DNA of 64,000 nucleotides from contig NZ_SGWY01000003.1 of the NCBI RefSeq assembly GCF_004216665.1, positions 558,001-622,000 on the forward strand, given 5' to 3'. Position 1 is the stretch's first letter; each line of letters opens with the position of its first letter. The position numbers and the translations under genes are program-made. Shown in pieces: positions 1 through 64,000 of the stretch. The DNA is from Agromyces ramosus. Lineage in GTDB: Bacteria > Actinomycetota > Actinomycetes > Actinomycetales > Microbacteriaceae. Below the pieces are notes generated by a model. The model saw nothing but the letters and a program-made list of their open reading frames with translations. It made no database searches and was not told the origin of the DNA.

Positions 1-1001
1 GCGTATTTTTCCGTGCCGCCAACCGTCCCGACTTCGACGATCGCGTCGAGCAGGTCGCGGCGAATTCCTTGAATCAGTGCGAAGTCCTCAATGAGGAGGA
101 CGATCTCCTGTCCTACGAGGTGCTCACGGAGTGCCATGAACGCGTTCTGGACGCTTCCCACCCCGAGGTTCGCCGCCCGCATGACAGCGACATCGAGGTG
201 GTCGTTTAACAACTTGACGGCGGCGACCTGAAGTTGGGGATCAGAACTGATCCGCCGGAATGCCGCGCGTGCCAATTCACTCGCCTCGGCGATATTCTTC
301 ACGTTCGCAATTGCGAGGGGGAGATCGTCAACCGTGAACATGGGCGGAACATCCTCTTCATCCAGGCCCCGACCCCGGAGAGCGTGTTCGGCTCGCTTTG
401 GAATGAAGGAATCCGGTTCAAGCAGGTACTGGCGGAAAAGCGGATCGTGCAAGAGAACGTAGAGTCCCCGATCTCCGACGAGCGCCTTTGCCAGAAAGTC
501 TCGAGGCTCAACCTCAGCCTCGCGCACCGACTCCGCCAGTTCATCAAGGATCTTCCGCTCGAGGGTGGCCTTCGAAACGGCCTCGCTCAAGCCGTCTAGT
601 TTTGACCGCACCTCTTCGAATTGCGGCCCCGGCAGGTCGCGGAGCAGTCGCTCGATGACGTCTCGCAGGCTTGTCTGCGCCTTCGGGAGATAAATGACAT
701 GCCTGCCGTGAGACTCCTTGAGTGCGGCATACACCCAGCGCACCAGATGGGATTTCCCAGATCCTGATTCCCCGATGACGGGTGCGACTCGCACGCCCTC
801 TTTCACGGGCCCGTGCAGGAACTCGTCGATGAACACCTCTTCGGTGATCACCTGGCCTGTTTCACCATCACCGCGTCGCCGGACGCGCAGTGGGGTGTGT
901 GTTGCGAGAAGGACGGCGTCCGACGGGCTCGCAGCCTCGGTGGCAATTGTGGCGGTCACCACTTCCGGCGACCAGCAGGTGAAGTTCGTCAGTGTTGTCA
1001 C
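1..1001 (-). CDS. dpdH: DpdH-like ATPase, 3' part beyond window (partial)
   Basis: Putative ATPase of a Dpd-type restriction module that would act on DNA lacking 7-deazapurine modification. The GTG start overlaps the stop of the previous gene as GTGA, so the two are translationally coupled; this is why I place the start here. 333 codons are open with no stop before the edge. Walker A GESGSGKS is at residues 77-84 and a Walker B-like VLLIEDFA at 301-308, separated by a charged, probably helical stretch. From memory DpdH is about 1,000 residues, so most of the protein is missing. The family call rests on the P-loop and on being fourth behind dpdE, dpdF and dpdG. A different large P-loop NTPase is the alternative. 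GC is lower than in the genes right of 7.9 kb. Confidence 0.7.
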   Translation of the reverse strand, partial: MTTLTNFTCWSPEVVTATIATEAASPSDAVLLATHTPLRVRRRGDGETGQVITEEVFIDEFLHGPVKEGVRVAPVIGESGSGKSHLVRWVYAALKESHGRHVIYLPKAQTSLRDVIERLLRDLPGPQFEEVRSKLDGLSEAVSKATLERKILDELAESVREAEVEPRDFLAKALVGDRGLYVLLHDPLFRQYLLEPDSFIPKRAEHALRGRGLDEEDVPPMFTVDDLPLAIANVKNIAEASELARAAFRRISSDPQLQVAAVKLLNDHLDVAVMRAANLGVGSVQNAFMALREHLVGQEIVLLIEDFALIQGIRRDLLDAIVEVGTVGGTEKY

Positions 1002-1798
1002 GACGCCGCCCCCAGGACAGTGACATGCGAGAAATAGTCCTCGCCCTTTGCACCAGCGCCGGCCGGGAATCGAATCACGGACTGTGCATCTGCTGTCCGC
1101 TCGAGTCGAATATGACCACGTGCGGCGAGAGACCGGAGGGCGAATGCGGTCGATGGAAGCACCGTCGCTACCCCGTCGTGTTCGGTGCTGTACAAGATTG
1201 GGAGTTCAGATCTGAGATGCTGTAGCAGGGAGCCGAGTTCCAGAACGCCACCAGGCAAGGGCCCTCCGAAAGGGTAGAAGATGGCGTCGTACACCGCCGC
1301 CGTTGGATCGACACTTCGCTCGCGGGCATCCAATGGCCAATCCCTTGCGAACCCGAGAAATGTCGCCCAGTAAGTGAATGAGTTCCAGCGCGTATCGTTC
1401 ACAAACACACCGTTGCCCGTAGGAAATTCGAGCGTCTTGATGGGCGACTGTTCGACCAGCCATTGGAGAGCCCGGACTAAGTCATCGGGCGAATTGGACT
1501 CATTGCCGCTCACGAGCGTGCGACGGCGCAGTTCCCTCGTGAAGGTTCCGAGATCAAGGTTGCCAATTGATCGGTACGCATTGCCATCATCGGTCACCAG
1601 CATCTCAAACGTGACAAGCGCGTCAATCGCGCGCGAAACATGCGCTGGCTCCTTGAGTTTCTCCCCCAGCATCGAGGACGGGCAAACAGCGTCGATCAAC
1701 TCGGCTCGGTTGAGATCGGGCGTGTCCGCAAGTGCACGAAACACTAGCCACATAGTGCTCGGCAAGTACGGTACCGGACTGATGTTCAGTAGTTCCAC
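998..1798 (-). CDS. dpdG: DpdG-like protein of the Dpd restriction module
   Basis: 266-residue protein of unknown biochemical role. It starts with GTG, sharing one base with the stop of the upstream helicase gene (TAGTG), and its own stop overlaps the next start as GTGA, so it is translated as part of one tight operon. The first 80 residues look like a winged-helix fold (helix-rich, then a short strand-turn-strand around TDDGNAYR), and the rest has no motif I recognise. There is no signal peptide or membrane segment. The name comes from position and size: DpdG as I remember it is a 250-300 residue protein lying between the RecQ-like helicase and the large ATPase. Sequence alone would only support a hypothetical protein. 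Confidence 0.65.
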   Translation of the reverse strand: MELLNISPVPYLPSTMWLVFRALADTPDLNRAELIDAVCPSSMLGEKLKEPAHVSRAIDALVTFEMLVTDDGNAYRSIGNLDLGTFTRELRRRTLVSGNESNSPDDLVRALQWLVEQSPIKTLEFPTGNGVFVNDTRWNSFTYWATFLGFARDWPLDARERSVDPTAAVYDAIFYPFGGPLPGGVLELGSLLQHLRSELPILYSTEHDGVATVLPSTAFALRSLAARGHIRLERTADAQSVIRFPAGAGAKGEDYFSHVTVLGAAS

Positions 1799-4374
1799 TA
1801 CAACTCCCTCAACAATGCGGCTGCGCCGACGACCGCGTCATTCGTGTCGCGCAGCATCCATCCGGAACGGTTCGGATCTCGGAGGTCCTCGGGGCCAATT
1901 AGGTAAGTCGGGAGGCCGAGAGCGGCCCTGCCGAGCGCGGCCGCACAGTCACCGTCGTTCGCCATGAAGACGACGCTAGCGCGGTAATAATCTGCAAGCC
2001 CCGAAGGATCGGACGTATCGCCACGAATTATAGGCACGGTCGGTACCTGCTGCTGGAGCCGATTCCCGAGTATCTCGGAGATGCCAAAGAAGACGCTTAC
2101 ACCCATGCTGGCGACACGCCTCAGCAGGTTGAACCCGTCCTCCCCCTCCGCAAGTGTGATGAAGAGCAACGCCGAGTCGGGAGCGCGCCACGCGCTCAAT
2201 GGATCCGTCTGCCGCTCAGGGTCCGGGAGTCGCGGCGCGGAAAAGTCGTCGTCATCCACACCTGTGGCGCGATCTGGGTTGGCGCGGCACCAGGGGCAGC
2301 CGCGACAGTTCGACCGCGTGAGATGACGTCCACCCTTTACCTGCACGCCATAGTGACGCGCGAGGAGGGTACCGACGCACTCGTGACCCTGGATGAGTGC
2401 GTTGACCGCACGAAGGGAACGTTCCGACTCACGATGCGCACGCGCCTTTTCGTCGCTCAGCGCCTCGACCCAGTTCTCCCGAGACATCAGTGCACCATCT
2501 ATCAGCTCGAAATCAACGAGATCGGGCGCATCGTCGAAGAATTGTTCCTGGATTAGGGCCCTCTGCTCCGGCGTCCCGTCCTTAGGAGGGACCCAGGTCG
2601 GCGCGCGCAGCGAAATCACGCCGGCTTGCGCCATTAGGGTCAGCGTGCGGATGTTCCACGCTGCACTTTGTCCAAAGCCGCGATCCATATATGTCGGCAA
2701 GGAACTCTTCCGAACGCGATACCGCACGCCTGGTACTCCCTGCACACGCTCCGCGCTGCGCAGGAGCGCACGCCAGCGGTTCCACCCCTTCTCTTCGCCG
2801 ATGAAGGTCGCGCCAGCCAGCCGACGCGCGACCTTCACATCACCGGGGCCGGCGTACAACACCGCGGTCGTCGCACGGCCATCGCGCCCCGCCCGCCCGA
2901 CTTCCTGGTAATACCGGTCGACCGATTCCGGAATGCAGGCGTGGACGATACTTCGGACATCCGACACGTCGATGCCAAGACCGAACGCAGAGGTTCCGAC
3001 CATGATGTCAAAGTCGGTTCTAGCGTCAGTCCCGTTCGTTGTGAGCCCGCGCCACCGCTCCACCGCAGTTTGTCGATCGTTGTCGCTGGACCTGCCCGTA
3101 ACGATACCGACCCGCCGCAAGCCGTTATCTGCGAGACGCGACACCCATGCCTCCGCATCCGCCACAGTCGTCGTGTAGACAATTGTTGGACGCGGAAGCA
3201 TCGATGCCGCATTCAGCACTGCGTTCACACGATCGTCCTCACTTCCGAATGCGTGGGCGAAGTACGCCGGCTCCGTGCGCAAGGTGGAACCCCAAACGAG
3301 GTCGACCAAGGTGTCGTCACGACCGAACAGCGTCGTCAACAGATCGAATTGGCGTTGCGCGATCGTGGCACTCATCAGTAAGACTGAGGGCTTTCGCTCA
3401 GCCGGTGCCCTGTCATATGCCTCGCGAACCAGCGCTGGAATCATTTGGAACTCAGGCCGGAAGTCGTTCCCCCATTGATCGACGAGATGCGCCTCGTCGA
3501 CCACGACTTGCTGAAGGAGACCCGCCGTGGCCGCGTCGATGACGGACGAACTCAATCCGGAGACGAATGCTTCGGGGCTCGTATAAAGAATCCGCTGACT
3601 ACCCGCCCTGACCGCCTCCCGGATGGTTCGCTTGATATCTGGGTCGAGACTACCGATGTATGCATAGCGATCGACCGGACTCAATGAGAGCCGACTCGCG
3701 CTCGCCCGCATCCTCGTCCTGCGCTCCATATCGAGAGCGAGCACAATCGTGGGGACGATGACCACCGTCACGCCAACGCTCGATAGGAGTGGCTTCGACC
3801 ATGCGACGGCAGTCTTGCCCTGACCAGTCGCGAGCGAGACCAAGAGCGGCACGCCGTCGTTGGTAACGGCGGCTCGTGCCGCTTGCTGCTGCGCGGCCCC
3901 GCGGTACGTTGTATACCCATGCGCGGCTGCCCAGAAAGGGTCGGCGACTGACGTCGACTGCTTCTGCATCACCTGACCGCGGTAAACGCTAGCCAATTGA
4001 CTCGCTGCACGGAGTTGAGCGTCGGGATCCTCCCCGATCGACGGGAGCCACGGTTCAGCGGTAACGCGGTACCGTCCGACCCCCACCATCACGGCCGTGC
4101 AATTCAAGGCAGCCCATTGATCCACGGTCGGCCAGGGGTGCTCGGTGGGCACGACCAACTGAGGCCTGCCACCGAACAGGAGGTGATCAGTGAGAAGGAC
4201 CTGCCTAACGAGACCAGCCACGTCCCTCCAGCCAGTGGGATCGTGGACCGACTGGAAGTTTTCGAGCGCGTGGATCAAACGCCTGCAGGGGTCGCCCACG
4301 GACCCGCTGAACCCACTCTTGTCAGGCCAGTTTGCGATCGCCTCTTGAGCCTCAGCAACATCAGAGTTATGCAA
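1798..4374 (-). CDS. dpdF: DpdF-like RecQ-family helicase
   Basis: 858-residue superfamily 2 helicase. Motif I ATGQGKT is at residues 182-188, DEAH at 293-296, the SAT motif at 335-337, and the motif VI box QEVGRAGRDGR at 490-500, which is the RecQ form. Near residues 655-695 a cysteine cluster including CRGCPWC resembles the zinc-binding element of RecQ helicases. The N-terminal 150 residues are specific to this family and the C-terminal 150 residues carry no motif I know. The ATG overlaps the end of dpdE by 8 bp. In Dpd clusters a RecQ-like DpdF follows the SNF2-like DpdE, as here, so it is presumably one of the motors of the restriction complex. The helicase call is certain; the Dpd assignment depends on context. 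Confidence 0.8.
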   Translation of the reverse strand: MHNSDVAEAQEAIANWPDKSGFSGSVGDPCRRLIHALENFQSVHDPTGWRDVAGLVRQVLLTDHLLFGGRPQLVVPTEHPWPTVDQWAALNCTAVMVGVGRYRVTAEPWLPSIGEDPDAQLRAASQLASVYRGQVMQKQSTSVADPFWAAAHGYTTYRGAAQQQAARAAVTNDGVPLLVSLATGQGKTAVAWSKPLLSSVGVTVVIVPTIVLALDMERRTRMRASASRLSLSPVDRYAYIGSLDPDIKRTIREAVRAGSQRILYTSPEAFVSGLSSSVIDAATAGLLQQVVVDEAHLVDQWGNDFRPEFQMIPALVREAYDRAPAERKPSVLLMSATIAQRQFDLLTTLFGRDDTLVDLVWGSTLRTEPAYFAHAFGSEDDRVNAVLNAASMLPRPTIVYTTTVADAEAWVSRLADNGLRRVGIVTGRSSDNDRQTAVERWRGLTTNGTDARTDFDIMVGTSAFGLGIDVSDVRSIVHACIPESVDRYYQEVGRAGRDGRATTAVLYAGPGDVKVARRLAGATFIGEEKGWNRWRALLRSAERVQGVPGVRYRVRKSSLPTYMDRGFGQSAAWNIRTLTLMAQAGVISLRAPTWVPPKDGTPEQRALIQEQFFDDAPDLVDFELIDGALMSRENWVEALSDEKARAHRESERSLRAVNALIQGHECVGTLLARHYGVQVKGGRHLTRSNCRGCPWCRANPDRATGVDDDDFSAPRLPDPERQTDPLSAWRAPDSALLFITLAEGEDGFNLLRRVASMGVSVFFGISEILGNRLQQQVPTVPIIRGDTSDPSGLADYYRASVVFMANDGDCAAALGRAALGLPTYLIGPEDLRDPNRSGWMLRDTNDAVVGAAALLREL

Positions 4375-7300
4375 ACGACTGCCAATCTTCCGCTGAGCGC
4401 ACGAGACACGTCACGGAAAGTTCGCGCACGCTTGGCGACTCCACACCCTGCTGAACCGCCCGTCCGAGTTCCACGTCAAATCCGAAGGCAGCAGCGTCCG
4501 CGACCATTCCTGTCGCTGCAGACCGAGCGCGACTTCGCGCCAGCAGGACGTCGGTCTCACTTGCAACCTTTGCGGCAGCCGCCGCAGTGACCTCGGCCAG
4601 CGAAGTCGCATTGAGCAGCGATTTCGTCGCCGCTGCCAGGGCATTAGGCGCGATGTGGGCGAGGTTGCCATGCCCCAGCACCCCATGCAACGCGGAGATC
4701 CGATCCGGATTAAGGTTCGAATCCCATTTCTGATCGAACGGCGCATTCAGCACCTTCAACGTGTGCTCGTCATCCACCGACCGCATGGTGTTGGTCGATA
4801 CCCAGACCCGGCGCTCGAATGGCGCGAGTGCCCAGTCGCAGCGCCTGAGGGCTATCGGGAACTGATCGTGGGCTCCACCCAACAACTTCAAGATGGGCGC
4901 GGTGTCTGCCTCGACCAGAAAGTCGAAACCGAAGTAGACCAGCGCGTCCTCGTTCCACGATGGATCCACCCTCCATAACGCGCTTGCCTGACCACGGTCA
5001 TCGAGTTGGAGAACTCGCTCGATGCCGTCCACGAATGGGTTGCCGCGCCGGAAGAGGCGGCGGCCGGGCTTGACATGCCAGCGATCGAAGTTCCCAATCC
5101 TGGAGTTCTGCTCGACCTTGAGAAGGCTCGCAAGTCGCGGACTGAGCAATGGGTCTACCCGCTCGTCGGGGGCGAACCTGATACTGCCATCCCACGGTCG
5201 CTCTTCGAAACGAAAACCTTCAGCGCCAGAAATCAGCGCACGGAATCGGCGATCGATTTCCGTGTGGCGGTCGTCGTATCTGGCGATCCGCTCAGCGAGC
5301 GCAGACTCCTGACTCACAAAATCCCAACTCGACTCGAGTGCGTCAAGTTCGTTGATCCGCGTTGTCTCGGCGGCGATTGCTTCACGCGTAGGGTCCGCGC
5401 GTGCCGCGAACGCCTCCACACCCTCCTCGACCAGCGTGGTCCACGCGGCGGTGGTCAATTGATCGATCGCATCGTGCTCCGCGGAAATCGATCGCTCGAA
5501 TACGCCGAAACCACGACCAAGGAGTTGGGCCCAGGTCGCGAGCACCCCTTCCGGATTCGTGTCGCTGAAAACCACAGCCCGAGCAGTAAGCGCGCGGCCA
5601 TATCGATCGACTCGACCAATCCTTTGCTCGAGTTGATTCGGATTCGACGGAAGCCTGGCATGGACCACAAGGTTCGCGTCCTGCAGGTTCCGCCCGACAT
5701 CACCAGACTCATCGACCACAAGCACGCCGCCGCTGCCCCGCCATCTTGCAACGGCGTCTTCTCGCTCAGCGTCAGTCTGCGCGACGAGGTGCCCGAACGT
5801 GGATCGCCGCCCGCGGATGGATTCCTGAAGACTGGCGACGAGCGCATGGGCCAATGACCCGCGTCCGCAAAATACGACGACCTTCTCGGAAGGCGCGGCG
5901 ACGGCGAGGATGCCGTCCGTGAGCTTCGCGAGAGCATCCCTGGGTCGGCGCTCAAGCTCGCCATTCAGCGCAGGCTCGAAGGGCAGCAATGGGGCAGAGT
6001 CGAGAAGCTCCAAGTCCTCGAATGCCAGCGTCGCCGGCGGTCGACCAGCCTTGATGCGGAATCGGAGAATGTCCGCGAGATCGTCACTCGTGCCACCTAC
6101 ACGTGAAACGAGGAGTCCCGCGATACGCGCGTAGGGTCCGGAATCGAGACCGCGATCCAGTATTTGAGCGCTGCAACCCGAGATCCACCGTTCCACCACA
6201 TCCGCCGCGCCATCGAGTTCATGAGCGTCGATCTGCACCAGTTTCGGCATGCTTCGGCCGGTGAGCGCGAATGGGGCCATGATCCCCTCGTCGTCGAGCC
6301 GTTCATGCTGAATATTGTGCCGGCGATTGCGAATCACCCGCTGGTGGAGTCGGTAGGTCTCCGATACGTGCGCCCGAACAGTGGCCACGCTGCGGTTCAA
6401 CGCTTCCTGCGATGCAGGCTCATCGGCAGCGAATGTTGCCATTACCGCCTCAGCCAGGTCGCGGAGGAGTTCGTCCGCTGGCAACTGTGCCATCAAGCGC
6501 CCCAGTTGATACTCCAACAGACCCGGATTCTCTGGGTCCGGTTCCTCGTCCAGGGCGTATATCGCCATGGCGATTTCACGCCGGCCCTCTAGGAGACGTT
6601 CAAAATCCTCACGCCGATCCCACGCGAACAGCTTGCCATCCAGAAGATGCAGGAGCGCAAGGTGAGTAGTGCTGGCATGAGTGAAGGGAGTGGCGGACAG
6701 CAGGAGCAGTCGACGCGCAGAGTGTGCGACAGTGGCGAGCTGTTTATATGTAGGCTCGTCCGGGCTCTCCACCTTCGCGAGGAGATGAGCTTCATCCACC
6801 ACAAGAAGGTCGACGCTGCCGAAATCGCGCCACGAAAGTGAGTCACTGTGGCCGACGACCTTCACCTTGCGCCCGAAATCCCCGACGTAGAACTTGTCGC
6901 GCAGTTCAATTCGCCACTGCTCGACCAGTGCGTCCGGGCAGACGATACCAACTTTGCGCCGCGGATCATCGATCAGTGTCTGTCGGATAACAAACCCCGC
7001 CTCGATGGTCTTGCCCATGCCGACTTCGTCTGCGAGCAGGTATCTCTGCACAGGATCGCGGAGGACGCGGAACGCGGCCGAAACCTGGTGGGAGTGCATC
7101 TGAACCCCTGCGGACGCGATGCCGGTTGCTGACGCACTTGAAGCTCGATCCTCGAGTAGCAGCGCACGCACTGGAAGCCGGGCATCCCGGAATCGAGGGG
7201 ATTCGTTCCCGCCCGCTACCAGGATCGCATGCGGATCGCGAGGGGGTTTATCCCATCGCACCCGAATCCGCTGTCCCGAAATACATACGTCCCGGCTCGT

Positions 7301-7600
7301 GTTGGGGAATCTCACCCAGTACAGTGCCCGCCCGTCCCCTTGAATACCACCCTCCGAGATGCGCCCTGCATGCCAAACTCCGTCGTCGTCGATGGCGAAC
7401 ACTCGGGTTTCACACTCGAGAACCACGAGCGACAACTGCGACGTTGCCACATCCACCGCACCGACCGCCGGCTCAGCGACTGACTCGAAGAATTCGACGG
7501 ATGCGAAGCCGCCGTCCAGGCGCGCAACTCTGCCTATCCCGGGCGCCGCATCGAACAGCACATGGTCACCGACCGAAAGCGACTCGTCTTTCAAGACCAC
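4367..7600 (-). CDS. dpdE: DpdE-like SNF2/RapA-type helicase
   Basis: 1077-residue SNF2-type ATPase. An N-terminal part of about 170 residues with beta-rich, KOW/Tudor-like character precedes the helicase core: DEVGMGKT at 191-198, DEAH at 269-272, LLLLSATP at 298-305 and the arginine-finger box QRIGRVDRYGR at 659-669, close to RapA-type proteins. The last 400 residues are family specific. It is the first gene of the four-gene minus-strand operon, overlapping dpdF by 8 bp. The GTG at 7598-7600 directly abuts AAAGG. A TTG two codons downstream would sit at a better distance from that Shine-Dalgarno sequence, so the true start may be 7594. No modification gene (dpdA-D) lies upstream, where one would have been visible. 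Confidence 0.8.
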   Translation of the reverse strand: MVLKDESLSVGDHVLFDAAPGIGRVARLDGGFASVEFFESVAEPAVGAVDVATSQLSLVVLECETRVFAIDDDGVWHAGRISEGGIQGDGRALYWVRFPNTSRDVCISGQRIRVRWDKPPRDPHAILVAGGNESPRFRDARLPVRALLLEDRASSASATGIASAGVQMHSHQVSAAFRVLRDPVQRYLLADEVGMGKTIEAGFVIRQTLIDDPRRKVGIVCPDALVEQWRIELRDKFYVGDFGRKVKVVGHSDSLSWRDFGSVDLLVVDEAHLLAKVESPDEPTYKQLATVAHSARRLLLLSATPFTHASTTHLALLHLLDGKLFAWDRREDFERLLEGRREIAMAIYALDEEPDPENPGLLEYQLGRLMAQLPADELLRDLAEAVMATFAADEPASQEALNRSVATVRAHVSETYRLHQRVIRNRRHNIQHERLDDEGIMAPFALTGRSMPKLVQIDAHELDGAADVVERWISGCSAQILDRGLDSGPYARIAGLLVSRVGGTSDDLADILRFRIKAGRPPATLAFEDLELLDSAPLLPFEPALNGELERRPRDALAKLTDGILAVAAPSEKVVVFCGRGSLAHALVASLQESIRGRRSTFGHLVAQTDAEREDAVARWRGSGGVLVVDESGDVGRNLQDANLVVHARLPSNPNQLEQRIGRVDRYGRALTARAVVFSDTNPEGVLATWAQLLGRGFGVFERSISAEHDAIDQLTTAAWTTLVEEGVEAFAARADPTREAIAAETTRINELDALESSWDFVSQESALAERIARYDDRHTEIDRRFRALISGAEGFRFEERPWDGSIRFAPDERVDPLLSPRLASLLKVEQNSRIGNFDRWHVKPGRRLFRRGNPFVDGIERVLQLDDRGQASALWRVDPSWNEDALVYFGFDFLVEADTAPILKLLGGAHDQFPIALRRCDWALAPFERRVWVSTNTMRSVDDEHTLKVLNAPFDQKWDSNLNPDRISALHGVLGHGNLAHIAPNALAAATKSLLNATSLAEVTAAAAAKVASETDVLLARSRARSAATGMVADAAAFGFDVELGRAVQQGVESPSVRELSVTCLVRSAEDWQSFA

Positions 7601-7851
7601 CCTTTCGGCTCATTCCAACGCTGGCCCAGAACGTACGTTACAGAAGGGAGAGCGTTTGGCGTCGCGACAGTGCCCCCCACGCCCCCGTAATGGGGGGTCA
7701 CCAACACGATTGACAGATCGGGCCGCCAAGTACTGCAGGCGGAACTCGGTGAGATCTTCAAGCGGGAAATGCAAACGGCCCACTTGTAACTCAGCCTCTT
7801 GGCGTCTTTCCGACTGCCCGAACCTTCTGCCCCGCTGTGCGACGATCCGAG
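7601..7851. other. Leader and right edge of the dpd block, no gene
   Basis: I see no convincing gene here. The stretch must carry the dpd promoter. It holds a perfect 10-bp palindrome AACGTACGTT at 7630-7639 and, at about 7673-7687, an inverted repeat of CCCCC and GGGGG around GTAAT, either of which could be an operator. I cannot place -35 and -10 boxes with confidence. Composition is intermediate between the low-GC dpd genes and the GC-rich right side. Similarity to the coiled-coil paralogue begins at about 7852, so this gap probably contains the island junction. Confidence 0.4.
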
Positions 7852-9046
7852 CGCGCCAGGTGCAGGGCTTCACCCGCGAGCGACGCGACACGCTGGCCAT
7901 CCAACCAACTGCTTTCCTTGATCCTGGTCCGTCACGGAGCTGATCGCCGCGGAACTGCCGAGCGAGTGGCCGAGATCGCTCCTCAAGCGCTCGGACTCGG
8001 CCAGCCGCGTCAGGGCCGCGACGCCGATGTAGCCCGGGTGGCCGGCGATGGCATCACGGGCGACATCGAGCTGCCGGTCTGCGTCCCTGATCGCGTGATG
8101 CACGTGGTCTACGAGCGGAATCAGGTCCGTCGCGCGCTCGCGGGCAGTGGCGATCGCGGCATCCAACGCCGCGCGCGCCTCGCGCAGTCGGCTCAGGTGG
8201 GCGAACGGGTCGGTGTTGACGCCGGCCGACGGGAGGGCGGCGAGGGCGGCCTGCAGCTCGCCGATCGTATCTGCGACGCGGCGAGAGCGGGGCTCTTCGA
8301 GCGCGGCGGCGAAGTCACGACGGGACTGCTTGACCAGCGCGGCCAGCGTGGACTCCGCTAGCAACGCATCGACCTCGATGGTCTACACCGTATCGAGGAG
8401 GCCGATGCTCGGCGCACCGATTCGACGGATGCCTCGAGCGCGACACTCGCTTGCTCGCGGTGTCCAGCCATACGGCGGCGCTCGGCCACGCCGGCGCTGT
8501 GCTCGGCGAATCCGAGCAGCTGATCGGCCTCGGCGACGTTGCCGTCCACGTCGGCGAGCGCCGCTCGTGCATAGCGGGCGGCGAGGTGGTCGATGGTCGC
8601 GCGGGCGTGCGGGATACGGCAGCGAAGCGCCGCGGCATCCGCTCGCACAGCAGCGATGGCCTCGGGCGCACGCCGCGCCCGCCGCATGCGCTCGGCGAGC
8701 TCCGAGGTCTGCTCATCGAGCTCGTCCTCAATCAGCTCGCACAGCTCCGCGACGCGCAGGTAGCGGGCCCGCACCTCGTCGGCACTGCCGGGGATCGCAT
8801 CGTGATTGAGCCGGTTCATGCGAAACGCGTCACTCAGATGTCTGCGGGCGGCGGCGAGCGCCTCGCTTAGTTACCCGGTCGCGGCATCCCCGCAACTCCG
8901 CCTCGGCGAAGCCGAGCTCGTCGGTGGCGGCGCGGATACGCTCGTCGGCGGGCGACCAACACCCGTCCAGCCCGCTTCGCCAGTTCGGCGTCGTGGACTT
9001 CGAGCTGCTGCGCAGGGCGACTGCGCCCGACGCGGAACGCGACCAT
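7852..9046 (-). pseudogene. Third, decayed copy of the TPM-like coiled-coil protein
   Basis: Reading the minus strand, segments of three frames match the intact copies at 15610-16956 and 18235-19488 in order: an N-terminus from the ATG at 9046 (AKRAGRVLVA), then ADERIRAATDELGFAEAEL in another frame near 8900-8960, then NRLNHDAIPGSADEV onwards (8400-8819), then AESTLAAL through TDPFAHLSRLREA (7910-8364), then ALHLARS near 7860. At least four frameshifts are needed, around 8960, 8830, 8390 and 7912, so no full-length protein can be made. The homology stops about 20 codons before the normal stop, at the edge of the dpd block. This is decay of a duplicated gene, probably followed or caused by insertion of the island. 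Confidence 0.8.
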
Positions 9047-9125
9047 GGTCCATCCAGATAGCTCCGACGGCCATGCTCGACGCCGCCGCCAACAGGGCGC
9101 CCCAGTTGTTGATCTCGGGGACCAT
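9047..9125 (-). pseudogene. 5' remnant of a DUF1761 gene
   Basis: From an ATG at 9125 the minus strand encodes 24-26 residues beginning MVPEINNW and ending SSMAVGAIW, nearly identical to the start of the intact DUF1761 protein at 24938-25369 (MVPEINYW...SSMAVGAIW). The frame then runs directly into the start region of the decayed coiled-coil gene, so only the first membrane segment survives. It is a fragment left by a duplication or recombination. Confidence 0.65.
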
Positions 9126-9247
9126 CTCCGCCGGTACAAGACGCCGCGTTGTGGGATGCCGCCAAACTCGCCAGCGGCCTGATGACGCGCATCGTGGAAC
9201 CCGCAGAGATCACGGCCCGCCGGCGAAACCGGAGTTACGCTGCGGGC

Positions 9248-11044
9248 ATGAGCGCATTCCGACTCCCGACAGCCGATATCGCCTTCATCCTCGAGCACGT
9301 CCTGGACTACGACGCGGTCGCGCAGCTCCCCGGGTACGAGCACGCTGACCTGGAGACGGTCTCCGAGATCCTCGACGAGGCCGGCAACTTCATGGCCGAG
9401 GTGGTGGCACCCACCAACCGTGCCGGCGACCTCGAGGGAGCGCGACTGAACCCCGACGGCACCGTCAGCACGGCGACCGGATTCAAGGAGGCGTACGCCG
9501 CCTATGTCGACGCCGGCTGGGGCTCGGTTCCGTTGCCCGAGAAGTTCGGCGGCGGCGGATTCCCGCGCACGGTGGGCCTCGTCATCCAGGAGCTCATGAC
9601 GACCGCGAACATGGCGTTCGCGCTTGCGCCGCTGCTCACGCAGGGCGCGATCGAGGCGCTCCTCCACTACGGCAGCGACGAGCAGAAGCAGCAGTGGCTG
9701 CCGAAGATGGTCAGCGGCGAGTGGGCCGGCACCATGAACCTCACCGAGCCGCACGCCGGCTCCGACGTCGGCGCCCTCACCACGAAGGCGGTGAAGCGCG
9801 CCGACGGCAGCTACGGCATCACCGGCCAGAAGATCTTCATCACCTTCGGCGACCACGACCTCAGCGAGCAGATCGTGCACCTCGTGCTCGCCCGCACCCC
9901 CGACGCGCCCGCCGGCACGAAGGGCATCTCGATCTTCATCGTGCCGAAGTTCCTCATGAACGACGACGGCTCGCTCGGCGAGCGCAACGGGGTGCACACC
10001 GTCGGCGTCGAGCACAAGATGGGCATCCACGGTTCGCCCACCTGCGTGCTCTCGTACGAAGACGCGACCGGTTACCTCGTCGGTGAAGAGAACATCGGCA
10101 TGCGCATCATGTTCGTCATGATGAACAGCGCCCGCCTCTCGGTCGGCATGCAGGGCCTCGCCGTGTCGGAGCTCGCCTACCAGCAGTCGCTTGACTACGC
10201 GCGGGAGCGCAGCCAGGGCCGCGCGATCGGCGCGACGCAAGACTCCCCCATCATCGACTTCCCCGACGTGCGCCGCATGCTCATGACGCAGAAGGCATAC
10301 ATCGCCGCGATGCGCCGCATGATGCTGCTGACCGCAACCTACACCGACGTGTCGACGCACCACCCCGACGCCGCCGTGCGCACCCGGGCGAACGAGATCG
10401 TGGGCCTGCTCACTCCGGTGTGCAAGTCGTTCGGCACCGACCTCGGCAACGAGCTCACCTCGCTCGCGCTGCAGATCCACGGGGGCATGGGGTTCATCGA
10501 GGAGACCGGCGCAGCACAGCACTACCGCGATGTGCGGATCGCGGCGATCTACGAGGGCACCAACGGCATCCAAGCCGCCGACCTCGTGGGCCGGAAGCTC
10601 CCGGTTCGCGACGGGGCATCCGCACTCGAGTTCATCGCCACCATGCGCGAGCTCGACAGCGAGCTCGCGGCGGCCGGAGACGAGTTCGCCTCGATCCGCA
10701 CGCAGCTGAACGCGCAACTCGACACCCTCGAGCAGACAACGATGTGGATGCTGCGCACCGGCGCGACCGAGCCCAACGCCGTGTTGTCGGGGTCGACCCC
10801 GTACCAGCGCATCTGGGGCCTCGTGCTGGGTGGCTGGCTCATGGCGAAGTCGGCGCTCGCCGCCCGCGGACTCGACGACGACGGCATCGCGGAGTCGCAG
10901 CTGCCGCTGGCCCGGTTCTACGCCGAGCAGCTGCTGCCGCAGGCGGGCGGCCTCGCCGGCGCCGCCACGGCCGGCTCGCGCGACCTGTTCGCCCTGGACG
11001 CCGACGCGCTCGGCGACGTCGTGCGCCGTGGGGCGCGCGTCTGA
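9248..11044 (+). CDS. Acyl-CoA dehydrogenase (FadE type)
   Basis: 598-residue flavoprotein of the acyl-CoA dehydrogenase family, catalysing alpha-beta dehydrogenation of acyl-CoA thioesters in beta-oxidation with electrons passed to ETF. The core has the FAD/substrate signature MNLTEPHAGSDVGALTTKA near residues 160-180 and the C-terminal YEGTNGIQAADLVGRK. The long form of about 600 residues, with an N-terminal cap and an extra C-terminal helical domain, is a recognised subclass of large bacterial FadE proteins. I chose the ATG at 9248 (MSAFRLPTADIAF); an upstream in-frame ATG at 9149 would add a basic stretch with no family match. It stands alone, with no beta-oxidation partners adjacent. Confidence 0.9.
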   Translation: MSAFRLPTADIAFILEHVLDYDAVAQLPGYEHADLETVSEILDEAGNFMAEVVAPTNRAGDLEGARLNPDGTVSTATGFKEAYAAYVDAGWGSVPLPEKFGGGGFPRTVGLVIQELMTTANMAFALAPLLTQGAIEALLHYGSDEQKQQWLPKMVSGEWAGTMNLTEPHAGSDVGALTTKAVKRADGSYGITGQKIFITFGDHDLSEQIVHLVLARTPDAPAGTKGISIFIVPKFLMNDDGSLGERNGVHTVGVEHKMGIHGSPTCVLSYEDATGYLVGEENIGMRIMFVMMNSARLSVGMQGLAVSELAYQQSLDYARERSQGRAIGATQDSPIIDFPDVRRMLMTQKAYIAAMRRMMLLTATYTDVSTHHPDAAVRTRANEIVGLLTPVCKSFGTDLGNELTSLALQIHGGMGFIEETGAAQHYRDVRIAAIYEGTNGIQAADLVGRKLPVRDGASALEFIATMRELDSELAAAGDEFASIRTQLNAQLDTLEQTTMWMLRTGATEPNAVLSGSTPYQRIWGLVLGGWLMAKSALAARGLDDDGIAESQLPLARFYAEQLLPQAGGLAGAATAGSRDLFALDADALGDVVRRGARV

Positions 11045-11139
11045 GTTCGTACGGGACCTTCACGAACGTGCCGCGGGACTAATCGCAGTAGTCAATTCGC
11101 GTCATCGCCGCCGGAACCCGGGCGCACTATCGTGAGCAC

Positions 11140-14022
11140 ATGGGGGAATGGTCCGCCCCGGCGCTGCCGGCCGGCTGGACGACATCCGGACAGCCGCCGT
11201 TCGTCGCTCGACATGAGGAGGTCGCAGCGCTCGAGTCGGCGTGGGCCGACGCGGTCGGGGGTGCCGGACGCGCGCTCTTCGTGAGCGGCGAGCCCGGATC
11301 GGGCAAGTCGCGGCTGGTGAGCGAGGTCTGCAGCCGGCTCCGCGCGGACGGCGCAGCGGTGCTGGTCGGGTCGTGCATCCAGGAGCTCGGCGCACCGTTC
11401 GAGCCGTTCGACGAGCCGCTGCGCGCGCTCATGCCGGCGTTCGGGACGGCGGCGACCGACGGCTCCGACTCGGAGTCGGTCGAGCTCCTCGAGCGGGTGC
11501 TCGATCGATCGGTGCAGGATGCCGCGGACAAGTCGGTCGGGCAGGAGCGGGTGTTCTCCGCGGTGGTCGACGTGCTGCGCGCCGCGACCGCGGAGCGGCC
11601 CATGGTGCTCGTGCTCGACGACCTGCACTGGGCCGGCCCGGCGGCGATCCGGCTGCTCAGCAGGGTGGTCGAGGAGACGGTCGCGGATCGCCTGCTGCTC
11701 GTCGGAACGCTTCGGAACGCTCCGCCGGACCGGTCGGACGCGCTCGCGGACGCGCTCGCGTCGCTGTCGCGGCTCAGCGGGGTGCTGCGCATCGAGCTCG
11801 CCCCGTTCACCACCGACGAGATCACCGACTACGTCGCGATCTGCGCCGGCATCTCGCGCGACACTGCTCGCGAGTCGGCCGACGTGCTCGAGGAACTCAC
11901 GAGCGGCAACCCGTTCCTCCTTCGCGCGATGTGGCGTCGGGTCGTCGAGGCCGAACGTCGGGGAGGTCGGCGCGTCATCGAGCTGCCCGACTCCGTGGGC
12001 GACCTGGTGCGATCCCGCATCGCGACGCTCGAACCGGCCCATCGCCCCGTGCTCGAGCTCGCCGCGGTGCTCGGCCAGGAGGTGGACCTGGTGGAGATGA
12101 TCGGTGTCAGCGCGGCATCCGTCGACGTCACGCTCGCGGCGATGGATGCCGCAGTGCGCGCCCGCCTCATCGATCCGCCACGCCTGGCCGGTGATCACTA
12201 CCGCTTCCCGCACGCCATCGCGCGTCAGGCCGTCATCGACACCATCCCGAGCACCGAGTTGCTGCGCACCCACGCGCGCATCGCGCAGGTGCTCGAATCG
12301 GACTTCCCGGCGGCGCCGCGGCGCATCCAGCGCCTCGCGTTCCACTACGCGGCCGCCCGCGCCCTCGGATTCGGCGATCGGGCGGTGACCTACCTGATCC
12401 GGGCGGCCGAGCTCGCGGAGGACCGGTACGCCTATGAAGACGCGGCCCGGCTCTTCGAGCAGGCCGCCGGGATCTCCCCCGACAGCGACGAGCAGGCGGA
12501 GCTGCTGCTTCGCGCGGCAGCCGCGTGGGACCTCGCGGCCGACACGGCGCGGGCGCGCGCCGTCTACGAGCGGGTGAGCGACACGAGCGACCCACGACTG
12601 CGCCTGCGCGCGGCGATGGGGTACGAGGATGCCTCGTGGCGGCCGGGACTGCTCGGGCATCGGGCACTCGAGCTGCTCTCGGCCGGACTCGCGTCGATCC
12701 CGCCGGACGAACACGACCCGTTGTACGTCCAAGCCCTCGGAGCACTCGCCCGCGCGACAGCATTCACCGGCGCCGTCGACGAGGCGGAGCGGATCGGGAA
12801 CGAAGCGCTCGACCTCGCCCGCGCGACGGGTGACCCGCTGGTGCTGGCATCCGTGCTCCGTTCGACCGTCACCATGACGGTGCGACCCCGGGGGGTCATC
12901 GAGCGACAGGAACGCGCGACCGAGATGCTCGCCCTGACCCGACCGATGCACAGCGAGTGGATCGGCGCGGCGACGCTGAACGTGTTCGCCAACAGCTACC
13001 TCCTCGGCGACCGAGCCGGACTCGACCAGTCCGAGCGAGATCTCCAGGAGATGAGTCGGCAATGGGGCGGTCACTGGCCCTACTGGGTGGTGTGCATCCG
13101 CTTCGGTCGTGCCCTCATCGGCGGGCGCCTCGAGGAGGCGGCGATCGCGTGCCGACAGCTGCAGCAGGCCGAGAGCGTCTTCCGGGAGGACTCCAACTCG
13201 AGTGCGAACGCCCTGCAGACCTACATGCTGCGCCGCGAGTCGGGACGGATCGAGCCGGTTCGCCGACTCATCACCGGTGAGGAGTCGCCCACCGAGCTCT
13301 GGCCGCCCGGCCTGCTCGCCCTCTACACCGAGCTCGGACTCGAAGGGCCCACCCGGCGGATGCTCGACTGGCAGCTCGCGCACATCGCGCCGAACGCCAG
13401 CGATTCCGCCGAATGGGCGGCCCGCCTCGTGTTCATGACCGAGGCAGCCCTCTGGCTCGGCGATGCGGCTGCCGCCGAACGACTGCACCCGTTGCTGTCG
13501 GAGTACGCCGGCCTCAACCTCATGTCGGGCCTCTTCGTCGCGCCATTCGGTCCCGCTGACTGCTATCTCGGCGAGGTCGAGTCGTTGATCGGCACGGGAG
13601 CACCGCTCGAGCGCTTCGAACGGGCGCTCGACCTCGCCGAGCGCACGGATGCCCCACTCCACGTCGCTCGGACGCTCGCGGCGACGGCCGCGCACCTGGG
13701 CCGGGTCGATCCGGGCTCGCGTGAGGCAGCCGGCTACGCCGAGCGCGCGCGGGCGATCGCCGAGCCCGCCGGCATGGTGCGGGTGCTGCGGGCCCTCGAG
13801 GTCGGCTCCGAGGCATCCGCTCTCGACGGCGGCGGACTCACCGCGCGTGAATGCGAGGTCATCGCGCTCATCGCCGAGGGCCGGAGCAATCGCGACATTG
13901 CGACGCGACTGGTGATCAGCGAGCACACGGCAGCGAACCACGTTCGCAACATCCTGATGAAGATCGGCGCGGAGAACCGCACCCAGGCGGCGATGTACGC
14001 CCGGGAGCGAGGGCTGGCCTGA
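11140..14022 (+). CDS. LuxR-family ATPase transcriptional regulator (LAL type)
   Basis: 960-residue regulator. It has an N-terminal AAA-type ATPase with Walker A GEPGSGKS at residues 50-57 and Walker B LVLDDLHW at 157-164, a long middle of helical TPR-like repeats, and a C-terminal LuxR helix-turn-helix from about residue 897 (LTARECEVIALIAEGRSN, then ISEHTAANHVRNIL). This is the architecture of large ATP-binding LuxR regulators such as MalT. The ATG at 11140 is the first good start after the acyl-CoA dehydrogenase. The ligand and targets are unknown; the flavoprotein gene at 14177 on the same strand is the obvious candidate target. Family assignment is firm. Confidence 0.9.
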   Translation: MGEWSAPALPAGWTTSGQPPFVARHEEVAALESAWADAVGGAGRALFVSGEPGSGKSRLVSEVCSRLRADGAAVLVGSCIQELGAPFEPFDEPLRALMPAFGTAATDGSDSESVELLERVLDRSVQDAADKSVGQERVFSAVVDVLRAATAERPMVLVLDDLHWAGPAAIRLLSRVVEETVADRLLLVGTLRNAPPDRSDALADALASLSRLSGVLRIELAPFTTDEITDYVAICAGISRDTARESADVLEELTSGNPFLLRAMWRRVVEAERRGGRRVIELPDSVGDLVRSRIATLEPAHRPVLELAAVLGQEVDLVEMIGVSAASVDVTLAAMDAAVRARLIDPPRLAGDHYRFPHAIARQAVIDTIPSTELLRTHARIAQVLESDFPAAPRRIQRLAFHYAAARALGFGDRAVTYLIRAAELAEDRYAYEDAARLFEQAAGISPDSDEQAELLLRAAAAWDLAADTARARAVYERVSDTSDPRLRLRAAMGYEDASWRPGLLGHRALELLSAGLASIPPDEHDPLYVQALGALARATAFTGAVDEAERIGNEALDLARATGDPLVLASVLRSTVTMTVRPRGVIERQERATEMLALTRPMHSEWIGAATLNVFANSYLLGDRAGLDQSERDLQEMSRQWGGHWPYWVVCIRFGRALIGGRLEEAAIACRQLQQAESVFREDSNSSANALQTYMLRRESGRIEPVRRLITGEESPTELWPPGLLALYTELGLEGPTRRMLDWQLAHIAPNASDSAEWAARLVFMTEAALWLGDAAAAERLHPLLSEYAGLNLMSGLFVAPFGPADCYLGEVESLIGTGAPLERFERALDLAERTDAPLHVARTLAATAAHLGRVDPGSREAAGYAERARAIAEPAGMVRVLRALEVGSEASALDGGGLTARECEVIALIAEGRSNRDIATRLVISEHTAANHVRNILMKIGAENRTQAAMYARERGLA

Positions 14023-14041
14023 TCAGCTCGCCCGGGGCGAG

Positions 14042-14058
14042 GATGCCGCTCGGCATCA
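14042..14058. terminator. GGATGCC/GGCATC hairpin after the LuxR gene
   Basis: GATGCCG (14043-14049) and CGGCATC (14052-14058) form a 7-bp hairpin stem 20 bases past the stop of the regulator gene. It is short and lacks a T-tract, so termination is uncertain. It is one of several intergenic inverted pairs of the GGATGCC word. Confidence 0.4.
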
Positions 14059-14176
14059 CACGGTCGTCGACCTCGGCCCCTCCCGGTCTTGACAGCGCAG
14101 ATGGGCGGTGGAAACGTCACGCCTAGCAGCGCGCGCTCGACACGTTCCGCGGCGTCAGCGATCAGGAGGCATCCTC

Positions 14177-15580
14177 ATGGAGAACTCAGCCCCGAACGCA
14201 CCTGCAACGCTCGAGATCGCACCGGCCTTCCAGGGCCGGCAGTTCCGGCCGGGAGACGACGGCTACGACGCCGCTCGCGCCGTCTACAACGGCATGGTCG
14301 ACAAGCGGCCCACGTTGATCGCGCGCTGCTCGGGAACCGCCGATGTCATCGACGCCGTCGCGCTCGCTCGCGAGGGCAAGCTGCCGTTGGCCGTGCGTTG
14401 CGGCGGTCACAGCGTGGCCGGCAACGGTGCCACGGAGGGCGGCGTGCTCATCGACCTCTCGGGCATGAAGGGCGTGCACGTGAATCCCGACGCACGCGTC
14501 GCGCATGCGAACGGCGGCGTGCTCTGGGGCGAGTTCGATCGCGAGACGCAGGTGTACGGCCTCGCGACGCCGGGCGGGCGAGTCACGACCACGGGCGTTG
14601 GCGGCTTCACGCTCGGCGGTGGCTACGGCTGGCTCTCCACGAAGTGGGGACTCGCGTGCGACAACCTTTTCTCGGCGCAGGTCGTGACGGCCGACGGCCG
14701 TGTGGTCACGGCGAGCGCCGACGAGAACGCCGACCTGCTGTGGGGCCTTCGCGGCGGAGGCGGCAACTTCGGCGTGGTGACGTCGTACGAGTTCCGGCTG
14801 CATGAACTCGACCCGATCGTCATGGCGGGGCTGGTGGTGCATCCGCTCGACGACGCCGTCGAGATCGGCCGCGCCTGGCGCGAGTGGATCGAGGCCGCGC
14901 CGCCTGAGGTGGGCAGCGCGTTCATCGTCTTCCGCGCGCCGCCCGAGCCCTTCATTCCCCCGGAGCTCCACGGAAAGCCGGCGGTCATGATCCTGGCCAT
15001 GTTCGCCGGCGACGCCGACGAGGGCGAGGAGGTGCTGCGTCCCCTCTCGAAGCAGATCGGCGGCCCGCCGGCCGCCGACGGGATCGACCGCATGCCGTAC
15101 ACCGCGTTCCAGACGATCGTCGACCCGTTCTCCCCGAAGGGCTGGCTGAACTACCACCGCGGCGAGCACCTCGCAGGGCTGAGCGACGACGCCATCGCCG
15201 CCTTCGTCGAGCACGGCCGCCGGGCCACCAGCCCGATGAGCTACTCCATCCTGTTCCGCCATGGCGGCGCGATCAGCGCCGTCGACGAGGAGGCCACGGC
15301 CTTCGGCCATCGGGATGCGCCGTACATGTGGCATCCGATCGCCGCATGGACCGACCCGGCCGACACCGAGCGTGAGGTCGGCTGGGTCCGCGAAGCGTCG
15401 TCGGCGATGGCGCCGTTCACGACAGGCGGCGTCTACCTCAACTTCGAGGCGAGCATCGGCGATGCGCATGTGCGCGCCGGCTTCAGCCCGGAGTCGTACG
15501 CGCGGCTCGTGGGTCTCAAGGACCGCTGGGACCCCGACAACCTGTTCCACATCAACCCGAACATCCCGCCCTCGCATTGA
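14177..15580 (+). CDS. FAD-binding oxidoreductase, BBE (berberine-bridge) type
   Basis: 467-residue flavoprotein of the VAO/PCMH superfamily. The FAD-binding domain contains RCGGHS with His78, the position usually carrying covalent 8-alpha-histidyl FAD, and VGGFTLGGGYGWL. The C-terminal BBE element ends WDPDNLFHINPNIPP, as is typical. AGGAGG at 14164-14169 sits 7 bases before the ATG at 14177, which decides the start. Members oxidise sugars, alkaloids or polyketide alcohols, and the substrate cannot be read from sequence. It lacks a signal peptide, so it is cytoplasmic. It lies downstream of the large LuxR regulator and converges on the coiled-coil gene. Confidence 0.88.
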   Translation: MENSAPNAPATLEIAPAFQGRQFRPGDDGYDAARAVYNGMVDKRPTLIARCSGTADVIDAVALAREGKLPLAVRCGGHSVAGNGATEGGVLIDLSGMKGVHVNPDARVAHANGGVLWGEFDRETQVYGLATPGGRVTTTGVGGFTLGGGYGWLSTKWGLACDNLFSAQVVTADGRVVTASADENADLLWGLRGGGGNFGVVTSYEFRLHELDPIVMAGLVVHPLDDAVEIGRAWREWIEAAPPEVGSAFIVFRAPPEPFIPPELHGKPAVMILAMFAGDADEGEEVLRPLSKQIGGPPAADGIDRMPYTAFQTIVDPFSPKGWLNYHRGEHLAGLSDDAIAAFVEHGRRATSPMSYSILFRHGGAISAVDEEATAFGHRDAPYMWHPIAAWTDPADTEREVGWVREASSAMAPFTTGGVYLNFEASIGDAHVRAGFSPESYARLVGLKDRWDPDNLFHINPNIPPSH

Positions 15581-15585
15581 CTGCG

Positions 15586-15607
15586 ACGGATGCCATGCGG
15601 CATCCGT
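15586..15607. terminator. Bidirectional hairpin built from the GGATGCC word
   Basis: ACGGATGCC (15586-15594) pairs perfectly with GGCATCCGT (15599-15607) across the loop ATGC. It sits in the 29-bp gap between two convergent genes, ending 5 bases after one and 2 bases before the other, so it can serve both transcripts. Confidence 0.7.
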
Positions 15608-15609
15608 GC

Positions 15610-16956
15610 TCAGTCGAAGATGCCGTCGAGCACGCTGCCGATGACCAGGCCGCCGAGGATGCCGCCCATCATGTCGCCTCCGCCGCCGCGTCGACCGCCG
15701 CCCCAGCCCTGGCCGCCCCACTGCCCGGGGTCCTGCGGGCGAGACGAGTCGATGTCGCGCCGCGCCAGCTGCAGGGCCTCGGCCGCGAGGTACGCGACCC
15801 GCCGGGACATCGCCATCGCCTGCTCGCGCTGGTCCTCGTCGATCACGGTGACCGTCGACGCCGATCGGCCGAGGAAGTGGTCGAGGTCGGCCCGGATGCG
15901 CTCGGACTCGGCCAGCCGGGTGCGCGCGTCGGCGCCGATCCAGCCGCGGTGGCCGGCGATGACGTCACGCGCGACGGCGAGCTGGCGGTCGGCATCGTCG
16001 ATCGAATGGCGCACGTGCTCGAGCGGCGGGATCGGACGTGCCGCGCGCTCGCGGGCGGCGGCGATCGCGGCATCCAGCCCCGAGTTCGCCTCGCGCAACC
16101 GGTCCAATTGGGTGAACGGGTCGGTGTTGACGCCGACGGGCGGAAGCGACGCGAGGGCCGCCTGCAACTCGCCGATCGCCTTCTCGACTCCGGGCGAGTG
16201 GGGTTCCTTGAGGGCGACGGCGACGTCGCCGCGGGAGTCCTCGACGATCGCCGCCAACGTGGACTCGGCCCGCAGGGCCTCGATCTCGAAGGTCTCCACC
16301 GCATCGAGGAGGGCCGCCGCTCGGCGCACCGACTCCGTCGATGCCTCGAGCGCGAGGTTGGCCTGCTCGCGCTGCCCCGCCTCACGACGCCGCTCGGCCA
16401 CGCCCGCGCTGTGCTCGGCGAACCCGAGCAACTGCTCGGCCTCCGCGGGGTTGGCCTCCACCTGGGCGAGCGCCTCTCGCGCGTAGCGGGCGTCGAGCCG
16501 TTCGATCGTCTCGCGGGCGTGGGGAATGCGGGCGCGCAGGAGCGCGGCATCCCCTCGCACGCCGGCGATGATCTCGGGTGCCCGCCGCGCCCGCGCGATC
16601 TTGTCGGCGAGTGCCGCGGTGCGCTCGTCGAGCAGGTCCTCGGCCCACTCGCACAGCTGCACGATGCGCGCGTTGCGGTTTCGCAGCTCTTCGGACGTGT
16701 CGGGAATCTCGTCGTGATTGAGCTGGTTCAACTGGAACGCCTCGCCGAGGTGCCGTCGCACCGCCGTGAGCGCGGTGCGCAGGTCGGCGGTGGCGTCGGG
16801 CCCGAGCTCGGCCTCGGCGAAGACGAGCTCGTCGGTGGTGACGCGGATGCGTTCGTCGGCGGCGACCAGGGCGGTACCCGCCCGCTTCGCCAAGTCGGCG
16901 TCCTGGGCTTGGAGCTCAGGATCCTCGCGCTTACGTTTGCCCCAGAATCCGGCCAT
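15610..16956 (-). CDS. Coiled-coil protein resembling the C-terminal part of TPM-domain proteins
   Basis: 448 residues, almost entirely Ala/Glu/Arg-rich helix predicted to form coiled coils, ending in a glycine-rich segment (GGGRRGGGGDMMGG) and a short hydrophobic end (ILGGLVIGSVLDGIF). It matches, from memory, the region that follows the TPM domain in actinobacterial TPM proteins (for example SEELGFA-like, DEIPDT, NPAEAEQLLGFAE motifs), but the TPM domain, signal peptide and membrane helix that normally precede it are missing; the protein begins MAGFWGKRKRED. A paralogue lies at 18235-19488 and a dead copy at 7852-9046. Role unknown. Confidence 0.75.
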   Translation of the reverse strand: MAGFWGKRKREDPELQAQDADLAKRAGTALVAADERIRVTTDELVFAEAELGPDATADLRTALTAVRRHLGEAFQLNQLNHDEIPDTSEELRNRNARIVQLCEWAEDLLDERTAALADKIARARRAPEIIAGVRGDAALLRARIPHARETIERLDARYAREALAQVEANPAEAEQLLGFAEHSAGVAERRREAGQREQANLALEASTESVRRAAALLDAVETFEIEALRAESTLAAIVEDSRGDVAVALKEPHSPGVEKAIGELQAALASLPPVGVNTDPFTQLDRLREANSGLDAAIAAARERAARPIPPLEHVRHSIDDADRQLAVARDVIAGHRGWIGADARTRLAESERIRADLDHFLGRSASTVTVIDEDQREQAMAMSRRVAYLAAEALQLARRDIDSSRPQDPGQWGGQGWGGGRRGGGGDMMGGILGGLVIGSVLDGIFD

Positions 16957-17060
16957 GCCTCCGATCCTATTGGCGGCGCTGGGAGCCTGCTGTGGTCTGC
17001 GGGAGGCCGGATGCGCCCTTCACCGATGCGATGGCGCGCCCGCTCTGTCACCATCGAGAT

Positions 17061-18251
17061 ATGAGCGACCCGACGAGGGCGCCCGCCGGCTGGTACGAAG
17101 ACGGGTCGGGTGGGCGGCGGTACTGGGACGGCGACGCCTGGACGCAGTACGTGGCGCCCGGGCCCGTGGCCGAGCCGCCATCGCAGGTCGGGCCCGATTC
17201 GGCGGCGACCGAAGTGCTCCCCGCCGGGAACGACGGCCCGACGATCCCCTTCGTCTGGGGGTCTGGTGGGTCGGATGCCGCCGGGTCGGGCTCTGGCGGC
17301 GCCGCGAGTACGCCAGGCTCATGGAGGGACCCGTCCAGCACGTATGGGCGCGACGCGTCCAACACGTATGCGGATGTCACGCCGACCGTGCCCTACGGGG
17401 CCGTCGGCGCCAACCCCGACGGGACGACGGAGAGCTACGGGGCGGGTTCCACGACGGTGCTCGCGGAGCATCCGTTCACCGAGCCGTCGAACCCGGGGCC
17501 GAACCTGGTGGGCATCATCGGACTCGTCGTCGCGATCGTGGGACTCGTGTTCACGCTCATCCCGCCGGTGAGTGGCGTGGCATGGATCCTGGTGCCCGTC
17601 GCGTTCGTGCTCTCGCTCATCGGCCTGTTCCTCCGTGGCGCGAAGTGGGCGGCGATCACGGGGCTCGTCGTGTCGATCATCGCCGCGATCGTCGGCATCG
17701 TCATGTTCGTCACCTTCGTCGTCGGGTCGATCGGCACCGTGTTCGACGAGATCGACGATTCGATCCCCGACGTGCCCGTGTTCCCGCTGCCGGGCGAGGA
17801 TGGCCCGGGCGGGCAGCCCGACCTCGGGCAACCCGATGCGCCCGTGCCGGGCGACCTCGCGTTCGGCGAGACGATGACCTGGGACGACGGCGTTGCACTG
17901 ACGGTCTCGGTGCCCGAGCCGTACACCCCGAGCGAGTTCGCGGTCGGCGCGACGCATGCGAACAACGTCGTGTTCACGCTGACGATCACCAACGACTCGA
18001 CGGAGGACCTGCAGCCCCTGCCGCTCCCGACCCTCTTATCGGGGGATCAGGAGGTGAGCCAGATCTTCGACATCGGGAACGACGTCACCGGCCCGGGCGA
18101 CGACGTCGGCATCCCGCCGACCGCCACGGTCGAGCCGGGCGGGTCGGTCAGCTGGAGGGCCGCCTGGTCGCTCGACGACCCGAGCTCCCTCACGCTCGAG
18201 GCTGCTCCGAGCTTCGTGTATCCGAGCGCGACCTTCACGAACGTGCCGTAG
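17061..18251 (+). CDS. DUF2510 membrane protein with extracellular domain
   Basis: 396 residues. The N-terminus carries the DUF2510 motif (PAGWYEDGSGGRRYWDGDAW), followed by about 100 Gly/Ser/Pro/Thr-rich residues, three hydrophobic segments between roughly residues 150 and 235 (starting NLVGIIGLVVAIVGLVF), an acidic Pro/Gly-rich linker, and a C-terminal beta-sandwich-like domain resembling DUF4352 that ends TFTNVP. The ATG at 17061 opens directly on the DUF2510 motif, so the upstream in-frame ATG is not needed. DUF2510 proteins are common in Actinobacteria and usually anchored in the membrane with the C-terminus outside. The 3' end overlaps the end of the convergent coiled-coil gene by 17 bp. 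Confidence 0.8.
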   Translation: MSDPTRAPAGWYEDGSGGRRYWDGDAWTQYVAPGPVAEPPSQVGPDSAATEVLPAGNDGPTIPFVWGSGGSDAAGSGSGGAASTPGSWRDPSSTYGRDASNTYADVTPTVPYGAVGANPDGTTESYGAGSTTVLAEHPFTEPSNPGPNLVGIIGLVVAIVGLVFTLIPPVSGVAWILVPVAFVLSLIGLFLRGAKWAAITGLVVSIIAAIVGIVMFVTFVVGSIGTVFDEIDDSIPDVPVFPLPGEDGPGGQPDLGQPDAPVPGDLAFGETMTWDDGVALTVSVPEPYTPSEFAVGATHANNVVFTLTITNDSTEDLQPLPLPTLLSGDQEVSQIFDIGNDVTGPGDDVGIPPTATVEPGGSVSWRAAWSLDDPSSLTLEAAPSFVYPSATFTNVP

Positions 18252-19488
18252 CGAGCCTGCCGGAGCGCCGTCGGGATGCGTCGATGTCGCGCCGTGCCAG
18301 GCGCAGGGCTTCGCTCGCGAGGCGCGCGACGTGGCCGGCCATCGCGATCGCCCGCGCTCGGTGGTGCTCGCCGATCACGGGGATCGCCGCCGCGGAGCTG
18401 CCGAGGACGTGACCGAGCTCGATCCGCATGCGCTCGGACTCGGCCAGCCGGGTCACGGCCTCGGCGCCGATCCAGCCCTGGTTGCCGGCGATGACATCAC
18501 GTGCGACATCGAGCTGCCGGTCTGCGTCCTTGATCGCATGGTGCACGTGGTTCACCATCGGAATCAGGTCCGTCGCGTGCTCGCGGGCTGCGTTGACGGC
18601 GGCATGCAACACCGCCTGCGCCTCCCGCAGTCGGCTGAGGTGCGCGAACGGGTCGGTGTTGACGCCGGTCGGCGGGAGGGCGGCGAGGGCTGCCCGCAGC
18701 TCGCCGATCGTATCGGCGACGCGGCGGGAAGGGGGCTCCTCGAGCGCGGCCGCGAGGTCCCGACGGCACTCCTCCACGACCGCGGCGAGCGCGGACTCCG
18801 CTCGCAACGCCTCGACCTCGAAGGTCTCCACCGCATCGAGCAGGGTCGCTGCTCGGCGCACCGATTCGACGGATGCCTCGAGCGCGACGCTCGCCTGCTC
18901 GCGCCGGCCGGCATCGTGCCGCCGCTCGGCCACCGCGACGCTGTGCTCGGCGAACCCGAGCAGCTGCTCGGCCTCCGCCGGGTTGGCCTCGACTCGGGCG
19001 AGGGCCTCTCCCGAGTAGCGGGCGGCGAGGCGGTCGATGGTGTCGCGCGCGTGCGGGACGCGAGCACGCAGATGCTCGACGTCGGCTCGTACGCCGGCGA
19101 TGATCTCGGGCGCACGGCGCGCCCGCCCGACCCGGTCGGCGAGTGCTGAGGTCTGCTCATCGAGCACGCCCTCCACCCATTCGCACATCTCGACGATGCG
19201 CAGGTAACGGGCCCGCACGTCGTCGGCGGTACCCGGGACGACATCGTGATTGAGCCGGTTCAACCGGAACGCCTCACTCAGTTGCCTGCGCACCGCGACG
19301 AGCGCCTCGCCCAGCTGCGTGGTGGCGTCGGCCCCCAGCAGGGCCTCGGCGAAGCCGAGCTCGTCGGTCGTGACACGGATGCGCTCGTCTGCGGCGACCA
19401 AGGCCCTTCCAGCCCGCTTCGCCACGTCGGCGTCGTGGACTCCGAGTTGTCGCGCGCTGCGTCTGCTCCTGACCCTGAAGCCGGCCAT
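18235..19488 (-). CDS. Second intact TPM-like coiled-coil protein
   Basis: 417 residues, paralogous over its whole length to the protein at 15610-16956, sharing blocks such as ADERIRVTTDEL, NPAEAEQLLGFAEHS, ALAALPPTGVNTDPF and GNQGWIGAEA. Unlike that copy it lacks the glycine-rich tail and hydrophobic C-terminus, ending in a basic stretch. No signal peptide or membrane helix is visible, so it should be cytoplasmic or peripheral. The 3' end overlaps the DUF2510 gene by 17 bp on the opposite strand. It is closer in sequence to the decayed copy at 7852-9046 (both have NTDPFAHLSRLREA) than to the first paralogue. Confidence 0.75.
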   Translation of the reverse strand: MAGFRVRSRRSARQLGVHDADVAKRAGRALVAADERIRVTTDELGFAEALLGADATTQLGEALVAVRRQLSEAFRLNRLNHDVVPGTADDVRARYLRIVEMCEWVEGVLDEQTSALADRVGRARRAPEIIAGVRADVEHLRARVPHARDTIDRLAARYSGEALARVEANPAEAEQLLGFAEHSVAVAERRHDAGRREQASVALEASVESVRRAATLLDAVETFEVEALRAESALAAVVEECRRDLAAALEEPPSRRVADTIGELRAALAALPPTGVNTDPFAHLSRLREAQAVLHAAVNAAREHATDLIPMVNHVHHAIKDADRQLDVARDVIAGNQGWIGAEAVTRLAESERMRIELGHVLGSSAAAIPVIGEHHRARAIAMAGHVARLASEALRLARRDIDASRRRSGRLATARS

Positions 19489-19525
19489 GCTCCATCATAT
19501 GGTCGGGGCTGGGCGTCAGGGCAGT

Positions 19526-20203
19526 TCAGGGTCGATCGGACCGAGGCTGCATGCTCAGTCCCGCGTCGTAGGCGGCGATGATCGCCGCCGCCCGGTCGCG
19601 CGCGCCGAGCTTCAGGAAGATCGCCGACACGTGCGACTTCACCGTGCGCTCTCCGACGCGCAGCTGCGTCGCGATCTCGCGGTTGTTCGCCCCTCGGCAG
19701 ATGCGGCGCAGCACCTCGAGCTCGCGTGGGGTCAGCTGCTCGAGGGCACGGCTCGCCGCCGGCGACGCCGGCGCACGATCCTTCGCCCGCGCCAGCACTC
19801 GGGGAAGCACCCGTGGGTCCAGCCAGGCTCCCCCGGCGGCGACGGCACGCACCGCCGCGATCAGGTCCTCGGCCGGGCTGTCCTTGAGCACGAAGCCCGC
19901 GGCGCCGGCGGTCAGCGCTCCCCAGAGCACCGCGTCGTCGTCGAACGTCGTCAGGGCGAGCACGGGAGGGGAATCCGGGACCGACCGGAGTTGCCGCGTC
20001 GCCTCGGGGCCGTCCATCCGCGGCATCCGTACGTCCATCAGCACGAGGTCGGGCCGGTGTGCGCGCACCGCAGGCAGCACGCCCGTGCCGTCGGCGCATT
20101 CGGCGACGACCGAGATGTCCGATTCGGCACCGAGGATGAGCGCGAGGCCGGCTCGCACCATGGCCTGGTCGTCGACGAGCAGGAGCCGGAGCGGCGCGGT
20201 CAC
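19526..20203 (-). CDS. NarL-family response regulator
   Basis: 225 residues. The receiver domain has the acidic pair Asp11-Asp12 and the phospho-acceptor Asp57 in LVLMDVRMP, and the C-terminal LuxR helix-turn-helix runs from about residue 160 (LTPRELEVLRRICRG, then VGERTVKSHVSAIFLKLG). The GTG start overlaps the kinase stop as GTGA, so the pair is co-translated. This selects position 20203 rather than an upstream start that would prefix an arginine-rich stretch. Regulated genes are unknown; the divergent membrane protein at 21451 is a possible target. Confidence 0.92.
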   Translation of the reverse strand: MTAPLRLLLVDDQAMVRAGLALILGAESDISVVAECADGTGVLPAVRAHRPDLVLMDVRMPRMDGPEATRQLRSVPDSPPVLALTTFDDDAVLWGALTAGAAGFVLKDSPAEDLIAAVRAVAAGGAWLDPRVLPRVLARAKDRAPASPAASRALEQLTPRELEVLRRICRGANNREIATQLRVGERTVKSHVSAIFLKLGARDRAAAIIAAYDAGLSMQPRSDRP

Positions 20204-21309
20204 GCGGCACCCCCGACGGGGAGCCGGCATTCGACGACCCACGAGTCGCCATCTGGCCCGCTGCTGAGCTCGCCGCCGAGCGAGGCGGCCTGCTCCCGCA
20301 GCCCGACGAGCCCGTAGCCTTCGGGACGGGGATCCGTCTCGCCGGTCGGCGTGAACGCGTTGGAGACCCGGGCGACCACGGCGTGATCGTCGATGCCGAT
20401 CTCCACGCTGGCCGACGTGCCGGGAGCGCTGTGCCGGGCGGCATTGGCGAGCGCCTCCTGCACGACCCGGTAGAGCGTGAGCCGGAGCGGCAGCGACAAC
20501 GGCTCGGCGGTGCCCCGGATGCTCAGCACCACCGGAAGCCCGGCCGAGCGATATGTCGTGACGAGTCGCTCGAGGTCCAAGGATCCCGCCTCGGACTCGT
20601 CGTCATCCCGGAGCATCCCGACGGCCCCGCGAATGGCGTCGAGGCTCTCGCGCGACACGCGTTCGGCCTCGATGAGGGCCGCCTCTGCCGCATCCGGATC
20701 CGTGCGCAGCAGACGACGTGCCCCGCCGACGTGCAGCACGACGACCGTCAGCGAATGCGCGACGAGGTCGTGCACGTCGCGGGCGAGCCGGTGCCGCTCG
20801 TCGCGGGCCGCGGCATCCGCCAGCTCGCCTTCGGCGGCGCGCAGTTCGTCGGCCAGCCGCGTGGCGCGCCGCAGGAGCACCCCCACGAGCACGCTGAACG
20901 CGCCGCCGAACGCGAAGTAGATCGCGCCCACATCCCACTCGACCCCGAACAGGAACGGCACGAACGGGAGCACCATGACGACGACGGTGACCGTGCCGAC
21001 CAACCAGCGGTCGTCGGACCTGCTGGCGAGCCGGCTGGCGGCCGCGAAGCCGACGAAGAGCGCCGCGCCGATCTCGGAGAGCGCGATGACGGGGATCACG
21101 GGGATGATCGCGAGGGCCGCGAAGGCGAGCTGGGGGAGCTCGACGCCGACGACGAGCAGCCCCCACGGCACCAGGGCGATCAGCATGGCGACCACGACCG
21201 CGGGATGGAACTGCGCGCCGACCACGGCCAGCATCGCGGCGACAAGGGCGATGCCGGCGTAGACGAGGTCGGTGACCCGTGAACCCGCCGCGACGGAAGC
21301 TCGCATCAT
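20200..21309 (-). CDS. Sensor histidine kinase, NarL-partner (HisKA_3) type
   Basis: 369 residues. About six hydrophobic segments fill residues 12-145, with almost no extracellular loop, typical of intramembrane-sensing kinases. The dimerisation box is ERHRLARDVHDLVAHSL with phospho-acceptor His180, and the HATPase domain has EALANAARHS and GYGLVGLREQA. AGGAG at 21316-21320 lies 6 bases before the ATG at 21309; a second ATG follows directly. It forms an operon with the response regulator downstream. The signal may be membrane stress, but nothing in the sequence identifies it. Confidence 0.92.
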   Translation of the reverse strand: MMRASVAAGSRVTDLVYAGIALVAAMLAVVGAQFHPAVVVAMLIALVPWGLLVVGVELPQLAFAALAIIPVIPVIALSEIGAALFVGFAAASRLASRSDDRWLVGTVTVVVMVLPFVPFLFGVEWDVGAIYFAFGGAFSVLVGVLLRRATRLADELRAAEGELADAAARDERHRLARDVHDLVAHSLTVVVLHVGGARRLLRTDPDAAEAALIEAERVSRESLDAIRGAVGMLRDDDESEAGSLDLERLVTTYRSAGLPVVLSIRGTAEPLSLPLRLTLYRVVQEALANAARHSAPGTSASVEIGIDDHAVVARVSNAFTPTGETDPRPEGYGLVGLREQAASLGGELSSGPDGDSWVVECRLPVGGAA

Positions 21310-21450
21310 GCGTCGCTCCTCTCGGCCTTTCGCCTTGGGCCTGGCTTCAACGAAACCGTATCGGACGGGTTCTCGCCTCGTACCGTGGTACGAGAACGAG
21401 GCGTTCCCCGGTGCGATGACGGCGGCTCGACCGGCGCGGAGCATCGAGGC

Positions 21451-22383
21451 ATGACCACCACGATCCCGACCACTCCTCGCCGCACCTCCCCCCGCCCGTC
21501 GGCGGCAGGCGCCGTGCTCGCGGTCGGCGCCGGCCTGAGCGCCGTCGCGTTCGCGATCGCCGTCGTCGGCCTGATCGTCGATCCGACCGTGCTCACGGGG
21601 GCGCCCGCCTGGATGAAGCCCGCCAAGTTCTCGTTCTCGATCGCGGTCTACCTGCTGACGCTGCGCTGGATCCTGTCGCACGTTCGGGGCCACGCCCGGC
21701 TGCTTGCGGCGCTCGGCACCGTCATCACGGTCGCCCTCGTCGCCGAGATCGTGCTCGTCGAGATGCAGGTCCTCCGCGGCACGACCAGCCACTACAACGA
21801 ATCCAGCGACCTGGATGCCGCGGTGTGGTACGCGATGGGCGGCATCGTGTCGCTCGTGCTGATCGCGACCATCGCCGCCGGCGTGCTCGCCCTGAGGCAG
21901 CGCGGACTGGATCCCGGGCTGGCGGCGGGGCTTCGCTGGGGAATCGGCATCTGCGTGCTCGGCATGCTCGCGGCGGTCACGATGATCTTCAACAAGGCCT
22001 GGAACGACTCCGGCGGACACACCGTCGGCGCCGCGGATGGCGGCGCCGGAATGCCGATCACCGGCTGGAGCCTCGAGCACGGCGACCTTCGCGTGGGGCA
22101 CTTCATCGGGCTGCACGCCCTGCAGGTGCTGCCGCTGCTCGCATGGGCGCTGCTGCGGTGGACGCGCCTGGATGCCACGACCCGTGCCCGCCTGCTCACC
22201 GTGTCTGGGATGAGCTACACGGCGGTCGTGCTGCTCGTCACCTGGCAGGCGATTCGCGGGCAGAGCGTCGTTCGCCCGGATGGCGAGACCCTGGCGGTCG
22301 CCGCCGCGCTCGCGGGACTCGCGGCGGTGGCCACGGTCATGGTGCTGCGACGAAACCGTCGCGGGATCACGTTGGTTGGGTAG
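21451..22383 (+). CDS. Multi-pass membrane protein of unknown function
   Basis: 310 residues with about eight hydrophobic segments, beginning after a short Thr/Pro-rich N-terminus. Polar conserved-looking pieces lie between them (PAWMKPAKFSFS, NESSDLDAAVWYAMGG, HFIGLHALQVLPLLAW). The second has the flavour of bacterial integral membrane proteins involved in redox or transport, but I do not recognise the family. The ATG at 21451 is the first start with a membrane-compatible N-terminus. It is transcribed divergently from the kinase/regulator operon with 141 bp between, so it could be controlled by that system. Confidence 0.75.
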   Translation: MTTTIPTTPRRTSPRPSAAGAVLAVGAGLSAVAFAIAVVGLIVDPTVLTGAPAWMKPAKFSFSIAVYLLTLRWILSHVRGHARLLAALGTVITVALVAEIVLVEMQVLRGTTSHYNESSDLDAAVWYAMGGIVSLVLIATIAAGVLALRQRGLDPGLAAGLRWGIGICVLGMLAAVTMIFNKAWNDSGGHTVGAADGGAGMPITGWSLEHGDLRVGHFIGLHALQVLPLLAWALLRWTRLDATTRARLLTVSGMSYTAVVLLVTWQAIRGQSVVRPDGETLAVAAALAGLAAVATVMVLRRNRRGITLVG

Positions 22384-22452
22384 CATCCGTCATCGAGGGG
22401 ATGCTGTCGCAGACAGCCCCTGAACCGATCCAGACCACGAGGAAGAGGCCTG

Positions 22453-23265
22453 ATGTCGTCACCCGAGCAGACCGTCGTCATCACCGGGGCCTCAGGGCGG
22501 ATCGGACGCGCGGTCGTCCCGCTCCTCCGGCGCCCGGGCCGGATGCTGCGTCTCGTGGACACGAGTCCGGCCGAATTCGAGCCCGGCGACGACATCTCCT
22601 GGCACGACGTGTCGATCGAGGACGCCGAGGGGATAGAAGAGGTGCTCGACGGGGCATCCGGGCTGGTGCACCTCGCGGGCCTCGCGTCTGAACGGCCGTG
22701 GGCGGACCTGCTGCGGGTCAACATCGACGGCACGCACACCGTGCTCGAAGCAGCACGGCGCACCGGGGTCGATCGGGTGCTGCTCGCGAGCTCGATCCAC
22801 GCCGTCGGATTCCAGCCGGTCGCCGCGGCCGGCGCGGCCGTGCCGCCGCTTCCGCGACCCGACACCTACTACGGCGTCAGCAAGGCCGCCATGGAGGCGC
22901 TCGGCAGCCTCTACGCCGACCGGTTCGGGATGTCGGTCGTCAGCGCGCGCATCTGCGCCTTCACGGCCAATGCCGGCGACGGTCGAGCGACAGCCCAATG
23001 GCTCTCGCCCGGCGACATGGCCCGGCTCATCGAGGCCGGTCTCGCGCTCGACGACGGTGCGCACCACATCGTGTGGGGCGTCTCCGCCAACGCACCCGGT
23101 TGGTTCTCGCTCGATGCCGGATTCGCGATCGGCTACCACCCGCAGGACGACGCTCGCGCGGTGGCGATCGAGCGCGACGGGGTTGAGCCGCCCGAGCCCG
23201 ACGCCCGGGCGCCGCTCGGGGGCGTGTTCACGGATGAGCAGCACCCCGTCGGCGGCACCTGGTGA
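22453..23265 (+). CDS. NAD-dependent epimerase/dehydratase, uronate dehydrogenase-like
   Basis: 270-residue extended short-chain dehydrogenase. The NAD-binding GASGRIGR is at residues 11-18, the catalytic Tyr and Lys are in YYGVSK, and the C-terminal piece GVSANAPGWFSLDAGFAIGYHPQDDA is close to what I remember of uronate dehydrogenases (glucuronate/galacturonate to aldarolactone). That signature favours uronate dehydrogenase over a generic SDR. Start ATG 22453 follows GAAGAGG. No other uronate catabolism gene is adjacent, so the pathway is incomplete in view. Confidence 0.75.
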   Translation: MSSPEQTVVITGASGRIGRAVVPLLRRPGRMLRLVDTSPAEFEPGDDISWHDVSIEDAEGIEEVLDGASGLVHLAGLASERPWADLLRVNIDGTHTVLEAARRTGVDRVLLASSIHAVGFQPVAAAGAAVPPLPRPDTYYGVSKAAMEALGSLYADRFGMSVVSARICAFTANAGDGRATAQWLSPGDMARLIEAGLALDDGAHHIVWGVSANAPGWFSLDAGFAIGYHPQDDARAVAIERDGVEPPEPDARAPLGGVFTDEQHPVGGTW

Positions 23266-23281
23266 GCCTCGGCAGCTGAGC

Positions 23282-24679
23282 TCAGGCGGCGGTGGCCACG
23301 AGCTCGTCGACCGACGAGCGGGAGAGCTCCGCGGCATCCGTTGCGAAGGAAGGCGCCTCGGCGGCCTCTGCGGCACTGAGTTCGGCCTCGACTGCGTCGA
23401 TCGGGTTGGCGATCTCATCGCGCCGCATCCGCGCGGCGATGATCGCGACCACGCCGATCACGAGCGGCGCGAGCCCCGCGATGAGGAACACGACCGGCAG
23501 CCCGAGCGACTCCCCGGCGGGCCCGGCGATGGCCATCGAGATCGGCATGAACGCGAGCGAGACGAAGAAGTCGAGGCTCGAGACGCGGCCGAGCATCTCG
23601 CCCGGGACGCGGCGCTGCAGCAGCGTTCCCCAGATCACCACGCCGCCGTTGAACGCCGCGCCGACCAGGAACGCCGCGATCGCCATCACCCAGATCTGGT
23701 CGGTCAGGCCGAACACCGCGAGGGGGAGGCATCCGAACGCCCAGAGCAGGTTCATCACGGTGAGGTAGCGCCGCGGCATCCGGAGCGATGCGATGATCGC
23801 GGAACCGACCGCGCCGCCGATGCCGAACGCGGCCAGGATCAGCGCGTGGTCCTCGGGGCCGCCGGCGGCGACGTCCTTGATCACGAACGGCACGAGCACC
23901 TCGAACGGGCCCACGATCAGGAAGATCAGCAGCGACGCGAACGTGAGCGTGCCGAGCAGCCACGGGGTGCGCACCATGTACACGAAGCCCTCGCGCACGT
24001 CGGTGAGCAGGGCGACGGCCGGATGCCGCGTGACGCCGTCTGCGGTCTCGGCGCCCCCGGGCTCGGGCTCGGGCCGCTCGCCGCGCAGCGGCACCTCGGG
24101 CACCTTCAGGATGCACACCGCCGCCACGACACCGGTCAGGGCGGTTACGGCGAGCGCGGCGCCGGGCGACGAGATCGCGATGAGTGCGCTCGCCAGCGCC
24201 GGACCGCCGGCCTGCATGAGGATGGGCCGCGCCATGCCCTCGAAGCCGTTCGCGGCCATGAGCTCGTCCTCGGGCAGCACGCTCGGCAGCAACGCCGAGT
24301 ACGCCGGGTAGTACAGGCCGGCCATCACGCCGCCGATGAATGCGACGACCGCGAGCTGCCACACGGCGAGGCCGCCGGTGAGCGAGAGCAGCGCGACGAT
24401 GCCGACCGTCGTGGCCCGCACGACCTCGACCACGAACAGGATGCGCCGCTGCGACATCCGATCGGCGAGCGCACCGCCCAGCAGCGTGGTCAGCAGCATG
24501 CCGACCGCCGTCGCGCCGGCGACGACGGAGAGCTCGGCCGCGCCGCCGCCGATGGCGACGATCTGCCAGACGAGCGCGACCATCCAGATGCCGGCGCCGA
24601 CCATCGACGCCACGAGTGCCGCGGCCAGCCAGCGGTAGGCCGGGTTGCGCAGGGGCCGGAGTGCCCGAGGTGTTGACAT
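23282..24679 (-). CDS. MFS transporter, MFS_3 (EntS-like) exporter
   Basis: 465 residues with twelve predicted membrane helices. The N-terminus PLRNPAYRWLAAALVASMVG and the loop GGALADRMSQRRILF fit the MFS_3 group, which includes enterobactin exporter EntS and macrolide-type efflux proteins. The cytoplasmic tail is acidic and alanine-rich. I prefer ATG 24679 because AAGGAC lies 8 bases upstream; a GTG two codons earlier is possible. Two CTCGAG hexamers separated by 9 bases at 24709-24729, just upstream, may be an operator. The substrate is unknown. Confidence 0.85.
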   Translation of the reverse strand: MSTPRALRPLRNPAYRWLAAALVASMVGAGIWMVALVWQIVAIGGGAAELSVVAGATAVGMLLTTLLGGALADRMSQRRILFVVEVVRATTVGIVALLSLTGGLAVWQLAVVAFIGGVMAGLYYPAYSALLPSVLPEDELMAANGFEGMARPILMQAGGPALASALIAISSPGAALAVTALTGVVAAVCILKVPEVPLRGERPEPEPGGAETADGVTRHPAVALLTDVREGFVYMVRTPWLLGTLTFASLLIFLIVGPFEVLVPFVIKDVAAGGPEDHALILAAFGIGGAVGSAIIASLRMPRRYLTVMNLLWAFGCLPLAVFGLTDQIWVMAIAAFLVGAAFNGGVVIWGTLLQRRVPGEMLGRVSSLDFFVSLAFMPISMAIAGPAGESLGLPVVFLIAGLAPLVIGVVAIIAARMRRDEIANPIDAVEAELSAAEAAEAPSFATDAAELSRSSVDELVATAA

Positions 24680-24790
24680 GATCACTGTCCTTCACTGAGT
24701 GCGGATGGCTCGAGAACGGATGTCTCGAGGATGCTTCTACTCAGGCGTCGAACGGGGATCTGGGAGATCGACACGGCTCAACGAGATCGC

Positions 24791-24846
24791 GGTACCGAAG
24801 GACCGAAGTACCGAGGTACCGAAGTAGCGAGGTACCGAGGTACCGC
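24791..24846. repeat. Octanucleotide array, RGTACCGA type (about 7 units)
   Basis: Seven consecutive 8-base units with consensus (A/G)GTACCGA, two of them with one substitution. The array fills part of the 258-bp gap between the MFS gene and DUF1761, which contains nothing else I recognise. The same unit recurs at 28420-28449 and 43559-43583. Confidence 0.85.
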
Positions 24847-24937
24847 GTCTGGAACGCACAACTCCGTCGTTCCATCCCGGTTGCGCGGCAACCCCGCGTT
24901 GGGGGACTCGCTCGGGCGGCCGGCCGCGAGAGCTCCC

Positions 24938-25369
24938 TCAGACGGTGCCGGCCGGGGGCCAGACGCCGATGATCACGGCCATGACGACGATCGTCACGAG
25001 CTCGTGCGCGATGTTCAGCACGGTGAGCGACGACGGGCGGCCCTCGAAGGCGTCGTGCGTGATGAACCGCGCGGCCGTGAAGCCCGCCCAGAGGATCACT
25101 CCCGTGAGGAGCGCCGCCACCAGGTAGCCGCCGCCGTAGAAGTGCCACGCGATCGTCGAGGCGCCCGCGAGCACCCAGGCCGTGACGAAGCTGACGAGCA
25201 CCGTCAGGACCAGCGGCATCACCGCGCTCGCGCCCGGACGATCCATGTCGACGTTCGCGAGCTTCGCCCACCGGGTGCCGAACACGCCCCGCGCGTACCA
25301 GATCGCTCCCACGGCCATGCTCGACGCCGTCGCCAGCAGTACCGCCCAGTAGTTGATCTCGGGGACCAT
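24938..25369 (-). CDS. DUF1761 membrane protein
   Basis: 143 residues with four hydrophobic segments. The start MVPEINYWAVLLATASSM followed by GAIWY and a first cytoplasmic piece GVFGTRWAKL matches DUF1761, a small family of integral membrane proteins of unknown function. The whole family length is present. A broken copy of its first 24-26 codons lies at 9047-9125. A TACGCT at about 25445 on the minus strand could be its -10 box, giving a leader of about 75 bases. Confidence 0.8.
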   Translation of the reverse strand: MVPEINYWAVLLATASSMAVGAIWYARGVFGTRWAKLANVDMDRPGASAVMPLVLTVLVSFVTAWVLAGASTIAWHFYGGGYLVAALLTGVILWAGFTAARFITHDAFEGRPSSLTVLNIAHELVTIVVMAVIIGVWPPAGTV

Positions 25370-25724
25370 GTCTCCGCCTCCTCGTCGCGGCCGGGGCCGC
25401 GCATCGTCGCGCCGCGCTGCTGTCGCCGTGCTGCCGCTGCGCGAGAGCGTACTCCCGCGGCGGTTCCGGTGGGTCGCAGCGCGCCGAACGGATGCCGCGA
25501 CGCTGCGCCCGCGGCATCCGCTCGGGGTCTTCGCTCAGCACCGGCCTCACGTGCGCCCTGCGACCAGGCGAAGCGGATGCCGCGACGCGCAGGCCGTACG
25601 TGTCAGACGCGATTCGCCCACGTGACGTCGATGAGGGCTTCCCCACGTAGGGTCGATGAAGGAGGTGCCCTTCACTTCTGGCCGTGCGTGCTGACGCCCC
25701 GCGATCTCGACGAGGGCGCTGACG
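25370..25724. other. Long intergenic stretch without a gene
   Basis: No reading frame here is convincing. It contains a hairpin of the GGATGCC word (25489-25520), another lone copy near 25575, and a loose direct repeat around 25618-25665 sharing CACGT and TCGATGA. The tandem repeat at 25725 follows directly. Confidence 0.5.
25489..25520. terminator. GGATGCC/GGCATCC hairpin
   Basis: CGGATGCCGCG (25489-25499) pairs perfectly with CGCGGCATCCG (25510-25520) across a 10-base loop. It lies upstream of the DUF1761 gene and far from any 3' end, so here it may not act as a terminator. Confidence 0.4.
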
Positions 25725-25848
25725 CTCACCTGTTCTCCACAACGCTGACGCTCACCTGTCCTCCACAACGCTGACCCTCACCTGTCCTCCACAACGCTGA
25801 CCCTCACCTGTCCTCCACAACAGCTGACCTCACCTGTCCTCCACAACG
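25725..25848. repeat. 26-bp direct tandem repeat, five copies
   Basis: Unit CTCACCTGTCCTCCACAAC followed by GCTGACC, starting at 25725, 25751, 25777, 25803 and 25829. The period is exactly 26 in every step. The first copy has TTCTCC for TCCTCC, the fourth has an AGCTGAC end, and the fifth diverges after CACAAC. It ends about 90 bp before the start of the HNH gene. There are no unique spacers, so it is not a CRISPR. Confidence 0.9.
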
Positions 25849-25940
25849 AGGATGCAAGTGCAGTTACTCACAGCCAATATCCCTGATCAGCCCATATTTC
25901 ACCGCCGCGCAATGTCAGTGGGTCCCTGCAGGATGGAGAC

Positions 25941-27332
25941 ATGGAACAGCCCCTCCACCTCATCGAACGTGACATCGAGGAGTTGCGTGCGGCATGGGGC
26001 GGAGCGATGCCGGCATTCAGCGCGATCGTCGGAGCGACGCAAGCCGAGGTCGAGCAGATGAGCGACGCCGGGCTCGTACGCGTGACCGACGCACTCGCCC
26101 GGGTTCGACGCGACGCCGAGGCGCTGCTCGCGCGCGTCGCCGCCGAGGTGTCGAAGCGGTCGAGCTCGGAGCTGGGTTCGTCCAGCCTCGCCAGGGCGCA
26201 GGGGTTCCACAACCCGGTCCGGCTCATCGCCGCATCCACCGGAGCGTCCCGAAGCGACGCGGCGAAGCTCATCGCGGTCGGCACCGCCACCGCGGAGCGA
26301 CACTCCTTCGTCGGTGAGCGGTTGCCTGCGCGGCATCCGCACGTCGCCGCCGCGCTCGACTCCGCCACGATCGGTGTCGACGCGGCTTCCGCGATCACGG
26401 CGATGCTCGAGCGCGTGCGGGTTCGAGCCGATCCCGCACTGGCCGACACGACCGAAGCGATACTGGTCGACCTCGCCGCTCGGGTGCCGCTCGAGCTCCT
26501 CATCCGCGGAGTCCGCGAGGCGGAGGCCCGACTCGACCGCGACGGCGTCGAACCGCGCGAGGAGGAGCTCCGCAGCGAACGCTCGCTCACGATGCGTGAA
26601 GACGGGGCGGGTGTGGTGCACCTGCACGCGCGCCTCGATCCCGAGACGGCGGCGCCAGTCAAGGCGGCGATCGAGGCGCTCGTGAGCGACGTCCTTCGCC
26701 GCCGCGAGCCGAGCGCCGGGGATTCTGGCCCGGTCATCGACGACCGCCGCTCGATTCCCCAGATCCAGGCCGACGCCCTCGCCGCGCTCGCTCGCCACGC
26801 CCTCGGCTGCGAACAGACGCTCGCCCCACTGGCGAAAGCCACGGTCGTGGTCCGCATCGACCTCGACTCGCTCGTCGACGGGCTCGGGCACGCACGTATC
26901 GACGGCATCGATCAACCCATCTCTGCATCCACGGCGCGGCGCATGTCGGCCGACGCCCAGCTCATTCCCGCCGTGCTCGGTGGCGAGAGGCTCCCGCTCG
27001 ACCTCGGCCGCGCGGCCCGGTTGTTCAGCCGGGCGCAGCGGCTCGCATTGGCCGAGCGCGACGGCGGATGCGCCTCCTGCGGCCAGAACATCGCGTACGT
27101 CGACGCCCATCACATCAGATGGTGGGATCGTGACATCGGCCCGACCGACCTTGCCAACGGCGTCATGCTCTGCAGCTTCTGCCACCATAGAATTCACCGC
27201 GAAGGCTGGGACATCCGCGCAACTCGCAACGAGGTGTGGTTCATCCCGCCACCGCACGTCGATCCTGCGCAGACGCCTCGACTCGGCGGGCGCGCCCGAT
27301 TCGACCTCCCCCGAACCGTGGTCGCAGCATGA
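25941..27332 (+). CDS. DUF222 / HNH endonuclease (REP13E12-like)
   Basis: 463 residues. The N-terminal two thirds is the helical DUF222 domain (STGASRSDAAKLIAVG, VHLHARLDPETAAPVKAA). The C-terminus is an HNH nuclease with a CxxC pair at 377-380, the metal/catalytic AHH at 389-391 and a second CxxC (CSFCHH) at 411-416, all intact. Such genes are scattered in many copies in Actinobacteria and related to the 13E12 repeat family of mycobacteria; a biological role has not been settled. The tandem repeat immediately upstream could be a target or a trace of its mobility. ATG 25941 is preceded by GGAGA. Confidence 0.88.
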   Translation: MEQPLHLIERDIEELRAAWGGAMPAFSAIVGATQAEVEQMSDAGLVRVTDALARVRRDAEALLARVAAEVSKRSSSELGSSSLARAQGFHNPVRLIAASTGASRSDAAKLIAVGTATAERHSFVGERLPARHPHVAAALDSATIGVDAASAITAMLERVRVRADPALADTTEAILVDLAARVPLELLIRGVREAEARLDRDGVEPREEELRSERSLTMREDGAGVVHLHARLDPETAAPVKAAIEALVSDVLRRREPSAGDSGPVIDDRRSIPQIQADALAALARHALGCEQTLAPLAKATVVVRIDLDSLVDGLGHARIDGIDQPISASTARRMSADAQLIPAVLGGERLPLDLGRAARLFSRAQRLALAERDGGCASCGQNIAYVDAHHIRWWDRDIGPTDLANGVMLCSFCHHRIHREGWDIRATRNEVWFIPPPHVDPAQTPRLGGRARFDLPRTVVAA

Positions 27333-27451
27333 GCGTGACGCCCGGGGTTCGCATGCTGCGGCATGAACTGACCCGCAGGATGGCCGGCTGCTGCCGACGC
27401 CTGATCGGCGCGCGCGGCCCGACCAGGGCGGCCGGTCGCGCAGCCGTACCT

Positions 27452-28054
27452 TCAGCGTCGGGCCGCGTCGGCCGCGTCGAGCTTCTCGAGCAACCGCACG
27501 GAGGTGCGCCACGTGCGCACGGTGATCTGCTGGAAGATCGGCATCGCCATGAACTTCTGAATGCGGGTCTTCGTCGCCTTGGCCGCCACCCGGGAGAAGT
27601 AGATCGCGCCCGGGCCCGGCGCCACGGAATCGACTCCCTCGCGCAGTTCGGGCATCGCGGCGAGCGCCTCCTTGGCCGTGAGCGGGTGCTTGAGGAAGTA
27701 GATGTCGCTGCGCAGCTTCGGCGATCCGTGATCCGCTGGCGCGGCATCGATCGTCTGGGCCAGCTCGTCGCGTGACCGGATCACGACGAGCAGCGGCGTC
27801 CCGAACCGCTCCTCGAGCATCGCCTCCACCGCCGCCTCGAGCTTCGGCCCCTTCTTGCCGTCGGCGCTGAACAGCACGTTGCCGCTCTGCAGGTACGTGC
27901 CGACATCGGCATATCCCGCCTCCTCGAAGCACGCGACGAGCTCGGGCATGCGAATCGGGTTCCGGCCTCCCACATTGATGCCCCGCAGCAGCGCGACGAA
28001 CGAGGAGCCAGCGCGGGCGGCATCCGCTGACTTCTTCTGAGCGGCGGCGGTCAT
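27452..28054 (-). CDS. DUF1697 protein
   Basis: 200 residues. The family hallmark FVALLRGINVGGRNPIRMPEL is near residues 19-40, followed by YLQSGNVLFSA and, towards the end, the ARTLRTWRT-like block seen here as ITVRTWRTSVRLLEKL. DUF1697 proteins are cytoplasmic and of unknown function. The ATG at 28054 opens with a short basic leader (MTAAAQKK). It is alone, converging on the HNH gene. Confidence 0.85.
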   Translation of the reverse strand: MTAAAQKKSADAARAGSSFVALLRGINVGGRNPIRMPELVACFEEAGYADVGTYLQSGNVLFSADGKKGPKLEAAVEAMLEERFGTPLLVVIRSRDELAQTIDAAPADHGSPKLRSDIYFLKHPLTAKEALAAMPELREGVDSVAPGPGAIYFSRVAAKATKTRIQKFMAMPIFQQITVRTWRTSVRLLEKLDAADAARR

Positions 28055-28293
28055 GTGAACATGGCTACCAGACCGAAGCGGATGCCGCGACCGGCGCTGC
28101 GTGCCACCCCTGTCTCGGGAATCCTCAGTCGTCATCGCGTCGATCTGGCCGCAGGCCCAGTGCAACCGGGACTTCGGCGTGCACCAGACGGCTCCATCCA
28201 TCGTGTTGCGCTGTGGTTCGCGGTGGCGCGAGATCTTCGTGTGGTCGCCGACGCGTTGCCGAAGCGGGATGACCCGCCTGGTCCGGTGGGGAG

Positions 28294-28373
28294 GTGGCGA
28301 AATGGCGAAGTGGCAAAGTGGCAAAGTATCGAAGTAGCGAAGTGGCGAAGTGGCGAAGTGGCGAAGTGGCGAA
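28294..28373. repeat. Octanucleotide array, GTGGCGAA type (10 units)
   Basis: Ten uninterrupted 8-base units. Six are GTGGCGAA or one base off; the others are GTGGCAAA (twice), GTATCGAA and GTAGCGAA. It lies in the 477-bp gap between divergent genes DUF1697 and ppk2, whose remainder shows no gene. Confidence 0.9.
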
Positions 28374-28419
28374 GTGGACACGTACCGGCTTCGAGGGCGA
28401 GGCTCCGCACGCAGACGCG

Positions 28420-28449
28420 GTACCGAAGTACCGAAGTATTGAAGTACCG
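28420..28449. repeat. Octanucleotide array, GTACCGAA type (nearly 4 units)
   Basis: GTACCGAA twice, GTATTGAA once and a partial fourth unit, 46 bp downstream of the GTGGCGAA array in the same gap and about 80 bp before the ppk2 start. Confidence 0.8.
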
Positions 28450-28531
28450 TGCAGCTCGACGAGGAACTATCCGGCGATCGCGGCGCGGCGCCGCGGCATC
28501 CGCCCTAGGCTTCGAACGCGGGAGGTGCCGA

Positions 28532-29347
28532 ATGACCAAACGGATGCCGAAGGCGCTCTACGAGCGCGAGCTCGCGGCGCTGCAGGCCAAGCTCGTCGAG
28601 ATGCAGGCGTGGGTGCAGCACTCGGGCGCGAGGGTCGTGGTGATCTTCGAGGGGCGGGATGCCGCGGGCAAGGGCTCGACAATCAAGCGGGTGTCCGAGT
28701 TCATGAACCCGCGCGTCACGCGCATCGTGGCGCTGCCGACGCCGAGCGCCCGCGACCGGACGCGCTGGTACTTCCAGCGGTACGTGTCGCACCTGCCGGC
28801 GGCGGGCGAGATCGTGCTCATGGACCGCTCCTGGTACAACCGCGCCGGCGTCGAGCGGGTGATGGGGTACTGCACGAACGAGGAGTACCACCGGTTCCTG
28901 CACCAGGCGCCGATCTTCGAGCGGATGCTCGTGGAGGACGGCATCATCCTCCTGAAGTACTGGTTCAGCGTGTCCGATATCGTGCAGGAGGAGCGGTTCC
29001 GGTCGCGCCTCGAAGATCCGATGCGGCGGTGGAAGCTCAGCCCCAACGACGTGCTCTCGATCACCAAGTGGGAGGACTACTCCCGCGCGAAGGACACGAT
29101 GTTCGTGCACACCGACATCGCCGAAGCGCCCTGGTACGAGGTCGAGAGCGACGACAAGCGGCGCTCGCGCATCAACATGATCGCCCACCTGCTGTCGAAG
29201 GTGCCCTGGCACGCGGTCGAGCCCGAGGCGATCGTGATCCCGCCGCGTCCGGAGTCCACCGGGTACGAGCGACCGCCGCGCGGGTGGATGAACACGGTGC
29301 CGGATGTCGCGCAGAAGCTGATCGACGGCACGGCGTCGGTCGACTGA
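28532..29347 (+). CDS. ppk2: Polyphosphate kinase 2 (PPK2 class I)
   Basis: 271 residues, the usual length of single-domain PPK2. It transfers phosphate from polyphosphate to nucleoside diphosphates (typically ADP or GDP). Walker A FEGRDAAGKGSTIKR is at about residues 38-52, Walker B MDRSWYNRAGVERVMG at about 97-112, and the lid KYWFSVSD and DDKRRSRINMIAHLL are present. GGAGG at 28521-28525 lies 6 bases before the ATG, which sets the start. It is a single-gene unit with two octamer arrays upstream. Confidence 0.95.
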   Translation: MTKRMPKALYERELAALQAKLVEMQAWVQHSGARVVVIFEGRDAAGKGSTIKRVSEFMNPRVTRIVALPTPSARDRTRWYFQRYVSHLPAAGEIVLMDRSWYNRAGVERVMGYCTNEEYHRFLHQAPIFERMLVEDGIILLKYWFSVSDIVQEERFRSRLEDPMRRWKLSPNDVLSITKWEDYSRAKDTMFVHTDIAEAPWYEVESDDKRRSRINMIAHLLSKVPWHAVEPEAIVIPPRPESTGYERPPRGWMNTVPDVAQKLIDGTASVD

Positions 29348-29422
29348 CGCGGCCGAGCCTGCTCGACCGCGCCTGAGCAAGCGTCGGTACCTGAGCGACA
29401 CGGTGGCGCTGGGCGCCCTCCC

Positions 29423-29860
29423 CTACATCGCCGGGTGCCTCTCGACGCCCGTCGTCGCAAGGCGACGCCATCGACGCCAGGCGATGACGAAGATCGCCGC
29501 CGCCGCCACGCGTACCGCGATGTTGGCGATCAGCACGCCGGTGACCGGGGCTGACGCCAGGTAGACCAGCTCGAGCACGGCGGTCGAGAGGTGGAACACC
29601 ACGAAGACCGCGACGATGAGCCCGACGGCCGCCGGGTCGGTCATGCGGATCGCGCCGAGCGAGAGCATGGCGATCGCGAGCTCGGCGGCGGCGAGGAAGT
29701 ACGAGAGCAGGTAGGCCTCGGGGTCCAGCTCGATGCCGACGGTGGCCGGGATCGCGGCCGGCAACACCGCGAGCATCACCGCCGCGGCGAGCGTGATGAT
29801 GCCGTGCACGATCAGCACGATCCGGAGCAGGCCGCTCACGCGAGATGCCACGAGCCGCAC
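29423..29860 (-). CDS. Small integral membrane protein
   Basis: 145 residues with four hydrophobic segments separated by short loops and a basic, histidine-containing C-terminus. I do not recognise the family. The GTG at 29860 is only 2 bases past the stop of the HD-domain gene, and no good Shine-Dalgarno precedes it, so translation is probably coupled. A GTG three codons further in is an alternative. The pairing suggests a membrane partner or simply an operon mate of the HD protein. Confidence 0.65.
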   Translation of the reverse strand: MRLVASRVSGLLRIVLIVHGIITLAAAVMLAVLPAAIPATVGIELDPEAYLLSYFLAAAELAIAMLSLGAIRMTDPAAVGLIVAVFVVFHLSTAVLELVYLASAPVTGVLIANIAVRVAAAAIFVIAWRRWRRLATTGVERHPAM

Positions 29861-29862
29861 GT

Positions 29863-31467
29863 TCAGTCGTTGCCGAGCGCCTGACGCGCGTAGCGGTACT
29901 TCTCCACGAGGCGCAACTGCGTGTCGTAGTCGAGGCGGCGCAGACGCCACCGCGCAGTGTTGTCGTCGATGTCGGCGAGCTTCACGCGGCGGGCGACCGG
30001 GCTGCGGCGGATGCGTGCGTAGTACTCGTCGGGCGTGATGTCGGGCGTGCGCGTGAGCAGCTGCACGACCTCGACGATCTGGGGCGTCACCCCGGCCTCG
30101 AACAGCTCCTGCGCCGTGATGGGGGTGTCCTCAAGCACGTCGTGCAGCCACGCGGCCGCAGCCTCGACGGTCTGGGTGATCGGGTCGAACCGCTCGGCGA
30201 TGCGCCCCGGGTGGTCGATGAAGGGAGCACCGCTGCGGTCGTGCTTGCCGCGGTGCGCGATGAACGCGATGCCCTTCGCGAGCGACACCTGCGCGATCGC
30301 TTCGGTCGCCGACACCGATGCGGGCGATGGGGTCGGCGCGTCCTCCTCGGCCTCGTCGATGCCGGATGCCGCGTCGTCGACGGATGCCGCGTCGTCGACC
30401 CGCTCGAACGTCATCGTGGTCGACGCCATCACCATCTCCTCGAACTCCTCGGTCACCGGGTCGACTCCGTCCTCGTCCTCGTCGTCTTCTTCGTCCTCAT
30501 CCGTGGCCCCCTCATCCGTGGACTCCTCAGTCGTGTCTTCGGGCGGCGTGAAGGTCGCCCGGTGCAGGATCGGCGGGTCCGGGTCCGCCTGGGGCTCCTC
30601 GGCCGGCTCTGCGTCGGTCGCAGTACCCGTCGGCACTGGCTCGGGTGGGCCATCCGCTGTCGCAGCGCTCGCATCATCGGCGACCATCGGGGCCTCGACC
30701 GCCGCGACCGGCTCGTCCTCGACGTCGACTGCCGCGTCGTACTCGGCGTTCGTGTCGTACTCGGCGTCCGCATCGGCCTCGTCGGCGGCCACCGTCTTCG
30801 GCTCGGCCTCGGCAGCGGCCACCGCATCGGGCTCGGCCTCGGGCTCCGCCTCCGCCTCCGCATCCGGCTCGGCCTCGGGCTCCGCCTCCGCATCCGGCTC
30901 GGCCTCGGGCTCCGCCTCGGCGATCGGATCCCGCCCACGCACGGGCCGCACGAACTGCAGCTCGACCTCCAGCTCACCCAGCTCGCGCTCATCGAGCTCG
31001 AGCATCGACCGCGTGCCGCTCTCGCGACGACGCTCGAACGAGACCTCGTCGACCTCGGTCAACCGCGCGCCGTCGCGCGTCGTGAAGTACCGCCTCCGTC
31101 CGTCGTGGGTGACGGCGACGATGACGGCGTCGTACTGGCCGCTCGGCTCGAAGCTGCTCAGGTAGTACCGGCGACGCTCGGGCAGCGGATGCCGCGGCGC
31201 TTCGATCGGCGGCACCTCCAGCCGCCGCGCGTGCGCGCCGCCATGGCTCGCGTCGTCGCGATCGGCACCCCGCTCGAGCTCCACCGGCGCGCCTGATCTC
31301 GACACGTGCTCATCGGGTGGGCTGGTCAACCGGGCTCCAAGGGGCGGTGGTGCCGGCAGGGCGGTCTGGCTCGGCGGGTCCGTCGTGCGAGCGGATCCGG
31401 CATCGGATGCAGCGGGGCTGCGTGGGGGACGCGATTCGATGGTAGGACGACTCGGGCGCGATCGCAT
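29863..31467 (-). CDS. HD-domain (RelA/SpoT-like hydrolase) protein with long acidic linker
   Basis: 534 residues. The last 145 residues resemble the HD hydrolase of RelA/SpoT-type ppGpp hydrolases: AFIAHRGKHDRSGAPFIDHP, then AWLHDVLEDTPIT with the HD pair, then VEVVQLLTR. The first 170 residues contain an unrecognised small domain (YYLSSFEPSGQYDAVIVAVT). Between them lie about 200 residues of acidic low complexity, including Glu-Ala-Glu-Pro and Asp-Ala-Glu repeats and a run of Asp/Glu. The start is uncertain: ATG 31467 has GGGGTGG upstream and a basic, disordered N-terminus. The substrate may be ppGpp or another nucleotide; no synthetase domain is present. Confidence 0.7.
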   Translation of the reverse strand: MRSRPSRPTIESRPPRSPAASDAGSARTTDPPSQTALPAPPPLGARLTSPPDEHVSRSGAPVELERGADRDDASHGGAHARRLEVPPIEAPRHPLPERRRYYLSSFEPSGQYDAVIVAVTHDGRRRYFTTRDGARLTEVDEVSFERRRESGTRSMLELDERELGELEVELQFVRPVRGRDPIAEAEPEAEPDAEAEPEAEPDAEAEAEPEAEPDAVAAAEAEPKTVAADEADADAEYDTNAEYDAAVDVEDEPVAAVEAPMVADDASAATADGPPEPVPTGTATDAEPAEEPQADPDPPILHRATFTPPEDTTEESTDEGATDEDEEDDEDEDGVDPVTEEFEEMVMASTTMTFERVDDAASVDDAASGIDEAEEDAPTPSPASVSATEAIAQVSLAKGIAFIAHRGKHDRSGAPFIDHPGRIAERFDPITQTVEAAAAWLHDVLEDTPITAQELFEAGVTPQIVEVVQLLTRTPDITPDEYYARIRRSPVARRVKLADIDDNTARWRLRRLDYDTQLRLVEKYRYARQALGND

Positions 31468-31561
31468 CGTGCCACCCCGGTGGCGTCGAGCTCGCCGTCG
31501 CGCTCGCCGCCGAACTCGCTGCCGCGGCATCCGTTGACTGACGAGCCCGCGGATACCGTGG

Positions 31562-32029
31562 TCAGGCGACGAGCACCCGCCGCTCGTTCTCGTCGAGCAC
31601 CCACACCTGCGACGCCACGGCCCGGAAGAGCCGGTGGGGCGCCGCGCCCGTGACATCCGATTCGCTCCAGGGGCGGAGCCCGCGGGCCACCGAACGGGCG
31701 TTGAACACGGCGAGCGCGTCGTCGAGCTCGGCGTCGGGCACCGGTCCTGCCGCGGCCTCGACGTAGACGGCGATCGCGCTGCCGACCGGGATCGTGGAGT
31801 CGAAGACGGCCAGGGCGACGTCGGCCCGTTGGGCGATGTTGCCGGAGTGCCTCGTCTCCATCCGCGACACCCAGACCCACTCGCGCAGGTCGCGCTCTGC
31901 GAACCAGACGGGCGTCGCCCACGGGCGGCCGTCGGCGTCGGCGGTGGCCAGGGTGAGGTAGGAGTTCGCGTCGATCACGCGGCGCGCGGCATCCGCCGGC
32001 GTTGCATCTGCGTTGGAAGCCATGCTCAT
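31562..32029 (-). CDS. Pyridoxamine 5'-phosphate oxidase-family flavin-binding protein
   Basis: 155 residues with the split-barrel signature: SYLTLATADADGRPWATPVWFA, then VSRMETRHSGNIAQRADVALAVFD. These are the FMN/F420-contacting pieces of the PNPOx-like family, whose members are general flavin- or F420-dependent reductases. It is too short and lacks the C-terminal substrate residues of true PdxH. Two ATGs, 32029 and 32023, are possible starts. It lies upstream of the HD gene on the same strand, 94 bp away. Confidence 0.8.
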   Translation of the reverse strand: MSMASNADATPADAARRVIDANSYLTLATADADGRPWATPVWFAERDLREWVWVSRMETRHSGNIAQRADVALAVFDSTIPVGSAIAVYVEAAAGPVPDAELDDALAVFNARSVARGLRPWSESDVTGAAPHRLFRAVASQVWVLDENERRVLVA

Positions 32030-32174
32030 GGCTACCAGACGTCGCAGGCGCGAGGAAGGCCGGCGCGTGCGGTGCGGTCGGGTCAGGCCCTTGGTCCATT
32101 GCCGCGACGAGGCGTGCGGAGTAGATTCCGCCCGACTGGGGTGCGGCGTTCCGCCGGCCGAGGAGGGGATCGAC

Positions 32175-32636
32175 ATGGCTGAAGGAGAGACCGGTCTCGA
32201 ACCGACGATCGAGATCACTGAGGGCGACTACCCGGAGATCCTGCGGATCGTGGCATCCGACGGGGAGGTCGACTCGTACCTGGAGAGCGCCGGGATCGGG
32301 CCCGACGTATTCCGCGACGACACGGATGAGGGAGGGGGCCTCTGCGCGAACGAGCGGGCAGCGCTCGGCAGTTCGTTGCTCTACGTCGTCGAGGTCGGCG
32401 AGGTGACCGACGCGTCCGAGTCGGAGGGCCGGATCACCCTCGCAGCATCCGCCGCCGGCTCGCTGATGGCCGCCCTGACCGAGGTGAGCAACGAGGGCCT
32501 GCGGTTGGTCGAAGCCCTGGAGGGTGAGAAGCCGGATGCCGCGGCGCGACTCCGGGAGACGTTCGAGCTCCTCGGCCTCGACGGCGACCGGCTGCGGCGC
32601 GCGGTCGAGGAACGGTCGTCCGGCGCGGGCGCCTGA
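32175..32636 (+). CDS. Hypothetical acidic protein
   Basis: 153 residues, strongly acidic, without membrane segments or signal peptide and with no motif I recognise. AGGAGGGG at 32161-32168 lies 6 bases before ATG 32175, and codon use (third-position GC) is that of a real gene. It is divergent from the flavin-binding protein gene and followed by a long octamer array. Confidence 0.7.
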   Translation: MAEGETGLEPTIEITEGDYPEILRIVASDGEVDSYLESAGIGPDVFRDDTDEGGGLCANERAALGSSLLYVVEVGEVTDASESEGRITLAASAAGSLMAALTEVSNEGLRLVEALEGEKPDAAARLRETFELLGLDGDRLRRAVEERSSGAGA

Positions 32637-32735
32637 CGAGCACAACGAACACACCGGGGCGGGCGGAGCTGCGCGCACGTGCACCCGCGTGGCGTACTCT
32701 CGGCGCGGGCGCCTGAACCCGAGATCGCGGACGCG

Positions 32736-33002
32736 ACCGCATAACCGCACAACCGCACCACCGCACCACCGCACAACCGCACAACCGCACCACCGCACGA
32801 CCGCACGACCGCACACCCGCACGACCGCACACCCGCACGACCGCACCACCGCACCACCGCACGACATCACGACCGCACGACCGCACGACCGCACGACCGC
32901 ACGACCGAACAACCGCACAACCGCACGACCGCACCGCACCGCACCGCACCGCACGACCGCACAACCGCACAACCGCACAACCGCACAACCGCACAACCGC
33001 AC
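32736..33002. repeat. Octanucleotide array, CCGCACNA type (over 30 units)
   Basis: The longest array in the window: about 33 units of CCGCACNA, where the seventh base is A, G or C (CCGCACAA, CCGCACGA, CCGCACCA mixed), with one two-step slip near 32935-32955 (CCGCACCGCACCG). It fills most of the gap between the acidic protein and hxlR. Every frame reads as a short peptide repeat, so long open frames here are an artefact. The remaining gap bases show nothing. Confidence 0.92.
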
Positions 33003-33021
33003 GAGAAGCGTCAGCGAAACA

Positions 33022-33387
33022 TCAACCCACTGGGATGACGCGCCCGGCGTTCGCCGCCACCCAATCGACCAGCGGCAGCATCCGCTCCATGAGGTCGCGC
33101 CCGAGGTCGGTGAGCGAGTACTCGACCCGCGGCGGCACCTCGGGAAACGACGTGCGCTCGACGAGCCCGTCGGCCTCGAGGGTGCGCAGCGTCGAGGCGA
33201 GCATCTTCTCGCTGATGCCCTCGACCTCGCGGCGCAGCTCGCCCCAGCGGTGCGTGCCGTCGGTCAGCGCCAACAGCACGAGCACGCCCCACTTGCTCAT
33301 GATGTGATCGAGCACGACCCGTGTGGGGCATCCCTCGGTGAAGACTTCTCCGGACTTCTCCCGGATCTGCGCAAGACTTACTGCCAT
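33022..33387 (-). CDS. HxlR-family transcriptional regulator
   Basis: 121 residues of winged-helix type. CPTRVVLDHIMSKWGVLVLLAL near residues 20-41, RWGELRREVEGISEKMLASTLRTLEADGLV and the wing PPRVEYSLTDLG are typical. Cys20 is the position used for redox or quinone sensing in relatives such as YodB and QorR. It is divergent from a QorB-like reductase gene, the same arrangement as E. coli ytfH-ytfG, so it most likely represses that gene and itself. Confidence 0.93.
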   Translation of the reverse strand: MAVSLAQIREKSGEVFTEGCPTRVVLDHIMSKWGVLVLLALTDGTHRWGELRREVEGISEKMLASTLRTLEADGLVERTSFPEVPPRVEYSLTDLGRDLMERMLPLVDWVAANAGRVIPVG

Positions 33388-33415
33388 GTGGGTACCTTAC
33401 TTCAAAGTGGGTACC
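33388..33415. promoter_or_regulatory. Probable HxlR operator
   Basis: GTGGGTACC occurs twice as a direct repeat (33388-33396 and 33407-33415), and the segment between carries the dyad ACTT-CA-AAGT. Both lie in the hxlR leader, and TAAGGT on the minus strand could be a -10 box just upstream of the ATG. HxlR-type regulators bind short dyads with TACT/AGTA-like arms, which this resembles. Confidence 0.5.
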
Positions 33416-33520
33416 GATTCGAGGGAAGGTAACCGCGGAGCATCCGGTTGGCCCTCGGTGACGCGCGAACGAACAGCGTGAAGCGCGCGAAGCGTGAAGC
33501 CACCACCGAAGGGAACCACC

Positions 33521-34399
33521 ATGACCATCCTCGTCACCGCCGCCTCGGGTCAGCTCGGCCCGCTCGTCATCGACGCGCTGCTCGCGCGCGGCGCCCAGCC
33601 CGCCGACCTCGTCGCGAGCGCGCGCGACACGTCGAAACTCGCAGAGGTCGCGGCCCGCGGCATCCGCACCGTCGAGCTCGACTACGCCCGCCCCGACACG
33701 ATCGCGTCCGCGCTCGAGGGCGTCGACACCGTGCTGCTCATCTCGGGATCGGAGCCCGGCTCGCGCCTCGCCGGCCATCGCAACGTGATCGACGCGGCCA
33801 AGGCCGCCGGCGTGACGAAGCTCGTCTACACGAGCGCGCCCAAGGCGACCACGGGCGACTACGCGCTCGCCGCCGATCACAAGGCCACCGAGGAGGCGAT
33901 CGCCGCATCGGGCGTTCCCGCCGTGATCGTGCGCCACAACTGGTACACCGAGAACTACGCGGCGGATGTCGCGCGCGCCGCCTCGACCGGCACCATCGCG
34001 GCATCCGTGGCCGACGGCCGCGTGGCCAGCGCCTCCCGCGCCGACTACGCCGACGGCGACGCCGTCGTGCTGCTCGAAGACGGCCACCTCGGCCAGGTGT
34101 ACGAGTTCGGCGGCGACGTCGCGTGGGACTACGCCGAGCTCGCGGCGGCGGCGTCGGACGTGGTCGGGCGCCAGGTGGAGTTCGTGTCGCTGACCACCGC
34201 GGAGCACGTGGCCGCGCTCGAGGCCGTCGGGCTCGATGCCGGGACGGCCGCGTTCGTCGCGGGCATCGACGAGGCGATCCGGCGCGGGGTGCTCGGGGAC
34301 TCCGACGGGACGCTGTCGCGGCTCACCGGCCGGGCGACGACGCCGCTCGTGGAGGGGCTGCGGGCGGTGGTCCCGACCCAGGAGCAGTCGGCGGCCTGA
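33521..34399 (+). CDS. NAD(P)H-binding reductase, QorB-like
   Basis: 292 residues, atypical SDR of the NmrA/QorB group. The nucleotide-binding loop is TAASGQLGPLV at residues 5-15 and the domain continues SGSEPGSRLAGHRNVIDAAKAAG and RHNWYTENYA, matching E. coli QorB (YtfG), an NADPH:quinone reductase. It is divergent from hxlR with the operator between them, so induction by quinones or electrophiles is likely. AAGGGAA precedes ATG 33521. A strong terminator follows. Confidence 0.88.
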   Translation: MTILVTAASGQLGPLVIDALLARGAQPADLVASARDTSKLAEVAARGIRTVELDYARPDTIASALEGVDTVLLISGSEPGSRLAGHRNVIDAAKAAGVTKLVYTSAPKATTGDYALAADHKATEEAIAASGVPAVIVRHNWYTENYAADVARAASTGTIAASVADGRVASASRADYADGDAVVLLEDGHLGQVYEFGGDVAWDYAELAAAASDVVGRQVEFVSLTTAEHVAALEAVGLDAGTAAFVAGIDEAIRRGVLGDSDGTLSRLTGRATTPLVEGLRAVVPTQEQSAA

Positions 34400-34447
34400 C
34401 GCTGTCGGACTACCGACCGAACCGGTACCGCTCCTGCGGGGCGAACG

Positions 34448-34487
34448 CGGAACGCCCCGGCCCGCCGAGGCGAGCCGGGGCGTTCCG
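34448..34487. terminator. Strong bidirectional terminator hairpin
   Basis: CGGAACGCCCCGG (34448-34460) and CCGGGGCGTTCCG (34475-34487) form a perfect 13-bp stem with a 14-base loop, between the convergent ends of the QorB-like and the LAATG-protein genes (34399 and 34495). Confidence 0.85.
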
Positions 34488-34494
34488 ACGCAGG

Positions 34495-35271
34495 TCAGGA
34501 CTGCGCGCTGCGGCGACGCACGATCAGGACCGAAGCCAGGCCGGCGAGGAGCAGGGCCCCGCCGACGGTCCCGCCGAGCAGCGGGTCGACGCCGGTTGCG
34601 GCGAGCTCAGGGTCATCCGAGTCGCTCGTGGCCGACGTGGATGCCGCCGGGATCACCTCGACGGTGACCGAGGCGGTGACCCCGTCGAGCTCGGCGGTGA
34701 TGGTGTGCGGGCTCGCGGTCGGGAACGTCACCGACAGGCCGTCGATCACGTCGGTGGCGACCGAGCTCGTGAGGGTGGCGGCCGAGCCGTCGACCGGCGT
34801 GCCCCACTCGTCGACGCCGGTGACCTCGAACGTGAGGGTGCCGCCCTGGTCGACGGAGGTGGCGCTCGGCGTGATCTCGAGGGCCACCGGCGCACCGGCG
34901 ACGGTCAGCGAGGTGCTGCCGAAGTACTCCACTCCGTCGACGACGCTGACCGCCATGACGGCCCGCGGGCCGGGCGAGAAGGCGGTGATCGTGAGGCCGT
35001 TCGCGAGGTCGCCCGCGGCATCCGTGCCGATGTAGGGCGCCTTGGCGGGCTGCGGGTCGACCGGTTCGCCGGCCTCGTCGACGAGGGTGGCCGTGTAGGT
35101 GATCGACTCACCGGACTGGATGACCGCATCCTCGGGAGAGAGCACCCATCCGATCACCTCGGACTGCACGACCTCGTCGTCGGCGGTGGCCGGCAGCACG
35201 CCGGCCCCGATGGTCAGGACGGCACTGATGCCCAGCGTCAGAAGCGAGCCGGCGGCGCGACGATGATTCAA
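34495..35271 (-). CDS. Secreted surface protein with LAATG sorting signal
   Basis: 258 residues. Signal peptide at residues 1-31 (basic start, hydrophobic core, cleavage after PATA), then two Ig-like or invasin-like beta domains (SGESITYTATLVDEAGEPVD; VDQGGTLTFEVTGVDEWGTPVDG), then a Ser/Asp-rich spacer, LAATG, a hydrophobic segment GTVGGALLLAGLASVLIV and the tail RRRSAQS. This is the full layout of a sortase substrate, with the LAxTG variant used by class E sortases in high-GC Actinobacteria. No sortase gene is in the window, so a housekeeping one elsewhere must act. Binding partner unknown. Confidence 0.85.
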   Translation of the reverse strand: MNHRRAAGSLLTLGISAVLTIGAGVLPATADDEVVQSEVIGWVLSPEDAVIQSGESITYTATLVDEAGEPVDPQPAKAPYIGTDAAGDLANGLTITAFSPGPRAVMAVSVVDGVEYFGSTSLTVAGAPVALEITPSATSVDQGGTLTFEVTGVDEWGTPVDGSAATLTSSVATDVIDGLSVTFPTASPHTITAELDGVTASVTVEVIPAASTSATSDSDDPELAATGVDPLLGGTVGGALLLAGLASVLIVRRRSAQS

Positions 35272-35297
35272 TCCGGGTTCCTTTCGGGGTCAGGAGC

Positions 35298-35322
35298 GCC
35301 CTCGCACCGGCGGCGCGAGGGC
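35298..35322 (-). terminator. Hairpin downstream of the M23 peptidase gene
   Basis: GCCCTCGC (35298-35305) pairs with GCGAGGGC (35315-35322) across 9 bases. It is 126 bp past the M23 stop and just upstream of the surface-protein start, so it could end the peptidase transcript. Confidence 0.5.
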
Positions 35323-35447
35323 ATTGTCCTGAACCTATCCGTTTCCGACGATGCACGAGGTCGCGATTCGACCGTGCGACGTTGCGATTCGGTGACGATG
35401 AGGCCCGTCTCGACGTCGGCGCTCGGCAGCGCGCTCGAGCGGCGCGC

Positions 35448-36131
35448 TCAGACCGACCGGATCCGCTCGCGGCGGCCCGGGATCCCGTTCTCCACGCGCA
35501 CCCACTCGCCGTCGCGCTCGACCTCGTAGGCCCGGAACGCGCACGCGATGCCCTGCGCCGTCATCGGGTCCGCCGAGTCCATCAGCTGGAAGTGCAAATG
35601 CGGCGATGTCGAATTGCCCGTGTGGCCGACGCGGCCGAGCACGTCGCCGACGCGCACCCGCTGCCCGTCGGCAACCGCGACCGTGCCCGGCGCCATGTGC
35701 ACCAGCGCCGCGTACACGTCGCCCGCGCGGAGGATGACGTGGTTGCCCAGGATCGACGGCAGCTTCTCGGGCGAGAAGGTCACGGCGTTCTTGATCATGT
35801 TCGCCAGCTCTCGGGCCGGGTGGATCCACCCCCGCTCGGGCATGCCGTCGACGGCGCGCACGACCTCGGCGTCGAACGGCGCGTGGATGGTCGCGCCCCA
35901 CGCGTACGACTCCCGCGTGCGGCCGCCGACGAGCTCGCCGCGCAGCGAGCTCGCCGGGTGGAAGTGCACGCCCTTGCGCCGGTCGACGATGAGGAAGTCG
36001 TAGGCGTACCGCTGCCCGAGCATGTCGGTGCCGTGGCTCGGCACGCGGTGGGCGGGCGTGGTGACCGCCATCCAGTTCTCACCGCGCAGCGGGAACTCGA
36101 CGATGACCGGGGACTCGAGTGCGTGCTCCAT
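35448..36131 (-). CDS. M23 (LytM) family peptidase-like protein
   Basis: 227 residues. The C-terminal half carries the zinc-peptidase fold: ATIHAPFDAEVVRAVDG, then HVILRAGDVYAALVHMAPG, RVRVGDVLGRVGHTGNSTSPHLHFQLMDS, with the final HxH intact. The first metal ligand region is SHGTDMLGQRYAYDF. There is no signal peptide, so if it is active it is cytoplasmic or exported by other means; many soluble M23 proteins of this type are seen in Actinobacteria. I chose ATG 36131, which begins MEHALESPVIVEFPL. It would otherwise cleave peptidoglycan cross-bridges. Confidence 0.82.
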   Translation of the reverse strand: MEHALESPVIVEFPLRGENWMAVTTPAHRVPSHGTDMLGQRYAYDFLIVDRRKGVHFHPASSLRGELVGGRTRESYAWGATIHAPFDAEVVRAVDGMPERGWIHPARELANMIKNAVTFSPEKLPSILGNHVILRAGDVYAALVHMAPGTVAVADGQRVRVGDVLGRVGHTGNSTSPHLHFQLMDSADPMTAQGIACAFRAYEVERDGEWVRVENGIPGRRERIRSV

Positions 36132-36233
36132 CGAACGCGAGCGTATCGGAGCGCGATCGACCACGCTCGGGTCTCGGTCACGGGCGGCGGATGCCCCGTG
36201 CCGGGTGTCGGCGGCCCGGAGTAGCTTCGGCGC

Positions 36234-37346
36234 ATGACCGCGCTTCAGCCGTTCGAGCTGCACGTGCCCGACGAGACCCTCGACGACCTGCGAGCACGTC
36301 TCGAGCGCACGAGGCTGCTCCCCGATTCTCCGCGCAAGCCTGCCTCTGGCCTCAGCGCCGCCTACCTCCGCGAGCTCGTCGACAGCTGGATCGACTGGGA
36401 CTGGCGCGCCCGCGAGGCGTGGCTCAACCGGCATCCGCAGTTCATCGCCGGGATCGGCGACGCCGACGTGCACTTCGCGCACCTGCGATCGCAGCGAGCG
36501 GATGCCCCGGCGCTGCTCGTCATGCACGGCTGGCCCCACACCTTCGCCCTGCAACTCGACTTCGCCGACATGCTGCCCGACTTCCATGTCGTCGTCGCGA
36601 GCTTGCCGGGCTTCGCGTTCTCGACGCCGTACGCCGAGGGCCCGATGTCCGAGAAGCGCCTGGCGGCCACGATGCACGCGCTCATGACCGAGGTACTCGG
36701 CTACGAACGCTACGTCACCTACGGCGAGGACGTCACGGCCAACGTCAGCGACCTCATCGCGGCGCGATACCCCGATCACGTCGCCGGCATCGTCGCCACG
36801 CACGCGCACTTCCCCACCGGCGACGAGCGTGAGGCGCTCACGGATGCCGCGGAGCGCGCGTTCTTCGACGACCTCGCCGCCCGCCACAGCCCCGACGGCG
36901 CATACGGGCACGTGCAGGCGACCCGGCCCGACACGCTCGCCGTGGGGCTCAACGACTCGCCGGCCGGGCTGCTCGCCTGGCTGGCCGAGAAGCTCGTCGA
37001 GTGGAGCGACACCCCGCCCGGCGACCCGTCGGCGGTCGAGCGGCGCATCTCGCGCGACCGCATCCTCACCGAGGCGATGATCTACTGGGTCACGCAGTCG
37101 ATCGGCTCGTCGTTCCGCCCGTACTACGAGGGTGCCGACCAGCCCGACCCGATCCCGCCTACGTCGGTGCCTGCGGCGGTCCTCATCCAGCGGCACGAGG
37201 CCGGCTACCCCGAATCGCTCGCTCGCGGGCATTACCTCGACCTGCGCGTGTTCGATCGCCTCGACGAGGGCGGGCACTTCACGGTCGCGGAGGTGCCCGA
37301 GGAGATGGCCGCCCGGGTGCGGGAGTTCGTGCGCTCGCTCGGTTGA
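36234..37346 (+). CDS. Epoxide hydrolase, alpha/beta-hydrolase with EHN domain
   Basis: 370 residues. The N-terminal EHN domain is present (LQPFELHVPDETLDDLRARL; SAAYLRELVDSWIDWDWRARE), then the alpha/beta-hydrolase core with the oxyanion loop HGWPHTF. The nucleophile elbow expected as G-x-D-W-G reads TYGEDVTANV, giving Asp in the nucleophile position, and the C-terminal catalytic His is in DEGGHFTVAEVPEE. This is the bacterial microsomal-type epoxide hydrolase layout. It would hydrate epoxides to diols; the natural substrate is unknown. Confidence 0.88.
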   Translation: MTALQPFELHVPDETLDDLRARLERTRLLPDSPRKPASGLSAAYLRELVDSWIDWDWRAREAWLNRHPQFIAGIGDADVHFAHLRSQRADAPALLVMHGWPHTFALQLDFADMLPDFHVVVASLPGFAFSTPYAEGPMSEKRLAATMHALMTEVLGYERYVTYGEDVTANVSDLIAARYPDHVAGIVATHAHFPTGDEREALTDAAERAFFDDLAARHSPDGAYGHVQATRPDTLAVGLNDSPAGLLAWLAEKLVEWSDTPPGDPSAVERRISRDRILTEAMIYWVTQSIGSSFRPYYEGADQPDPIPPTSVPAAVLIQRHEAGYPESLARGHYLDLRVFDRLDEGGHFTVAEVPEEMAARVREFVRSLG

Positions 37347-37380
37347 GGGCACGGAGGTGTTCCGGACGTTCGCGGATCTG

Positions 37381-37534
37381 ACCGCACAACCGCACAACCG
37401 CACAACCGGGCAACGGCACATCCGCCCGACGCACCCGCGCAAACCCGAACCGCACAACCGCACAACCGCACAACCGCACAACCGCGCAACCGCGCAACCG
37501 CGCAACCGCGCAACCGCACAACCGCACAACCGCC
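37381..37534. repeat. Octanucleotide arrays, CCGCACAA / CCGCGCAA type
   Basis: Three to four units of CCGCACAA at 37382-37408, a degenerate stretch, then about eleven units at 37450-37534, of which four in the middle are CCGCGCAA. It begins 34 bp after the epoxide hydrolase stop. Same class as the array at 32736-33002. Confidence 0.88.
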
Positions 37535-37562
37535 GCGACGATGACTCCCGAGGAGTCGCCAC

Positions 37563-37588
37563 CACTTCGCCACTTCGCTACTTCGCCA
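37563..37588. repeat. Short GTGGCGAA-type array in inverse orientation
   Basis: On the minus strand this reads GGTGGCGAAGTAGCGAAGTG, about three units of the GTGGCGAA class seen at 28294 and 58361. It lies 29 bp from the CCGCACAA array in the same gap. Confidence 0.75.
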
Positions 37589-37623
37589 CCGGGATTTCCC
37601 GGGGATGAAGCACTCCCGACCGA

Positions 37624-38271
37624 CTACGCCGCGACCTGGCGCACGGCCCTTGCGAGGTTCGTCACGAGCTCGTCGCGTGTCTGCGCCACCACGTAGGCGG
37701 GCTGGTCGCGCTCGACGCGCCAGCTCTCCGAGAGCGGGCCGATGTTGACCGTGTCGAATCCGAACTGGTCGTAGAGGTCAGTGACGAACTGCGCGGCATC
37801 CGCGAAGTCGCTCGCCGTCGCGAGCGCACGGCGACCGGCGCCGCCTGACGGCCGGCCGTCGGTCGTGATGTCCCTCGCGGTGATGTGGTTGAAGCCCTTG
37901 GCGACGCGGCTCTCGGGCAGGTGCGCCTGCAGCATGCCGGTGACGGTGGCGCGGCCCTCGTCGAGGGCGGGAACGTGGCCGTCGCGCTCCCAGTAGTAGT
38001 TGTTCGTATCGATGACGATCTTGCCGGCGAGCGGCTCGACCGGGATCGACGCGAACGCCTTGAACGGCACGGTCACGACCGCGACATCCGCCGCCGCGGC
38101 CGCCTCTGCCGCCGTCGCTGCACGAGCCCTCGGGCCGAGCTCGGCGACGAGGGCGGCGAGCGTCTCGGGCCCGCGCGAGTTGGCGATGACCACCTCGTAT
38201 CCGTTCGCGATGGCCGCCCGTGCGACCTGGCTGCCGATGTGTCCTGCTCCGATGATTCCCAGTGTGGTCAT
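37624..38271 (-). CDS. NADPH-dependent F420 reductase-like dinucleotide-binding protein
   Basis: 215 residues. A Rossmann fold begins at the N-terminus with IGAGHIGSQVARAA, followed by ANSRGPETLAALV, VVTVPFKAF and DTNNYYWERDGH, the pattern of the F420:NADP oxidoreductase-like family (PF03807). Members reduce F420 or act as NAD(P) dehydrogenases of small molecules; the lack of other F420 genes here leaves the cofactor open. ATG 38271 gives MTTLGIIGAG with no upstream extension. Single-gene unit. Confidence 0.8.
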   Translation of the reverse strand: MTTLGIIGAGHIGSQVARAAIANGYEVVIANSRGPETLAALVAELGPRARAATAAEAAAAADVAVVTVPFKAFASIPVEPLAGKIVIDTNNYYWERDGHVPALDEGRATVTGMLQAHLPESRVAKGFNHITARDITTDGRPSGGAGRRALATASDFADAAQFVTDLYDQFGFDTVNIGPLSESWRVERDQPAYVVAQTRDELVTNLARAVRQVAA

Positions 38272-38461
38272 GGTGGGGCCAACCGGATGGCGCGGCCGAA
38301 TGTTCCCGGGCCCCTGCGACGCGCCGCCCGGTGCGACACGCCGATTGCAGCCGGCACCCCGCATACGGGGGCCTTTCGCGGCATCCGTCGCCGATGGGAC
38401 GCTCGACCGACGCCAGCCACCCCGCCCCATCCTGCGCACTCTCGACGTGAAGGCCACACCG

Positions 38462-39160
38462 ATGTCGGCACCGCAACCCGGAGCACCGAGCGATCCCGCG
38501 ACGATGACGGGAGCGCCGGCGCCGCCCCGCTGGGTCGCCGCCCTCGCGTGGACCTCGCTCGTCCTCGGCATCGTCGCCCTGCTCGGCTCGCTCAACATGT
38601 TCCTGCCCGATCCGCGCGACATGCTGGTGCGTGCCGTGATCGGCGGAATCGGCCTCGCGGCGGCGATCGTCGCCATCGTGCGCTTCCGGCGCACCGGACG
38701 GCCGGCCCCTCCGATCGGCATCGCCGGGCTGGTGGTGTCGAGCCTCGCGCTCGTCGTCACGGTGCTCACGCTGCTGCAGTTCGCCTTCTTCTTCGTCTTC
38801 GCCGAACGACTCGAGCCGCCAGCGGAGCCCGTCTCGAGCTCCCAGGCGGCGGCCGAGCAGGCGGCCACGGAGCGGGAGTTCGCGGAGATCGCGCGCACCT
38901 CGGCCGCCATGCTCGAGGAGGTGCGCCTGCCCGACGGCAGCTACCCGACCCGGCTCGCGGTCACCACCGATGAGCGCCAGCTCATCTCGCCCGACGGCGT
39001 GGTGATCGCCGACCTCCCGTTCGGCACGTCCGTGAACTACGCGGTGTACGTCGATGCGACCCAGTACCAGCTGCTGCTGTTCGGTCCGAACGGCACGCGG
39101 GCGGAGGTCGACTCGGAGGACGGGATCACCGTCGAGCACGTCCCCTACGCGAGTTGGTGA
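38462..39160 (+). CDS. Membrane protein with extracytoplasmic C-terminal domain
   Basis: 232 residues. A Pro/Ala-rich N-terminus precedes three hydrophobic segments (WVAALAWTSLVLGIVALLG; MLVRAVIGGIGLAAAIVAIV; IGIAGLVVSSLALVVTVLTLL), followed by an alanine/glutamate-rich helix and a globular end of about 85 residues (LPDGSYPTRLAVTTDERQLIS) resembling pilin-like or type-IV-like extracytoplasmic domains. Family not recognised. ATG 38462 has AAGG 8 bases upstream; a GTG at 38447 is a possible alternative. Confidence 0.7.
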   Translation: MSAPQPGAPSDPATMTGAPAPPRWVAALAWTSLVLGIVALLGSLNMFLPDPRDMLVRAVIGGIGLAAAIVAIVRFRRTGRPAPPIGIAGLVVSSLALVVTVLTLLQFAFFFVFAERLEPPAEPVSSSQAAAEQAATEREFAEIARTSAAMLEEVRLPDGSYPTRLAVTTDERQLISPDGVVIADLPFGTSVNYAVYVDATQYQLLLFGPNGTRAEVDSEDGITVEHVPYASW

Positions 39161-39255
39161 GGGCCGGGCGTTCGTCGCCCTGACGGGTGCCCCATCGTTG
39201 TGCGCGATCGACAACAGGGTCGCCTCGTCCGCTCGGGCCGAGCAGGATCGACTTC

Positions 39256-39714
39256 ATGCGCATGAGTCCCCGACGCCTCGCCACGGGCATGAGCCTGTGG
39301 GCCCCGAACCTGTTCAGCGGCATCCGCGTGAAGCGCTTCGCGCCAGACTGGACGAGCGCGACCGTCGAGCTGCACGTGAACGTCTTCACCCGCAACTACG
39401 TGAAGACCGCGTTCGGCGGGTCGATGTCGGCGATGACCGATCCGTACTACTTCATGCTGGTGAAGCACCAGCTGGGCCGCGACTACCTGGTGTGGGACAC
39501 GCGGGGTGAGATCGAGTTCGTGAAGCCCGGCCGCGGCGTGCTGACCGCGCACTTCGAGGTGCCGGCCGCCAAGGCCGAGGAGCTGCGCGAGCGCGCCGAG
39601 GGCGGCGCGAAGGTGCTCGAGTGGTTCGAGACGTCGATCACCGACCGCGACGGCGACGTCGTCGCCCGCGTGCGCCGCGAGGTGTACGTGCGCGAGAAGC
39701 GCCGGGCTGCGTAA
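39256..39714 (+). CDS. DUF4442 hotdog-fold protein
   Basis: 152 residues with the layout of DUF4442, a hotdog-fold group related to acyl-CoA thioesterases: NYVKTAFGGSMSAMTDPYYF in the position of the conserved helix, and a long central strand region. A catalytic role on acyl thioesters is inferred from fold only. Two ATGs (39256, 39262) are usable; AGGA upstream fits the first. Converges on the TetR gene with a 9-bp gap. Confidence 0.78.
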   Translation: MRMSPRRLATGMSLWAPNLFSGIRVKRFAPDWTSATVELHVNVFTRNYVKTAFGGSMSAMTDPYYFMLVKHQLGRDYLVWDTRGEIEFVKPGRGVLTAHFEVPAAKAEELRERAEGGAKVLEWFETSITDRDGDVVARVRREVYVREKRRAA

Positions 39715-39723
39715 TCCCTCGAG

Positions 39724-40275
39724 TCATCCGCCGGGCGGCGGAAGCAGCCGCCCCAGCTGGCCGCCCGATGGCACGATCGACGGGTCGACCAGCCAGATCA
39801 CGGCGAGGCCGTTGACGAGCGCGAAGTAGTAGGCGGCGAGCGCCCGTCGCTCGCCGTCATCGAGCGACGGCAACGCGTCGGCGAGCAGGTCGGCGATGCC
39901 GCTGATCGCGGCGCCCTGGGCCATGCGAAGCCGCTCGGCGACCACCGGGATCCGGTCGATCTGGGCGAGGTTCTCCATGCTGGCCGCGAGCAGCTCCCGT
40001 TCGTCGCCGAAGGCCGCGAGCGACTCGTCCCAGATCCGCCCGAGCAGCTCGGCCCTCGGCGCCCCGCGCAGCGCGACGTCGAGCGCATCGCCGATCTGGA
40101 TGCCGGTGCCGAGCAGCGCCTCGGCCATCAGCGCCTCCTTACTGCCGAAGTGGTAGCCGATCGCCGCGAGGCTCACGCCGGCGGCACCCGCGATGTCGCG
40201 CGCGGTCGTTCGCGCGTATCCCTTCTCGATGATGCAGCGCCGCGCGCCGTCCAGGAGGTCCTCGCGATTGCCCAT
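39724..40275 (-). CDS. TetR-family repressor
   Basis: 183 residues. The N-terminal helix-turn-helix is clear (YARTTARDIAGAAGVSLAAIGYHFGSKEALM, residues 20-50), and the C-terminal ligand domain is variable and helical. It is divergent from the flavin monooxygenase gene, with 105 bp between that contain two short palindromes, so it most likely represses the monooxygenase and itself until a substrate-like ligand binds. Confidence 0.93.
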   Translation of the reverse strand: MGNREDLLDGARRCIIEKGYARTTARDIAGAAGVSLAAIGYHFGSKEALMAEALLGTGIQIGDALDVALRGAPRAELLGRIWDESLAAFGDERELLAASMENLAQIDRIPVVAERLRMAQGAAISGIADLLADALPSLDDGERRALAAYYFALVNGLAVIWLVDPSIVPSGGQLGRLLPPPGG

Positions 40276-40299
40276 GCACCGAGCCTAGTCCATGTTCAC

Positions 40300-40322
40300 A
40301 CATATGTATTAGACATTTGTCT
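40300..40322. promoter_or_regulatory. Probable TetR operator
   Basis: ACATATGT (40300-40307), a perfect 8-bp palindrome, is followed by AGACA-TT-TGTCT (40311-40322), a 5-bp-arm inverted repeat, in the AT-rich centre of the divergent promoter region. The position suits a repressor controlling both genes. Confidence 0.55.
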
Positions 40323-40380
40323 CATACGCCCGTACCATCGATTTCGGCCGCAGACGCGGCGACCGGCTCGAGGAGGAATC

Positions 40381-41580
40381 ATGAAGGTACTCATCACAGG
40401 TGGAGGCATCGCCGGCCTCGCCGCGGCCCATGCTCTCGCCGGCGGTGGCCACGACGTGACGATCGTCGAGCTCGCACCCGACCTGCGTCCGGGTGGGCAG
40501 TTGGTCGACCTGCGCGGCACCTCGCGCGAGGCCGCCGACCGGATGGGCCTGCTCGAGCCCATCCGGGCGGCGCAGCTCCCACAGCGGGGCATGCGCTACG
40601 TCGACGACCGCGGACGCACGCTCGCCGAGCTCGGCGTCGAGATGTTCGGCGGACAGGGCCCGGTGGCCGACCTCGAGATCCTGCGCGGCGACCTCACCCG
40701 TGTGCTCTTCGACCTCGTCGCCGGACGCGTCGAGGTGCGGTTCGGCAACTCGATCGCCGCGCTCGCTCCCGACGATCGCGGCGTCGATGTCACGTTCGAG
40801 CAGGGATCACCCGAGCGGTTCGACCTCGTCGTCGCCGCCGACGGACTGCACTCGCGGGTCCGGCGCCTCGTATGGGGCCCGGAGGCCGACTACGTGCGAG
40901 CGCTCGGCGGCATCACCTCGTTCTTCGACGTTCCGGAGCCCGAGCCGCTCGACGGCTGGTCGCTCATGGACATCCTGCCCGGTCGCCGCATGGTGCTGAT
41001 CCGACCGGATGCCGCGCCCGGGCGCTCCAAGGCGATCCTGACGTGGTTCGGCGACCACCGCCTCCCCGATCGCCACGACGTCGAGGCTCAGCAGGACCTC
41101 GTGCGGTCGGGGCTCGCCGACGGCGTCTGGCACCTCCCGGCGCTCTCGGCTGCACTCGACACCACGAGCGAGTTCTACTTCGACGCACTCGTGCAGGTGC
41201 ACATGCCCGAGCTCTCGCGCGGCCGGGTCGTGCTGCTCGGCGACGCCGGTTACTGCACCTCGCCGCTGAGCGGCCAGGGCACCGCGCTCGCGCTCATCGG
41301 CGCGTACGTGCTCGCGAACGAGCTGGGCCGCCGGCCCGAGGCCGACGTCGTCGACGCACTGCGTGCGTACGAGCGGAACCTCGCCCCGCACATCGAGGCG
41401 GGACGCGAGCTTCCGCCGGGGTCGGGGTCGTTCGCGACGCCGAAGTCCCGCCTGGGCATCCGCGTCCTGCACGCCTACATCCGGGCGTCAGCGCGCAAGC
41501 CGCTCCTCACGCTCGTCGAGAAGGCGATGAGCAGCCGCCACGACGTGCCGCTGCCCGCGTACGACACGGTGGCGGTGTGA
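40381..41580 (+). CDS. FAD-dependent aromatic monooxygenase (PHBH-like)
   Basis: 399 residues. Dinucleotide-binding GGGIAGLAAAHALAGGGHDV near the N-terminus, the DG motif VVAADGLHSRVRRLV near residues 155-170, and GDAGYCTSPLSGQGTALALIG around 285-305 are the three FAD motifs of group A flavin monooxygenases. They hydroxylate aromatic or polyketide rings using NAD(P)H. AGGAGG is 4 bases before ATG 40381. Its divergent TetR neighbour probably controls it, a common arrangement for resistance or xenobiotic monooxygenases such as TetX-like enzymes. Confidence 0.9.
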   Translation: MKVLITGGGIAGLAAAHALAGGGHDVTIVELAPDLRPGGQLVDLRGTSREAADRMGLLEPIRAAQLPQRGMRYVDDRGRTLAELGVEMFGGQGPVADLEILRGDLTRVLFDLVAGRVEVRFGNSIAALAPDDRGVDVTFEQGSPERFDLVVAADGLHSRVRRLVWGPEADYVRALGGITSFFDVPEPEPLDGWSLMDILPGRRMVLIRPDAAPGRSKAILTWFGDHRLPDRHDVEAQQDLVRSGLADGVWHLPALSAALDTTSEFYFDALVQVHMPELSRGRVVLLGDAGYCTSPLSGQGTALALIGAYVLANELGRRPEADVVDALRAYERNLAPHIEAGRELPPGSGSFATPKSRLGIRVLHAYIRASARKPLLTLVEKAMSSRHDVPLPAYDTVAV

Positions 41581-41603
41581 GCGGATGCGGCGGCGAGACG
41601 GGT

Positions 41604-41637
41604 GGATGCCGCGGGCGACGACTCGCCCGCGGCATCC
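41604..41637. terminator. Strong bidirectional hairpin made of the GGATGCC word
   Basis: A perfect 15-bp stem, GGATGCCGCGGGCGA (41604-41618) with TCGCCCGCGGCATCC (41623-41637), loop CGAC, between two convergent genes ending at 41580 and 41645. Confidence 0.85.
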
Positions 41638-41644
41638 GCACCGC

Positions 41645-42196
41645 TCAGTGCTGCACGTCGTAGACGTACTTGACGACCCCGTTCGGGTACGCCTCGTGCT
41701 CGACGAGCTGGAGCTTGCCGTTCTCGCGTCCGTTGAAGAGGCGCTTGCCCTCGCCAAGGGTAACCGGGAAGACGAGGAGGTGGTAGCGGTCGACGAGCCC
41801 GGCCTCGGCCAGGCCCTGCGCGAGGGTCGGGCTGCCGTGCACGAGGATGTTGCCGCCGTCGCCCTGCTTGAGCTCGGCGACCTCGTCGATCGACCGCAGC
41901 ACCGAGGTGTTGTTCCACTCGGGGTCGCTCAGCGTGGTGGACACGACGTACTTCGGCATCGCGTTGTACTCCGCGAACTCCTCCATGGTCGGCCACACGG
42001 GCGCGAACTCGTCGTAGCTCACGCGGCCGATGAGCATGGCGCCCGCCTCGACCTGCTCGCGGCCCTTGATCTCGTAGGCCTCCTCGACGAACGGGACCTC
42101 CTTGAACGTCCAGCCCGCCCGCGGGTGGTCGCCGCCGCCGGGCGAGTCGACGACGCCGTCGAGGCTGATGAATTCGGTGACGATGAGGGTGCGCAT
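41645..42196 (-). CDS. Dihydrofolate reductase-family protein (RibD C-terminal type)
   Basis: 183 residues, beginning LIVTEFISLDGVVDSPGGGDH, then LIGRVSYDEFAPVWP, KYVVSTTLSDPEWNNTSVL, ILVHGSPTLAQGL and LFPVTLGEGKRLF, all characteristic of the widespread DHFR-like reductases related to the C-terminal domain of RibD. They are not the essential folate enzyme; true substrates are unknown. AGGAG lies 4 bases before ATG 42196. Confidence 0.87.
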   Translation of the reverse strand: MRTLIVTEFISLDGVVDSPGGGDHPRAGWTFKEVPFVEEAYEIKGREQVEAGAMLIGRVSYDEFAPVWPTMEEFAEYNAMPKYVVSTTLSDPEWNNTSVLRSIDEVAELKQGDGGNILVHGSPTLAQGLAEAGLVDRYHLLVFPVTLGEGKRLFNGRENGKLQLVEHEAYPNGVVKYVYDVQH

Positions 42197-42325
42197 GACG
42201 ATCTCCTGTGTTCTCCGAGCCGGTGTCTCCGTCTCATTCTGGACGTCGAACGGGGGCGACGCCCGATCGACATCGGCGCCCGGATTCGGGCGTAGCGTGG
42301 AACCCGTGATGCCCGGAGGACCGAC

Positions 42326-43393
42326 ATGACCGATCGCACGACCCAGCTCACCGCGATGCTCGGCATCGACCAGCCGATCGTGCTCGGGCCGTTCGGCGGG
42401 CTGTCGTCGGTCGAGCTCACGGCAGCGGTGAGCGAGCTCGGCGGGCTCGGGTCGTTCGGGTTGTACGGGTACGACGCCGACCGCATCGCCGAGGCGGTGG
42501 CGGCGATCCGCGCCGCGACGAGCCGTCCGTACAACCTCAACGTGTGGCTGCCGCTGACGGATGCCCCGACGGATGCCCCGCTCGCACCGAGCGCCTACGA
42601 GGCATCCGTCGACGCCCTCCGTCCGTACTTCGACGAGGTCGGACGGGCCGCGCCCGAGGAACCGCCCGCCGCCTACCTCCCATCGTTCGAGGAGCAGTGG
42701 GATGCCGTCCTCGCGGCGCGACCCGCCGTGGCGAGCTTCGTGTTCGGCGTGCCGCCCGCCGACGTCGTCGAGGGTGCGCGGGCCCGCGGCATCCGCCTCG
42801 TGGGCACGGCCACGTCGGTCGACGAGGCCGTCGCGCTCGAGCAGGGCGGGGTGGATGCGATCGTCGCCACCGGGCTCGAGGCCGGCGGGCATCGCGTGTC
42901 GTTCCTGCGGCAGCCCGAGCAGTCGCTCATCGGGTCGATCTCGCTGATTCCGCAGGTCGTCGACGCGGTGTCCGTGCCCGTGATCGCCGCCGGCGGGATC
43001 GCCGATCGGCGCGGGGTCGCGGCGGCGCTGGCCCTCGGCGCGGCCGGCGTACAGGTGGGCACGGCGTTTCTGCGCACCCGGCAGTCGGCCACCAACGAGG
43101 CGCACCGCGCGGCGATCGGGGCGACCGCGGCGCACGAGACCGTCCTCACGCGTGCGATGAGCGGGCGACTCGCACGAGGCGCGCGGAACCGCGTCGTACG
43201 GGAGATCGAGGACGGCGGCGTGATCGCGCCGTTCCCGGTGCAGAACTGGCTGACCGGCCGGTTCCGCGCGGAGGCCGTGCGCCAGGGCCGCGGCGAGCTG
43301 CAGTCGCTCTGGATGGGGCAGTCGGCGCCCCTGACGGTGCACGACGACGTGCGGGACGTGTACGCGGAGCTCGCGGCGGGCCTTCCGGGCTGA
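42326..43393 (+). CDS. Nitronate monooxygenase (2-nitropropane dioxygenase family)
   Basis: 355 residues of flavin-dependent TIM barrel. QPIVLGPFGGLSSVELTAAVSELGGLGS at the N-terminus, GLEAGGHR in the centre (FMN and catalytic His region), VIAAGGIADRRGVAAALALGAAGVQVGTAFL towards the end are the family signatures. It would oxidise alkyl nitronates, for example 3-nitropropionate, and so detoxify them. Divergent from the DHFR-like gene with 129 bp between. Confidence 0.9.
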   Translation: MTDRTTQLTAMLGIDQPIVLGPFGGLSSVELTAAVSELGGLGSFGLYGYDADRIAEAVAAIRAATSRPYNLNVWLPLTDAPTDAPLAPSAYEASVDALRPYFDEVGRAAPEEPPAAYLPSFEEQWDAVLAARPAVASFVFGVPPADVVEGARARGIRLVGTATSVDEAVALEQGGVDAIVATGLEAGGHRVSFLRQPEQSLIGSISLIPQVVDAVSVPVIAAGGIADRRGVAAALALGAAGVQVGTAFLRTRQSATNEAHRAAIGATAAHETVLTRAMSGRLARGARNRVVREIEDGGVIAPFPVQNWLTGRFRAEAVRQGRGELQSLWMGQSAPLTVHDDVRDVYAELAAGLPG

Positions 43394-43929
43394 GCCCCGC
43401 GAGGCGCGCGAGCGAAGCGATGCGTCGCGGCGCGCCAAGTTCGTGGCGCCTGTCGGGCTGAACTCGGCGAGGCGGATCGACCGGAGGCGGTGCGTCGCAA
43501 TGCTCGCGCGTGCGGGCGCGCCCCCACGACTCCCGGACACGTCGTCCCCGAGATATCCGGTACCGAAGTACCGAGGTACCGACGGTTTCGAAGAGAAGTA
43601 AAGAAGTCGACGAAGTGCCGAAGCAGGCGGAGTGGAGAGGTCGAAGAAGTGGAGAAGCGGAGAAGTGGAGAAGTGGAGAAGTGGAAAAGTAGAAAAGCAG
43701 AAAAGTAGAAAAGTAGAAGAGTTCTGCGGAGGGCAACTGCCGATGCCGACGTGCTTCCGCGTTCTGCGGTCGCGATGGTCCGCAGGCGCGCGCGATGCGA
43801 GCGGTCAGCGCAGTGCGCTCGGCGCGGGCGGTCGGGCGGCGCGCTCGGCGCGGGCGGTCCGGCGGACCGCGCGCGTGCAGTGCCGTCAGTGGCAGGGCGC
43901 CGGCGGTCAGGCGCGGGCGATCGGGCCGG
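43394..43929. other. 536-bp intergenic region with repeats, no gene
   Basis: 43394-43500 contains two related pieces (around 43387-43430 and 43458-43498) sharing GGGCTGA, CGAGGCG and TGCGTCGC, probably a local duplication. Then come octamer arrays (43559-43722) and, at 43815-43833 and 43841-43859, a 19-bp direct repeat GCGCTCGGCGCGGGCGGTC with a 26-bp step. I see no coding potential beyond frames opened by the repeats. Confidence 0.6.
43559..43722. repeat. Octanucleotide arrays, GTACCGAA then GTGGAGAA / GTAGAAAA types
   Basis: GTACCGAA-type units at 43559-43583, a degenerate part with GAAGTGCCGAAG and GAAGTCGACGAAG, then about eleven purine-rich units (GTGGAGAA four times, then GTGGAAAA, GTAGAAAA, GCAGAAAA, GTAGAAAA twice) ending in AGAAGAG. 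The array drifts gradually from one unit to the next along its length. Confidence 0.88.
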
Positions 43930-44898
43930 TTACGGCGAGTCGGCAGCGGCCCGTCGAGCGCGCTCCTCTTCCGACGGTTCCGAGGGTGATTCGCACTGCT
44001 CGGCCGTCGCCTCTTCGGGGCCCTCCGCCGCGACCAGGTCTCGCCGCCTGCGGGTCACGAGGTAGGAGCCGGCGAGCACGAGCACGAAGCCGACGATCGT
44101 CCACACCGTGACCCGCTCGCCGAGCACGACGACACCCGCGATGATCGCGACCGCCGGGTTGACGTAGGTGATCGCGGTCGCCTTGACGGGGCCGATCTCG
44201 GCGACCAGGCCGACCATGAGCAGGAACGCGAGGGCGCTGCAGACCACGGCCAGCACGATGATCGAGACGATCACCGCAGTGGACGGCCACGCCGCCGGCC
44301 AGGCGTCGGTCAGCAGCACGAACGGCACGTAGACGACGGCGGTGGCGGCGAGCGACACGGCGACGACGCCGACGCCGGGAAGGTCGGACATCCACCGCGC
44401 GAGGATCGCCGGGCCCAGCGCGTAGCCGACGACGACGACCGCCATCTCGGCGACGGCGATCAGGTCGGACCCGGCGATGTCGAGGCCGACCAGCGCCGCG
44501 ACGCCGAGCATTCCGAGTGTGATGCCGAGCCAGTTCAGGCGGGAGAGCCGCTCGGGCCGGCCCATCGCGAACGCGATGGCCACTCCCGCGAGCGGCACCG
44601 TGGCCAGCAGCAGCCCCGCGGTGGAGCTCGGCAGGCGCTGCTCGGCCGAGCTCAGGAAGTACCACGGCAGGATGATCTCGACGATCGTGTAGGCCAGCAT
44701 CGGCTTCCACCGGCGCACCACCTGGACCACCTCGCGCCGGAAGAACGCCAGCGGCAGCAGCAGGATCGCCGCCAGGGCCGACCGGGACAGGACCACCATG
44801 GCGGGATCCAGCTCGCTCACCGCCACCTTGATGAACAGGTACGGGATGCCCCAGGCGATCCCGAGCGCGGCGAACAGGATCAGCCCACGACGAGTCAC
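43930..44898 (-). CDS. EamA-family (DMT) transporter
   Basis: 322 residues, ten predicted membrane helices in two repeated halves, the layout of drug/metabolite exporters. Opening ILFAALGIAWGIPYLFIKVAVSEL and second-half ATAITYVNPAVAIIAGVVVLGE are the EamA signatures. An acidic/arginine-rich cytoplasmic tail of about 40 residues follows. GTG 44898 is chosen as the last start before the first helix; no better Shine-Dalgarno is seen. The substrate cannot be predicted. Confidence 0.88.
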   Translation of the reverse strand: MTRRGLILFAALGIAWGIPYLFIKVAVSELDPAMVVLSRSALAAILLLPLAFFRREVVQVVRRWKPMLAYTIVEIILPWYFLSSAEQRLPSSTAGLLLATVPLAGVAIAFAMGRPERLSRLNWLGITLGMLGVAALVGLDIAGSDLIAVAEMAVVVVGYALGPAILARWMSDLPGVGVVAVSLAATAVVYVPFVLLTDAWPAAWPSTAVIVSIIVLAVVCSALAFLLMVGLVAEIGPVKATAITYVNPAVAIIAGVVVLGERVTVWTIVGFVLVLAGSYLVTRRRRDLVAAEGPEEATAEQCESPSEPSEEERARRAAADSP

Positions 44899-44984
44899 CC
44901 GTTCATTCTGGTTGCTGCCGCCGACACGGACCGCTGCGCGGCTGCCGAGCTCACGCGATATCCCGCCAACCACGGGGCACGGGA

Positions 44985-45020
44985 AGCGGATGCCGCGACG
45001 TGCCCGCCGCGGCATCCGCT
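44985..45020 (-). terminator. GGATGCC/GGCATCC hairpin after gap
   Basis: AGCGGATGCCGCG (44985-44997) and CGCGGCATCCGCT (45008-45020) form a perfect 13-bp stem with a 10-base loop, 20 bases past the GAPDH stop on the minus strand. Confidence 0.75.
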
Positions 45021-45039
45021 CGCCCTGCGTCGACCGGGA

Positions 45040-46131
<1,092 letters not shown>

Positions 46132-46180
46132 TCACGCCACGCTACTTCGGAGAAGCTGCGAACCGTCGGGCGCCCCCGGC

Positions 46181-46708
46181 TCAGCGTTCGACGGGCACGA
46201 GCGAGACGTCGCGCAGCACGCCCGAATCCGCGATCGCGGTCATCATGGTGCACACCGGCTGCCGACGCCGATCGGTCGGCGATCCCGGGTTGAGCAGGCG
46301 GATGCCGCGGGGCGTCGTCGTGTCCCACGGGATGTGGCTGTGCCCGAACACGAGCAGGTCGATCGCCGGGCCCGCTCCCGCCTCGGCACCGGCGTAGGCG
46401 GCATCCGTGCGCAGCTCGCGGCCGCTCGCCGGCCCCGTCTCGTGCACGACCCCGACCCGCAGCCCCTCGACCTCGAACCGCGCGAACTCCGGCAGGCGAC
46501 CGCGCAGTGCGGCACCGTCGTTGTTCCCGTGCACCCCGACGAGGAGCGCGGCCCGCGCCTCGAGCGCATCGAGCGTCGCGACGTCGACCCAGTCGCCCGC
46601 ATGCACCACGACGTCGGCGACGTCGGCGGCGCGCCACACCCCGTCGGGCAGCCGCCGCGCCCGCGCGGGCACGTGCGTGTCGGAGATGAGCAGGAGCCGC
46701 GTCGCCAT
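46181..46708 (-). CDS. Metallophosphoesterase, YfcE/MJ0936 type
   Basis: 175 residues with all dimetal motifs in order: LLISDTHVP (D-x-H), VHAGDWVD (GD), GVHGNNDG (GNxD-like), and LLVFGHSHIPWD (GHSH), ending LNPGSPTDRRR, which is the YfcE-type GSPS signature. These small enzymes hydrolyse phosphodiesters in vitro; the physiological substrate is unknown. ATG 46708 gives MATRLLLISDTH. It lies between gap and the potassium channel gene on the same strand. Confidence 0.92.
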   Translation of the reverse strand: MATRLLLISDTHVPARARRLPDGVWRAADVADVVVHAGDWVDVATLDALEARAALLVGVHGNNDGAALRGRLPEFARFEVEGLRVGVVHETGPASGRELRTDAAYAGAEAGAGPAIDLLVFGHSHIPWDTTTPRGIRLLNPGSPTDRRRQPVCTMMTAIADSGVLRDVSLVPVER

Positions 46709-46766
46709 CGTCCCATCATCGCGCGCCCGCGGACGGAGGCGAGATCGCCTGATCGCGCTGCGTCGA

Positions 46767-47642
46767 TCAGGGCGTCGGCCGCTCGGGCCCGCCGAGCAGG
46801 AGCCGGATCGAGTCGAGGTCCGCCTCGGATCTGGTGAGCAGCGAGCGGATCTCGTCGAGCGTCGCCTCGGTATCCACCGGTCGGCCCTCGGGCCTGCTGG
46901 GGTGGACTCCTGCATCCGCGGTCGGTGCGGGCTCCGTCGAGGCTGCGGCGGCGGACTCGCCGGGCGCGGCCGCTTCACCGCCGTCGTCCTTCCGCGGCCC
47001 CAGGAACAGGTTCGCGAGGTATCCGGTGAAGGTCCCGAAGATGCCGACGCCCACGACGATGATGACGACGCCGGCGAACCGACCCGGGTTGGTGACCGGG
47101 TAGTAGTCGCCATAGCCGACGGTCGAGATGGTGACGATCGTGTACCACAGGGCATCGGAGGCCGTGGTGATGTTCGCTCCCGGTGCGTCCTCCTCGAGGT
47201 AGAGCATCGTGAGGCTTCCGAACTGCAGCACCAGGACGCCCATGAGCAGCAACGCGTACAACGCGCTCCCGGCCCGGTCCTTGACGAGGGTGCGCCAGAT
47301 GGTGCGCGGTCCGACCTCGCGCATGAGGCGGACGACCCGGACGACCCGGAAGAGCCGCAGGACCTTGAGCTCGGCGAACGGCAAGCTGGCCAGGAGGTCC
47401 GCCCACCCGTAATGCCGGAAGAAGTAGGCACCGCGCTTCGGCGCCGTCGTCAGCCGATACGCGAAGTCCGCGAGGAAGATCGCGCTGAAGAGGATGTTCA
47501 TGACCCGGAGCACCGTGTTCAGCGCGGGGTCGTCGACCAGGGCGTACATGAGGACGAGGTTGAGGATCGACAGGATCGACAGCACGCCGATGAAGATCTC
47601 GTAGCCCGTGCTCTTCAGCTCGGTGCGCACCGACTTCGTCAT
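46767..47642 (-). CDS. Voltage-gated-type potassium channel
   Basis: 291 residues, six-transmembrane channel. S1-S3 helices, a positively charged S4-like segment LKVLRLFRVVRVVRLMREVG (about residues 92-111), the selectivity filter TVGYGD at 174-179 inside TISTVGYGDYYPVT, a final helix VVIIVVGVGIFGTFTGYLANL, and a cytoplasmic tail with a short coiled coil (EATLDEIRSLLTRSEADLDS). Likely conducts K+ and sets membrane potential. The ATG at 47642 starts MTKSVRTELK. Confidence 0.93.
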   Translation of the reverse strand: MTKSVRTELKSTGYEIFIGVLSILSILNLVLMYALVDDPALNTVLRVMNILFSAIFLADFAYRLTTAPKRGAYFFRHYGWADLLASLPFAELKVLRLFRVVRVVRLMREVGPRTIWRTLVKDRAGSALYALLLMGVLVLQFGSLTMLYLEEDAPGANITTASDALWYTIVTISTVGYGDYYPVTNPGRFAGVVIIVVGVGIFGTFTGYLANLFLGPRKDDGGEAAAPGESAAAASTEPAPTADAGVHPSRPEGRPVDTEATLDEIRSLLTRSEADLDSIRLLLGGPERPTP

Positions 47643-47719
47643 GCGAGGAGTGTGGCACGTCCGACCCGTGCGATCCGGCAGCCACGGCGCACCGGTCGAA
47701 TCGGCTCGAGCCCGGCGTC

Positions 47720-49009
47720 TCAGGCGTCCGGCACGACCGCCCGGCGGTTCCCTCGCACCACGACGACGAGTCCGAGCGCCGCCGAGGCGATCACGGTCGC
47801 GCCGAGGGCGGGCAGCGCTGCCAGCGCGCCACCGCCGACGACCACCGACGCGAGGGCCGCGCCGATCGCGATGCCGAGGTTGAACACGACCGGGATCAGC
47901 GCCCCCGCGAGCGCGCGGCGGCGCGGCCCGGCCAGCCGCAGGATCATCGTCTGCGCGAGCGGCGGGAGGGCGCCCGAGGCGACTCCCCAGAGCACGAGCA
48001 CGCCGATGCCGACGAGCGGATGCACCGCCACCACGGCCAGCCCGGCGACCCCCAGTCCCGTGCCGACGGCGCTCACCACGAGGGCCCGATCGGTGCGCTC
48101 GCCGAAGCGGCCGGCGAGCGCCACGCCCGCCGCCGACGCGAGGCCGAACACCAGCAGCAGGCCGCCGATCCCGCCGGGCACGTGGCTCGCCGGAGCCTCG
48201 ACCAGGCGGGTGATGTAGGTGTACGTGCCGTAGTGGCCGACGAGCAGCAGGGCGATCAGCGCCACGACGGCCAGCATCGGGCGGATGCCGCGTGGCACGC
48301 CGGCCCGCGCCCCGGGAGCGGCGCCCGCGGCATCCGTCGACGACTCGAACCGCGCCGCGGCATCCGGCGCCGTGTCGTTCGGCATCGCGACATCCGGATG
48401 CGGCGGACGGACGACGACCGCGCGCACGAGCACCGCGGCGACGAGGGCGGCGGCCGCCAGGCCCCAGAATGCGGCGCGCCACCCCGCGCCCTGCGCGACG
48501 AGGCTCGCAATGGGCGTGCCGATGACGGTGCCGAGCGTCGCGCCGCCGAGGACGACGGCGACTGCCCTGGCGAGATCGCGGTCGGCGACGAGGTCGGCGG
48601 AGTAGGCGTTGGTGGTCGCCCAGAGCAGTCCGACCGAGAGCGCCCCGACGAGCCGACCGGCCACCGCGACCGGGTAGGCGGGCGCCAGTGCCGTCACCGC
48701 CACCGACACCGCGAGCGCGACGAGGCCCCAGGCGATGACGGCGCGCCGGTCGAGGTGCTGCGTGAGGCGCACGAGCGGGAAGCTGCCGACGACCACGACG
48801 GCCGCCCAGACCGAGACGAGCAGGCCGGTCTGCGCCTCGCTCACCCCCAGTCCGGCGCTCATCTCGGGCAGCACCGCGGTGGGAACCATCTCGGCGGTGA
48901 CCATGGTGAACGTGGCGCCGCCGAGCACGAGGAGCGACGGCCAGGGCAACCGCGATGTCGGCCCGGCGGCGGTGTCGACGATGGGATTCGAGGTGCTGGT
49001 GTCGTCCAT
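47720..49009 (-). CDS. MFS efflux transporter (YdhP/AraJ-like)
   Basis: 429 residues, twelve helices. Opening LVLGGATFTMVTAEMVPTAVLPEM and YSADLVADRDLARAVAVVLGGATLGTVIGTP are typical of sugar/drug proton antiporters such as YdhP, whose substrate range is undefined. It is divergent from a MerR gene with a perfect 20-bp dyad in between, so induction by a drug-like ligand through MerR is likely. A TTGACA at 49042-49047 on the minus strand lies within that dyad as the -35. Confidence 0.9.
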   Translation of the reverse strand: MDDTSTSNPIVDTAAGPTSRLPWPSLLVLGGATFTMVTAEMVPTAVLPEMSAGLGVSEAQTGLLVSVWAAVVVVGSFPLVRLTQHLDRRAVIAWGLVALAVSVAVTALAPAYPVAVAGRLVGALSVGLLWATTNAYSADLVADRDLARAVAVVLGGATLGTVIGTPIASLVAQGAGWRAAFWGLAAAALVAAVLVRAVVVRPPHPDVAMPNDTAPDAAARFESSTDAAGAAPGARAGVPRGIRPMLAVVALIALLLVGHYGTYTYITRLVEAPASHVPGGIGGLLLVFGLASAAGVALAGRFGERTDRALVVSAVGTGLGVAGLAVVAVHPLVGIGVLVLWGVASGALPPLAQTMILRLAGPRRRALAGALIPVVFNLGIAIGAALASVVVGGGALAALPALGATVIASAALGLVVVVRGNRRAVVPDA

Positions 49010-49026
49010 GGTTCGACGCTAAACTC

Positions 49027-49046
49027 TGACATTGATGTCAATGTCA
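49027..49046. promoter_or_regulatory. MerR operator, perfect dyad
   Basis: Arms TGACATTGA and TCAATGTCA with TG between them form a perfect 9-bp inverted repeat in the 78-bp gap between the divergent MFS and MerR genes. MerR activators bind such dyads in promoters with elongated spacers, and the TTGACA of the MFS promoter overlaps it. Confidence 0.8.
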
Positions 49047-49087
49047 AGGTCTTGGTTCGAGACGATTCCCCGAAAGGCGGCGAGGCC

Positions 49088-49477
49088 ATGAAGATCGGCG
49101 AGCTCGCGACGCGGGCGGGGGTGTCCCCGCGGCTGGTGCGCTACTACGAGCAGCAGGGGCTGCTGGCTCCGACGCGGCAGGCGAACGGCTACCGGGCGTA
49201 CGACGAGCAGCACGTCGCCCGCGTCATCCGGATCGCGGGTCTCGTGCAGGCCGGCCTGCCGACGCGCCTGGTGAAGGAGGTGCTCGAGCTCGAGGACGCG
49301 GCCGCCGACGAGCGTCCGAGCTGCCCCCGCACCGTCGCCGACATGCTGGCCCACGAGCTCACCGGCATCGAGGAGCGCATCGCCTGCCTCAGCCGCAGCC
49401 GCGACACGATCCGCGACTACCTCGCGCGCACCGAGCATGCGGCGCTCCTCTCCGAGCGGGAGGCCGCGCCGGCCTGA
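49088..49477 (+). CDS. MerR-family transcriptional regulator
   Basis: 129 residues. The DNA-binding domain MKIGELATRAGVSPRLVRYYEQQGLL is intact, followed by QANGYRAYDEQHVARVIRI and a coiled-coil dimer helix (HELTGIEERIACLSRSRDTIRDYL). It lacks a long effector domain, like SoxR-size members. It has a single Cys near residue 80 (PSCPRT) and another near 105, but not the CxxC cluster of metal or redox MerRs. Divergent MFS gene is the expected target. Confidence 0.92.
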   Translation: MKIGELATRAGVSPRLVRYYEQQGLLAPTRQANGYRAYDEQHVARVIRIAGLVQAGLPTRLVKEVLELEDAAADERPSCPRTVADMLAHELTGIEERIACLSRSRDTIRDYLARTEHAALLSEREAAPA

Positions 49478-49562
49478 GCAGTTCGGGTCCGGATACCGCT
49501 GCCTCGCGGCCCTACTCGACAACCGGGTGGGCCGCTGCGCTGCTCCTCGAGACGCGCCCGGC

Positions 49563-50519
49563 TCAGGCGGCCGGCTCCGCGAACGTGTGCCGGTACTCGG
49601 TCGGCGAGGTGCCGAGGATCCGATGGAAGTGCAGGCGCAGGTTCGCGCCCGTGCCGAGGCCGACGCGGTCGGCGACCTGCTCGACGCCGAGGTCGGTGCG
49701 CTCGAGCAGTTCGCGCGCCAGGTCGATGCGCGCGCGGAGGATCCACTGCATGGGCGTGTACCCGGTGTCCTCCACGAAACGGCGCGAGAAGGTACGCGGC
49801 GAGACGTTCGCGTTGCGCGCCAGGTCGGCGAGCGTGAGAGGCTCCCCGAGCCGCTCGATCGCCCACTGCCGCGTCGCCGCGAACAGCTCGCCGAGCGGAT
49901 CGGGCAGCGCGCGCGGCACGTACTGCGCCTGCCCGCCGCTGCGGTACGGTGCCGCGACGAGCCGCCGGGCGACGTGGTTCGACAGCGCGACGCCGTGATC
50001 GCGTCGCACGAGGTGCAGGCACAGGTCGATGCCCGATGCGGCGCCCGCCGAGGTGAGCACGTTCCCCTCGTCGACGAACAGCACGTTCTCGTCGACGCGG
50101 ATCGACGGATGCCGCGCCTGCAGTGCGTGGGAGTAGTGCCAGTGGGTCGTGGCGCGGCGCCCGTCGAGCAGCCCGGTGGCCGCGAGCGCGAAGGCGCCCG
50201 TCGAGATGGCGGCGAGGCGCGCCCCGCGCTCGTGCGCCGCCCGAAGCGCCTCGACCACCACGGCGGGCGGATCCTCGCGGTCGGGGTGCCGGTAGCCCGG
50301 GATGAAGATCGTCTCGGCCCATTCGAACGCCTCGAGCCCGTCGGCGACGTGGTACGAGAGGCCGTCGCCGCCCGTCACCGGCCCGGGATGCGCGCCGCAG
50401 ACGCGCACCTCGTAGGGCATGCTCTGGCGGGTCGTGAAGATCTGCGCCGGGATGCCGACGTCGAGCGGCTTGGCGCCCTCGAGCACGAGCACGGCGACGC
50501 GGTGGTTCCGGCGGCTCAT
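49563..50519 (-). CDS. GlxA-type transcriptional regulator (DJ-1/PfpI + AraC)
   Basis: 318 residues. The N-terminal DJ-1/PfpI-like domain (VAVLVLEGAKPLDVGIPAQIF; AISTGAFALAATGLLDGRRATTHW) has Thr where the nucleophilic Cys of enzymes would be, as usual for regulators. The C-terminal AraC helix-turn-helix pair (LTLADLARNANVSPRTFSRRF; VEQVADRVGLGTGANLRLHF) is complete. Such regulators often control amine or quaternary-ammonium catabolism. It is divergent from the LuxR-TPR regulator with 72 bp between. Confidence 0.92.
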   Translation of the reverse strand: MSRRNHRVAVLVLEGAKPLDVGIPAQIFTTRQSMPYEVRVCGAHPGPVTGGDGLSYHVADGLEAFEWAETIFIPGYRHPDREDPPAVVVEALRAAHERGARLAAISTGAFALAATGLLDGRRATTHWHYSHALQARHPSIRVDENVLFVDEGNVLTSAGAASGIDLCLHLVRRDHGVALSNHVARRLVAAPYRSGGQAQYVPRALPDPLGELFAATRQWAIERLGEPLTLADLARNANVSPRTFSRRFVEDTGYTPMQWILRARIDLARELLERTDLGVEQVADRVGLGTGANLRLHFHRILGTSPTEYRHTFAEPAA

Positions 50520-50591
50520 GCGGCCAGATTGCCATGCCTCGCAAGGAAGCCGCCACTTGTCCGGGTGGACGAGCGGGCGGATACTTGCCCC

Positions 50592-52205
50592 ATGTCCGGG
50601 GCAGGCACGGTGAGCCTGGTCGACTGGGTCGCCCGATACGACGAGCTGACGGCTCGGCGGTCCGACCTCACGGCCTCGGAGCTCGACGACCTCGGACTGG
50701 CGGCCTGGTTCCTCGGCATCGATGCCGAGTGCGAGCGGGCCTGGGATGCCGCCCACCTCGCCTACCTCGACGACGGCGACACGGATGCCGCGATCCGCTG
50801 CGTGTTCTGGCTGGGCTTCACGCGCAGCGCCGAGCGCGACACCGTGCGGGCCGGTGCCTGGATGTCCCGCCTGTTCGAGCTGTGCGCGCTCGCCGGGCGG
50901 CCGCCGCAGGGCGAGGCGACGGCGGTCCTCGCCCGGGCCGCGGAGGCGTTCGGGGCGGGTCGCGTCGAGGAGTCGGTGGCGCTCGGCGAGCGCGCGGTCT
51001 CGCTGGCGCAGGCAGCGCGCGACCCCGACGTCGAGGTCCTCGCCACGATGAGCCTCGGACGTTCGCTCGTCATCAGCGGTCGCGTCATCGAGGGCTTCGG
51101 CTGCATGGACCGCGTCATGCTCGCCATCTCGTCCGGTCGGGTGGGCGTGCGGGCCGCCGGCCCGGCGTACTGCGCGGTGATCGCGAGCTGCCTCGAGCGG
51201 TGGGACGTCGAGCGCGCCCAGGCGTGGACCCGCGATCTCAGCGAGTGGTGCGACGCGCAGCGGGGGCTCGAGCCGTTCCGCGGCGAGTGCTCGGTGAACC
51301 GTGCGAGCGTGCTGCGGCTGCGGGGCGAATGGGGCGAGGCCACGACGACCCTCGCCGAGGTCTGCGACCGTGATCGCGACGTGCAGACCCTCGAGTACGC
51401 CTTCTACGGGCTCGGCGACCTCTGCCGTCTCGTCGGTCGCCGCGAGGAGGCCGAGGCGGCCTACCGGCGGGCGGCCGAGCTCGGGCACGAGGTCCAGCCC
51501 GGTCTCGGGCTGCTGCGACGGGATGCGGGCCGAGTCGCCGCGGCGCGCTCGGGCATCGCGCGCGCACTCGAGGCGTCGCCGGCGCCGGGCACCCGAGCCG
51601 AGCTGCTCGCCGCGCAGGTCGAGCTCGAGGTCGAGCACGGCGACTGGGACGTCGCCGCCCGCGCAGCGGCCGAACTGCGCACGATGGCCGACGAGCTCGG
51701 AACGATCTACCTGCAGGCGCAGGCCGACCGCGCCGAGGCCCGACTCCTGATCGGCACGGATGCCCCCGAGCAGGCGCTCCCGCTCCTGCGGCGCTCCTGG
51801 TCGGTCTGGCGACGGCTCGAGGCGCCGTACGAGGCCGCCGTGACACGGGTGCTCATCGGCCGGGCGAACCGGGCCTTCGGCGACGAGGAGGCCGCGCAGC
51901 TGGAGTTCGATGCGGCTCGCACCGCGCTGGGCGACCTCGGCGCGGTCGCCGATCTCGACCGCCTCGAGCGGATCGCGTCCGGGTCGGGCGCACCGGCGGC
52001 ATCCGCCGGTCTCACGAGGCGCGAGCTGGAGGTGCTGCGCCTCATCGCCGGCGGCAGGTCGAATCGGCAGATCGCGACCGAGCTCTTCCTCAGCGAGCGC
52101 ACCGTGGCGCGGCACGTCAGCAACATCCTCGGCAAGCTCGACCTCGCGAACCGGTCCGCCGCGACGGCGTTCGCCTTCGAGCACGGGCTGAACGCGACGG
52201 CCTGA
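50592..52205 (+). CDS. LuxR-family regulator with TPR-like repeats
   Basis: 537 residues. The first 450 residues are helical repeats of TPR type without any P-loop, and residues 472-530 form a LuxR helix-turn-helix (LTRRELEVLRLIAGGRSNRQ, then LSERTVARHVSNILGKLDLANRSAA). This is the DUF/TPR-LuxR architecture without ATPase, unlike the 960-residue regulator at 11140. ATG 50592 follows CTTGCCCC; no clear Shine-Dalgarno is visible. It is followed by a flavoprotein on the same strand, 113 bp later, likely its target. Confidence 0.88.
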   Translation: MSGAGTVSLVDWVARYDELTARRSDLTASELDDLGLAAWFLGIDAECERAWDAAHLAYLDDGDTDAAIRCVFWLGFTRSAERDTVRAGAWMSRLFELCALAGRPPQGEATAVLARAAEAFGAGRVEESVALGERAVSLAQAARDPDVEVLATMSLGRSLVISGRVIEGFGCMDRVMLAISSGRVGVRAAGPAYCAVIASCLERWDVERAQAWTRDLSEWCDAQRGLEPFRGECSVNRASVLRLRGEWGEATTTLAEVCDRDRDVQTLEYAFYGLGDLCRLVGRREEAEAAYRRAAELGHEVQPGLGLLRRDAGRVAAARSGIARALEASPAPGTRAELLAAQVELEVEHGDWDVAARAAAELRTMADELGTIYLQAQADRAEARLLIGTDAPEQALPLLRRSWSVWRRLEAPYEAAVTRVLIGRANRAFGDEEAAQLEFDAARTALGDLGAVADLDRLERIASGSGAPAASAGLTRRELEVLRLIAGGRSNRQIATELFLSERTVARHVSNILGKLDLANRSAATAFAFEHGLNATA

Positions 52206-52318
52206 CGACCCGCGACGGCCGGCCTCGCTCCACCGCGGCGCGAATTGGTCATTTCTGCCGACGCGGCCCCGAGGCGGCATCCGTAGCGTCGCGGACATCA
52301 GCCGATCGGGAGGTCACC

Positions 52319-53431
52319 TTGTCCACCACCGTCCTCCGAACCGCCGTCGTCGGCGCCGGCGCAGCCGGGCTCATCGTCGGCAAGCGCCTCGCCGAGCAGG
52401 GGGTGCGGTTCGAACTGTTCGACGACCATGTGCGCGTCGGCGACTCGTGGCGGGACCGCTACCGTTCGCTCCGGCTCTTCACCCCCCGTTCCCTGCTCAG
52501 CCTTCCGGGCCTGCGCATCGACGTCGGCCGGTTCGCCTACCCCACCGGTGCCCAGATGGGCGACTACCTCGAGCGCTACGCGGAGCACTTCGGCCTGCCG
52601 GTGCGCACGTCGTCGAGGGTCGTCGAGCTGACGCGGCTCGCCGACGGCGGATTCCGCCTGCAGCTCGGCGACGGCGACGAGGTGCTCGCCGAGCACGTCA
52701 TCGTCACCTCCGGCGCACATCGCGTCCCGATCGTGCCGGCGTTCGCGTCGGAGCTCGACCCGTCGATCCGCCAACTCCACTCCGTCGACTACCGCGGACC
52801 GGAGCAGCTCGCCGCCGGGCCCGTGCTGGTGGTGGGCGCCGCGAACTCGGGCACGGATGTCGCGCTCGACGCCGCGGGCGCCGGTCACGTCGTGACGCTC
52901 GCCGGGCGGCATCCTGGCCACGTGCCGTTCGACATCGACACGCCGATCAGCAACCTCGTCGGCGGGATCTTCGTCCGCTACATGCGCAGCATCACGATCG
53001 ACTCCGCCAGGGGACGCGCGATGCGGGCGAAGGAACTGGCGCACGGCGTCATGCTCGTGCGCAACAAGCCCGCCGACCTCGCACGCGCCGGCGTCGTGCG
53101 CGTCGGTCGCATCGACCGGGTGGAGGCCGGGCGCCCGCTGGCGGCCGACGGCACGGCCGTCGACGCGGCCACCGTCGTCTGGTGCACGGGCTCGCGGCCC
53201 GACCTGGGCTGGATCGACATCGCGGGCGTGGTGGGCGACGACGGGCTCCCGACCGAGCACCGCGGCCTCGCGACCGGATGCCCCGGCCTCGCGTTCGTGG
53301 GCATGCCGTTCCAGTACTCTGTCGCGTCGTCGACGCTCGTGGGCATGGACCGGGATGCCGCCTACGTCCTCGAGTCGCTCGGCGCGGGACGGGATGAGCC
53401 GGTCGTCGATGCCCCGCGGGTCGCCGCCTGA
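52319..53431 (+). CDS. FAD/NAD(P)-binding flavoprotein monooxygenase-like (CzcO type)
   Basis: 370 residues, translated from TTG with GGGAGG 5 bases upstream, which decides this start. FAD-binding VVGAGAAGLIVGKRL at residues 9-23, the second dinucleotide loop VVGAANSGTDVALDAAG at about 172-188, and the late motif LAFVGMPFQYSVASSTLVGM are the CzcO/YhdY-type flavoprotein pattern, related to flavin-containing monooxygenases. A Baeyer-Villiger or N-hydroxylation role is possible. Its own regulator is probably the LuxR gene upstream. Confidence 0.85.
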   Translation: MSTTVLRTAVVGAGAAGLIVGKRLAEQGVRFELFDDHVRVGDSWRDRYRSLRLFTPRSLLSLPGLRIDVGRFAYPTGAQMGDYLERYAEHFGLPVRTSSRVVELTRLADGGFRLQLGDGDEVLAEHVIVTSGAHRVPIVPAFASELDPSIRQLHSVDYRGPEQLAAGPVLVVGAANSGTDVALDAAGAGHVVTLAGRHPGHVPFDIDTPISNLVGGIFVRYMRSITIDSARGRAMRAKELAHGVMLVRNKPADLARAGVVRVGRIDRVEAGRPLAADGTAVDAATVVWCTGSRPDLGWIDIAGVVGDDGLPTEHRGLATGCPGLAFVGMPFQYSVASSTLVGMDRDAAYVLESLGAGRDEPVVDAPRVAA

Positions 53432-53653
53432 TCCGGAAGATCATCCGGCCGCAGCGGCCGTCGCGCAAGCTTTCGCGACGGCGCGATTCCACGACAGGAA
53501 CCGCGTTCGGCCGACGGCATGGTCGCGCTCCCACCGCAGATGCTGCGAGCACGAAAGATGACCTCGGTCAACATCTTCCCTCCCTCGAACAGGGGTGTTA
53601 GGTTTTCCGCACTGTGCCCGGCGATCCCGGGCATCACTTTCGAAGGAGAACCC

Positions 53654-55951
53654 GTGAAACGACGCACGCGCGGCCTGCTCGCCGTGGCCGCAGCGAGCGT
53701 GACGGTGGTGTCCGGTGTGGCATTCGCACCGGCCGCGATCGCCACACCCGCCGACGACTCGAACCCGTCCGCTGCCCAGCGCCTCGACAACCGTCCCGGC
53801 CCGCTCACCGAGCGCCAGAACGAGCGACGCAAGGCCGCCCAGAAGCTGATCCTCTCCGGCCAGGCGTCGCCCGGCGAAGACGGGGTCGTGCAGCTCGGCG
53901 AGGACAAGTACTACGAGGCATCCGTCACCGGAACCGGCCGCCTCTTCACGATCCTGTCCGAGTTCGGCGACCAGGTGAGCGGCAGGCTCGGATCGACGCC
54001 CGGCCCGATGCACAACGAGATCCCGAAGCCCGACCGTGCCGTGAACAACAGCACGCACTGGATGGCGGACTTCAACCGCGAGTCGTACGAGGAGCTCTTC
54101 TTCGGAGCCGGCGAGTCGTTCGCGGACTTCTACACGAAGCAGTCGTCGGGCGCGTACACGGTCGCTGGCGAGGTGAGCGACTGGGTGCAGGTGCCCGGCA
54201 ACGCGTCCTCCTACGGCGACAACGCGGTCGAGGACTTCGGCGGTGCGTGGCAGTTCATCGAGGACTCGGGCAACGCCTGGTACCAGTCCCGGCTCGACGA
54301 GGGCAAGACGGTCGACGAGATCAAGGCCGAGCTCGCGTCGTTCGACGTGTGGGACCGCTACGACGCCGACGGCGACGGGAACTTCGACGAGCCCGACGGC
54401 TACCTCGACCACTTCCAGGCCGTGCACGCCGGTGAGGGCGAGGACGCGGGCGGCGGCGCACAGGGCGAGGACGCCATCTGGTCGCACCGCTGGTACGTCA
54501 ACTCCACCGACTACGGCCTCACCGGCCCGGCGGGTGCGAAGTTCGGCGGCGCGCAGATCGGCGACACCGGCATCTGGATCGGCGACTACACGGTGGAGGC
54601 GGAGAACGGCGGCCTCGGCGTGTTCGCGCACGAGTACGCGCACGACCTCGGCCTGCCCGACTTCTACGACACGGCCGGCGGCGAGAACAGCACCGGCTTC
54701 TGGACGCTCATGTCGAGCGGCTCGTGGCTCAACAAGGGCGCTGACGACATCGGCACGACCCCGAACTACATGGGTCCGTGGGAGAAGCTCCAGCTCGGCT
54801 GGCTCGACTACTCGGTCGTGAACCCCGGCACGACGGATGCCGCGTTCACGCTCAGCCCCGCGGCCCTGCAGGCCGACGGCCAGGATCAGGCGCTCGTCAT
54901 CGACGTGCCCGACCAGTCGGTGGAGAACGCCTACACGACGCCCGCCTCGGGCTCGAAGGCCTGGTGGACCACCAGCGCCGACGACCTGAACACGACGCTG
55001 ACCCGCGAGCTCGACCTCTCGGGCGTGCGTTCCGCGACGGTCACGGCGAAGGCCTGGTACGACATCGAGGCCGGGTACGACTACCTCTACGCCGAGTACT
55101 CGACCGACGGCGTGAACTGGACGACGGCGGGCACCCTGTCCGACACGTCGAACGGCAAGTGGACGACGTTGCGCTACTCGATCCCCGGCGGCAACGCGGC
55201 GACCCAGTTCCGCTTCCGCTACCAGAGCGACGGCGGCGTGCACCTCGCCGGCGCCTTCATCGACGACATCGTCGTGAAGAGCGGCGGCACCACGCTGCTC
55301 ACCGACGACGTCGAGAACGACGGCACCGGCTGGGAGGCGGCCGGCGGCTTCCGGCAGAGCAGCGGCACCGAGGTGTCCTCGGGCGACCGCTACTACCTCG
55401 CCGAGAACCGCGCCTACGTGGGCTACGACGCCACGCTCGAGAAGGGCCCGTACCAGTTCAGCAACGCACTGACGAAGCCCGACTGGGTGGAGCACTTCGC
55501 CTACCAGGACGGCCTGCTCGTGTGGGCGATCGACGAGACCTACACCGACAACAACACCATCGAGCACCAGGGCCACGGCCTCGCGCTCCCGGTGGATGCG
55601 GGCGTCGCGCCGATGACCTACCCCGACGGCACCATGCCGAGCAACCGGCGCCAGCCGTTCGACGCCACCTTCGGCCTGCAGACGATGGACAAGGTCGTCC
55701 TGCACAAGGAGATCGTCGTGGGCAATGGCAAGAACCAGACCGTGCAGACGGTCGAGGCGGTCGGCTCCGACGGAACGAGGCAGCAGACCGCGACGTTCTC
55801 CGACGCCGACACGGACGCGTTCTTCAGCCCGCTCAACCCGCTCGCGGGCGTCTACGTCGCGGGCCACGGCGTGTCCGTGACCGTGACCGGGCAGAACCCC
55901 GGCGGCACCATGACGGTCGACGTCACCAACCCGGTCGCGAAGCAGCAGTGA
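53654..55951 (+). CDS. Secreted immune-inhibitor-A-type metalloprotease (M6)
   Basis: 765 residues. GTG 53654 has AAGGAG 5 bases upstream and opens directly on a signal peptide (VKRRTRGLLAVAAAS, cleavage near AIATPA at about residues 30-32). A propeptide follows, then the catalytic domain with the zinc site HEYAH at 326-330 and LGLPDFYDTAGG downstream, the M6 pattern of Bacillus InhA and related proteases. The region after residue 500 contains a MAM/concanavalin-like beta domain (LRYSIPGGNAATQFRFRYQ) and an end without anchor, so it is released. It would degrade external proteins. Confidence 0.93.
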   Translation: MKRRTRGLLAVAAASVTVVSGVAFAPAAIATPADDSNPSAAQRLDNRPGPLTERQNERRKAAQKLILSGQASPGEDGVVQLGEDKYYEASVTGTGRLFTILSEFGDQVSGRLGSTPGPMHNEIPKPDRAVNNSTHWMADFNRESYEELFFGAGESFADFYTKQSSGAYTVAGEVSDWVQVPGNASSYGDNAVEDFGGAWQFIEDSGNAWYQSRLDEGKTVDEIKAELASFDVWDRYDADGDGNFDEPDGYLDHFQAVHAGEGEDAGGGAQGEDAIWSHRWYVNSTDYGLTGPAGAKFGGAQIGDTGIWIGDYTVEAENGGLGVFAHEYAHDLGLPDFYDTAGGENSTGFWTLMSSGSWLNKGADDIGTTPNYMGPWEKLQLGWLDYSVVNPGTTDAAFTLSPAALQADGQDQALVIDVPDQSVENAYTTPASGSKAWWTTSADDLNTTLTRELDLSGVRSATVTAKAWYDIEAGYDYLYAEYSTDGVNWTTAGTLSDTSNGKWTTLRYSIPGGNAATQFRFRYQSDGGVHLAGAFIDDIVVKSGGTTLLTDDVENDGTGWEAAGGFRQSSGTEVSSGDRYYLAENRAYVGYDATLEKGPYQFSNALTKPDWVEHFAYQDGLLVWAIDETYTDNNTIEHQGHGLALPVDAGVAPMTYPDGTMPSNRRQPFDATFGLQTMDKVVLHKEIVVGNGKNQTVQTVEAVGSDGTRQQTATFSDADTDAFFSPLNPLAGVYVAGHGVSVTVTGQNPGGTMTVDVTNPVAKQQ

Positions 55952-56008
55952 TCCGGTGCGCGCGTTCCTGATCCGCGAGTGATCCGATCCGCGCGCGATC
56001 GCACCGCG

Positions 56009-56038
56009 GTGGGCCCGTCTCCTCGGAGGCGGGCCCAC
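56009..56038 (+). terminator. Terminator after the M6 protease gene
   Basis: GTGGGCCCG (56009-56017) with CGGGCCCAC (56030-56038), and an inner CTCC/GGAG pairing, form an almost continuous stem 58 bp beyond the protease stop. Confidence 0.8.
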
Positions 56039-56111
56039 TCGTGTCGCCCCGGCGTGCGCAGCTGCCGGCGGTTCGCGCCGCCGGGGATGTGCCGGGCGCT
56101 CCTCCCCTGCC

Positions 56112-56528
56112 ATGATCGAGCGGATGGGACAGTGGACGGGATACGGCCAGGGCGCCGCCGAGGGCATCGGCTGGGCGCGCTTCTTCGGCTGGTCGTCCTT
56201 CGGGTTCGGGGTGACCACGGTGGTGCTCTGCTTCGTCATCCCGCTCGCCGGGCAGTACGGACGCACGGCGTGGCTGGTGCTGTTCGGTTCGGTCGCCGTC
56301 TGGCTCGGCGGCATGTCGGTGTCGCGCTACCGCTCGCTCGGACAGCGGTGGCCGGCCATCCCCGTGATCGGCATCGGCCTCGGATGCCTCACCATCGCGA
56401 TCATGGTCTACGCGTTCACGGTGCTCGTGCTCGCGTCGTACGGCATCGAGTGGCCGGCGCCCGCGCACTGGCTCGGCCCGCCGGGCGCGCCGGATCCGCT
56501 GGCGCCGCTCGATCAGGTGGACGCCTGA
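56112..56528 (+). CDS. Small membrane protein of unknown function
   Basis: 138 residues with three or four hydrophobic segments (WSSFGFGVTTVVLCFVIPLA; TAWLVLFGSVAVWLGGMSV; AIPVIGIGLGCLTIAIMVYA) and a Pro-rich C-terminus. No family is recognised. The ATG at 56112 and an internal one at 56124 are both possible. It stands alone between the protease terminator and an SDR gene. Confidence 0.65.
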   Translation: MIERMGQWTGYGQGAAEGIGWARFFGWSSFGFGVTTVVLCFVIPLAGQYGRTAWLVLFGSVAVWLGGMSVSRYRSLGQRWPAIPVIGIGLGCLTIAIMVYAFTVLVLASYGIEWPAPAHWLGPPGAPDPLAPLDQVDA

Positions 56529-56610
56529 ACCGGTCGCCAGGCCGCCGCCGCAGGGTCAACCCCCTGACGCGGTCTCGTGCCGCGGGTAGAGTGCGCCGCG
56601 GAGGGGGCAC

Positions 56611-57639
56611 ATGAGCGGGGAGGGCGTACTGGTCACCGGCGGCACCGGATTCGTCGCCGCCCACTGCATCGTGCAGCTGCTCCACGCCGGGTACCGGGTG
56701 CGCACCACCATCCGCTCGCTCGATCGGGCCGATGCCGTGCGCGAGATGGTCCGTCGCGGTGAGGCCGACCCGCGAGGCATCGAGTTCGTCGCCGCCGACC
56801 TCATGCACGACGACGGATGGCCCGAGGCCGTCGCCGACGCGACCTACGTACTGCACGTCGCATCCCCGCTTCCGGTGCGTCAGCCGAAGGACGAGGACGA
56901 GCTGATCAGGCCCGCCAGGGACGGCGTGCTGCGGGTGCTGCACGCGGCGCGCGGAGCCGGCGTGAGGCGCGTGGTGCAGACCTCGTCGTTCGCGGCGATC
57001 GGATACCGCGCGGATCCGGGCCGGCCGTTCACCGAGCAGGACTGGACCGACCTGACGCGGCCTCACCTCACGCCCTACATCAAGTCGAAGACCATGGCCG
57101 AGCACGCCGCGTGGGACTTCGTCGACCTCGAGGGCGACGGCCTCGAACTCTCCGTCGTGAATCCGGTGCCGATCTTCGGGCCGGCACTCGGGCCGGACCT
57201 CTCGACGTCGCTCGCCGTCCTGCTCGGCATGCTCAACGGACGGGCGCCCGCGGTGCCGCCGGGCGCCACGACCGGGGTCGACGCGCGCGACGTCGCCGAC
57301 CTGCACGTGCGGGCGATGACGCATCCCGACGCCGCGGGCGAGCGGTTCATCGCCGTGGCCGGCGACCCCATCTCGTACCACGACCTCGCGATGCTGCTGC
57401 GCGACCGACTCGGCGCCGATGCGAAGCGCGTGCCGACGCGCGTGATGCCGCGCTGGCTCGTGCGCGCGGGCGCGCTCGTCAGCACCGAGCTGCGCGCGAT
57501 CGCGCCGCAGATGCGCCGTGCGCAGGGCGCCTCGCACGAGAAGGCCGAGCGGATGCTGGGGTGGGAGCCCCGCTCGACCGAGGACGCGATCGTCGCCTCG
57601 GCCCAGAGCCTCGTGCGGCTCGGGCTCGTCAAGGGTTGA
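56611..57639 (+). CDS. Dihydroflavonol-reductase-like NAD(P) epimerase/dehydratase
   Basis: 342-residue extended SDR. GGTGFVAAHCIVQLLHAGYRV at residues 10-30, VLHVASPLPV, QTSSFAAIGY and the catalytic Tyr-Lys in YIKSKTMAEHAAW match the aldehyde/dihydroflavonol reductase-like group. Acts on carbonyl compounds with NADPH; natural substrate unknown. ATG 56611 is preceded by GGAGGGGGC. A low-complexity repeat follows the stop and belongs to the next gene. Confidence 0.85.
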   Translation: MSGEGVLVTGGTGFVAAHCIVQLLHAGYRVRTTIRSLDRADAVREMVRRGEADPRGIEFVAADLMHDDGWPEAVADATYVLHVASPLPVRQPKDEDELIRPARDGVLRVLHAARGAGVRRVVQTSSFAAIGYRADPGRPFTEQDWTDLTRPHLTPYIKSKTMAEHAAWDFVDLEGDGLELSVVNPVPIFGPALGPDLSTSLAVLLGMLNGRAPAVPPGATTGVDARDVADLHVRAMTHPDAAGERFIAVAGDPISYHDLAMLLRDRLGADAKRVPTRVMPRWLVRAGALVSTELRAIAPQMRRAQGASHEKAERMLGWEPRSTEDAIVASAQSLVRLGLVKG

Positions 57640-57681
57640 GTCCGCCGTCGGCCCACCGCGACGGCGAGCCGAGCCGTGCCG

Positions 57682-58176
57682 TCACGCGCCTGCGCCGTGG
57701 CGTGCCGCGCCGCGTCGCGCCGTGCCATGGCGTGCCGCGCCGTGCCGCGCCGTGGCGTGCCGCGCCGCGCGGCGCCGCGGCGGCGCAGCCTCAGGCCTCG
57801 GCCCAGACGCCAGCTCGTTCCCGCTCGGGTCGACGAAGTGGAAGCGCCGCCCGCCCGGAAAGGCGTACGGCCCGTTCACGATCTCGCCGCCGGCCGCCGT
57901 GACCGCCGCCAGGGTGGCATCGAGGTCGTCGCTGAAGAGCAGCACGAACGGCCCGCCGCGCGTTCCGGCGCTCGCCCCGCCCTCGGCGAGCGCGAGGCCG
58001 CCCGCCTCATCGCCGCCGGACTCGGCCGACGTGCGGATGCCGGAGTAGCCGTCGCCGTACGACGTGAACGTCCACCCGAACGCGGCGCCGTAGAAGTCGC
58101 GGGCCGCCTGCATGTCGGTGACGGTGATCTCGACGTAGTCGATCGAGTGCGGGATGCGGTGCGTGTGACCAGCCAT
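57682..58176 (-). CDS. VOC-family protein with repeat-encoded C-terminal tail
   Basis: 164 residues. A glyoxalase/VOC domain fills residues 1-125 (SIDYVEITVTDMQAARDFYG, GWTFTSYGDGYSGI, GPFVLLFSDDLDATLAAV, RRFHFVDPSGNELA), where such proteins normally stop. The remaining 37 residues are an Ala-Arg-His repeat (ARHATARHGAARHGTARRGA) encoded by the low-complexity DNA at 57685-57790. The tail is likely a read-through of a repeat expansion that destroyed the original stop. Metal-binding His/Glu pattern is incomplete, so enzyme activity is uncertain. Confidence 0.8.
   Translation of the reverse strand: MAGHTHRIPHSIDYVEITVTDMQAARDFYGAAFGWTFTSYGDGYSGIRTSAESGGDEAGGLALAEGGASAGTRGGPFVLLFSDDLDATLAAVTAAGGEIVNGPYAFPGGRRFHFVDPSGNELASGPRPEAAPPRRRAARHATARHGAARHGTARRGAARHGAGA
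57685..57790. repeat. Low-complexity GTGCCGCGCC-like repeat
   Basis: Imperfect tandem decamers close to CGTGCCGCGC, with an 18-base direct repeat CCGTGGCGTGCCGCGCCG near 57695 and again near 57760. It lies between a SDR gene end and the VOC domain and is translated as the VOC tail on the minus strand. Confidence 0.75.
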
Positions 58177-58312
58177 GCGCCCACCCTGCCATCGACGGCC
58201 GACACCGTCGGCCGGGGTAAGAGCCGGGGGCCCTGGAGGTGGGGTGGGGGTAAGGCCGGGGGCCGGGGCCCTCGGGCCGCGGGTTGGGAGACACTTTCCA
58301 TCCGCTGCGGCG

Positions 58313-58502
58313 GTGCCCAAGTGGCGAAGTGCCCAAGTGCCCAAGTGCCCAAGTGCCCAAGTGGCGAAGGAGCAGCCAAGTGGCGAAGTGGCCAAGTGGC
58401 GAAGGAGTAGCCAAATGGCCAAGTGCCCAAGTGGCGAAGTGGCGAAGTGGCGAAGTGGCGAAGTGGCGAAGTGGCGAAGTGGCGAAGTGGCGAAGTGGCG
58501 AA
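58313..58502. repeat. Octanucleotide array, GTGCCCAA / GTGGCGAA type (about 23 units)
   Basis: 190 bp: GTGCCCAA and GTGGCGAA units mixed at the left, two 11-base irregular units (GGAGCAGCCAA, GGAGTAGCCAA), GTGGCCAA and ATGGCCAA, then nine consecutive GTGGCGAA at 58431-58502. It lies in the 401-bp gap between VOC and deaminase genes. The first 130 bp of that gap is a G-rich stretch without a gene. Confidence 0.92.
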
Positions 58503-58577
58503 CGTTCCGTGCGTGAACCGCTCCCTGGGTGCCGGTCACGTCGACCGGATGCCTCACGACCGAAGCCGCAACCGAGA

Positions 58578-59066
58578 TCAAACCCAGAAGCCCGCGTGCA
58601 CCGTCGTCGCCTCCGGCAGGTCGGCCGGGCCCGCCACCGCCACCGGACGGCCGCCGCGCGCGAACACCTCGCGGCACGGCAGCTCCATGGTCGGCACGCC
58701 CTCCTGCGCGGCGACGAGCTGCCTGAGCCCCGCCTCCGAGAGCCCGTAGACTACGCGCGCGATGCCGCTCCAGTAGATCGCGCCCGCGCACATGGCGCAG
58801 GGCTCGGTACTCGTGTAGAGCGTGCTCGTGGCGAGCACCTGCGCGGACAGCGACGCCGCCGCTGCGCGCACCAGGTTCGTCTCGGCGTGGCCGGTGGGGT
58901 CGCCACGGGTCACGACCGAGTTCAGCGCCTCGACGGTTCGACCGTCGGCGGTCACGAGCAGCGATCCGAACGGGTGGTCGCCGCGTGCGCGGGCATCCGC
59001 GGCGAGTTCGACGCAGCGGCGCAGCCGGGCGAGATCGACGTCGGTCACCACGGTTGCATCGGTCAT
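58578..59066 (-). CDS. Nucleoside/cytidine-deaminase-family protein (guanine deaminase-like)
   Basis: 162 residues of the zinc deaminase fold: GHAETNLV with zinc ligand His60 and catalytic Glu62, and TEPCAMCAGAIYWSGI with Cys90 and Cys93. It resembles guanine deaminase/tRNA adenosine deaminase-type CMP/dCMP deaminases; the short length and the ending GFWV are not those of TadA with its tRNA-binding helix. GAGGAGG lies 4 bases before the ATG. Its substrate is probably a free base. Confidence 0.87.
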   Translation of the reverse strand: MTDATVVTDVDLARLRRCVELAADARARGDHPFGSLLVTADGRTVEALNSVVTRGDPTGHAETNLVRAAAASLSAQVLATSTLYTSTEPCAMCAGAIYWSGIARVVYGLSEAGLRQLVAAQEGVPTMELPCREVFARGGRPVAVAGPADLPEATTVHAGFWV

Positions 59067-59103
59067 GCGGCCTCCTCGGTCGTCGACCCATTCTGCCCGC
59101 GAC

Positions 59104-59871
59104 CTACCTCGTCGGCGCCGCGGCCTGTCGCGCCTGCCACTGCGAGAACGTGATCTCGCCGAGGCGAGCGGCGCCGACGTCCTCGGGCACGAGCGACCCA
59201 TCGGCGAGCTCGGTGCCGAAGTACCTCGCGTGCGGGTCGGCGACGACCGTGCGGGAGTCGCCCCGAGCGGCGAGCGCCTGCGCGATGAACTCGTCGAAGC
59301 GGAACTCCTCGGGGCCGGCGATCTCGATGCCGCCGTCGACGGGCTCACTCGTGGCGACGGCCGCGACCGCGTCGGCCACGTCGTCGGCCGCGATCGGCCG
59401 GAACCGCACGGGCGCGATGCGCACCGTGTCCCCGTCGGTCGCGCCATCCGCGATGCTCTTGGCGAACTCGAAGAACTGCGTGGCGTGCACGATCGAGTAC
59501 GGCACGCCGCCGTCCTCGATGAGCCGCTCCTGGGCGACCTTCGCGCGCATGTACCCGCTGCCCGGGTTGCGCGCCGACCCGACGATCGACACGGCGACGT
59601 GGTGCCCGACGCCCGCCGCGGCCTCGGCGGCGAGCAGGTTGCGGGTCGACGTCTCGAAGAACGCGAGCACGACGTCATCCGCGAACGACGGCGAGTTCGA
59701 CACGTCGATCACGACGTCGGCGCCCGCGAGCACCTCGGCGACGCCCTCGCCCGTGATCGTGTTCACCCCCGTGTTCGGCGATGCGGCGACGGCCTCGTGC
59801 CCCTGGGCGGTGAGCCGCTCGATGAGCTTCGTCCCGATGAGCCCGGTTCCGCCGATGATGACGATCTTCAC
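59104..59871 (-). CDS. NmrA-like SDR NAD(P)-binding protein
   Basis: 255 residues. Rossmann loop IIGGTGLIGTKLIERL at residues 5-20, then VIDVSNSPSF, HHVAVSIVGSARNPGSGYMRAKVAQE and IAGPEEFRFDEFIAQAL; the catalytic YxxxK is replaced by YMRAK-like sequence. This is an atypical SDR common in Actinobacteria. AGGAGGG is 6 bases before GTG 59871, so a longer N-terminal extension is not used. It lies just 37 bases downstream of the deaminase on the same strand and may be in operon with it. Confidence 0.83.
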   Translation of the reverse strand: MKIVIIGGTGLIGTKLIERLTAQGHEAVAASPNTGVNTITGEGVAEVLAGADVVIDVSNSPSFADDVVLAFFETSTRNLLAAEAAAGVGHHVAVSIVGSARNPGSGYMRAKVAQERLIEDGGVPYSIVHATQFFEFAKSIADGATDGDTVRIAPVRFRPIAADDVADAVAAVATSEPVDGGIEIAGPEEFRFDEFIAQALAARGDSRTVVADPHARYFGTELADGSLVPEDVGAARLGEITFSQWQARQAAAPTR

Positions 59872-60063
59872 GATGATCCCTCCTGTCGGGGCATCCGAAG
59901 CCCCGTTCACGAAGCTCAGACCGGGCACCCCGGCGATCTGTGACACGGATGCCCCGCTCGACGCGCCCGGCCTCACGGCCGGCGTCGCACGACGGGGTGT
60001 CAACCCCGCGCCGGATCCACCCGGCGTGTGCGACCTTGGGGGCGACAGGCGGAGGAGGCGACG

Positions 60064-60276
60064 ATGACGGATGCATCCGGCACGCGCGACGAGGGTACGG
60101 ACGAGGGCGGCACGGCCAAGGAGGACGGACTCGGTCAGGAGCGGACGATCCCCAGCGAGCCCGGCAGCGTCGGCGTCGGGGCGGGGGAGCCCACGACGTT
60201 CGAGCCCGAGGAGGATCCGGACGCCGCAGCGCGGCGCGACCCCGACGCACCCGACGGCGGCGACTCCGAGCGCTGA
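60064..60276 (+). CDS. Small acidic hypothetical protein
   Basis: 70 residues, Glu/Asp/Gly-rich with hardly any hydrophobic core (TDEGGTAKEDGLGQE; EEDPDAAARRDPD), probably disordered. GGAGGAGG at 60051-60058 supports the ATG at 60064. Similar short acidic proteins are common near this position in actinobacterial genomes, but no function is known. Confidence 0.6.
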   Translation: MTDASGTRDEGTDEGGTAKEDGLGQERTIPSEPGSVGVGAGEPTTFEPEEDPDAAARRDPDAPDGGDSER

Positions 60277-60297
60277 CGGCGCCGGGGATGACGGGGC

Positions 60298-61995
60298 TCA
60301 TGGGGTCGCGAGCGGCGACCGCCCCGGCGGCGCCTCCCACCACGGGCCTGCGGCGTCGAGCACGTCGACGTCGCCGCGATCGCCGAGGAGCTCCCAGCGC
60401 AGCAGCGACATCGGCACGTTGCCGTTGCGCCACACGGCGTCGTGCACGTCGCGCAGCGAGAACTCGGCGCCGTCGAGCGCGGCCGCGACTGCGGCATCCG
60501 CCACCAGCCGCATCACCTCGTGCTTGCCGACGAGGTACGACATCGCCAGGCCGGGCGTCGCCACGTAGTACGAGGTCTCCTCCGTCGCCGTCCCGACGTC
60601 CATGGGCACCCTGCGCACGAAGAAGTCCACGGCCTCGGGCAGGCTGAATTCGCCCGTCGCGAGGTTCACATCGACGACGACGCGCAGGGCGCGCAGGCGC
60701 ATGAAGTTGTGCACGATCGTCTGCGAGTGCGGGGCGTCGGCGAACAGCCCCGCGGTGAGCATGAGCTCCTCGTTGTAGTGCGCGATGCCCTCGTTGGCGA
60801 CGGAGTCGATGAAGTGCCGGCGCAGCGGGTTCGGCTGCGCCCAGGACAGGGCGAGCTGCTGGCTGTGCGCGCCCTCGTGGATGATGCCGAGGCGCGGGTC
60901 GCGGGCGTTCGCGGCATCGAAGTAGGGCAGGTCGGCGGTCGGCTCGGGCACGTACGACGTGGCGTCCTCGCCGACGCGACGGATGCTCGTGAGGTCGTCG
61001 TTCACGCCGAGGAAGGCGAGGGGCTCGAGGTAGGCGGGCGTCGGCGCGAACCGGTAGTGACGCAGCGAGGACGGCTGGCTCAGCAGGCCGGATGCCTCGG
61101 AGAACGCCCGCACCTCCGCCTCGGCGGCGGCTTCGGCGGCCGACTCGGAATCGGCCGACGCCGCGAGCGGCGCCTCGGGGACCTCGCGGTAGCGGGTGCG
61201 GGTCGCCGCCTCGCCGACCACGCTGCGCCGGTAGTCCTGCATGGCGGCGCGCACGAGCTCCTCGGGGTCGTGGGTGACGAGCGCCACGTGGCGCAGGTAC
61301 CACGTGAAGGCCGCTCGTCCGACGACCACGTCGGCCCCGAGCTGGTCGGCGGATGCCTCGAGCCACGCGCGATAGCGCTCGAGGGCGGCGCTCGCCCCGG
61401 GCTGCGCGGCGCGGAGCCCGGCCGCGGTGGTGGCATCCGTCAGCGGCGCCACCTCGGCGACCGAGCGCTCGAGCCGCACGCCGATGTCGCGGAGGTCGGC
61501 GGCGGCGACCCGGGCGAGCGTCGCGACCCCGGCCCGCCCGAGGTTCGCGAGGGCCTGCTCGACCCCCGCAGGGATCGCCCCGAGCACGCGCACCAGGTCG
61601 GCTTGCCGACGCGCGTCGAATGGCGGCGGCGGGAGCAGCAGGTCGAACCACGGGCCGAGCACCTGCGAGGTGAGGAACACGGCGTCGCGCTCCCAGTTGC
61701 GGAGCACCTCGAGCTCCCAGTGCACCCGCGCCAGGGCCGCGCCGATGAGCCGATGATCGACCTGCGTCGCGACCGGCAGGGCGCCGAGCCCGGCGGCCCC
61801 GATCGTGCGCCAGCGCTCGCCGAATCCGGCGAGCGCGAGCCGGAACTCCTCCACGGCGGCGTGGTCGAAACGCGGCAGCCAGCCCGCCGGCCGCTCCACG
61901 CGGGGGATGTCGTCGGAGGTGCGGAACGAGGTGGCGTCCCGCCACTCCCAGAACTCCGCGCCGAGGCGTTCGAGGTCGGTTGCGAGCGACGTCAT
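60298..61995 (-). CDS. DUF885 protein (putative zinc-dependent carboxypeptidase-like)
   Basis: 565 residues. The central motif HEGAHSQQLALSW (about residues 370-382), with the downstream Glu-rich EGIAHYNEELM, matches the DUF885 family, which has a metallopeptidase-like HExxH variant. The C-terminal region GTATEETSYYVATPGLAMSYLVGKHEVMRL is also typical. Substrates are unknown. ATG 61995 is preferred; a GTG three codons earlier is possible. No signal peptide is visible, so it is cytoplasmic. Confidence 0.82.
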   Translation of the reverse strand: MTSLATDLERLGAEFWEWRDATSFRTSDDIPRVERPAGWLPRFDHAAVEEFRLALAGFGERWRTIGAAGLGALPVATQVDHRLIGAALARVHWELEVLRNWERDAVFLTSQVLGPWFDLLLPPPPFDARRQADLVRVLGAIPAGVEQALANLGRAGVATLARVAAADLRDIGVRLERSVAEVAPLTDATTAAGLRAAQPGASAALERYRAWLEASADQLGADVVVGRAAFTWYLRHVALVTHDPEELVRAAMQDYRRSVVGEAATRTRYREVPEAPLAASADSESAAEAAAEAEVRAFSEASGLLSQPSSLRHYRFAPTPAYLEPLAFLGVNDDLTSIRRVGEDATSYVPEPTADLPYFDAANARDPRLGIIHEGAHSQQLALSWAQPNPLRRHFIDSVANEGIAHYNEELMLTAGLFADAPHSQTIVHNFMRLRALRVVVDVNLATGEFSLPEAVDFFVRRVPMDVGTATEETSYYVATPGLAMSYLVGKHEVMRLVADAAVAAALDGAEFSLRDVHDAVWRNGNVPMSLLRWELLGDRGDVDVLDAAGPWWEAPPGRSPLATP

Positions 61996-62054
61996 GCCGC
62001 CCACGCTAGTCCCGTCGTCCGACGCGCCGGTCCCGCCCTCCGGCGCCGCAGACG

Positions 62055-62088
62055 GAGCCCCGCCCCGCCGGTCGGCGGAGCGGGGCTC
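62055..62088 (-). terminator. Long terminator after hsp20
   Basis: GAGCCCCGC (62055-62063) with GCGGGGCTC (62080-62088), and an inner CCGCC/GGCGG stem across GGTC, make a 14- to 15-bp hairpin 22 bp past the hsp20 stop. Confidence 0.85.
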
Positions 62089-62109
62089 GCGAACGCGTGA
62101 CCTCGAGCG

Positions 62110-62547
62110 TCAGCTCGACGTCTTCGCGGTGACCTGTCGCTCGGTGTTCGGGGCGCTCTGCACCTCGACCTTGCGCGGCTTCGCCTGCTCGCTCACCGGG
62201 ATGACGACGCTCAGCACCCCGTTGTCGTAGTGCGCGCTGATCGACGAGGTGTCGAGCCCGTCGCCGAGCGTGAGCTGGCGCAGGAACGACCCGCTCGGAC
62301 GCTCGTGCGCGAGCCACTGCACGTCGCCGTCGGAGCGCAGGGTGCGCTCGGCGCGGATGGTGAGCAGCTGCCCGTCGACGTCGACGTCGATCGAGCCCGG
62401 GTCGACGCCTGGCAGGTCGGCCGAGAGCACGTAGTGGTCGCCGTCGCGCAGCAGGTCGATCGGCATCACCCGAGGCCCCTGCCGAGAGTCCATCATGCCC
62501 GCAGCGAGGCGGTCGAGCTCACGGAACGGATCCCAGTACATGGCCAT
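62110..62547 (-). CDS. Hsp20 (alpha-crystallin) small heat-shock protein
   Basis: 145 residues, the normal sHsp length. The alpha-crystallin domain runs from residue 28 to 125 (DLLRDGDHYVLSADLPGVDP; LLTIRAERTLRSD; DNGVLSVVIPVSEQAKPRKVEVQ), with the final I-x-V motif replaced by a polar end. It is an ATP-independent holdase binding unfolding proteins during heat stress. GGAGGAG is 5 bases before ATG 62547. A CIRCE element overlaps its promoter and a HAIR-like element follows, so both HrcA and HspR can repress it. Confidence 0.95.
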   Translation of the reverse strand: MAMYWDPFRELDRLAAGMMDSRQGPRVMPIDLLRDGDHYVLSADLPGVDPGSIDVDVDGQLLTIRAERTLRSDGDVQWLAHERPSGSFLRQLTLGDGLDTSSISAHYDNGVLSVVIPVSEQAKPRKVEVQSAPNTERQVTAKTSS

Positions 62548-62589
62548 GACTTCTCCTCCCTGTCGGCCGCATCGCGGCCTTCGTCCAAA

Positions 62590-62610
62590 GTTGAGCCTCT
62601 TTGACTCAAG
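62590..62610 (-). promoter_or_regulatory. HAIR-like HspR operator
   Basis: On the minus strand CTTGAGT-N7-GCTCAAC, against the HspR consensus CTTGAGT-N7-ACTCAAG: first half perfect, second half 5 of 7. It lies directly downstream of the -10 box and 43 bases before the hsp20 start. Confidence 0.75.
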
Positions 62611-62617
62611 TAGTTTC

Positions 62618-62647
62618 AGATTAGCACTCTCATATTGAGAGTGCCAA
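62618..62647 (-). promoter_or_regulatory. hsp20 promoter with overlapping CIRCE element
   Basis: TTAGCACTC-N9-GAGTGCCAA at 62621-62647 matches the HrcA operator CIRCE (TTAGCACTC-N9-GAGTGCTAA) with one mismatch. On the minus strand TTGGCA (62642-62647) and TAATCT (62618-62623), 18 bases apart, read as -35 and -10, so CIRCE covers the whole spacer. Confidence 0.92.
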
Positions 62648-62765
62648 GTGCAATCCGTCCCTTTTCCGGCCCGATCGCGAGCCCGATGTCAGCCCCGCGA
62701 CGTCGCACGCGACCCCTCGCACGCGACCCCTTGCCACCGGCACCGAACCCGCGTTGACTGGGGCG

Positions 62766-63416
62766 ATGCGCGTCGTCATCGCCGGAGGTCACGGCAAGAT
62801 CGCCCTCATCCTCGAACGACTCCTCGCGGAGGACGGGCACGAACCCGTCGCCATCATCCGCAACCCCGATCATCGCGCCGACGTCGACGCCACGGGCGCG
62901 GCCGCCGTCGTGCTGGACCTCGAGGACGCCACCGTCGACGAGGTCGGCCAGGTGCTGAAGAACACGGATGCCGCGGTGTTCGCCGCCGGAGCCGGTCCCG
63001 GCAGCTCCGCCGAGCGCAAGTTCACCGTCGACCGCGACGCCGCGATCCTGCTCGCCGACGCGGCCGAGGCCGCGGGCGTGCCCCGGCTCATCGTCATCTC
63101 GGCGATCGGCACCGACGACTACGATCCCGGGTCCGACGACATCTTCCAGCTCTACTCGCGGGCAAAGAGCGAAGCGGATGCCGCGGTGCGGTCGCGCGAC
63201 CTCGACTGGACCATCGTGCGACCGGGCGGGCTCACGAACGACCCGGGAACCGGACGCGTGCTCGCCGGCCCCACGGTGCCGCGCGGACGGATCCCCCGGG
63301 CCGACGTCGCCGCGACCATCGCGGCGCTGCTCACGACGGGCCGGGCATCCCGCACCCAGTTCGAGCTCGTGTCGGGCGACGACCCCATCGAGGACGCCCT
63401 CGCGACGCTCGGCTGA
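62766..63416 (+). CDS. NmrA-like SDR NAD(P)H-binding protein
   Basis: 216 residues. AGGHGKIALILERLLAEDGHEPVAIIR at residues 6-31 is the cofactor-binding loop, followed by VFAAGAGPGSSAERK, PRLIVISAIGTDDYDPGSDD and TIVRPGGLTNDPGTG. It belongs to the same large group as QorB and YhfK-like proteins. The ATG at 62766 is the better start; a TTG at 62754 extends it by four residues. It is divergent from hsp20 with the CIRCE region between them, but its own promoter is not obvious. Confidence 0.82.
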   Translation: MRVVIAGGHGKIALILERLLAEDGHEPVAIIRNPDHRADVDATGAAAVVLDLEDATVDEVGQVLKNTDAAVFAAGAGPGSSAERKFTVDRDAAILLADAAEAAGVPRLIVISAIGTDDYDPGSDDIFQLYSRAKSEADAAVRSRDLDWTIVRPGGLTNDPGTGRVLAGPTVPRGRIPRADVAATIAALLTTGRASRTQFELVSGDDPIEDALATLG

Positions 63417-63422
63417 CTCCGG

Positions 63423-64000
63423 CTAGCCGAGCTCGACGAGTCGCGTCACGTCGTCGTCGGGCAGCGCGTCGGCGACCGCCATGACCGAGATCGCGTCGAG
63501 CGTCACGTTGCCGCCGTAGGAGCTGAGGAACGCGGTGTCCGCGGCGTCGCGTCCGGTCGCGATGCGCACGAGCGTCGAACGCGGTGCGAGGGTCGTAGCG
63601 TCGACGACATGCCAGGCGCCCTCGACGTACGCCTCCGCGACCGCGTGGAAGTCCATCGGGTCGAGCCCGGGCGCGTAGACCGCGGCCAGTCGGGCCGGCA
63701 CGTCGAGCGCACGCAGCAGCCCGATCACGAGGTGCGCGTAGTCGCGGCACACGCCCCGTCCCGCGAGCAGGGTCTGCACCGCGCCGTCGGTCGGCAGGCT
63801 CGAACCGGGCACGTAGCTGAGTCGCGTGCCGACCCACGAGCTCACCGCGGCGAGCAGGTCGGCTCCGGCGAGCCCCGAGAACTCGGCGTACGCGGTCGGC
63901 GCGAGTCGGTCGGCCTCGCAGTAGCGGCTCGGGCGGAGGTACTCGAGCAGCTCCACGTCGGTGACGGATGCCGCGTCGACGCGCCCATCGACGGTCGCCG
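63423..64000 (-). CDS. Transglutaminase-like cysteine protein (partial)
   Basis: The 5' end lies beyond the right edge; 192 codons are visible to the stop at 63423. The catalytic triad of the transglutaminase core is present: Cys in GRGVCRDYAHLVIGLLRAL, His in MDFHAVAEAYVEG and Asp in HVVDATTLAPR. The upstream part, YLRPSRYCEADRL, fits the short bacterial transglutaminase-like proteins, which usually also carry an N-terminal beta domain. Such proteins may act as cysteine peptidases. Convergent with the SDR gene with a 6-bp gap. Confidence 0.87.
   Translation of the reverse strand, partial: ATVDGRVDAASVTDVELLEYLRPSRYCEADRLAPTAYAEFSGLAGADLLAAVSSWVGTRLSYVPGSSLPTDGAVQTLLAGRGVCRDYAHLVIGLLRALDVPARLAAVYAPGLDPMDFHAVAEAYVEGAWHVVDATTLAPRSTLVRIATGRDAADTAFLSSYGGNVTLDAISVMAVADALPDDDVTRLVELG

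Follow-up and report, generated by a model that had tools for sequence, protein, structure and literature searches.

Octanucleotide tandem arrays in the intergenic DNA of Agromyces ramosus: a possible composite element with a slippage-variable core and a second satellite

Short tandem repeats between bacterial genes

Long simple sequence repeats (SSRs) with units of 5–11 bp were reportedly described by Mrazek and co-workers in 2007. The arrays treated here, found in the window (the whole 64-kb stretch of DNA that was analysed), have a unit within these limits, directly repeated in tandem in at least three copies, and they resemble long SSRs in that a unit of greater length is repeated in tandem between the genes of a high-GC genome. 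They differ in that the unit of one class, class A, is common to several species and loci and has flanking boxes in congeners.

Other systems resemble the arrays in one respect or another. BOX of Streptococcus pneumoniae is a composite intergenic repeat in which two end modules enclose core modules set in tandem, in variable number; it is over-represented between convergent genes, a bias that can be viewed as evidence of mobile, parasitic entities (PMC3049150). Heptamers of the GGGNATC type in Xanthomonas and Nostoc are tandem, spread genome-wide and enriched in non-coding DNA, where a low number of copies is preferred; their period is 7, they form G-quadruplexes and they favour gaps between aligned ORFs (PMC4692102). 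The TAACTGA repeats of Beggiatoaceae are one short tandem unit at many intergenic sites, patchily distributed over distant phyla, most of them lying within several nucleotides of a start codon in the BOGUAY genome (PMC4679880). Finally, Mesorhizobium ciceri has a species-restricted, octamer-derived satellite, (AGGGGAGT)2 (PMC6749651). The unit strings of our arrays were not found in the literature searched. A search for octanucleotide repeats gave no match, one for tandem repeats of Agromyces gave a single paper, on a Streptomyces genome, and a broader one for actinobacterial repeats gave nothing relevant in the titles and abstracts of the 8 matches listed out of 55.

Arrays of the window and of the genome

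A preliminary description of this DNA had placed octanucleotide arrays at six loci, never inside a gene. TRF finds period-8 arrays at all six of these places, and all the window arrays fall in gaps between predicted genes, whose borders come from a custom GC-frame gene caller working on the sequence only. The period of 8 was confirmed, although not as strictly as had been claimed, as TRF reports indels in the arrays at 32.7, 37.4, 43.6 and 58.3 kb. The units are contiguous with no unique spacers, so these are not CRISPR arrays. Among the nine TRF families of the window with a score of at least 60 and a period that is not a multiple of 3, five have period 8, the 24.8-kb array entering this tally as a 24-mer.

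We distinguish class A, (AAGTNNNN)n, from class B, (ACCGCACN)n. The idea that all units are related is not supported: the AAGTNNNN variants intermix within arrays or gaps at 24.8, 28.3–28.4, 43.6 and 58.3 kb, whereas CCGCACNA forms a family of its own, and nothing was found to suggest that it shares an ancestor with these variants. The class A array at 24791..24845 (plus strand; TRF row 24792–24845; GTACCGAA/GTACCGAG/GTAGCGAG, about 6.8 units, 84% match) lies between an MFS gene (23282–24604, minus) and a DUF1761 gene (24938–25369, minus); scored with a PWM from congener loci, described below, its right flank reaches p=0.037 and its left p=0.92. Two more class A arrays share the divergent gap between a DUF1697 gene (minus) and a PPK2 gene (plus). 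The one at 28286..28377 (plus; GTGGCGAA, 11.5 units) has no significant box on either side by the same PWM (p=0.58 and 0.17), and the one at 28420..28449 (plus; GTACCGAA/GTATTGAA, 3.8 units) scores p=0.15 on the left and p=0.048 on the right against random intergenic windows, which gives a candidate right box at 28450..28469 (plus), weak when taken alone. The convergent 37.4-kb gap, between an epoxide hydrolase gene (plus) and an F420-type oxidoreductase gene (minus), holds both classes: a class B array at 37381..37533 (plus; ACCGCACA/ACCGCGCA, 19.6 units), without a significant box by the congener PWM, and a class A array at 37562..37589 that reads GTGGCGAA/GTAGCGAA on the minus strand (3.5 units), with a candidate left box at 37590..37609 (minus; p=0.0028) and p=0.73 on the right.

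At 43560..43722 (plus; overlapping TRF rows over 43593–43722), in a convergent gap between a nitronate monooxygenase gene (plus) and an EamA transporter gene (minus), a class A array passes from GTACCGAA/GTACCGAG through degenerate GTGGAGAA to GTAGAAAA; its flanks score p=0.17 (left) and p=0.017 (right). The last class A array, at 58319..58502 (plus; GTGCCCAA then GTGGCGAA, 22.2 units with short interruptions), lies between a glyoxalase-like gene (57682–58176, minus) and a deaminase gene (58578–59051, minus) and has no significant box on either side by the congener PWM (p=0.12 and 0.52). GTACCG units remain in three window arrays, at 24.8, 28.4 and 43.6 kb. The other class B array of the window, at 32736..33002 (plus; ACCGCACN, 32.9 units), occupies the convergent gap that separates an ORF with no Pfam match (32175–32636, plus) from an HxlR regulator gene (33022–33387, minus), again with no significant box by the congener PWM.

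Each class has nine strict loci genome-wide. Four copies of AAGTNNNN match the genome 43 times and three copies of ACCGCACN 79 times, while the reversed control patterns give 0, so the arrays are far from chance expectation; since they occur elsewhere in the genome, the multi-locus family that had been proposed stands. The arrays are dense in the window and sparse elsewhere: 11 of the 18 strict loci of both classes are packed into 6.3% of the genome, and period-8 arrays scoring at least 60 number five in the window versus three in a 640-kb genome sample, which was regularly spaced and left out 420–800 kb of contig C3, where the dense region lies, an omission that does not affect the genome-wide pattern counts. 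In this sample GTACCGAA is rare (2 times), against 59 times for its rotation CGAAGTAC.

The host is not a cyanobacterium but a high-GC actinobacterium, with about 71% GC, and the earlier framing by cyanobacterial repeats is wrong. The commonest units, AAGTGGCG, AAGTGCCG and AAGTCGCG, have at most two consecutive G on either strand and thus lack the G-runs of a G-quadruplex; the minor unit AAGTGCCC has three consecutive G on the opposite strand. Slippage driven by hairpins was rejected as a general cause, as AAGTGGCG, AAGTGCCG and AACCGCAC, set beside random octamers of the same GC, fold worse than the majority; good folding is seen for AAGTCGCG and AACCGCGC, and moderate folding for the genus-wide unit AAGTACCG, 37% of random octamers being equal or better. 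A CGNAG minihairpin core was likewise discarded as a general rule: it is suggestive in Phycisphaerales and missing from several units. AAGTGGCG recurs across phyla in 39 stretches, a count that comes from a scan for this octamer alone.

Class A arrays and their flanks across the genus

Of the 60 genomes of the genus that were compared, 16 contain GTACCGANGTACCGANGTACCG, our own among them, and none contains the reversed control; in those 16 genomes the unit GTACCGAA recurs as arrays, mostly at unrelated gaps. The 15 other genomes contain 35 arrays of at least three units, with copy numbers of 3–7, and in 19 of the 35 both edges are shared (CG before the core, G after it). The two-unit form is rarer than the three-unit form, at 10 places in 5 genomes in a search that required both edges; slippage that started from short seeds would not predict this, which is a point against the reading preferred below. 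The cores of our genome are longer and more varied than those of the sampled congeners.

Several orthologous gaps could be compared. In one orthologous trio (L231/L240/L256) the array has 3, 3 and 2 copies, one of them with an extra degenerate unit, and at 634 kb of C3 our genome carries GTGCCGAA where the orthologous gap of congeners G009 and G014 carries GTACCGAR/GTACCGAA. Two further pairs, L232/L241 and L142/L245, keep the array while nearby intergenic DNA aligns poorly. Long flank matches are confined to orthologous gaps or shared neighbouring genes, the same-gene matches sometimes sitting on the other side of the array; a bigger mobile element with long shared flanks was therefore rejected, as nothing else goes beyond short matches of 34–91 bp. 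Some array-free gaps are shorter. Between matching flanks at the 37.4-kb site, G009 has 16 bp versus 284 bp in our genome, and a second array-free congener gap 89 versus 341 bp; at the 43.6-kb site G020 has 25 versus 601 bp, and between congeners the values are 98 versus 232 bp (G013 versus G457) and 91 versus 191 bp (G014 versus G478). Not every orthologous gap is simply shorter, as seen at 24.8 kb (137 versus 163 bp) and 32.7 kb (2485 versus 423 bp). Convergent gaps are favoured, with 10 of 21 own loci (p=0.0009) and 14 of 33 congener loci (p=0.0004), both against 16.5% of the gaps of our genome.

Class A arrays of congeners are flanked by boxes that are symmetric and weak but significant. 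Over 31 loci the summed information, edge columns excluded, is 4.6 bits on the left and 5.2 bits on the right, compared with a mean of 1.5 and a maximum of 2.7 bits in 1000 random intergenic sets from our own genome; no column outside the edges exceeds 0.8 bit. Compared with the right box in reverse complement, the left box gives a correlation of r=0.49 at shift 0 and negative values once shifted by 3–4. The two resemble inverted repeats, with weak conservation, and the A/T positions of the flanks are symmetric and about 11 bp apart. A hairpin formed by the two boxes was rejected, there being no covariation and own arms pairing no better than swapped ones.

The boxes were also sought at class A arrays free of GTACCG. 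Twelve held-out loci, A. salentinus and H66 included, match on the left (p=0.0046) and on the right (p=0.0081), in register in 5 of 12 on each side, with orthologues excluded from training and the shuffled letters of the loci themselves as null. In our own genome alone, the eight such arrays give no significant match (p=0.074 and 0.125), with 1 of 8 and 2 of 8 in register. A wider set of 14 own loci gives p=0.029 and 0.008, values to be read knowing that it took in GTACCG-bearing arrays and L133:12081, orthologous to training locus L245, that L105 shares one flank with L243, and that L137:6312 (unit AAGTGCGG) was counted in both the class A and the class B sets. The negative controls are not wholly clean: 32 non-Agromyces arrays reach p=0.027 for the left box, and the class B tests include isolated right-box results of p=0.03 and 0.02, without register. 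Class B arrays show no consistent boxes in the congener PWM tests. Neither low-copy, box-flanked ancestors (own-genome sample, score of at least 8) nor target-site duplications (by eye, in the flanks inspected) were seen.

Possible origins and relation to known systems

Slippage products, protein-binding platforms, transcription insulators and a selfish element had all been put forward for these arrays. For the AAGT class the data favour, in our view, a small interspersed element whose core varies in length, and for the ACCGCACN class slippage alone; we give about an even chance to the whole proposal that class A is a small composite interspersed element of Agromyces with a slippage-variable core and class B a slippage satellite. 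The element would consist of a left box of about 20 nt, GTNNCG(AAGTNNCG)n and a right box of about 20 nt, with each box a weak inverted copy of the other, and AAGT-class arrays would be, or derive from, the variable core of this non-coding element; our own arrays without GTACCG units may be the same element. It would settle in intergenic DNA, most often in convergent gaps, where insertion would be least harmful, a mobility by which a new site would acquire its core. Core copy number would shift by whole units, with slippage as the probable engine, and the core unit would be replaced in concert (GTACCGAA to GTGCCGAA, for example), most simply through replication slippage or unequal exchange. 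The ACCGCACN arrays would be a second octamer satellite, without boxes, grown by slippage in the lineage of our genome. The proposal requires no advantage for the host, and the element, presumably without function, is probably not a switch but parasitic or neutral. The weakness of the boxes counts against an element, since young MITE-like copies would be expected to share them more strongly.

There are other readings. If all the arrays were plain long SSRs, slipped in place from a chance seed and surviving only because octamer indels do their harm within genes, there would be neither element nor boxes. This is the best reading for class B, which lacks consistent boxes, and SSRs of longer units have been described from non-pathogens whose genomes are large and high in GC (PMC4692102). 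Other octamers also exist, such as GTCTGTGG x10 in G013 and the octamer arrays of Phycisphaerales, and our GTACCG-free class A arrays alone miss box significance. For class A such an origin would leave unexpected the recurrence of one unit in the 35 arrays from 15 congener genomes, the shared edges and boxes, and the match of the 12 held-out loci. Class A is not easily put down to slippage from random seeds, given GTACCGAA arrays in 16 of 60 genomes, mostly in unrelated gaps and with boxes; the argument is only partial, as single copies of the rotation CGAAGTAC are common although GTACCGAA is rare. Taken for both classes, we find this reading rather unlikely. That the boxes are not copied with the element but mark the sites at which some machinery prefers to build or insert octamer cores of three or more units seems to us very improbable; were it true, near-perfect cores between weak, symmetric, helically spaced flanks would be the footprint of templated or enzyme-driven repeat addition in bacteria, and a common process would lie behind the CGAAGTNN octamers that recur in Agromyces, Phycisphaerales and some Proteobacteria.

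Two readings give the arrays a task. A protein bound to boxes and core, for chromosome organisation, termination or insulation, with selection keeping at least three copies, would suit the commoner form, the arrays retained in L232/L241 and L142/L245 and the symmetric A/T positions. We consider such a DNA-binding platform improbable, for 44 of the 60 genomes of the genus are without the three-copy form, the sites are mostly non-orthologous, no common gene class adjoins the window arrays and repeats spaced at 8 bp do not keep in phase with the turns of DNA. Still harder to accept, and hardly to be believed, is that a C-rich, G-poor strand transcribed downstream of genes loads Rho as a rut site and ends transcription. 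ACCGCACA and CGCCACTT are indeed C-rich and G-poor, and the 32.7-kb class B transcript is less structured than shuffles (z +2.5), yet the 37.4- and 58.3-kb transcripts are ordinary (z -0.5 and -0.1), C equals G in GTACCGAA and, of the 21 own arrays, 3 are in divergent gaps. The C-rich strand is the sense strand at 6 of 8 co-oriented own loci, too few to decide, and in 1 of 3 co-oriented arrays of A. salentinus and H66, so polarity was dropped as a test for lack of informative loci.

If the composite element, with its very short tandem core, is the right reading, it offers a clean system for studying the spread of identical short units to many loci and the homogenisation of cores. Intergenic octamer arrays of high-GC actinobacteria could then belong to elements and not to bare slippage, and might serve as length-variable typing markers.

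Among known systems, the octamers share with GGGNATC-type heptamers tandem units genome-wide, a non-coding bias and a preferred low copy number, and differ in their period of 8, in commonest units without G-tracts of three or more and in favouring convergent gaps. Like the TAACTGA repeats they are a short tandem unit at many intergenic sites, patchy over distant phyla, but they do not lie beside start codons. With the M. ciceri satellite they have in common an octamer-derived, species-restricted family; the unit is unrelated, and the excerpt of that paper drawn on here mentions no flanking modules (PMC6749651). Unlike BOX, class A has an 8-bp core, weakly conserved end modules of about 20 nt with no stem-loop conservation (neither covariation nor an own-pair advantage) and few loci per genome. 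In layout it is nonetheless like BOX: convergent gaps are favoured, and end modules stand around a variable number of cores, the modules being found for class A in congeners and, for other class A units, only with A. salentinus and H66 included. It is a likeness of layout, and we do not file class A as a member of BOX.

Octamer arrays of the window and the genome

The preliminary description had placed period-8 tandem arrays at six places outside genes, and both points hold. TRF detects arrays at all six (24.8, 28.3–28.45, 32.7–33.0, 37.4–37.6, 43.56–43.72 and 58.3–58.5 kb), and each lies in a gap between GC-frame predicted genes. The flanking genes are mixed (MFS, DUF1761, DUF1697, PPK2, HxlR, epoxide hydrolase, F420-type oxidoreductase, nitronate monooxygenase, EamA, glyoxalase and deaminase), a Pfam match being absent for one of the 12 flanking ORFs. 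The window (G000:C3:558001–622000, in a genome of 3.84 Mb and six contigs) has about 71% GC across most of its length.

Two unit classes can be distinguished. Class A has the unit AAGTNNNN, read with G and T held fixed at positions 3–4; of the 111 units at 11 own loci, AAGTGGCG (37), AAGTGCCG (13), AAGTCGCG (8) and AAGTGCCC (7) are the most frequent. The class B unit is ACCGCACN, where N is A 88, C 76, G 17 and T 3 times over nine loci. Both classes are found genome-wide: the strict class A pattern (4 units) gave 43 matches and the strict class B pattern (3 units) 79, which we merged into nine loci each, with reversed controls of 0. Of the 18 strict loci, 11 crowd into a 243-kb part of contig C3 that makes up 6.3% of the genome (binomial p ~1e-9). 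Period-8 arrays are few outside the window in 32 sampled stretches (640 kb), a sample that omitted C3 420 to 800 kb and therefore under-represents the dense region. One gap on own contig C4, at about 298 kb (L128 7741–8243), holds five unlike short arrays next to one another: ACCGCACA, CCGAAGTA, the heptamer GGGTCGC, a 16-mer made of two octamers, and ATCAACCG.

By TRF, the window also contains a non-octamer array at 25717–25848, on the right of DUF1761, with 5.1 tandem copies of a 26-bp unit (95% match), a 26-bp GC-rich array sharing the intergenic gap of the 43.6-kb octamers (43777–43865), and a GC-rich, GCCGT-like array of period 5/10/25 at the 3' end of the glyoxalase-like gene (57668–57782). 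At window positions 1–8000 the GC content falls to 0.60–0.62, and two large genes on the minus strand have matches to DEAD/SNF2-type helicase domains; both features suggest an island that was acquired, perhaps a defence locus.

Gap orientation and occurrence in relatives

Together with three further TRF-detected loci, the strict loci make 21 own loci, none within a predicted gene. A hand tally, in which a few neighbouring gene calls are low-scoring, gives 10 convergent, 8 co-oriented and 3 divergent gaps. Since 65 of 393 background gaps of at least 20 bp are convergent (16.5%; 640-kb sample), convergent gaps are enriched (p=0.0009). The congener GTACCGAN arrays are distributed similarly (14 convergent, 12 co-oriented, 7 divergent; 0/33 contexts inside a gene), with a convergent excess of p=0.0004 against own-genome gaps.

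In their own-genome form, arrays of both classes are rare in relatives: the strict class A pattern occurs in 3/24 congeners and 0/15 other genera of the order, class B in 1/24 and 1/15, and four copies of CGAAGTNN in 1/396 Actinomycetota genomes, namely the own one. The same octamer unit as in the window recurs in contigs of A. salentinus and of Agromyces sp. H66; those of A. salentinus match stretches of the own genome at 75–89% over at least 300 bp, and the same comparison gave no such match from the H66 contig or a Rhodococcus contig. Together with the GC content, the shared unit and the A. salentinus matches make Agromyces the very probable host. Between matching flanks, the 37.4-kb gap measures 16 bp in congener G009 vs 284 own, and 89 bp in G008 vs 341. 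The orthologous gap at 43.6 kb is 25 bp in G020 vs 601, that at 24.8 kb is 137 bp in G020, array absent, vs 163, and that at 32.7 kb is larger in G009 (2485 vs 423). Congener G013 carries a further octamer, GTCTGTGG, as ten perfect tandem copies (L058 1411–1490, L144 9193–9272); 11 nt separate this array from the stop codon of the gene orthologous to window gene 36234–37346. Downstream of PPK2 the congener repeats differ, with CCTCATTTGAGG palindromes in G002 and CATGTTTTCGGGAGG-like stretches in G024 (L199/L201).

Of 60 genomes of the genus, 16, the own one among them, contain at least three copies of GTACCGAN; the control gave 0. The 35 distinct arrays read among the listed loci, in 15 genomes besides the own one, have 3 copies in 15 cases, 4 in 12, 5 in 5, 6 in 2 and 7 in 1, and long matches between their flanks are confined to orthologous gaps or common neighbouring genes. 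Two-copy elements bounded by both edges are less frequent (10 places in 5/60 genomes, three of them in one tandem stretch of G011) and lie mostly in other genomes than the longer arrays, both forms co-occurring in G456 only; as just 19/35 longer arrays have both edges, this search undercounts. Single copies of GTACCGAA are rare, 2 in 640 kb, against 59 of its rotation CGAAGTAC. In L258 (G011), hairpin-like CCGGTACCGAAGTACCGG variants stand in tandem at a spacing judged by eye as roughly 24 bp; they may be related to the class A core.

The best link of the own arrays with this genus-wide element is the class A array GTGCCGAA at C3:634 kb, whose gap is orthologous to that of a GTACCGAR array of G009, orthologous in turn to a GTACCGAA array of G014. 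From these sequences, the array seems to have persisted and its unit to have changed in concert. In the orthologous pairs L232/L241 and L142/L245 the core is retained and the adjoining intergenic DNA is poorly alignable; in L231/L240 the flanks are alignable too.

Boxes flanking the cores

Edge-aligned left flanks show T at −17/−16 and A at −6/−5, and right flanks T or C at +5/+6 and A at +16/+17. With four redundant rows removed and edge columns excluded, the boxes of the 31 remaining loci hold 4.6 (left) and 5.2 bits (right), the null having a mean of 1.5 and a maximum of 2.7 (1000 sets of intergenic windows drawn at random from the own genome). Taken as its reverse complement, the right box is correlated with the left (r=0.49, shift 0). 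Hairpin formation by box–box pairing was rejected, as the boxes do not pair in this way.

Support for the boxes differs by array group. They are firm for GTACCGAA arrays. For class A arrays of other units the test was cleaned of GTACCG-bearing arrays and training orthologues; including A. salentinus and H66 it gave p=0.0046 and 0.0081, with register in 5/12 on each side, so that boxes are supported there. A 14-locus version, two of whose loci had orthologues left out of training, gave p=0.0043 and 0.0034. The own loci alone were not significant in the cleaned test (p=0.074 and 0.125, n=8), so that it does not show boxes for most of the window's arrays. Two-copy elements were in register in 5/10 and 7/10 (score p=0.053 each side); the negative control of 32 non-Agromyces AAGTGGCG arrays gave p=0.027 left and 0.95 right, with no register. 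Class B arrays have no consistent box.

Class A as a proposed composite repeat

Judged from sequence, the behaviour of class A is that of a composite interspersed repeat made up of box, octamer core and box. Class B agrees with long simple sequence repeats of the plain kind. Slippage may vary the length of the class A core, and the element would be mobile and perhaps without function. Some features are odd: near-perfect cores stand between weak boxes, two-copy cores are seemingly rarer than three-copy ones, and AAGTGGCG recurs in 39 stretches that include Phycisphaerales, Anaerolineae and Burkholderiales, among others. The class A pattern was found in 13/13 genomes chosen from the AAGTGGCG match list, an ascertained count. 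Planctomycete genomes, read in Phycisphaerales stretches (L154, L155, L160, L170, L171, L172, L174), carry several different 7-/8-bp intergenic arrays, some octamers having a CGNAG core (CGAAG, CGGAG, CGCAG).

The pneumococcal BOX element has variable tandem core modules between end modules and is over-represented in convergent gaps (PMC3049150). Its stem-loop feature was not found in class A, for which we claim no membership. We think that the likeness is one of layout, accompanied by the same excess in convergent gaps.
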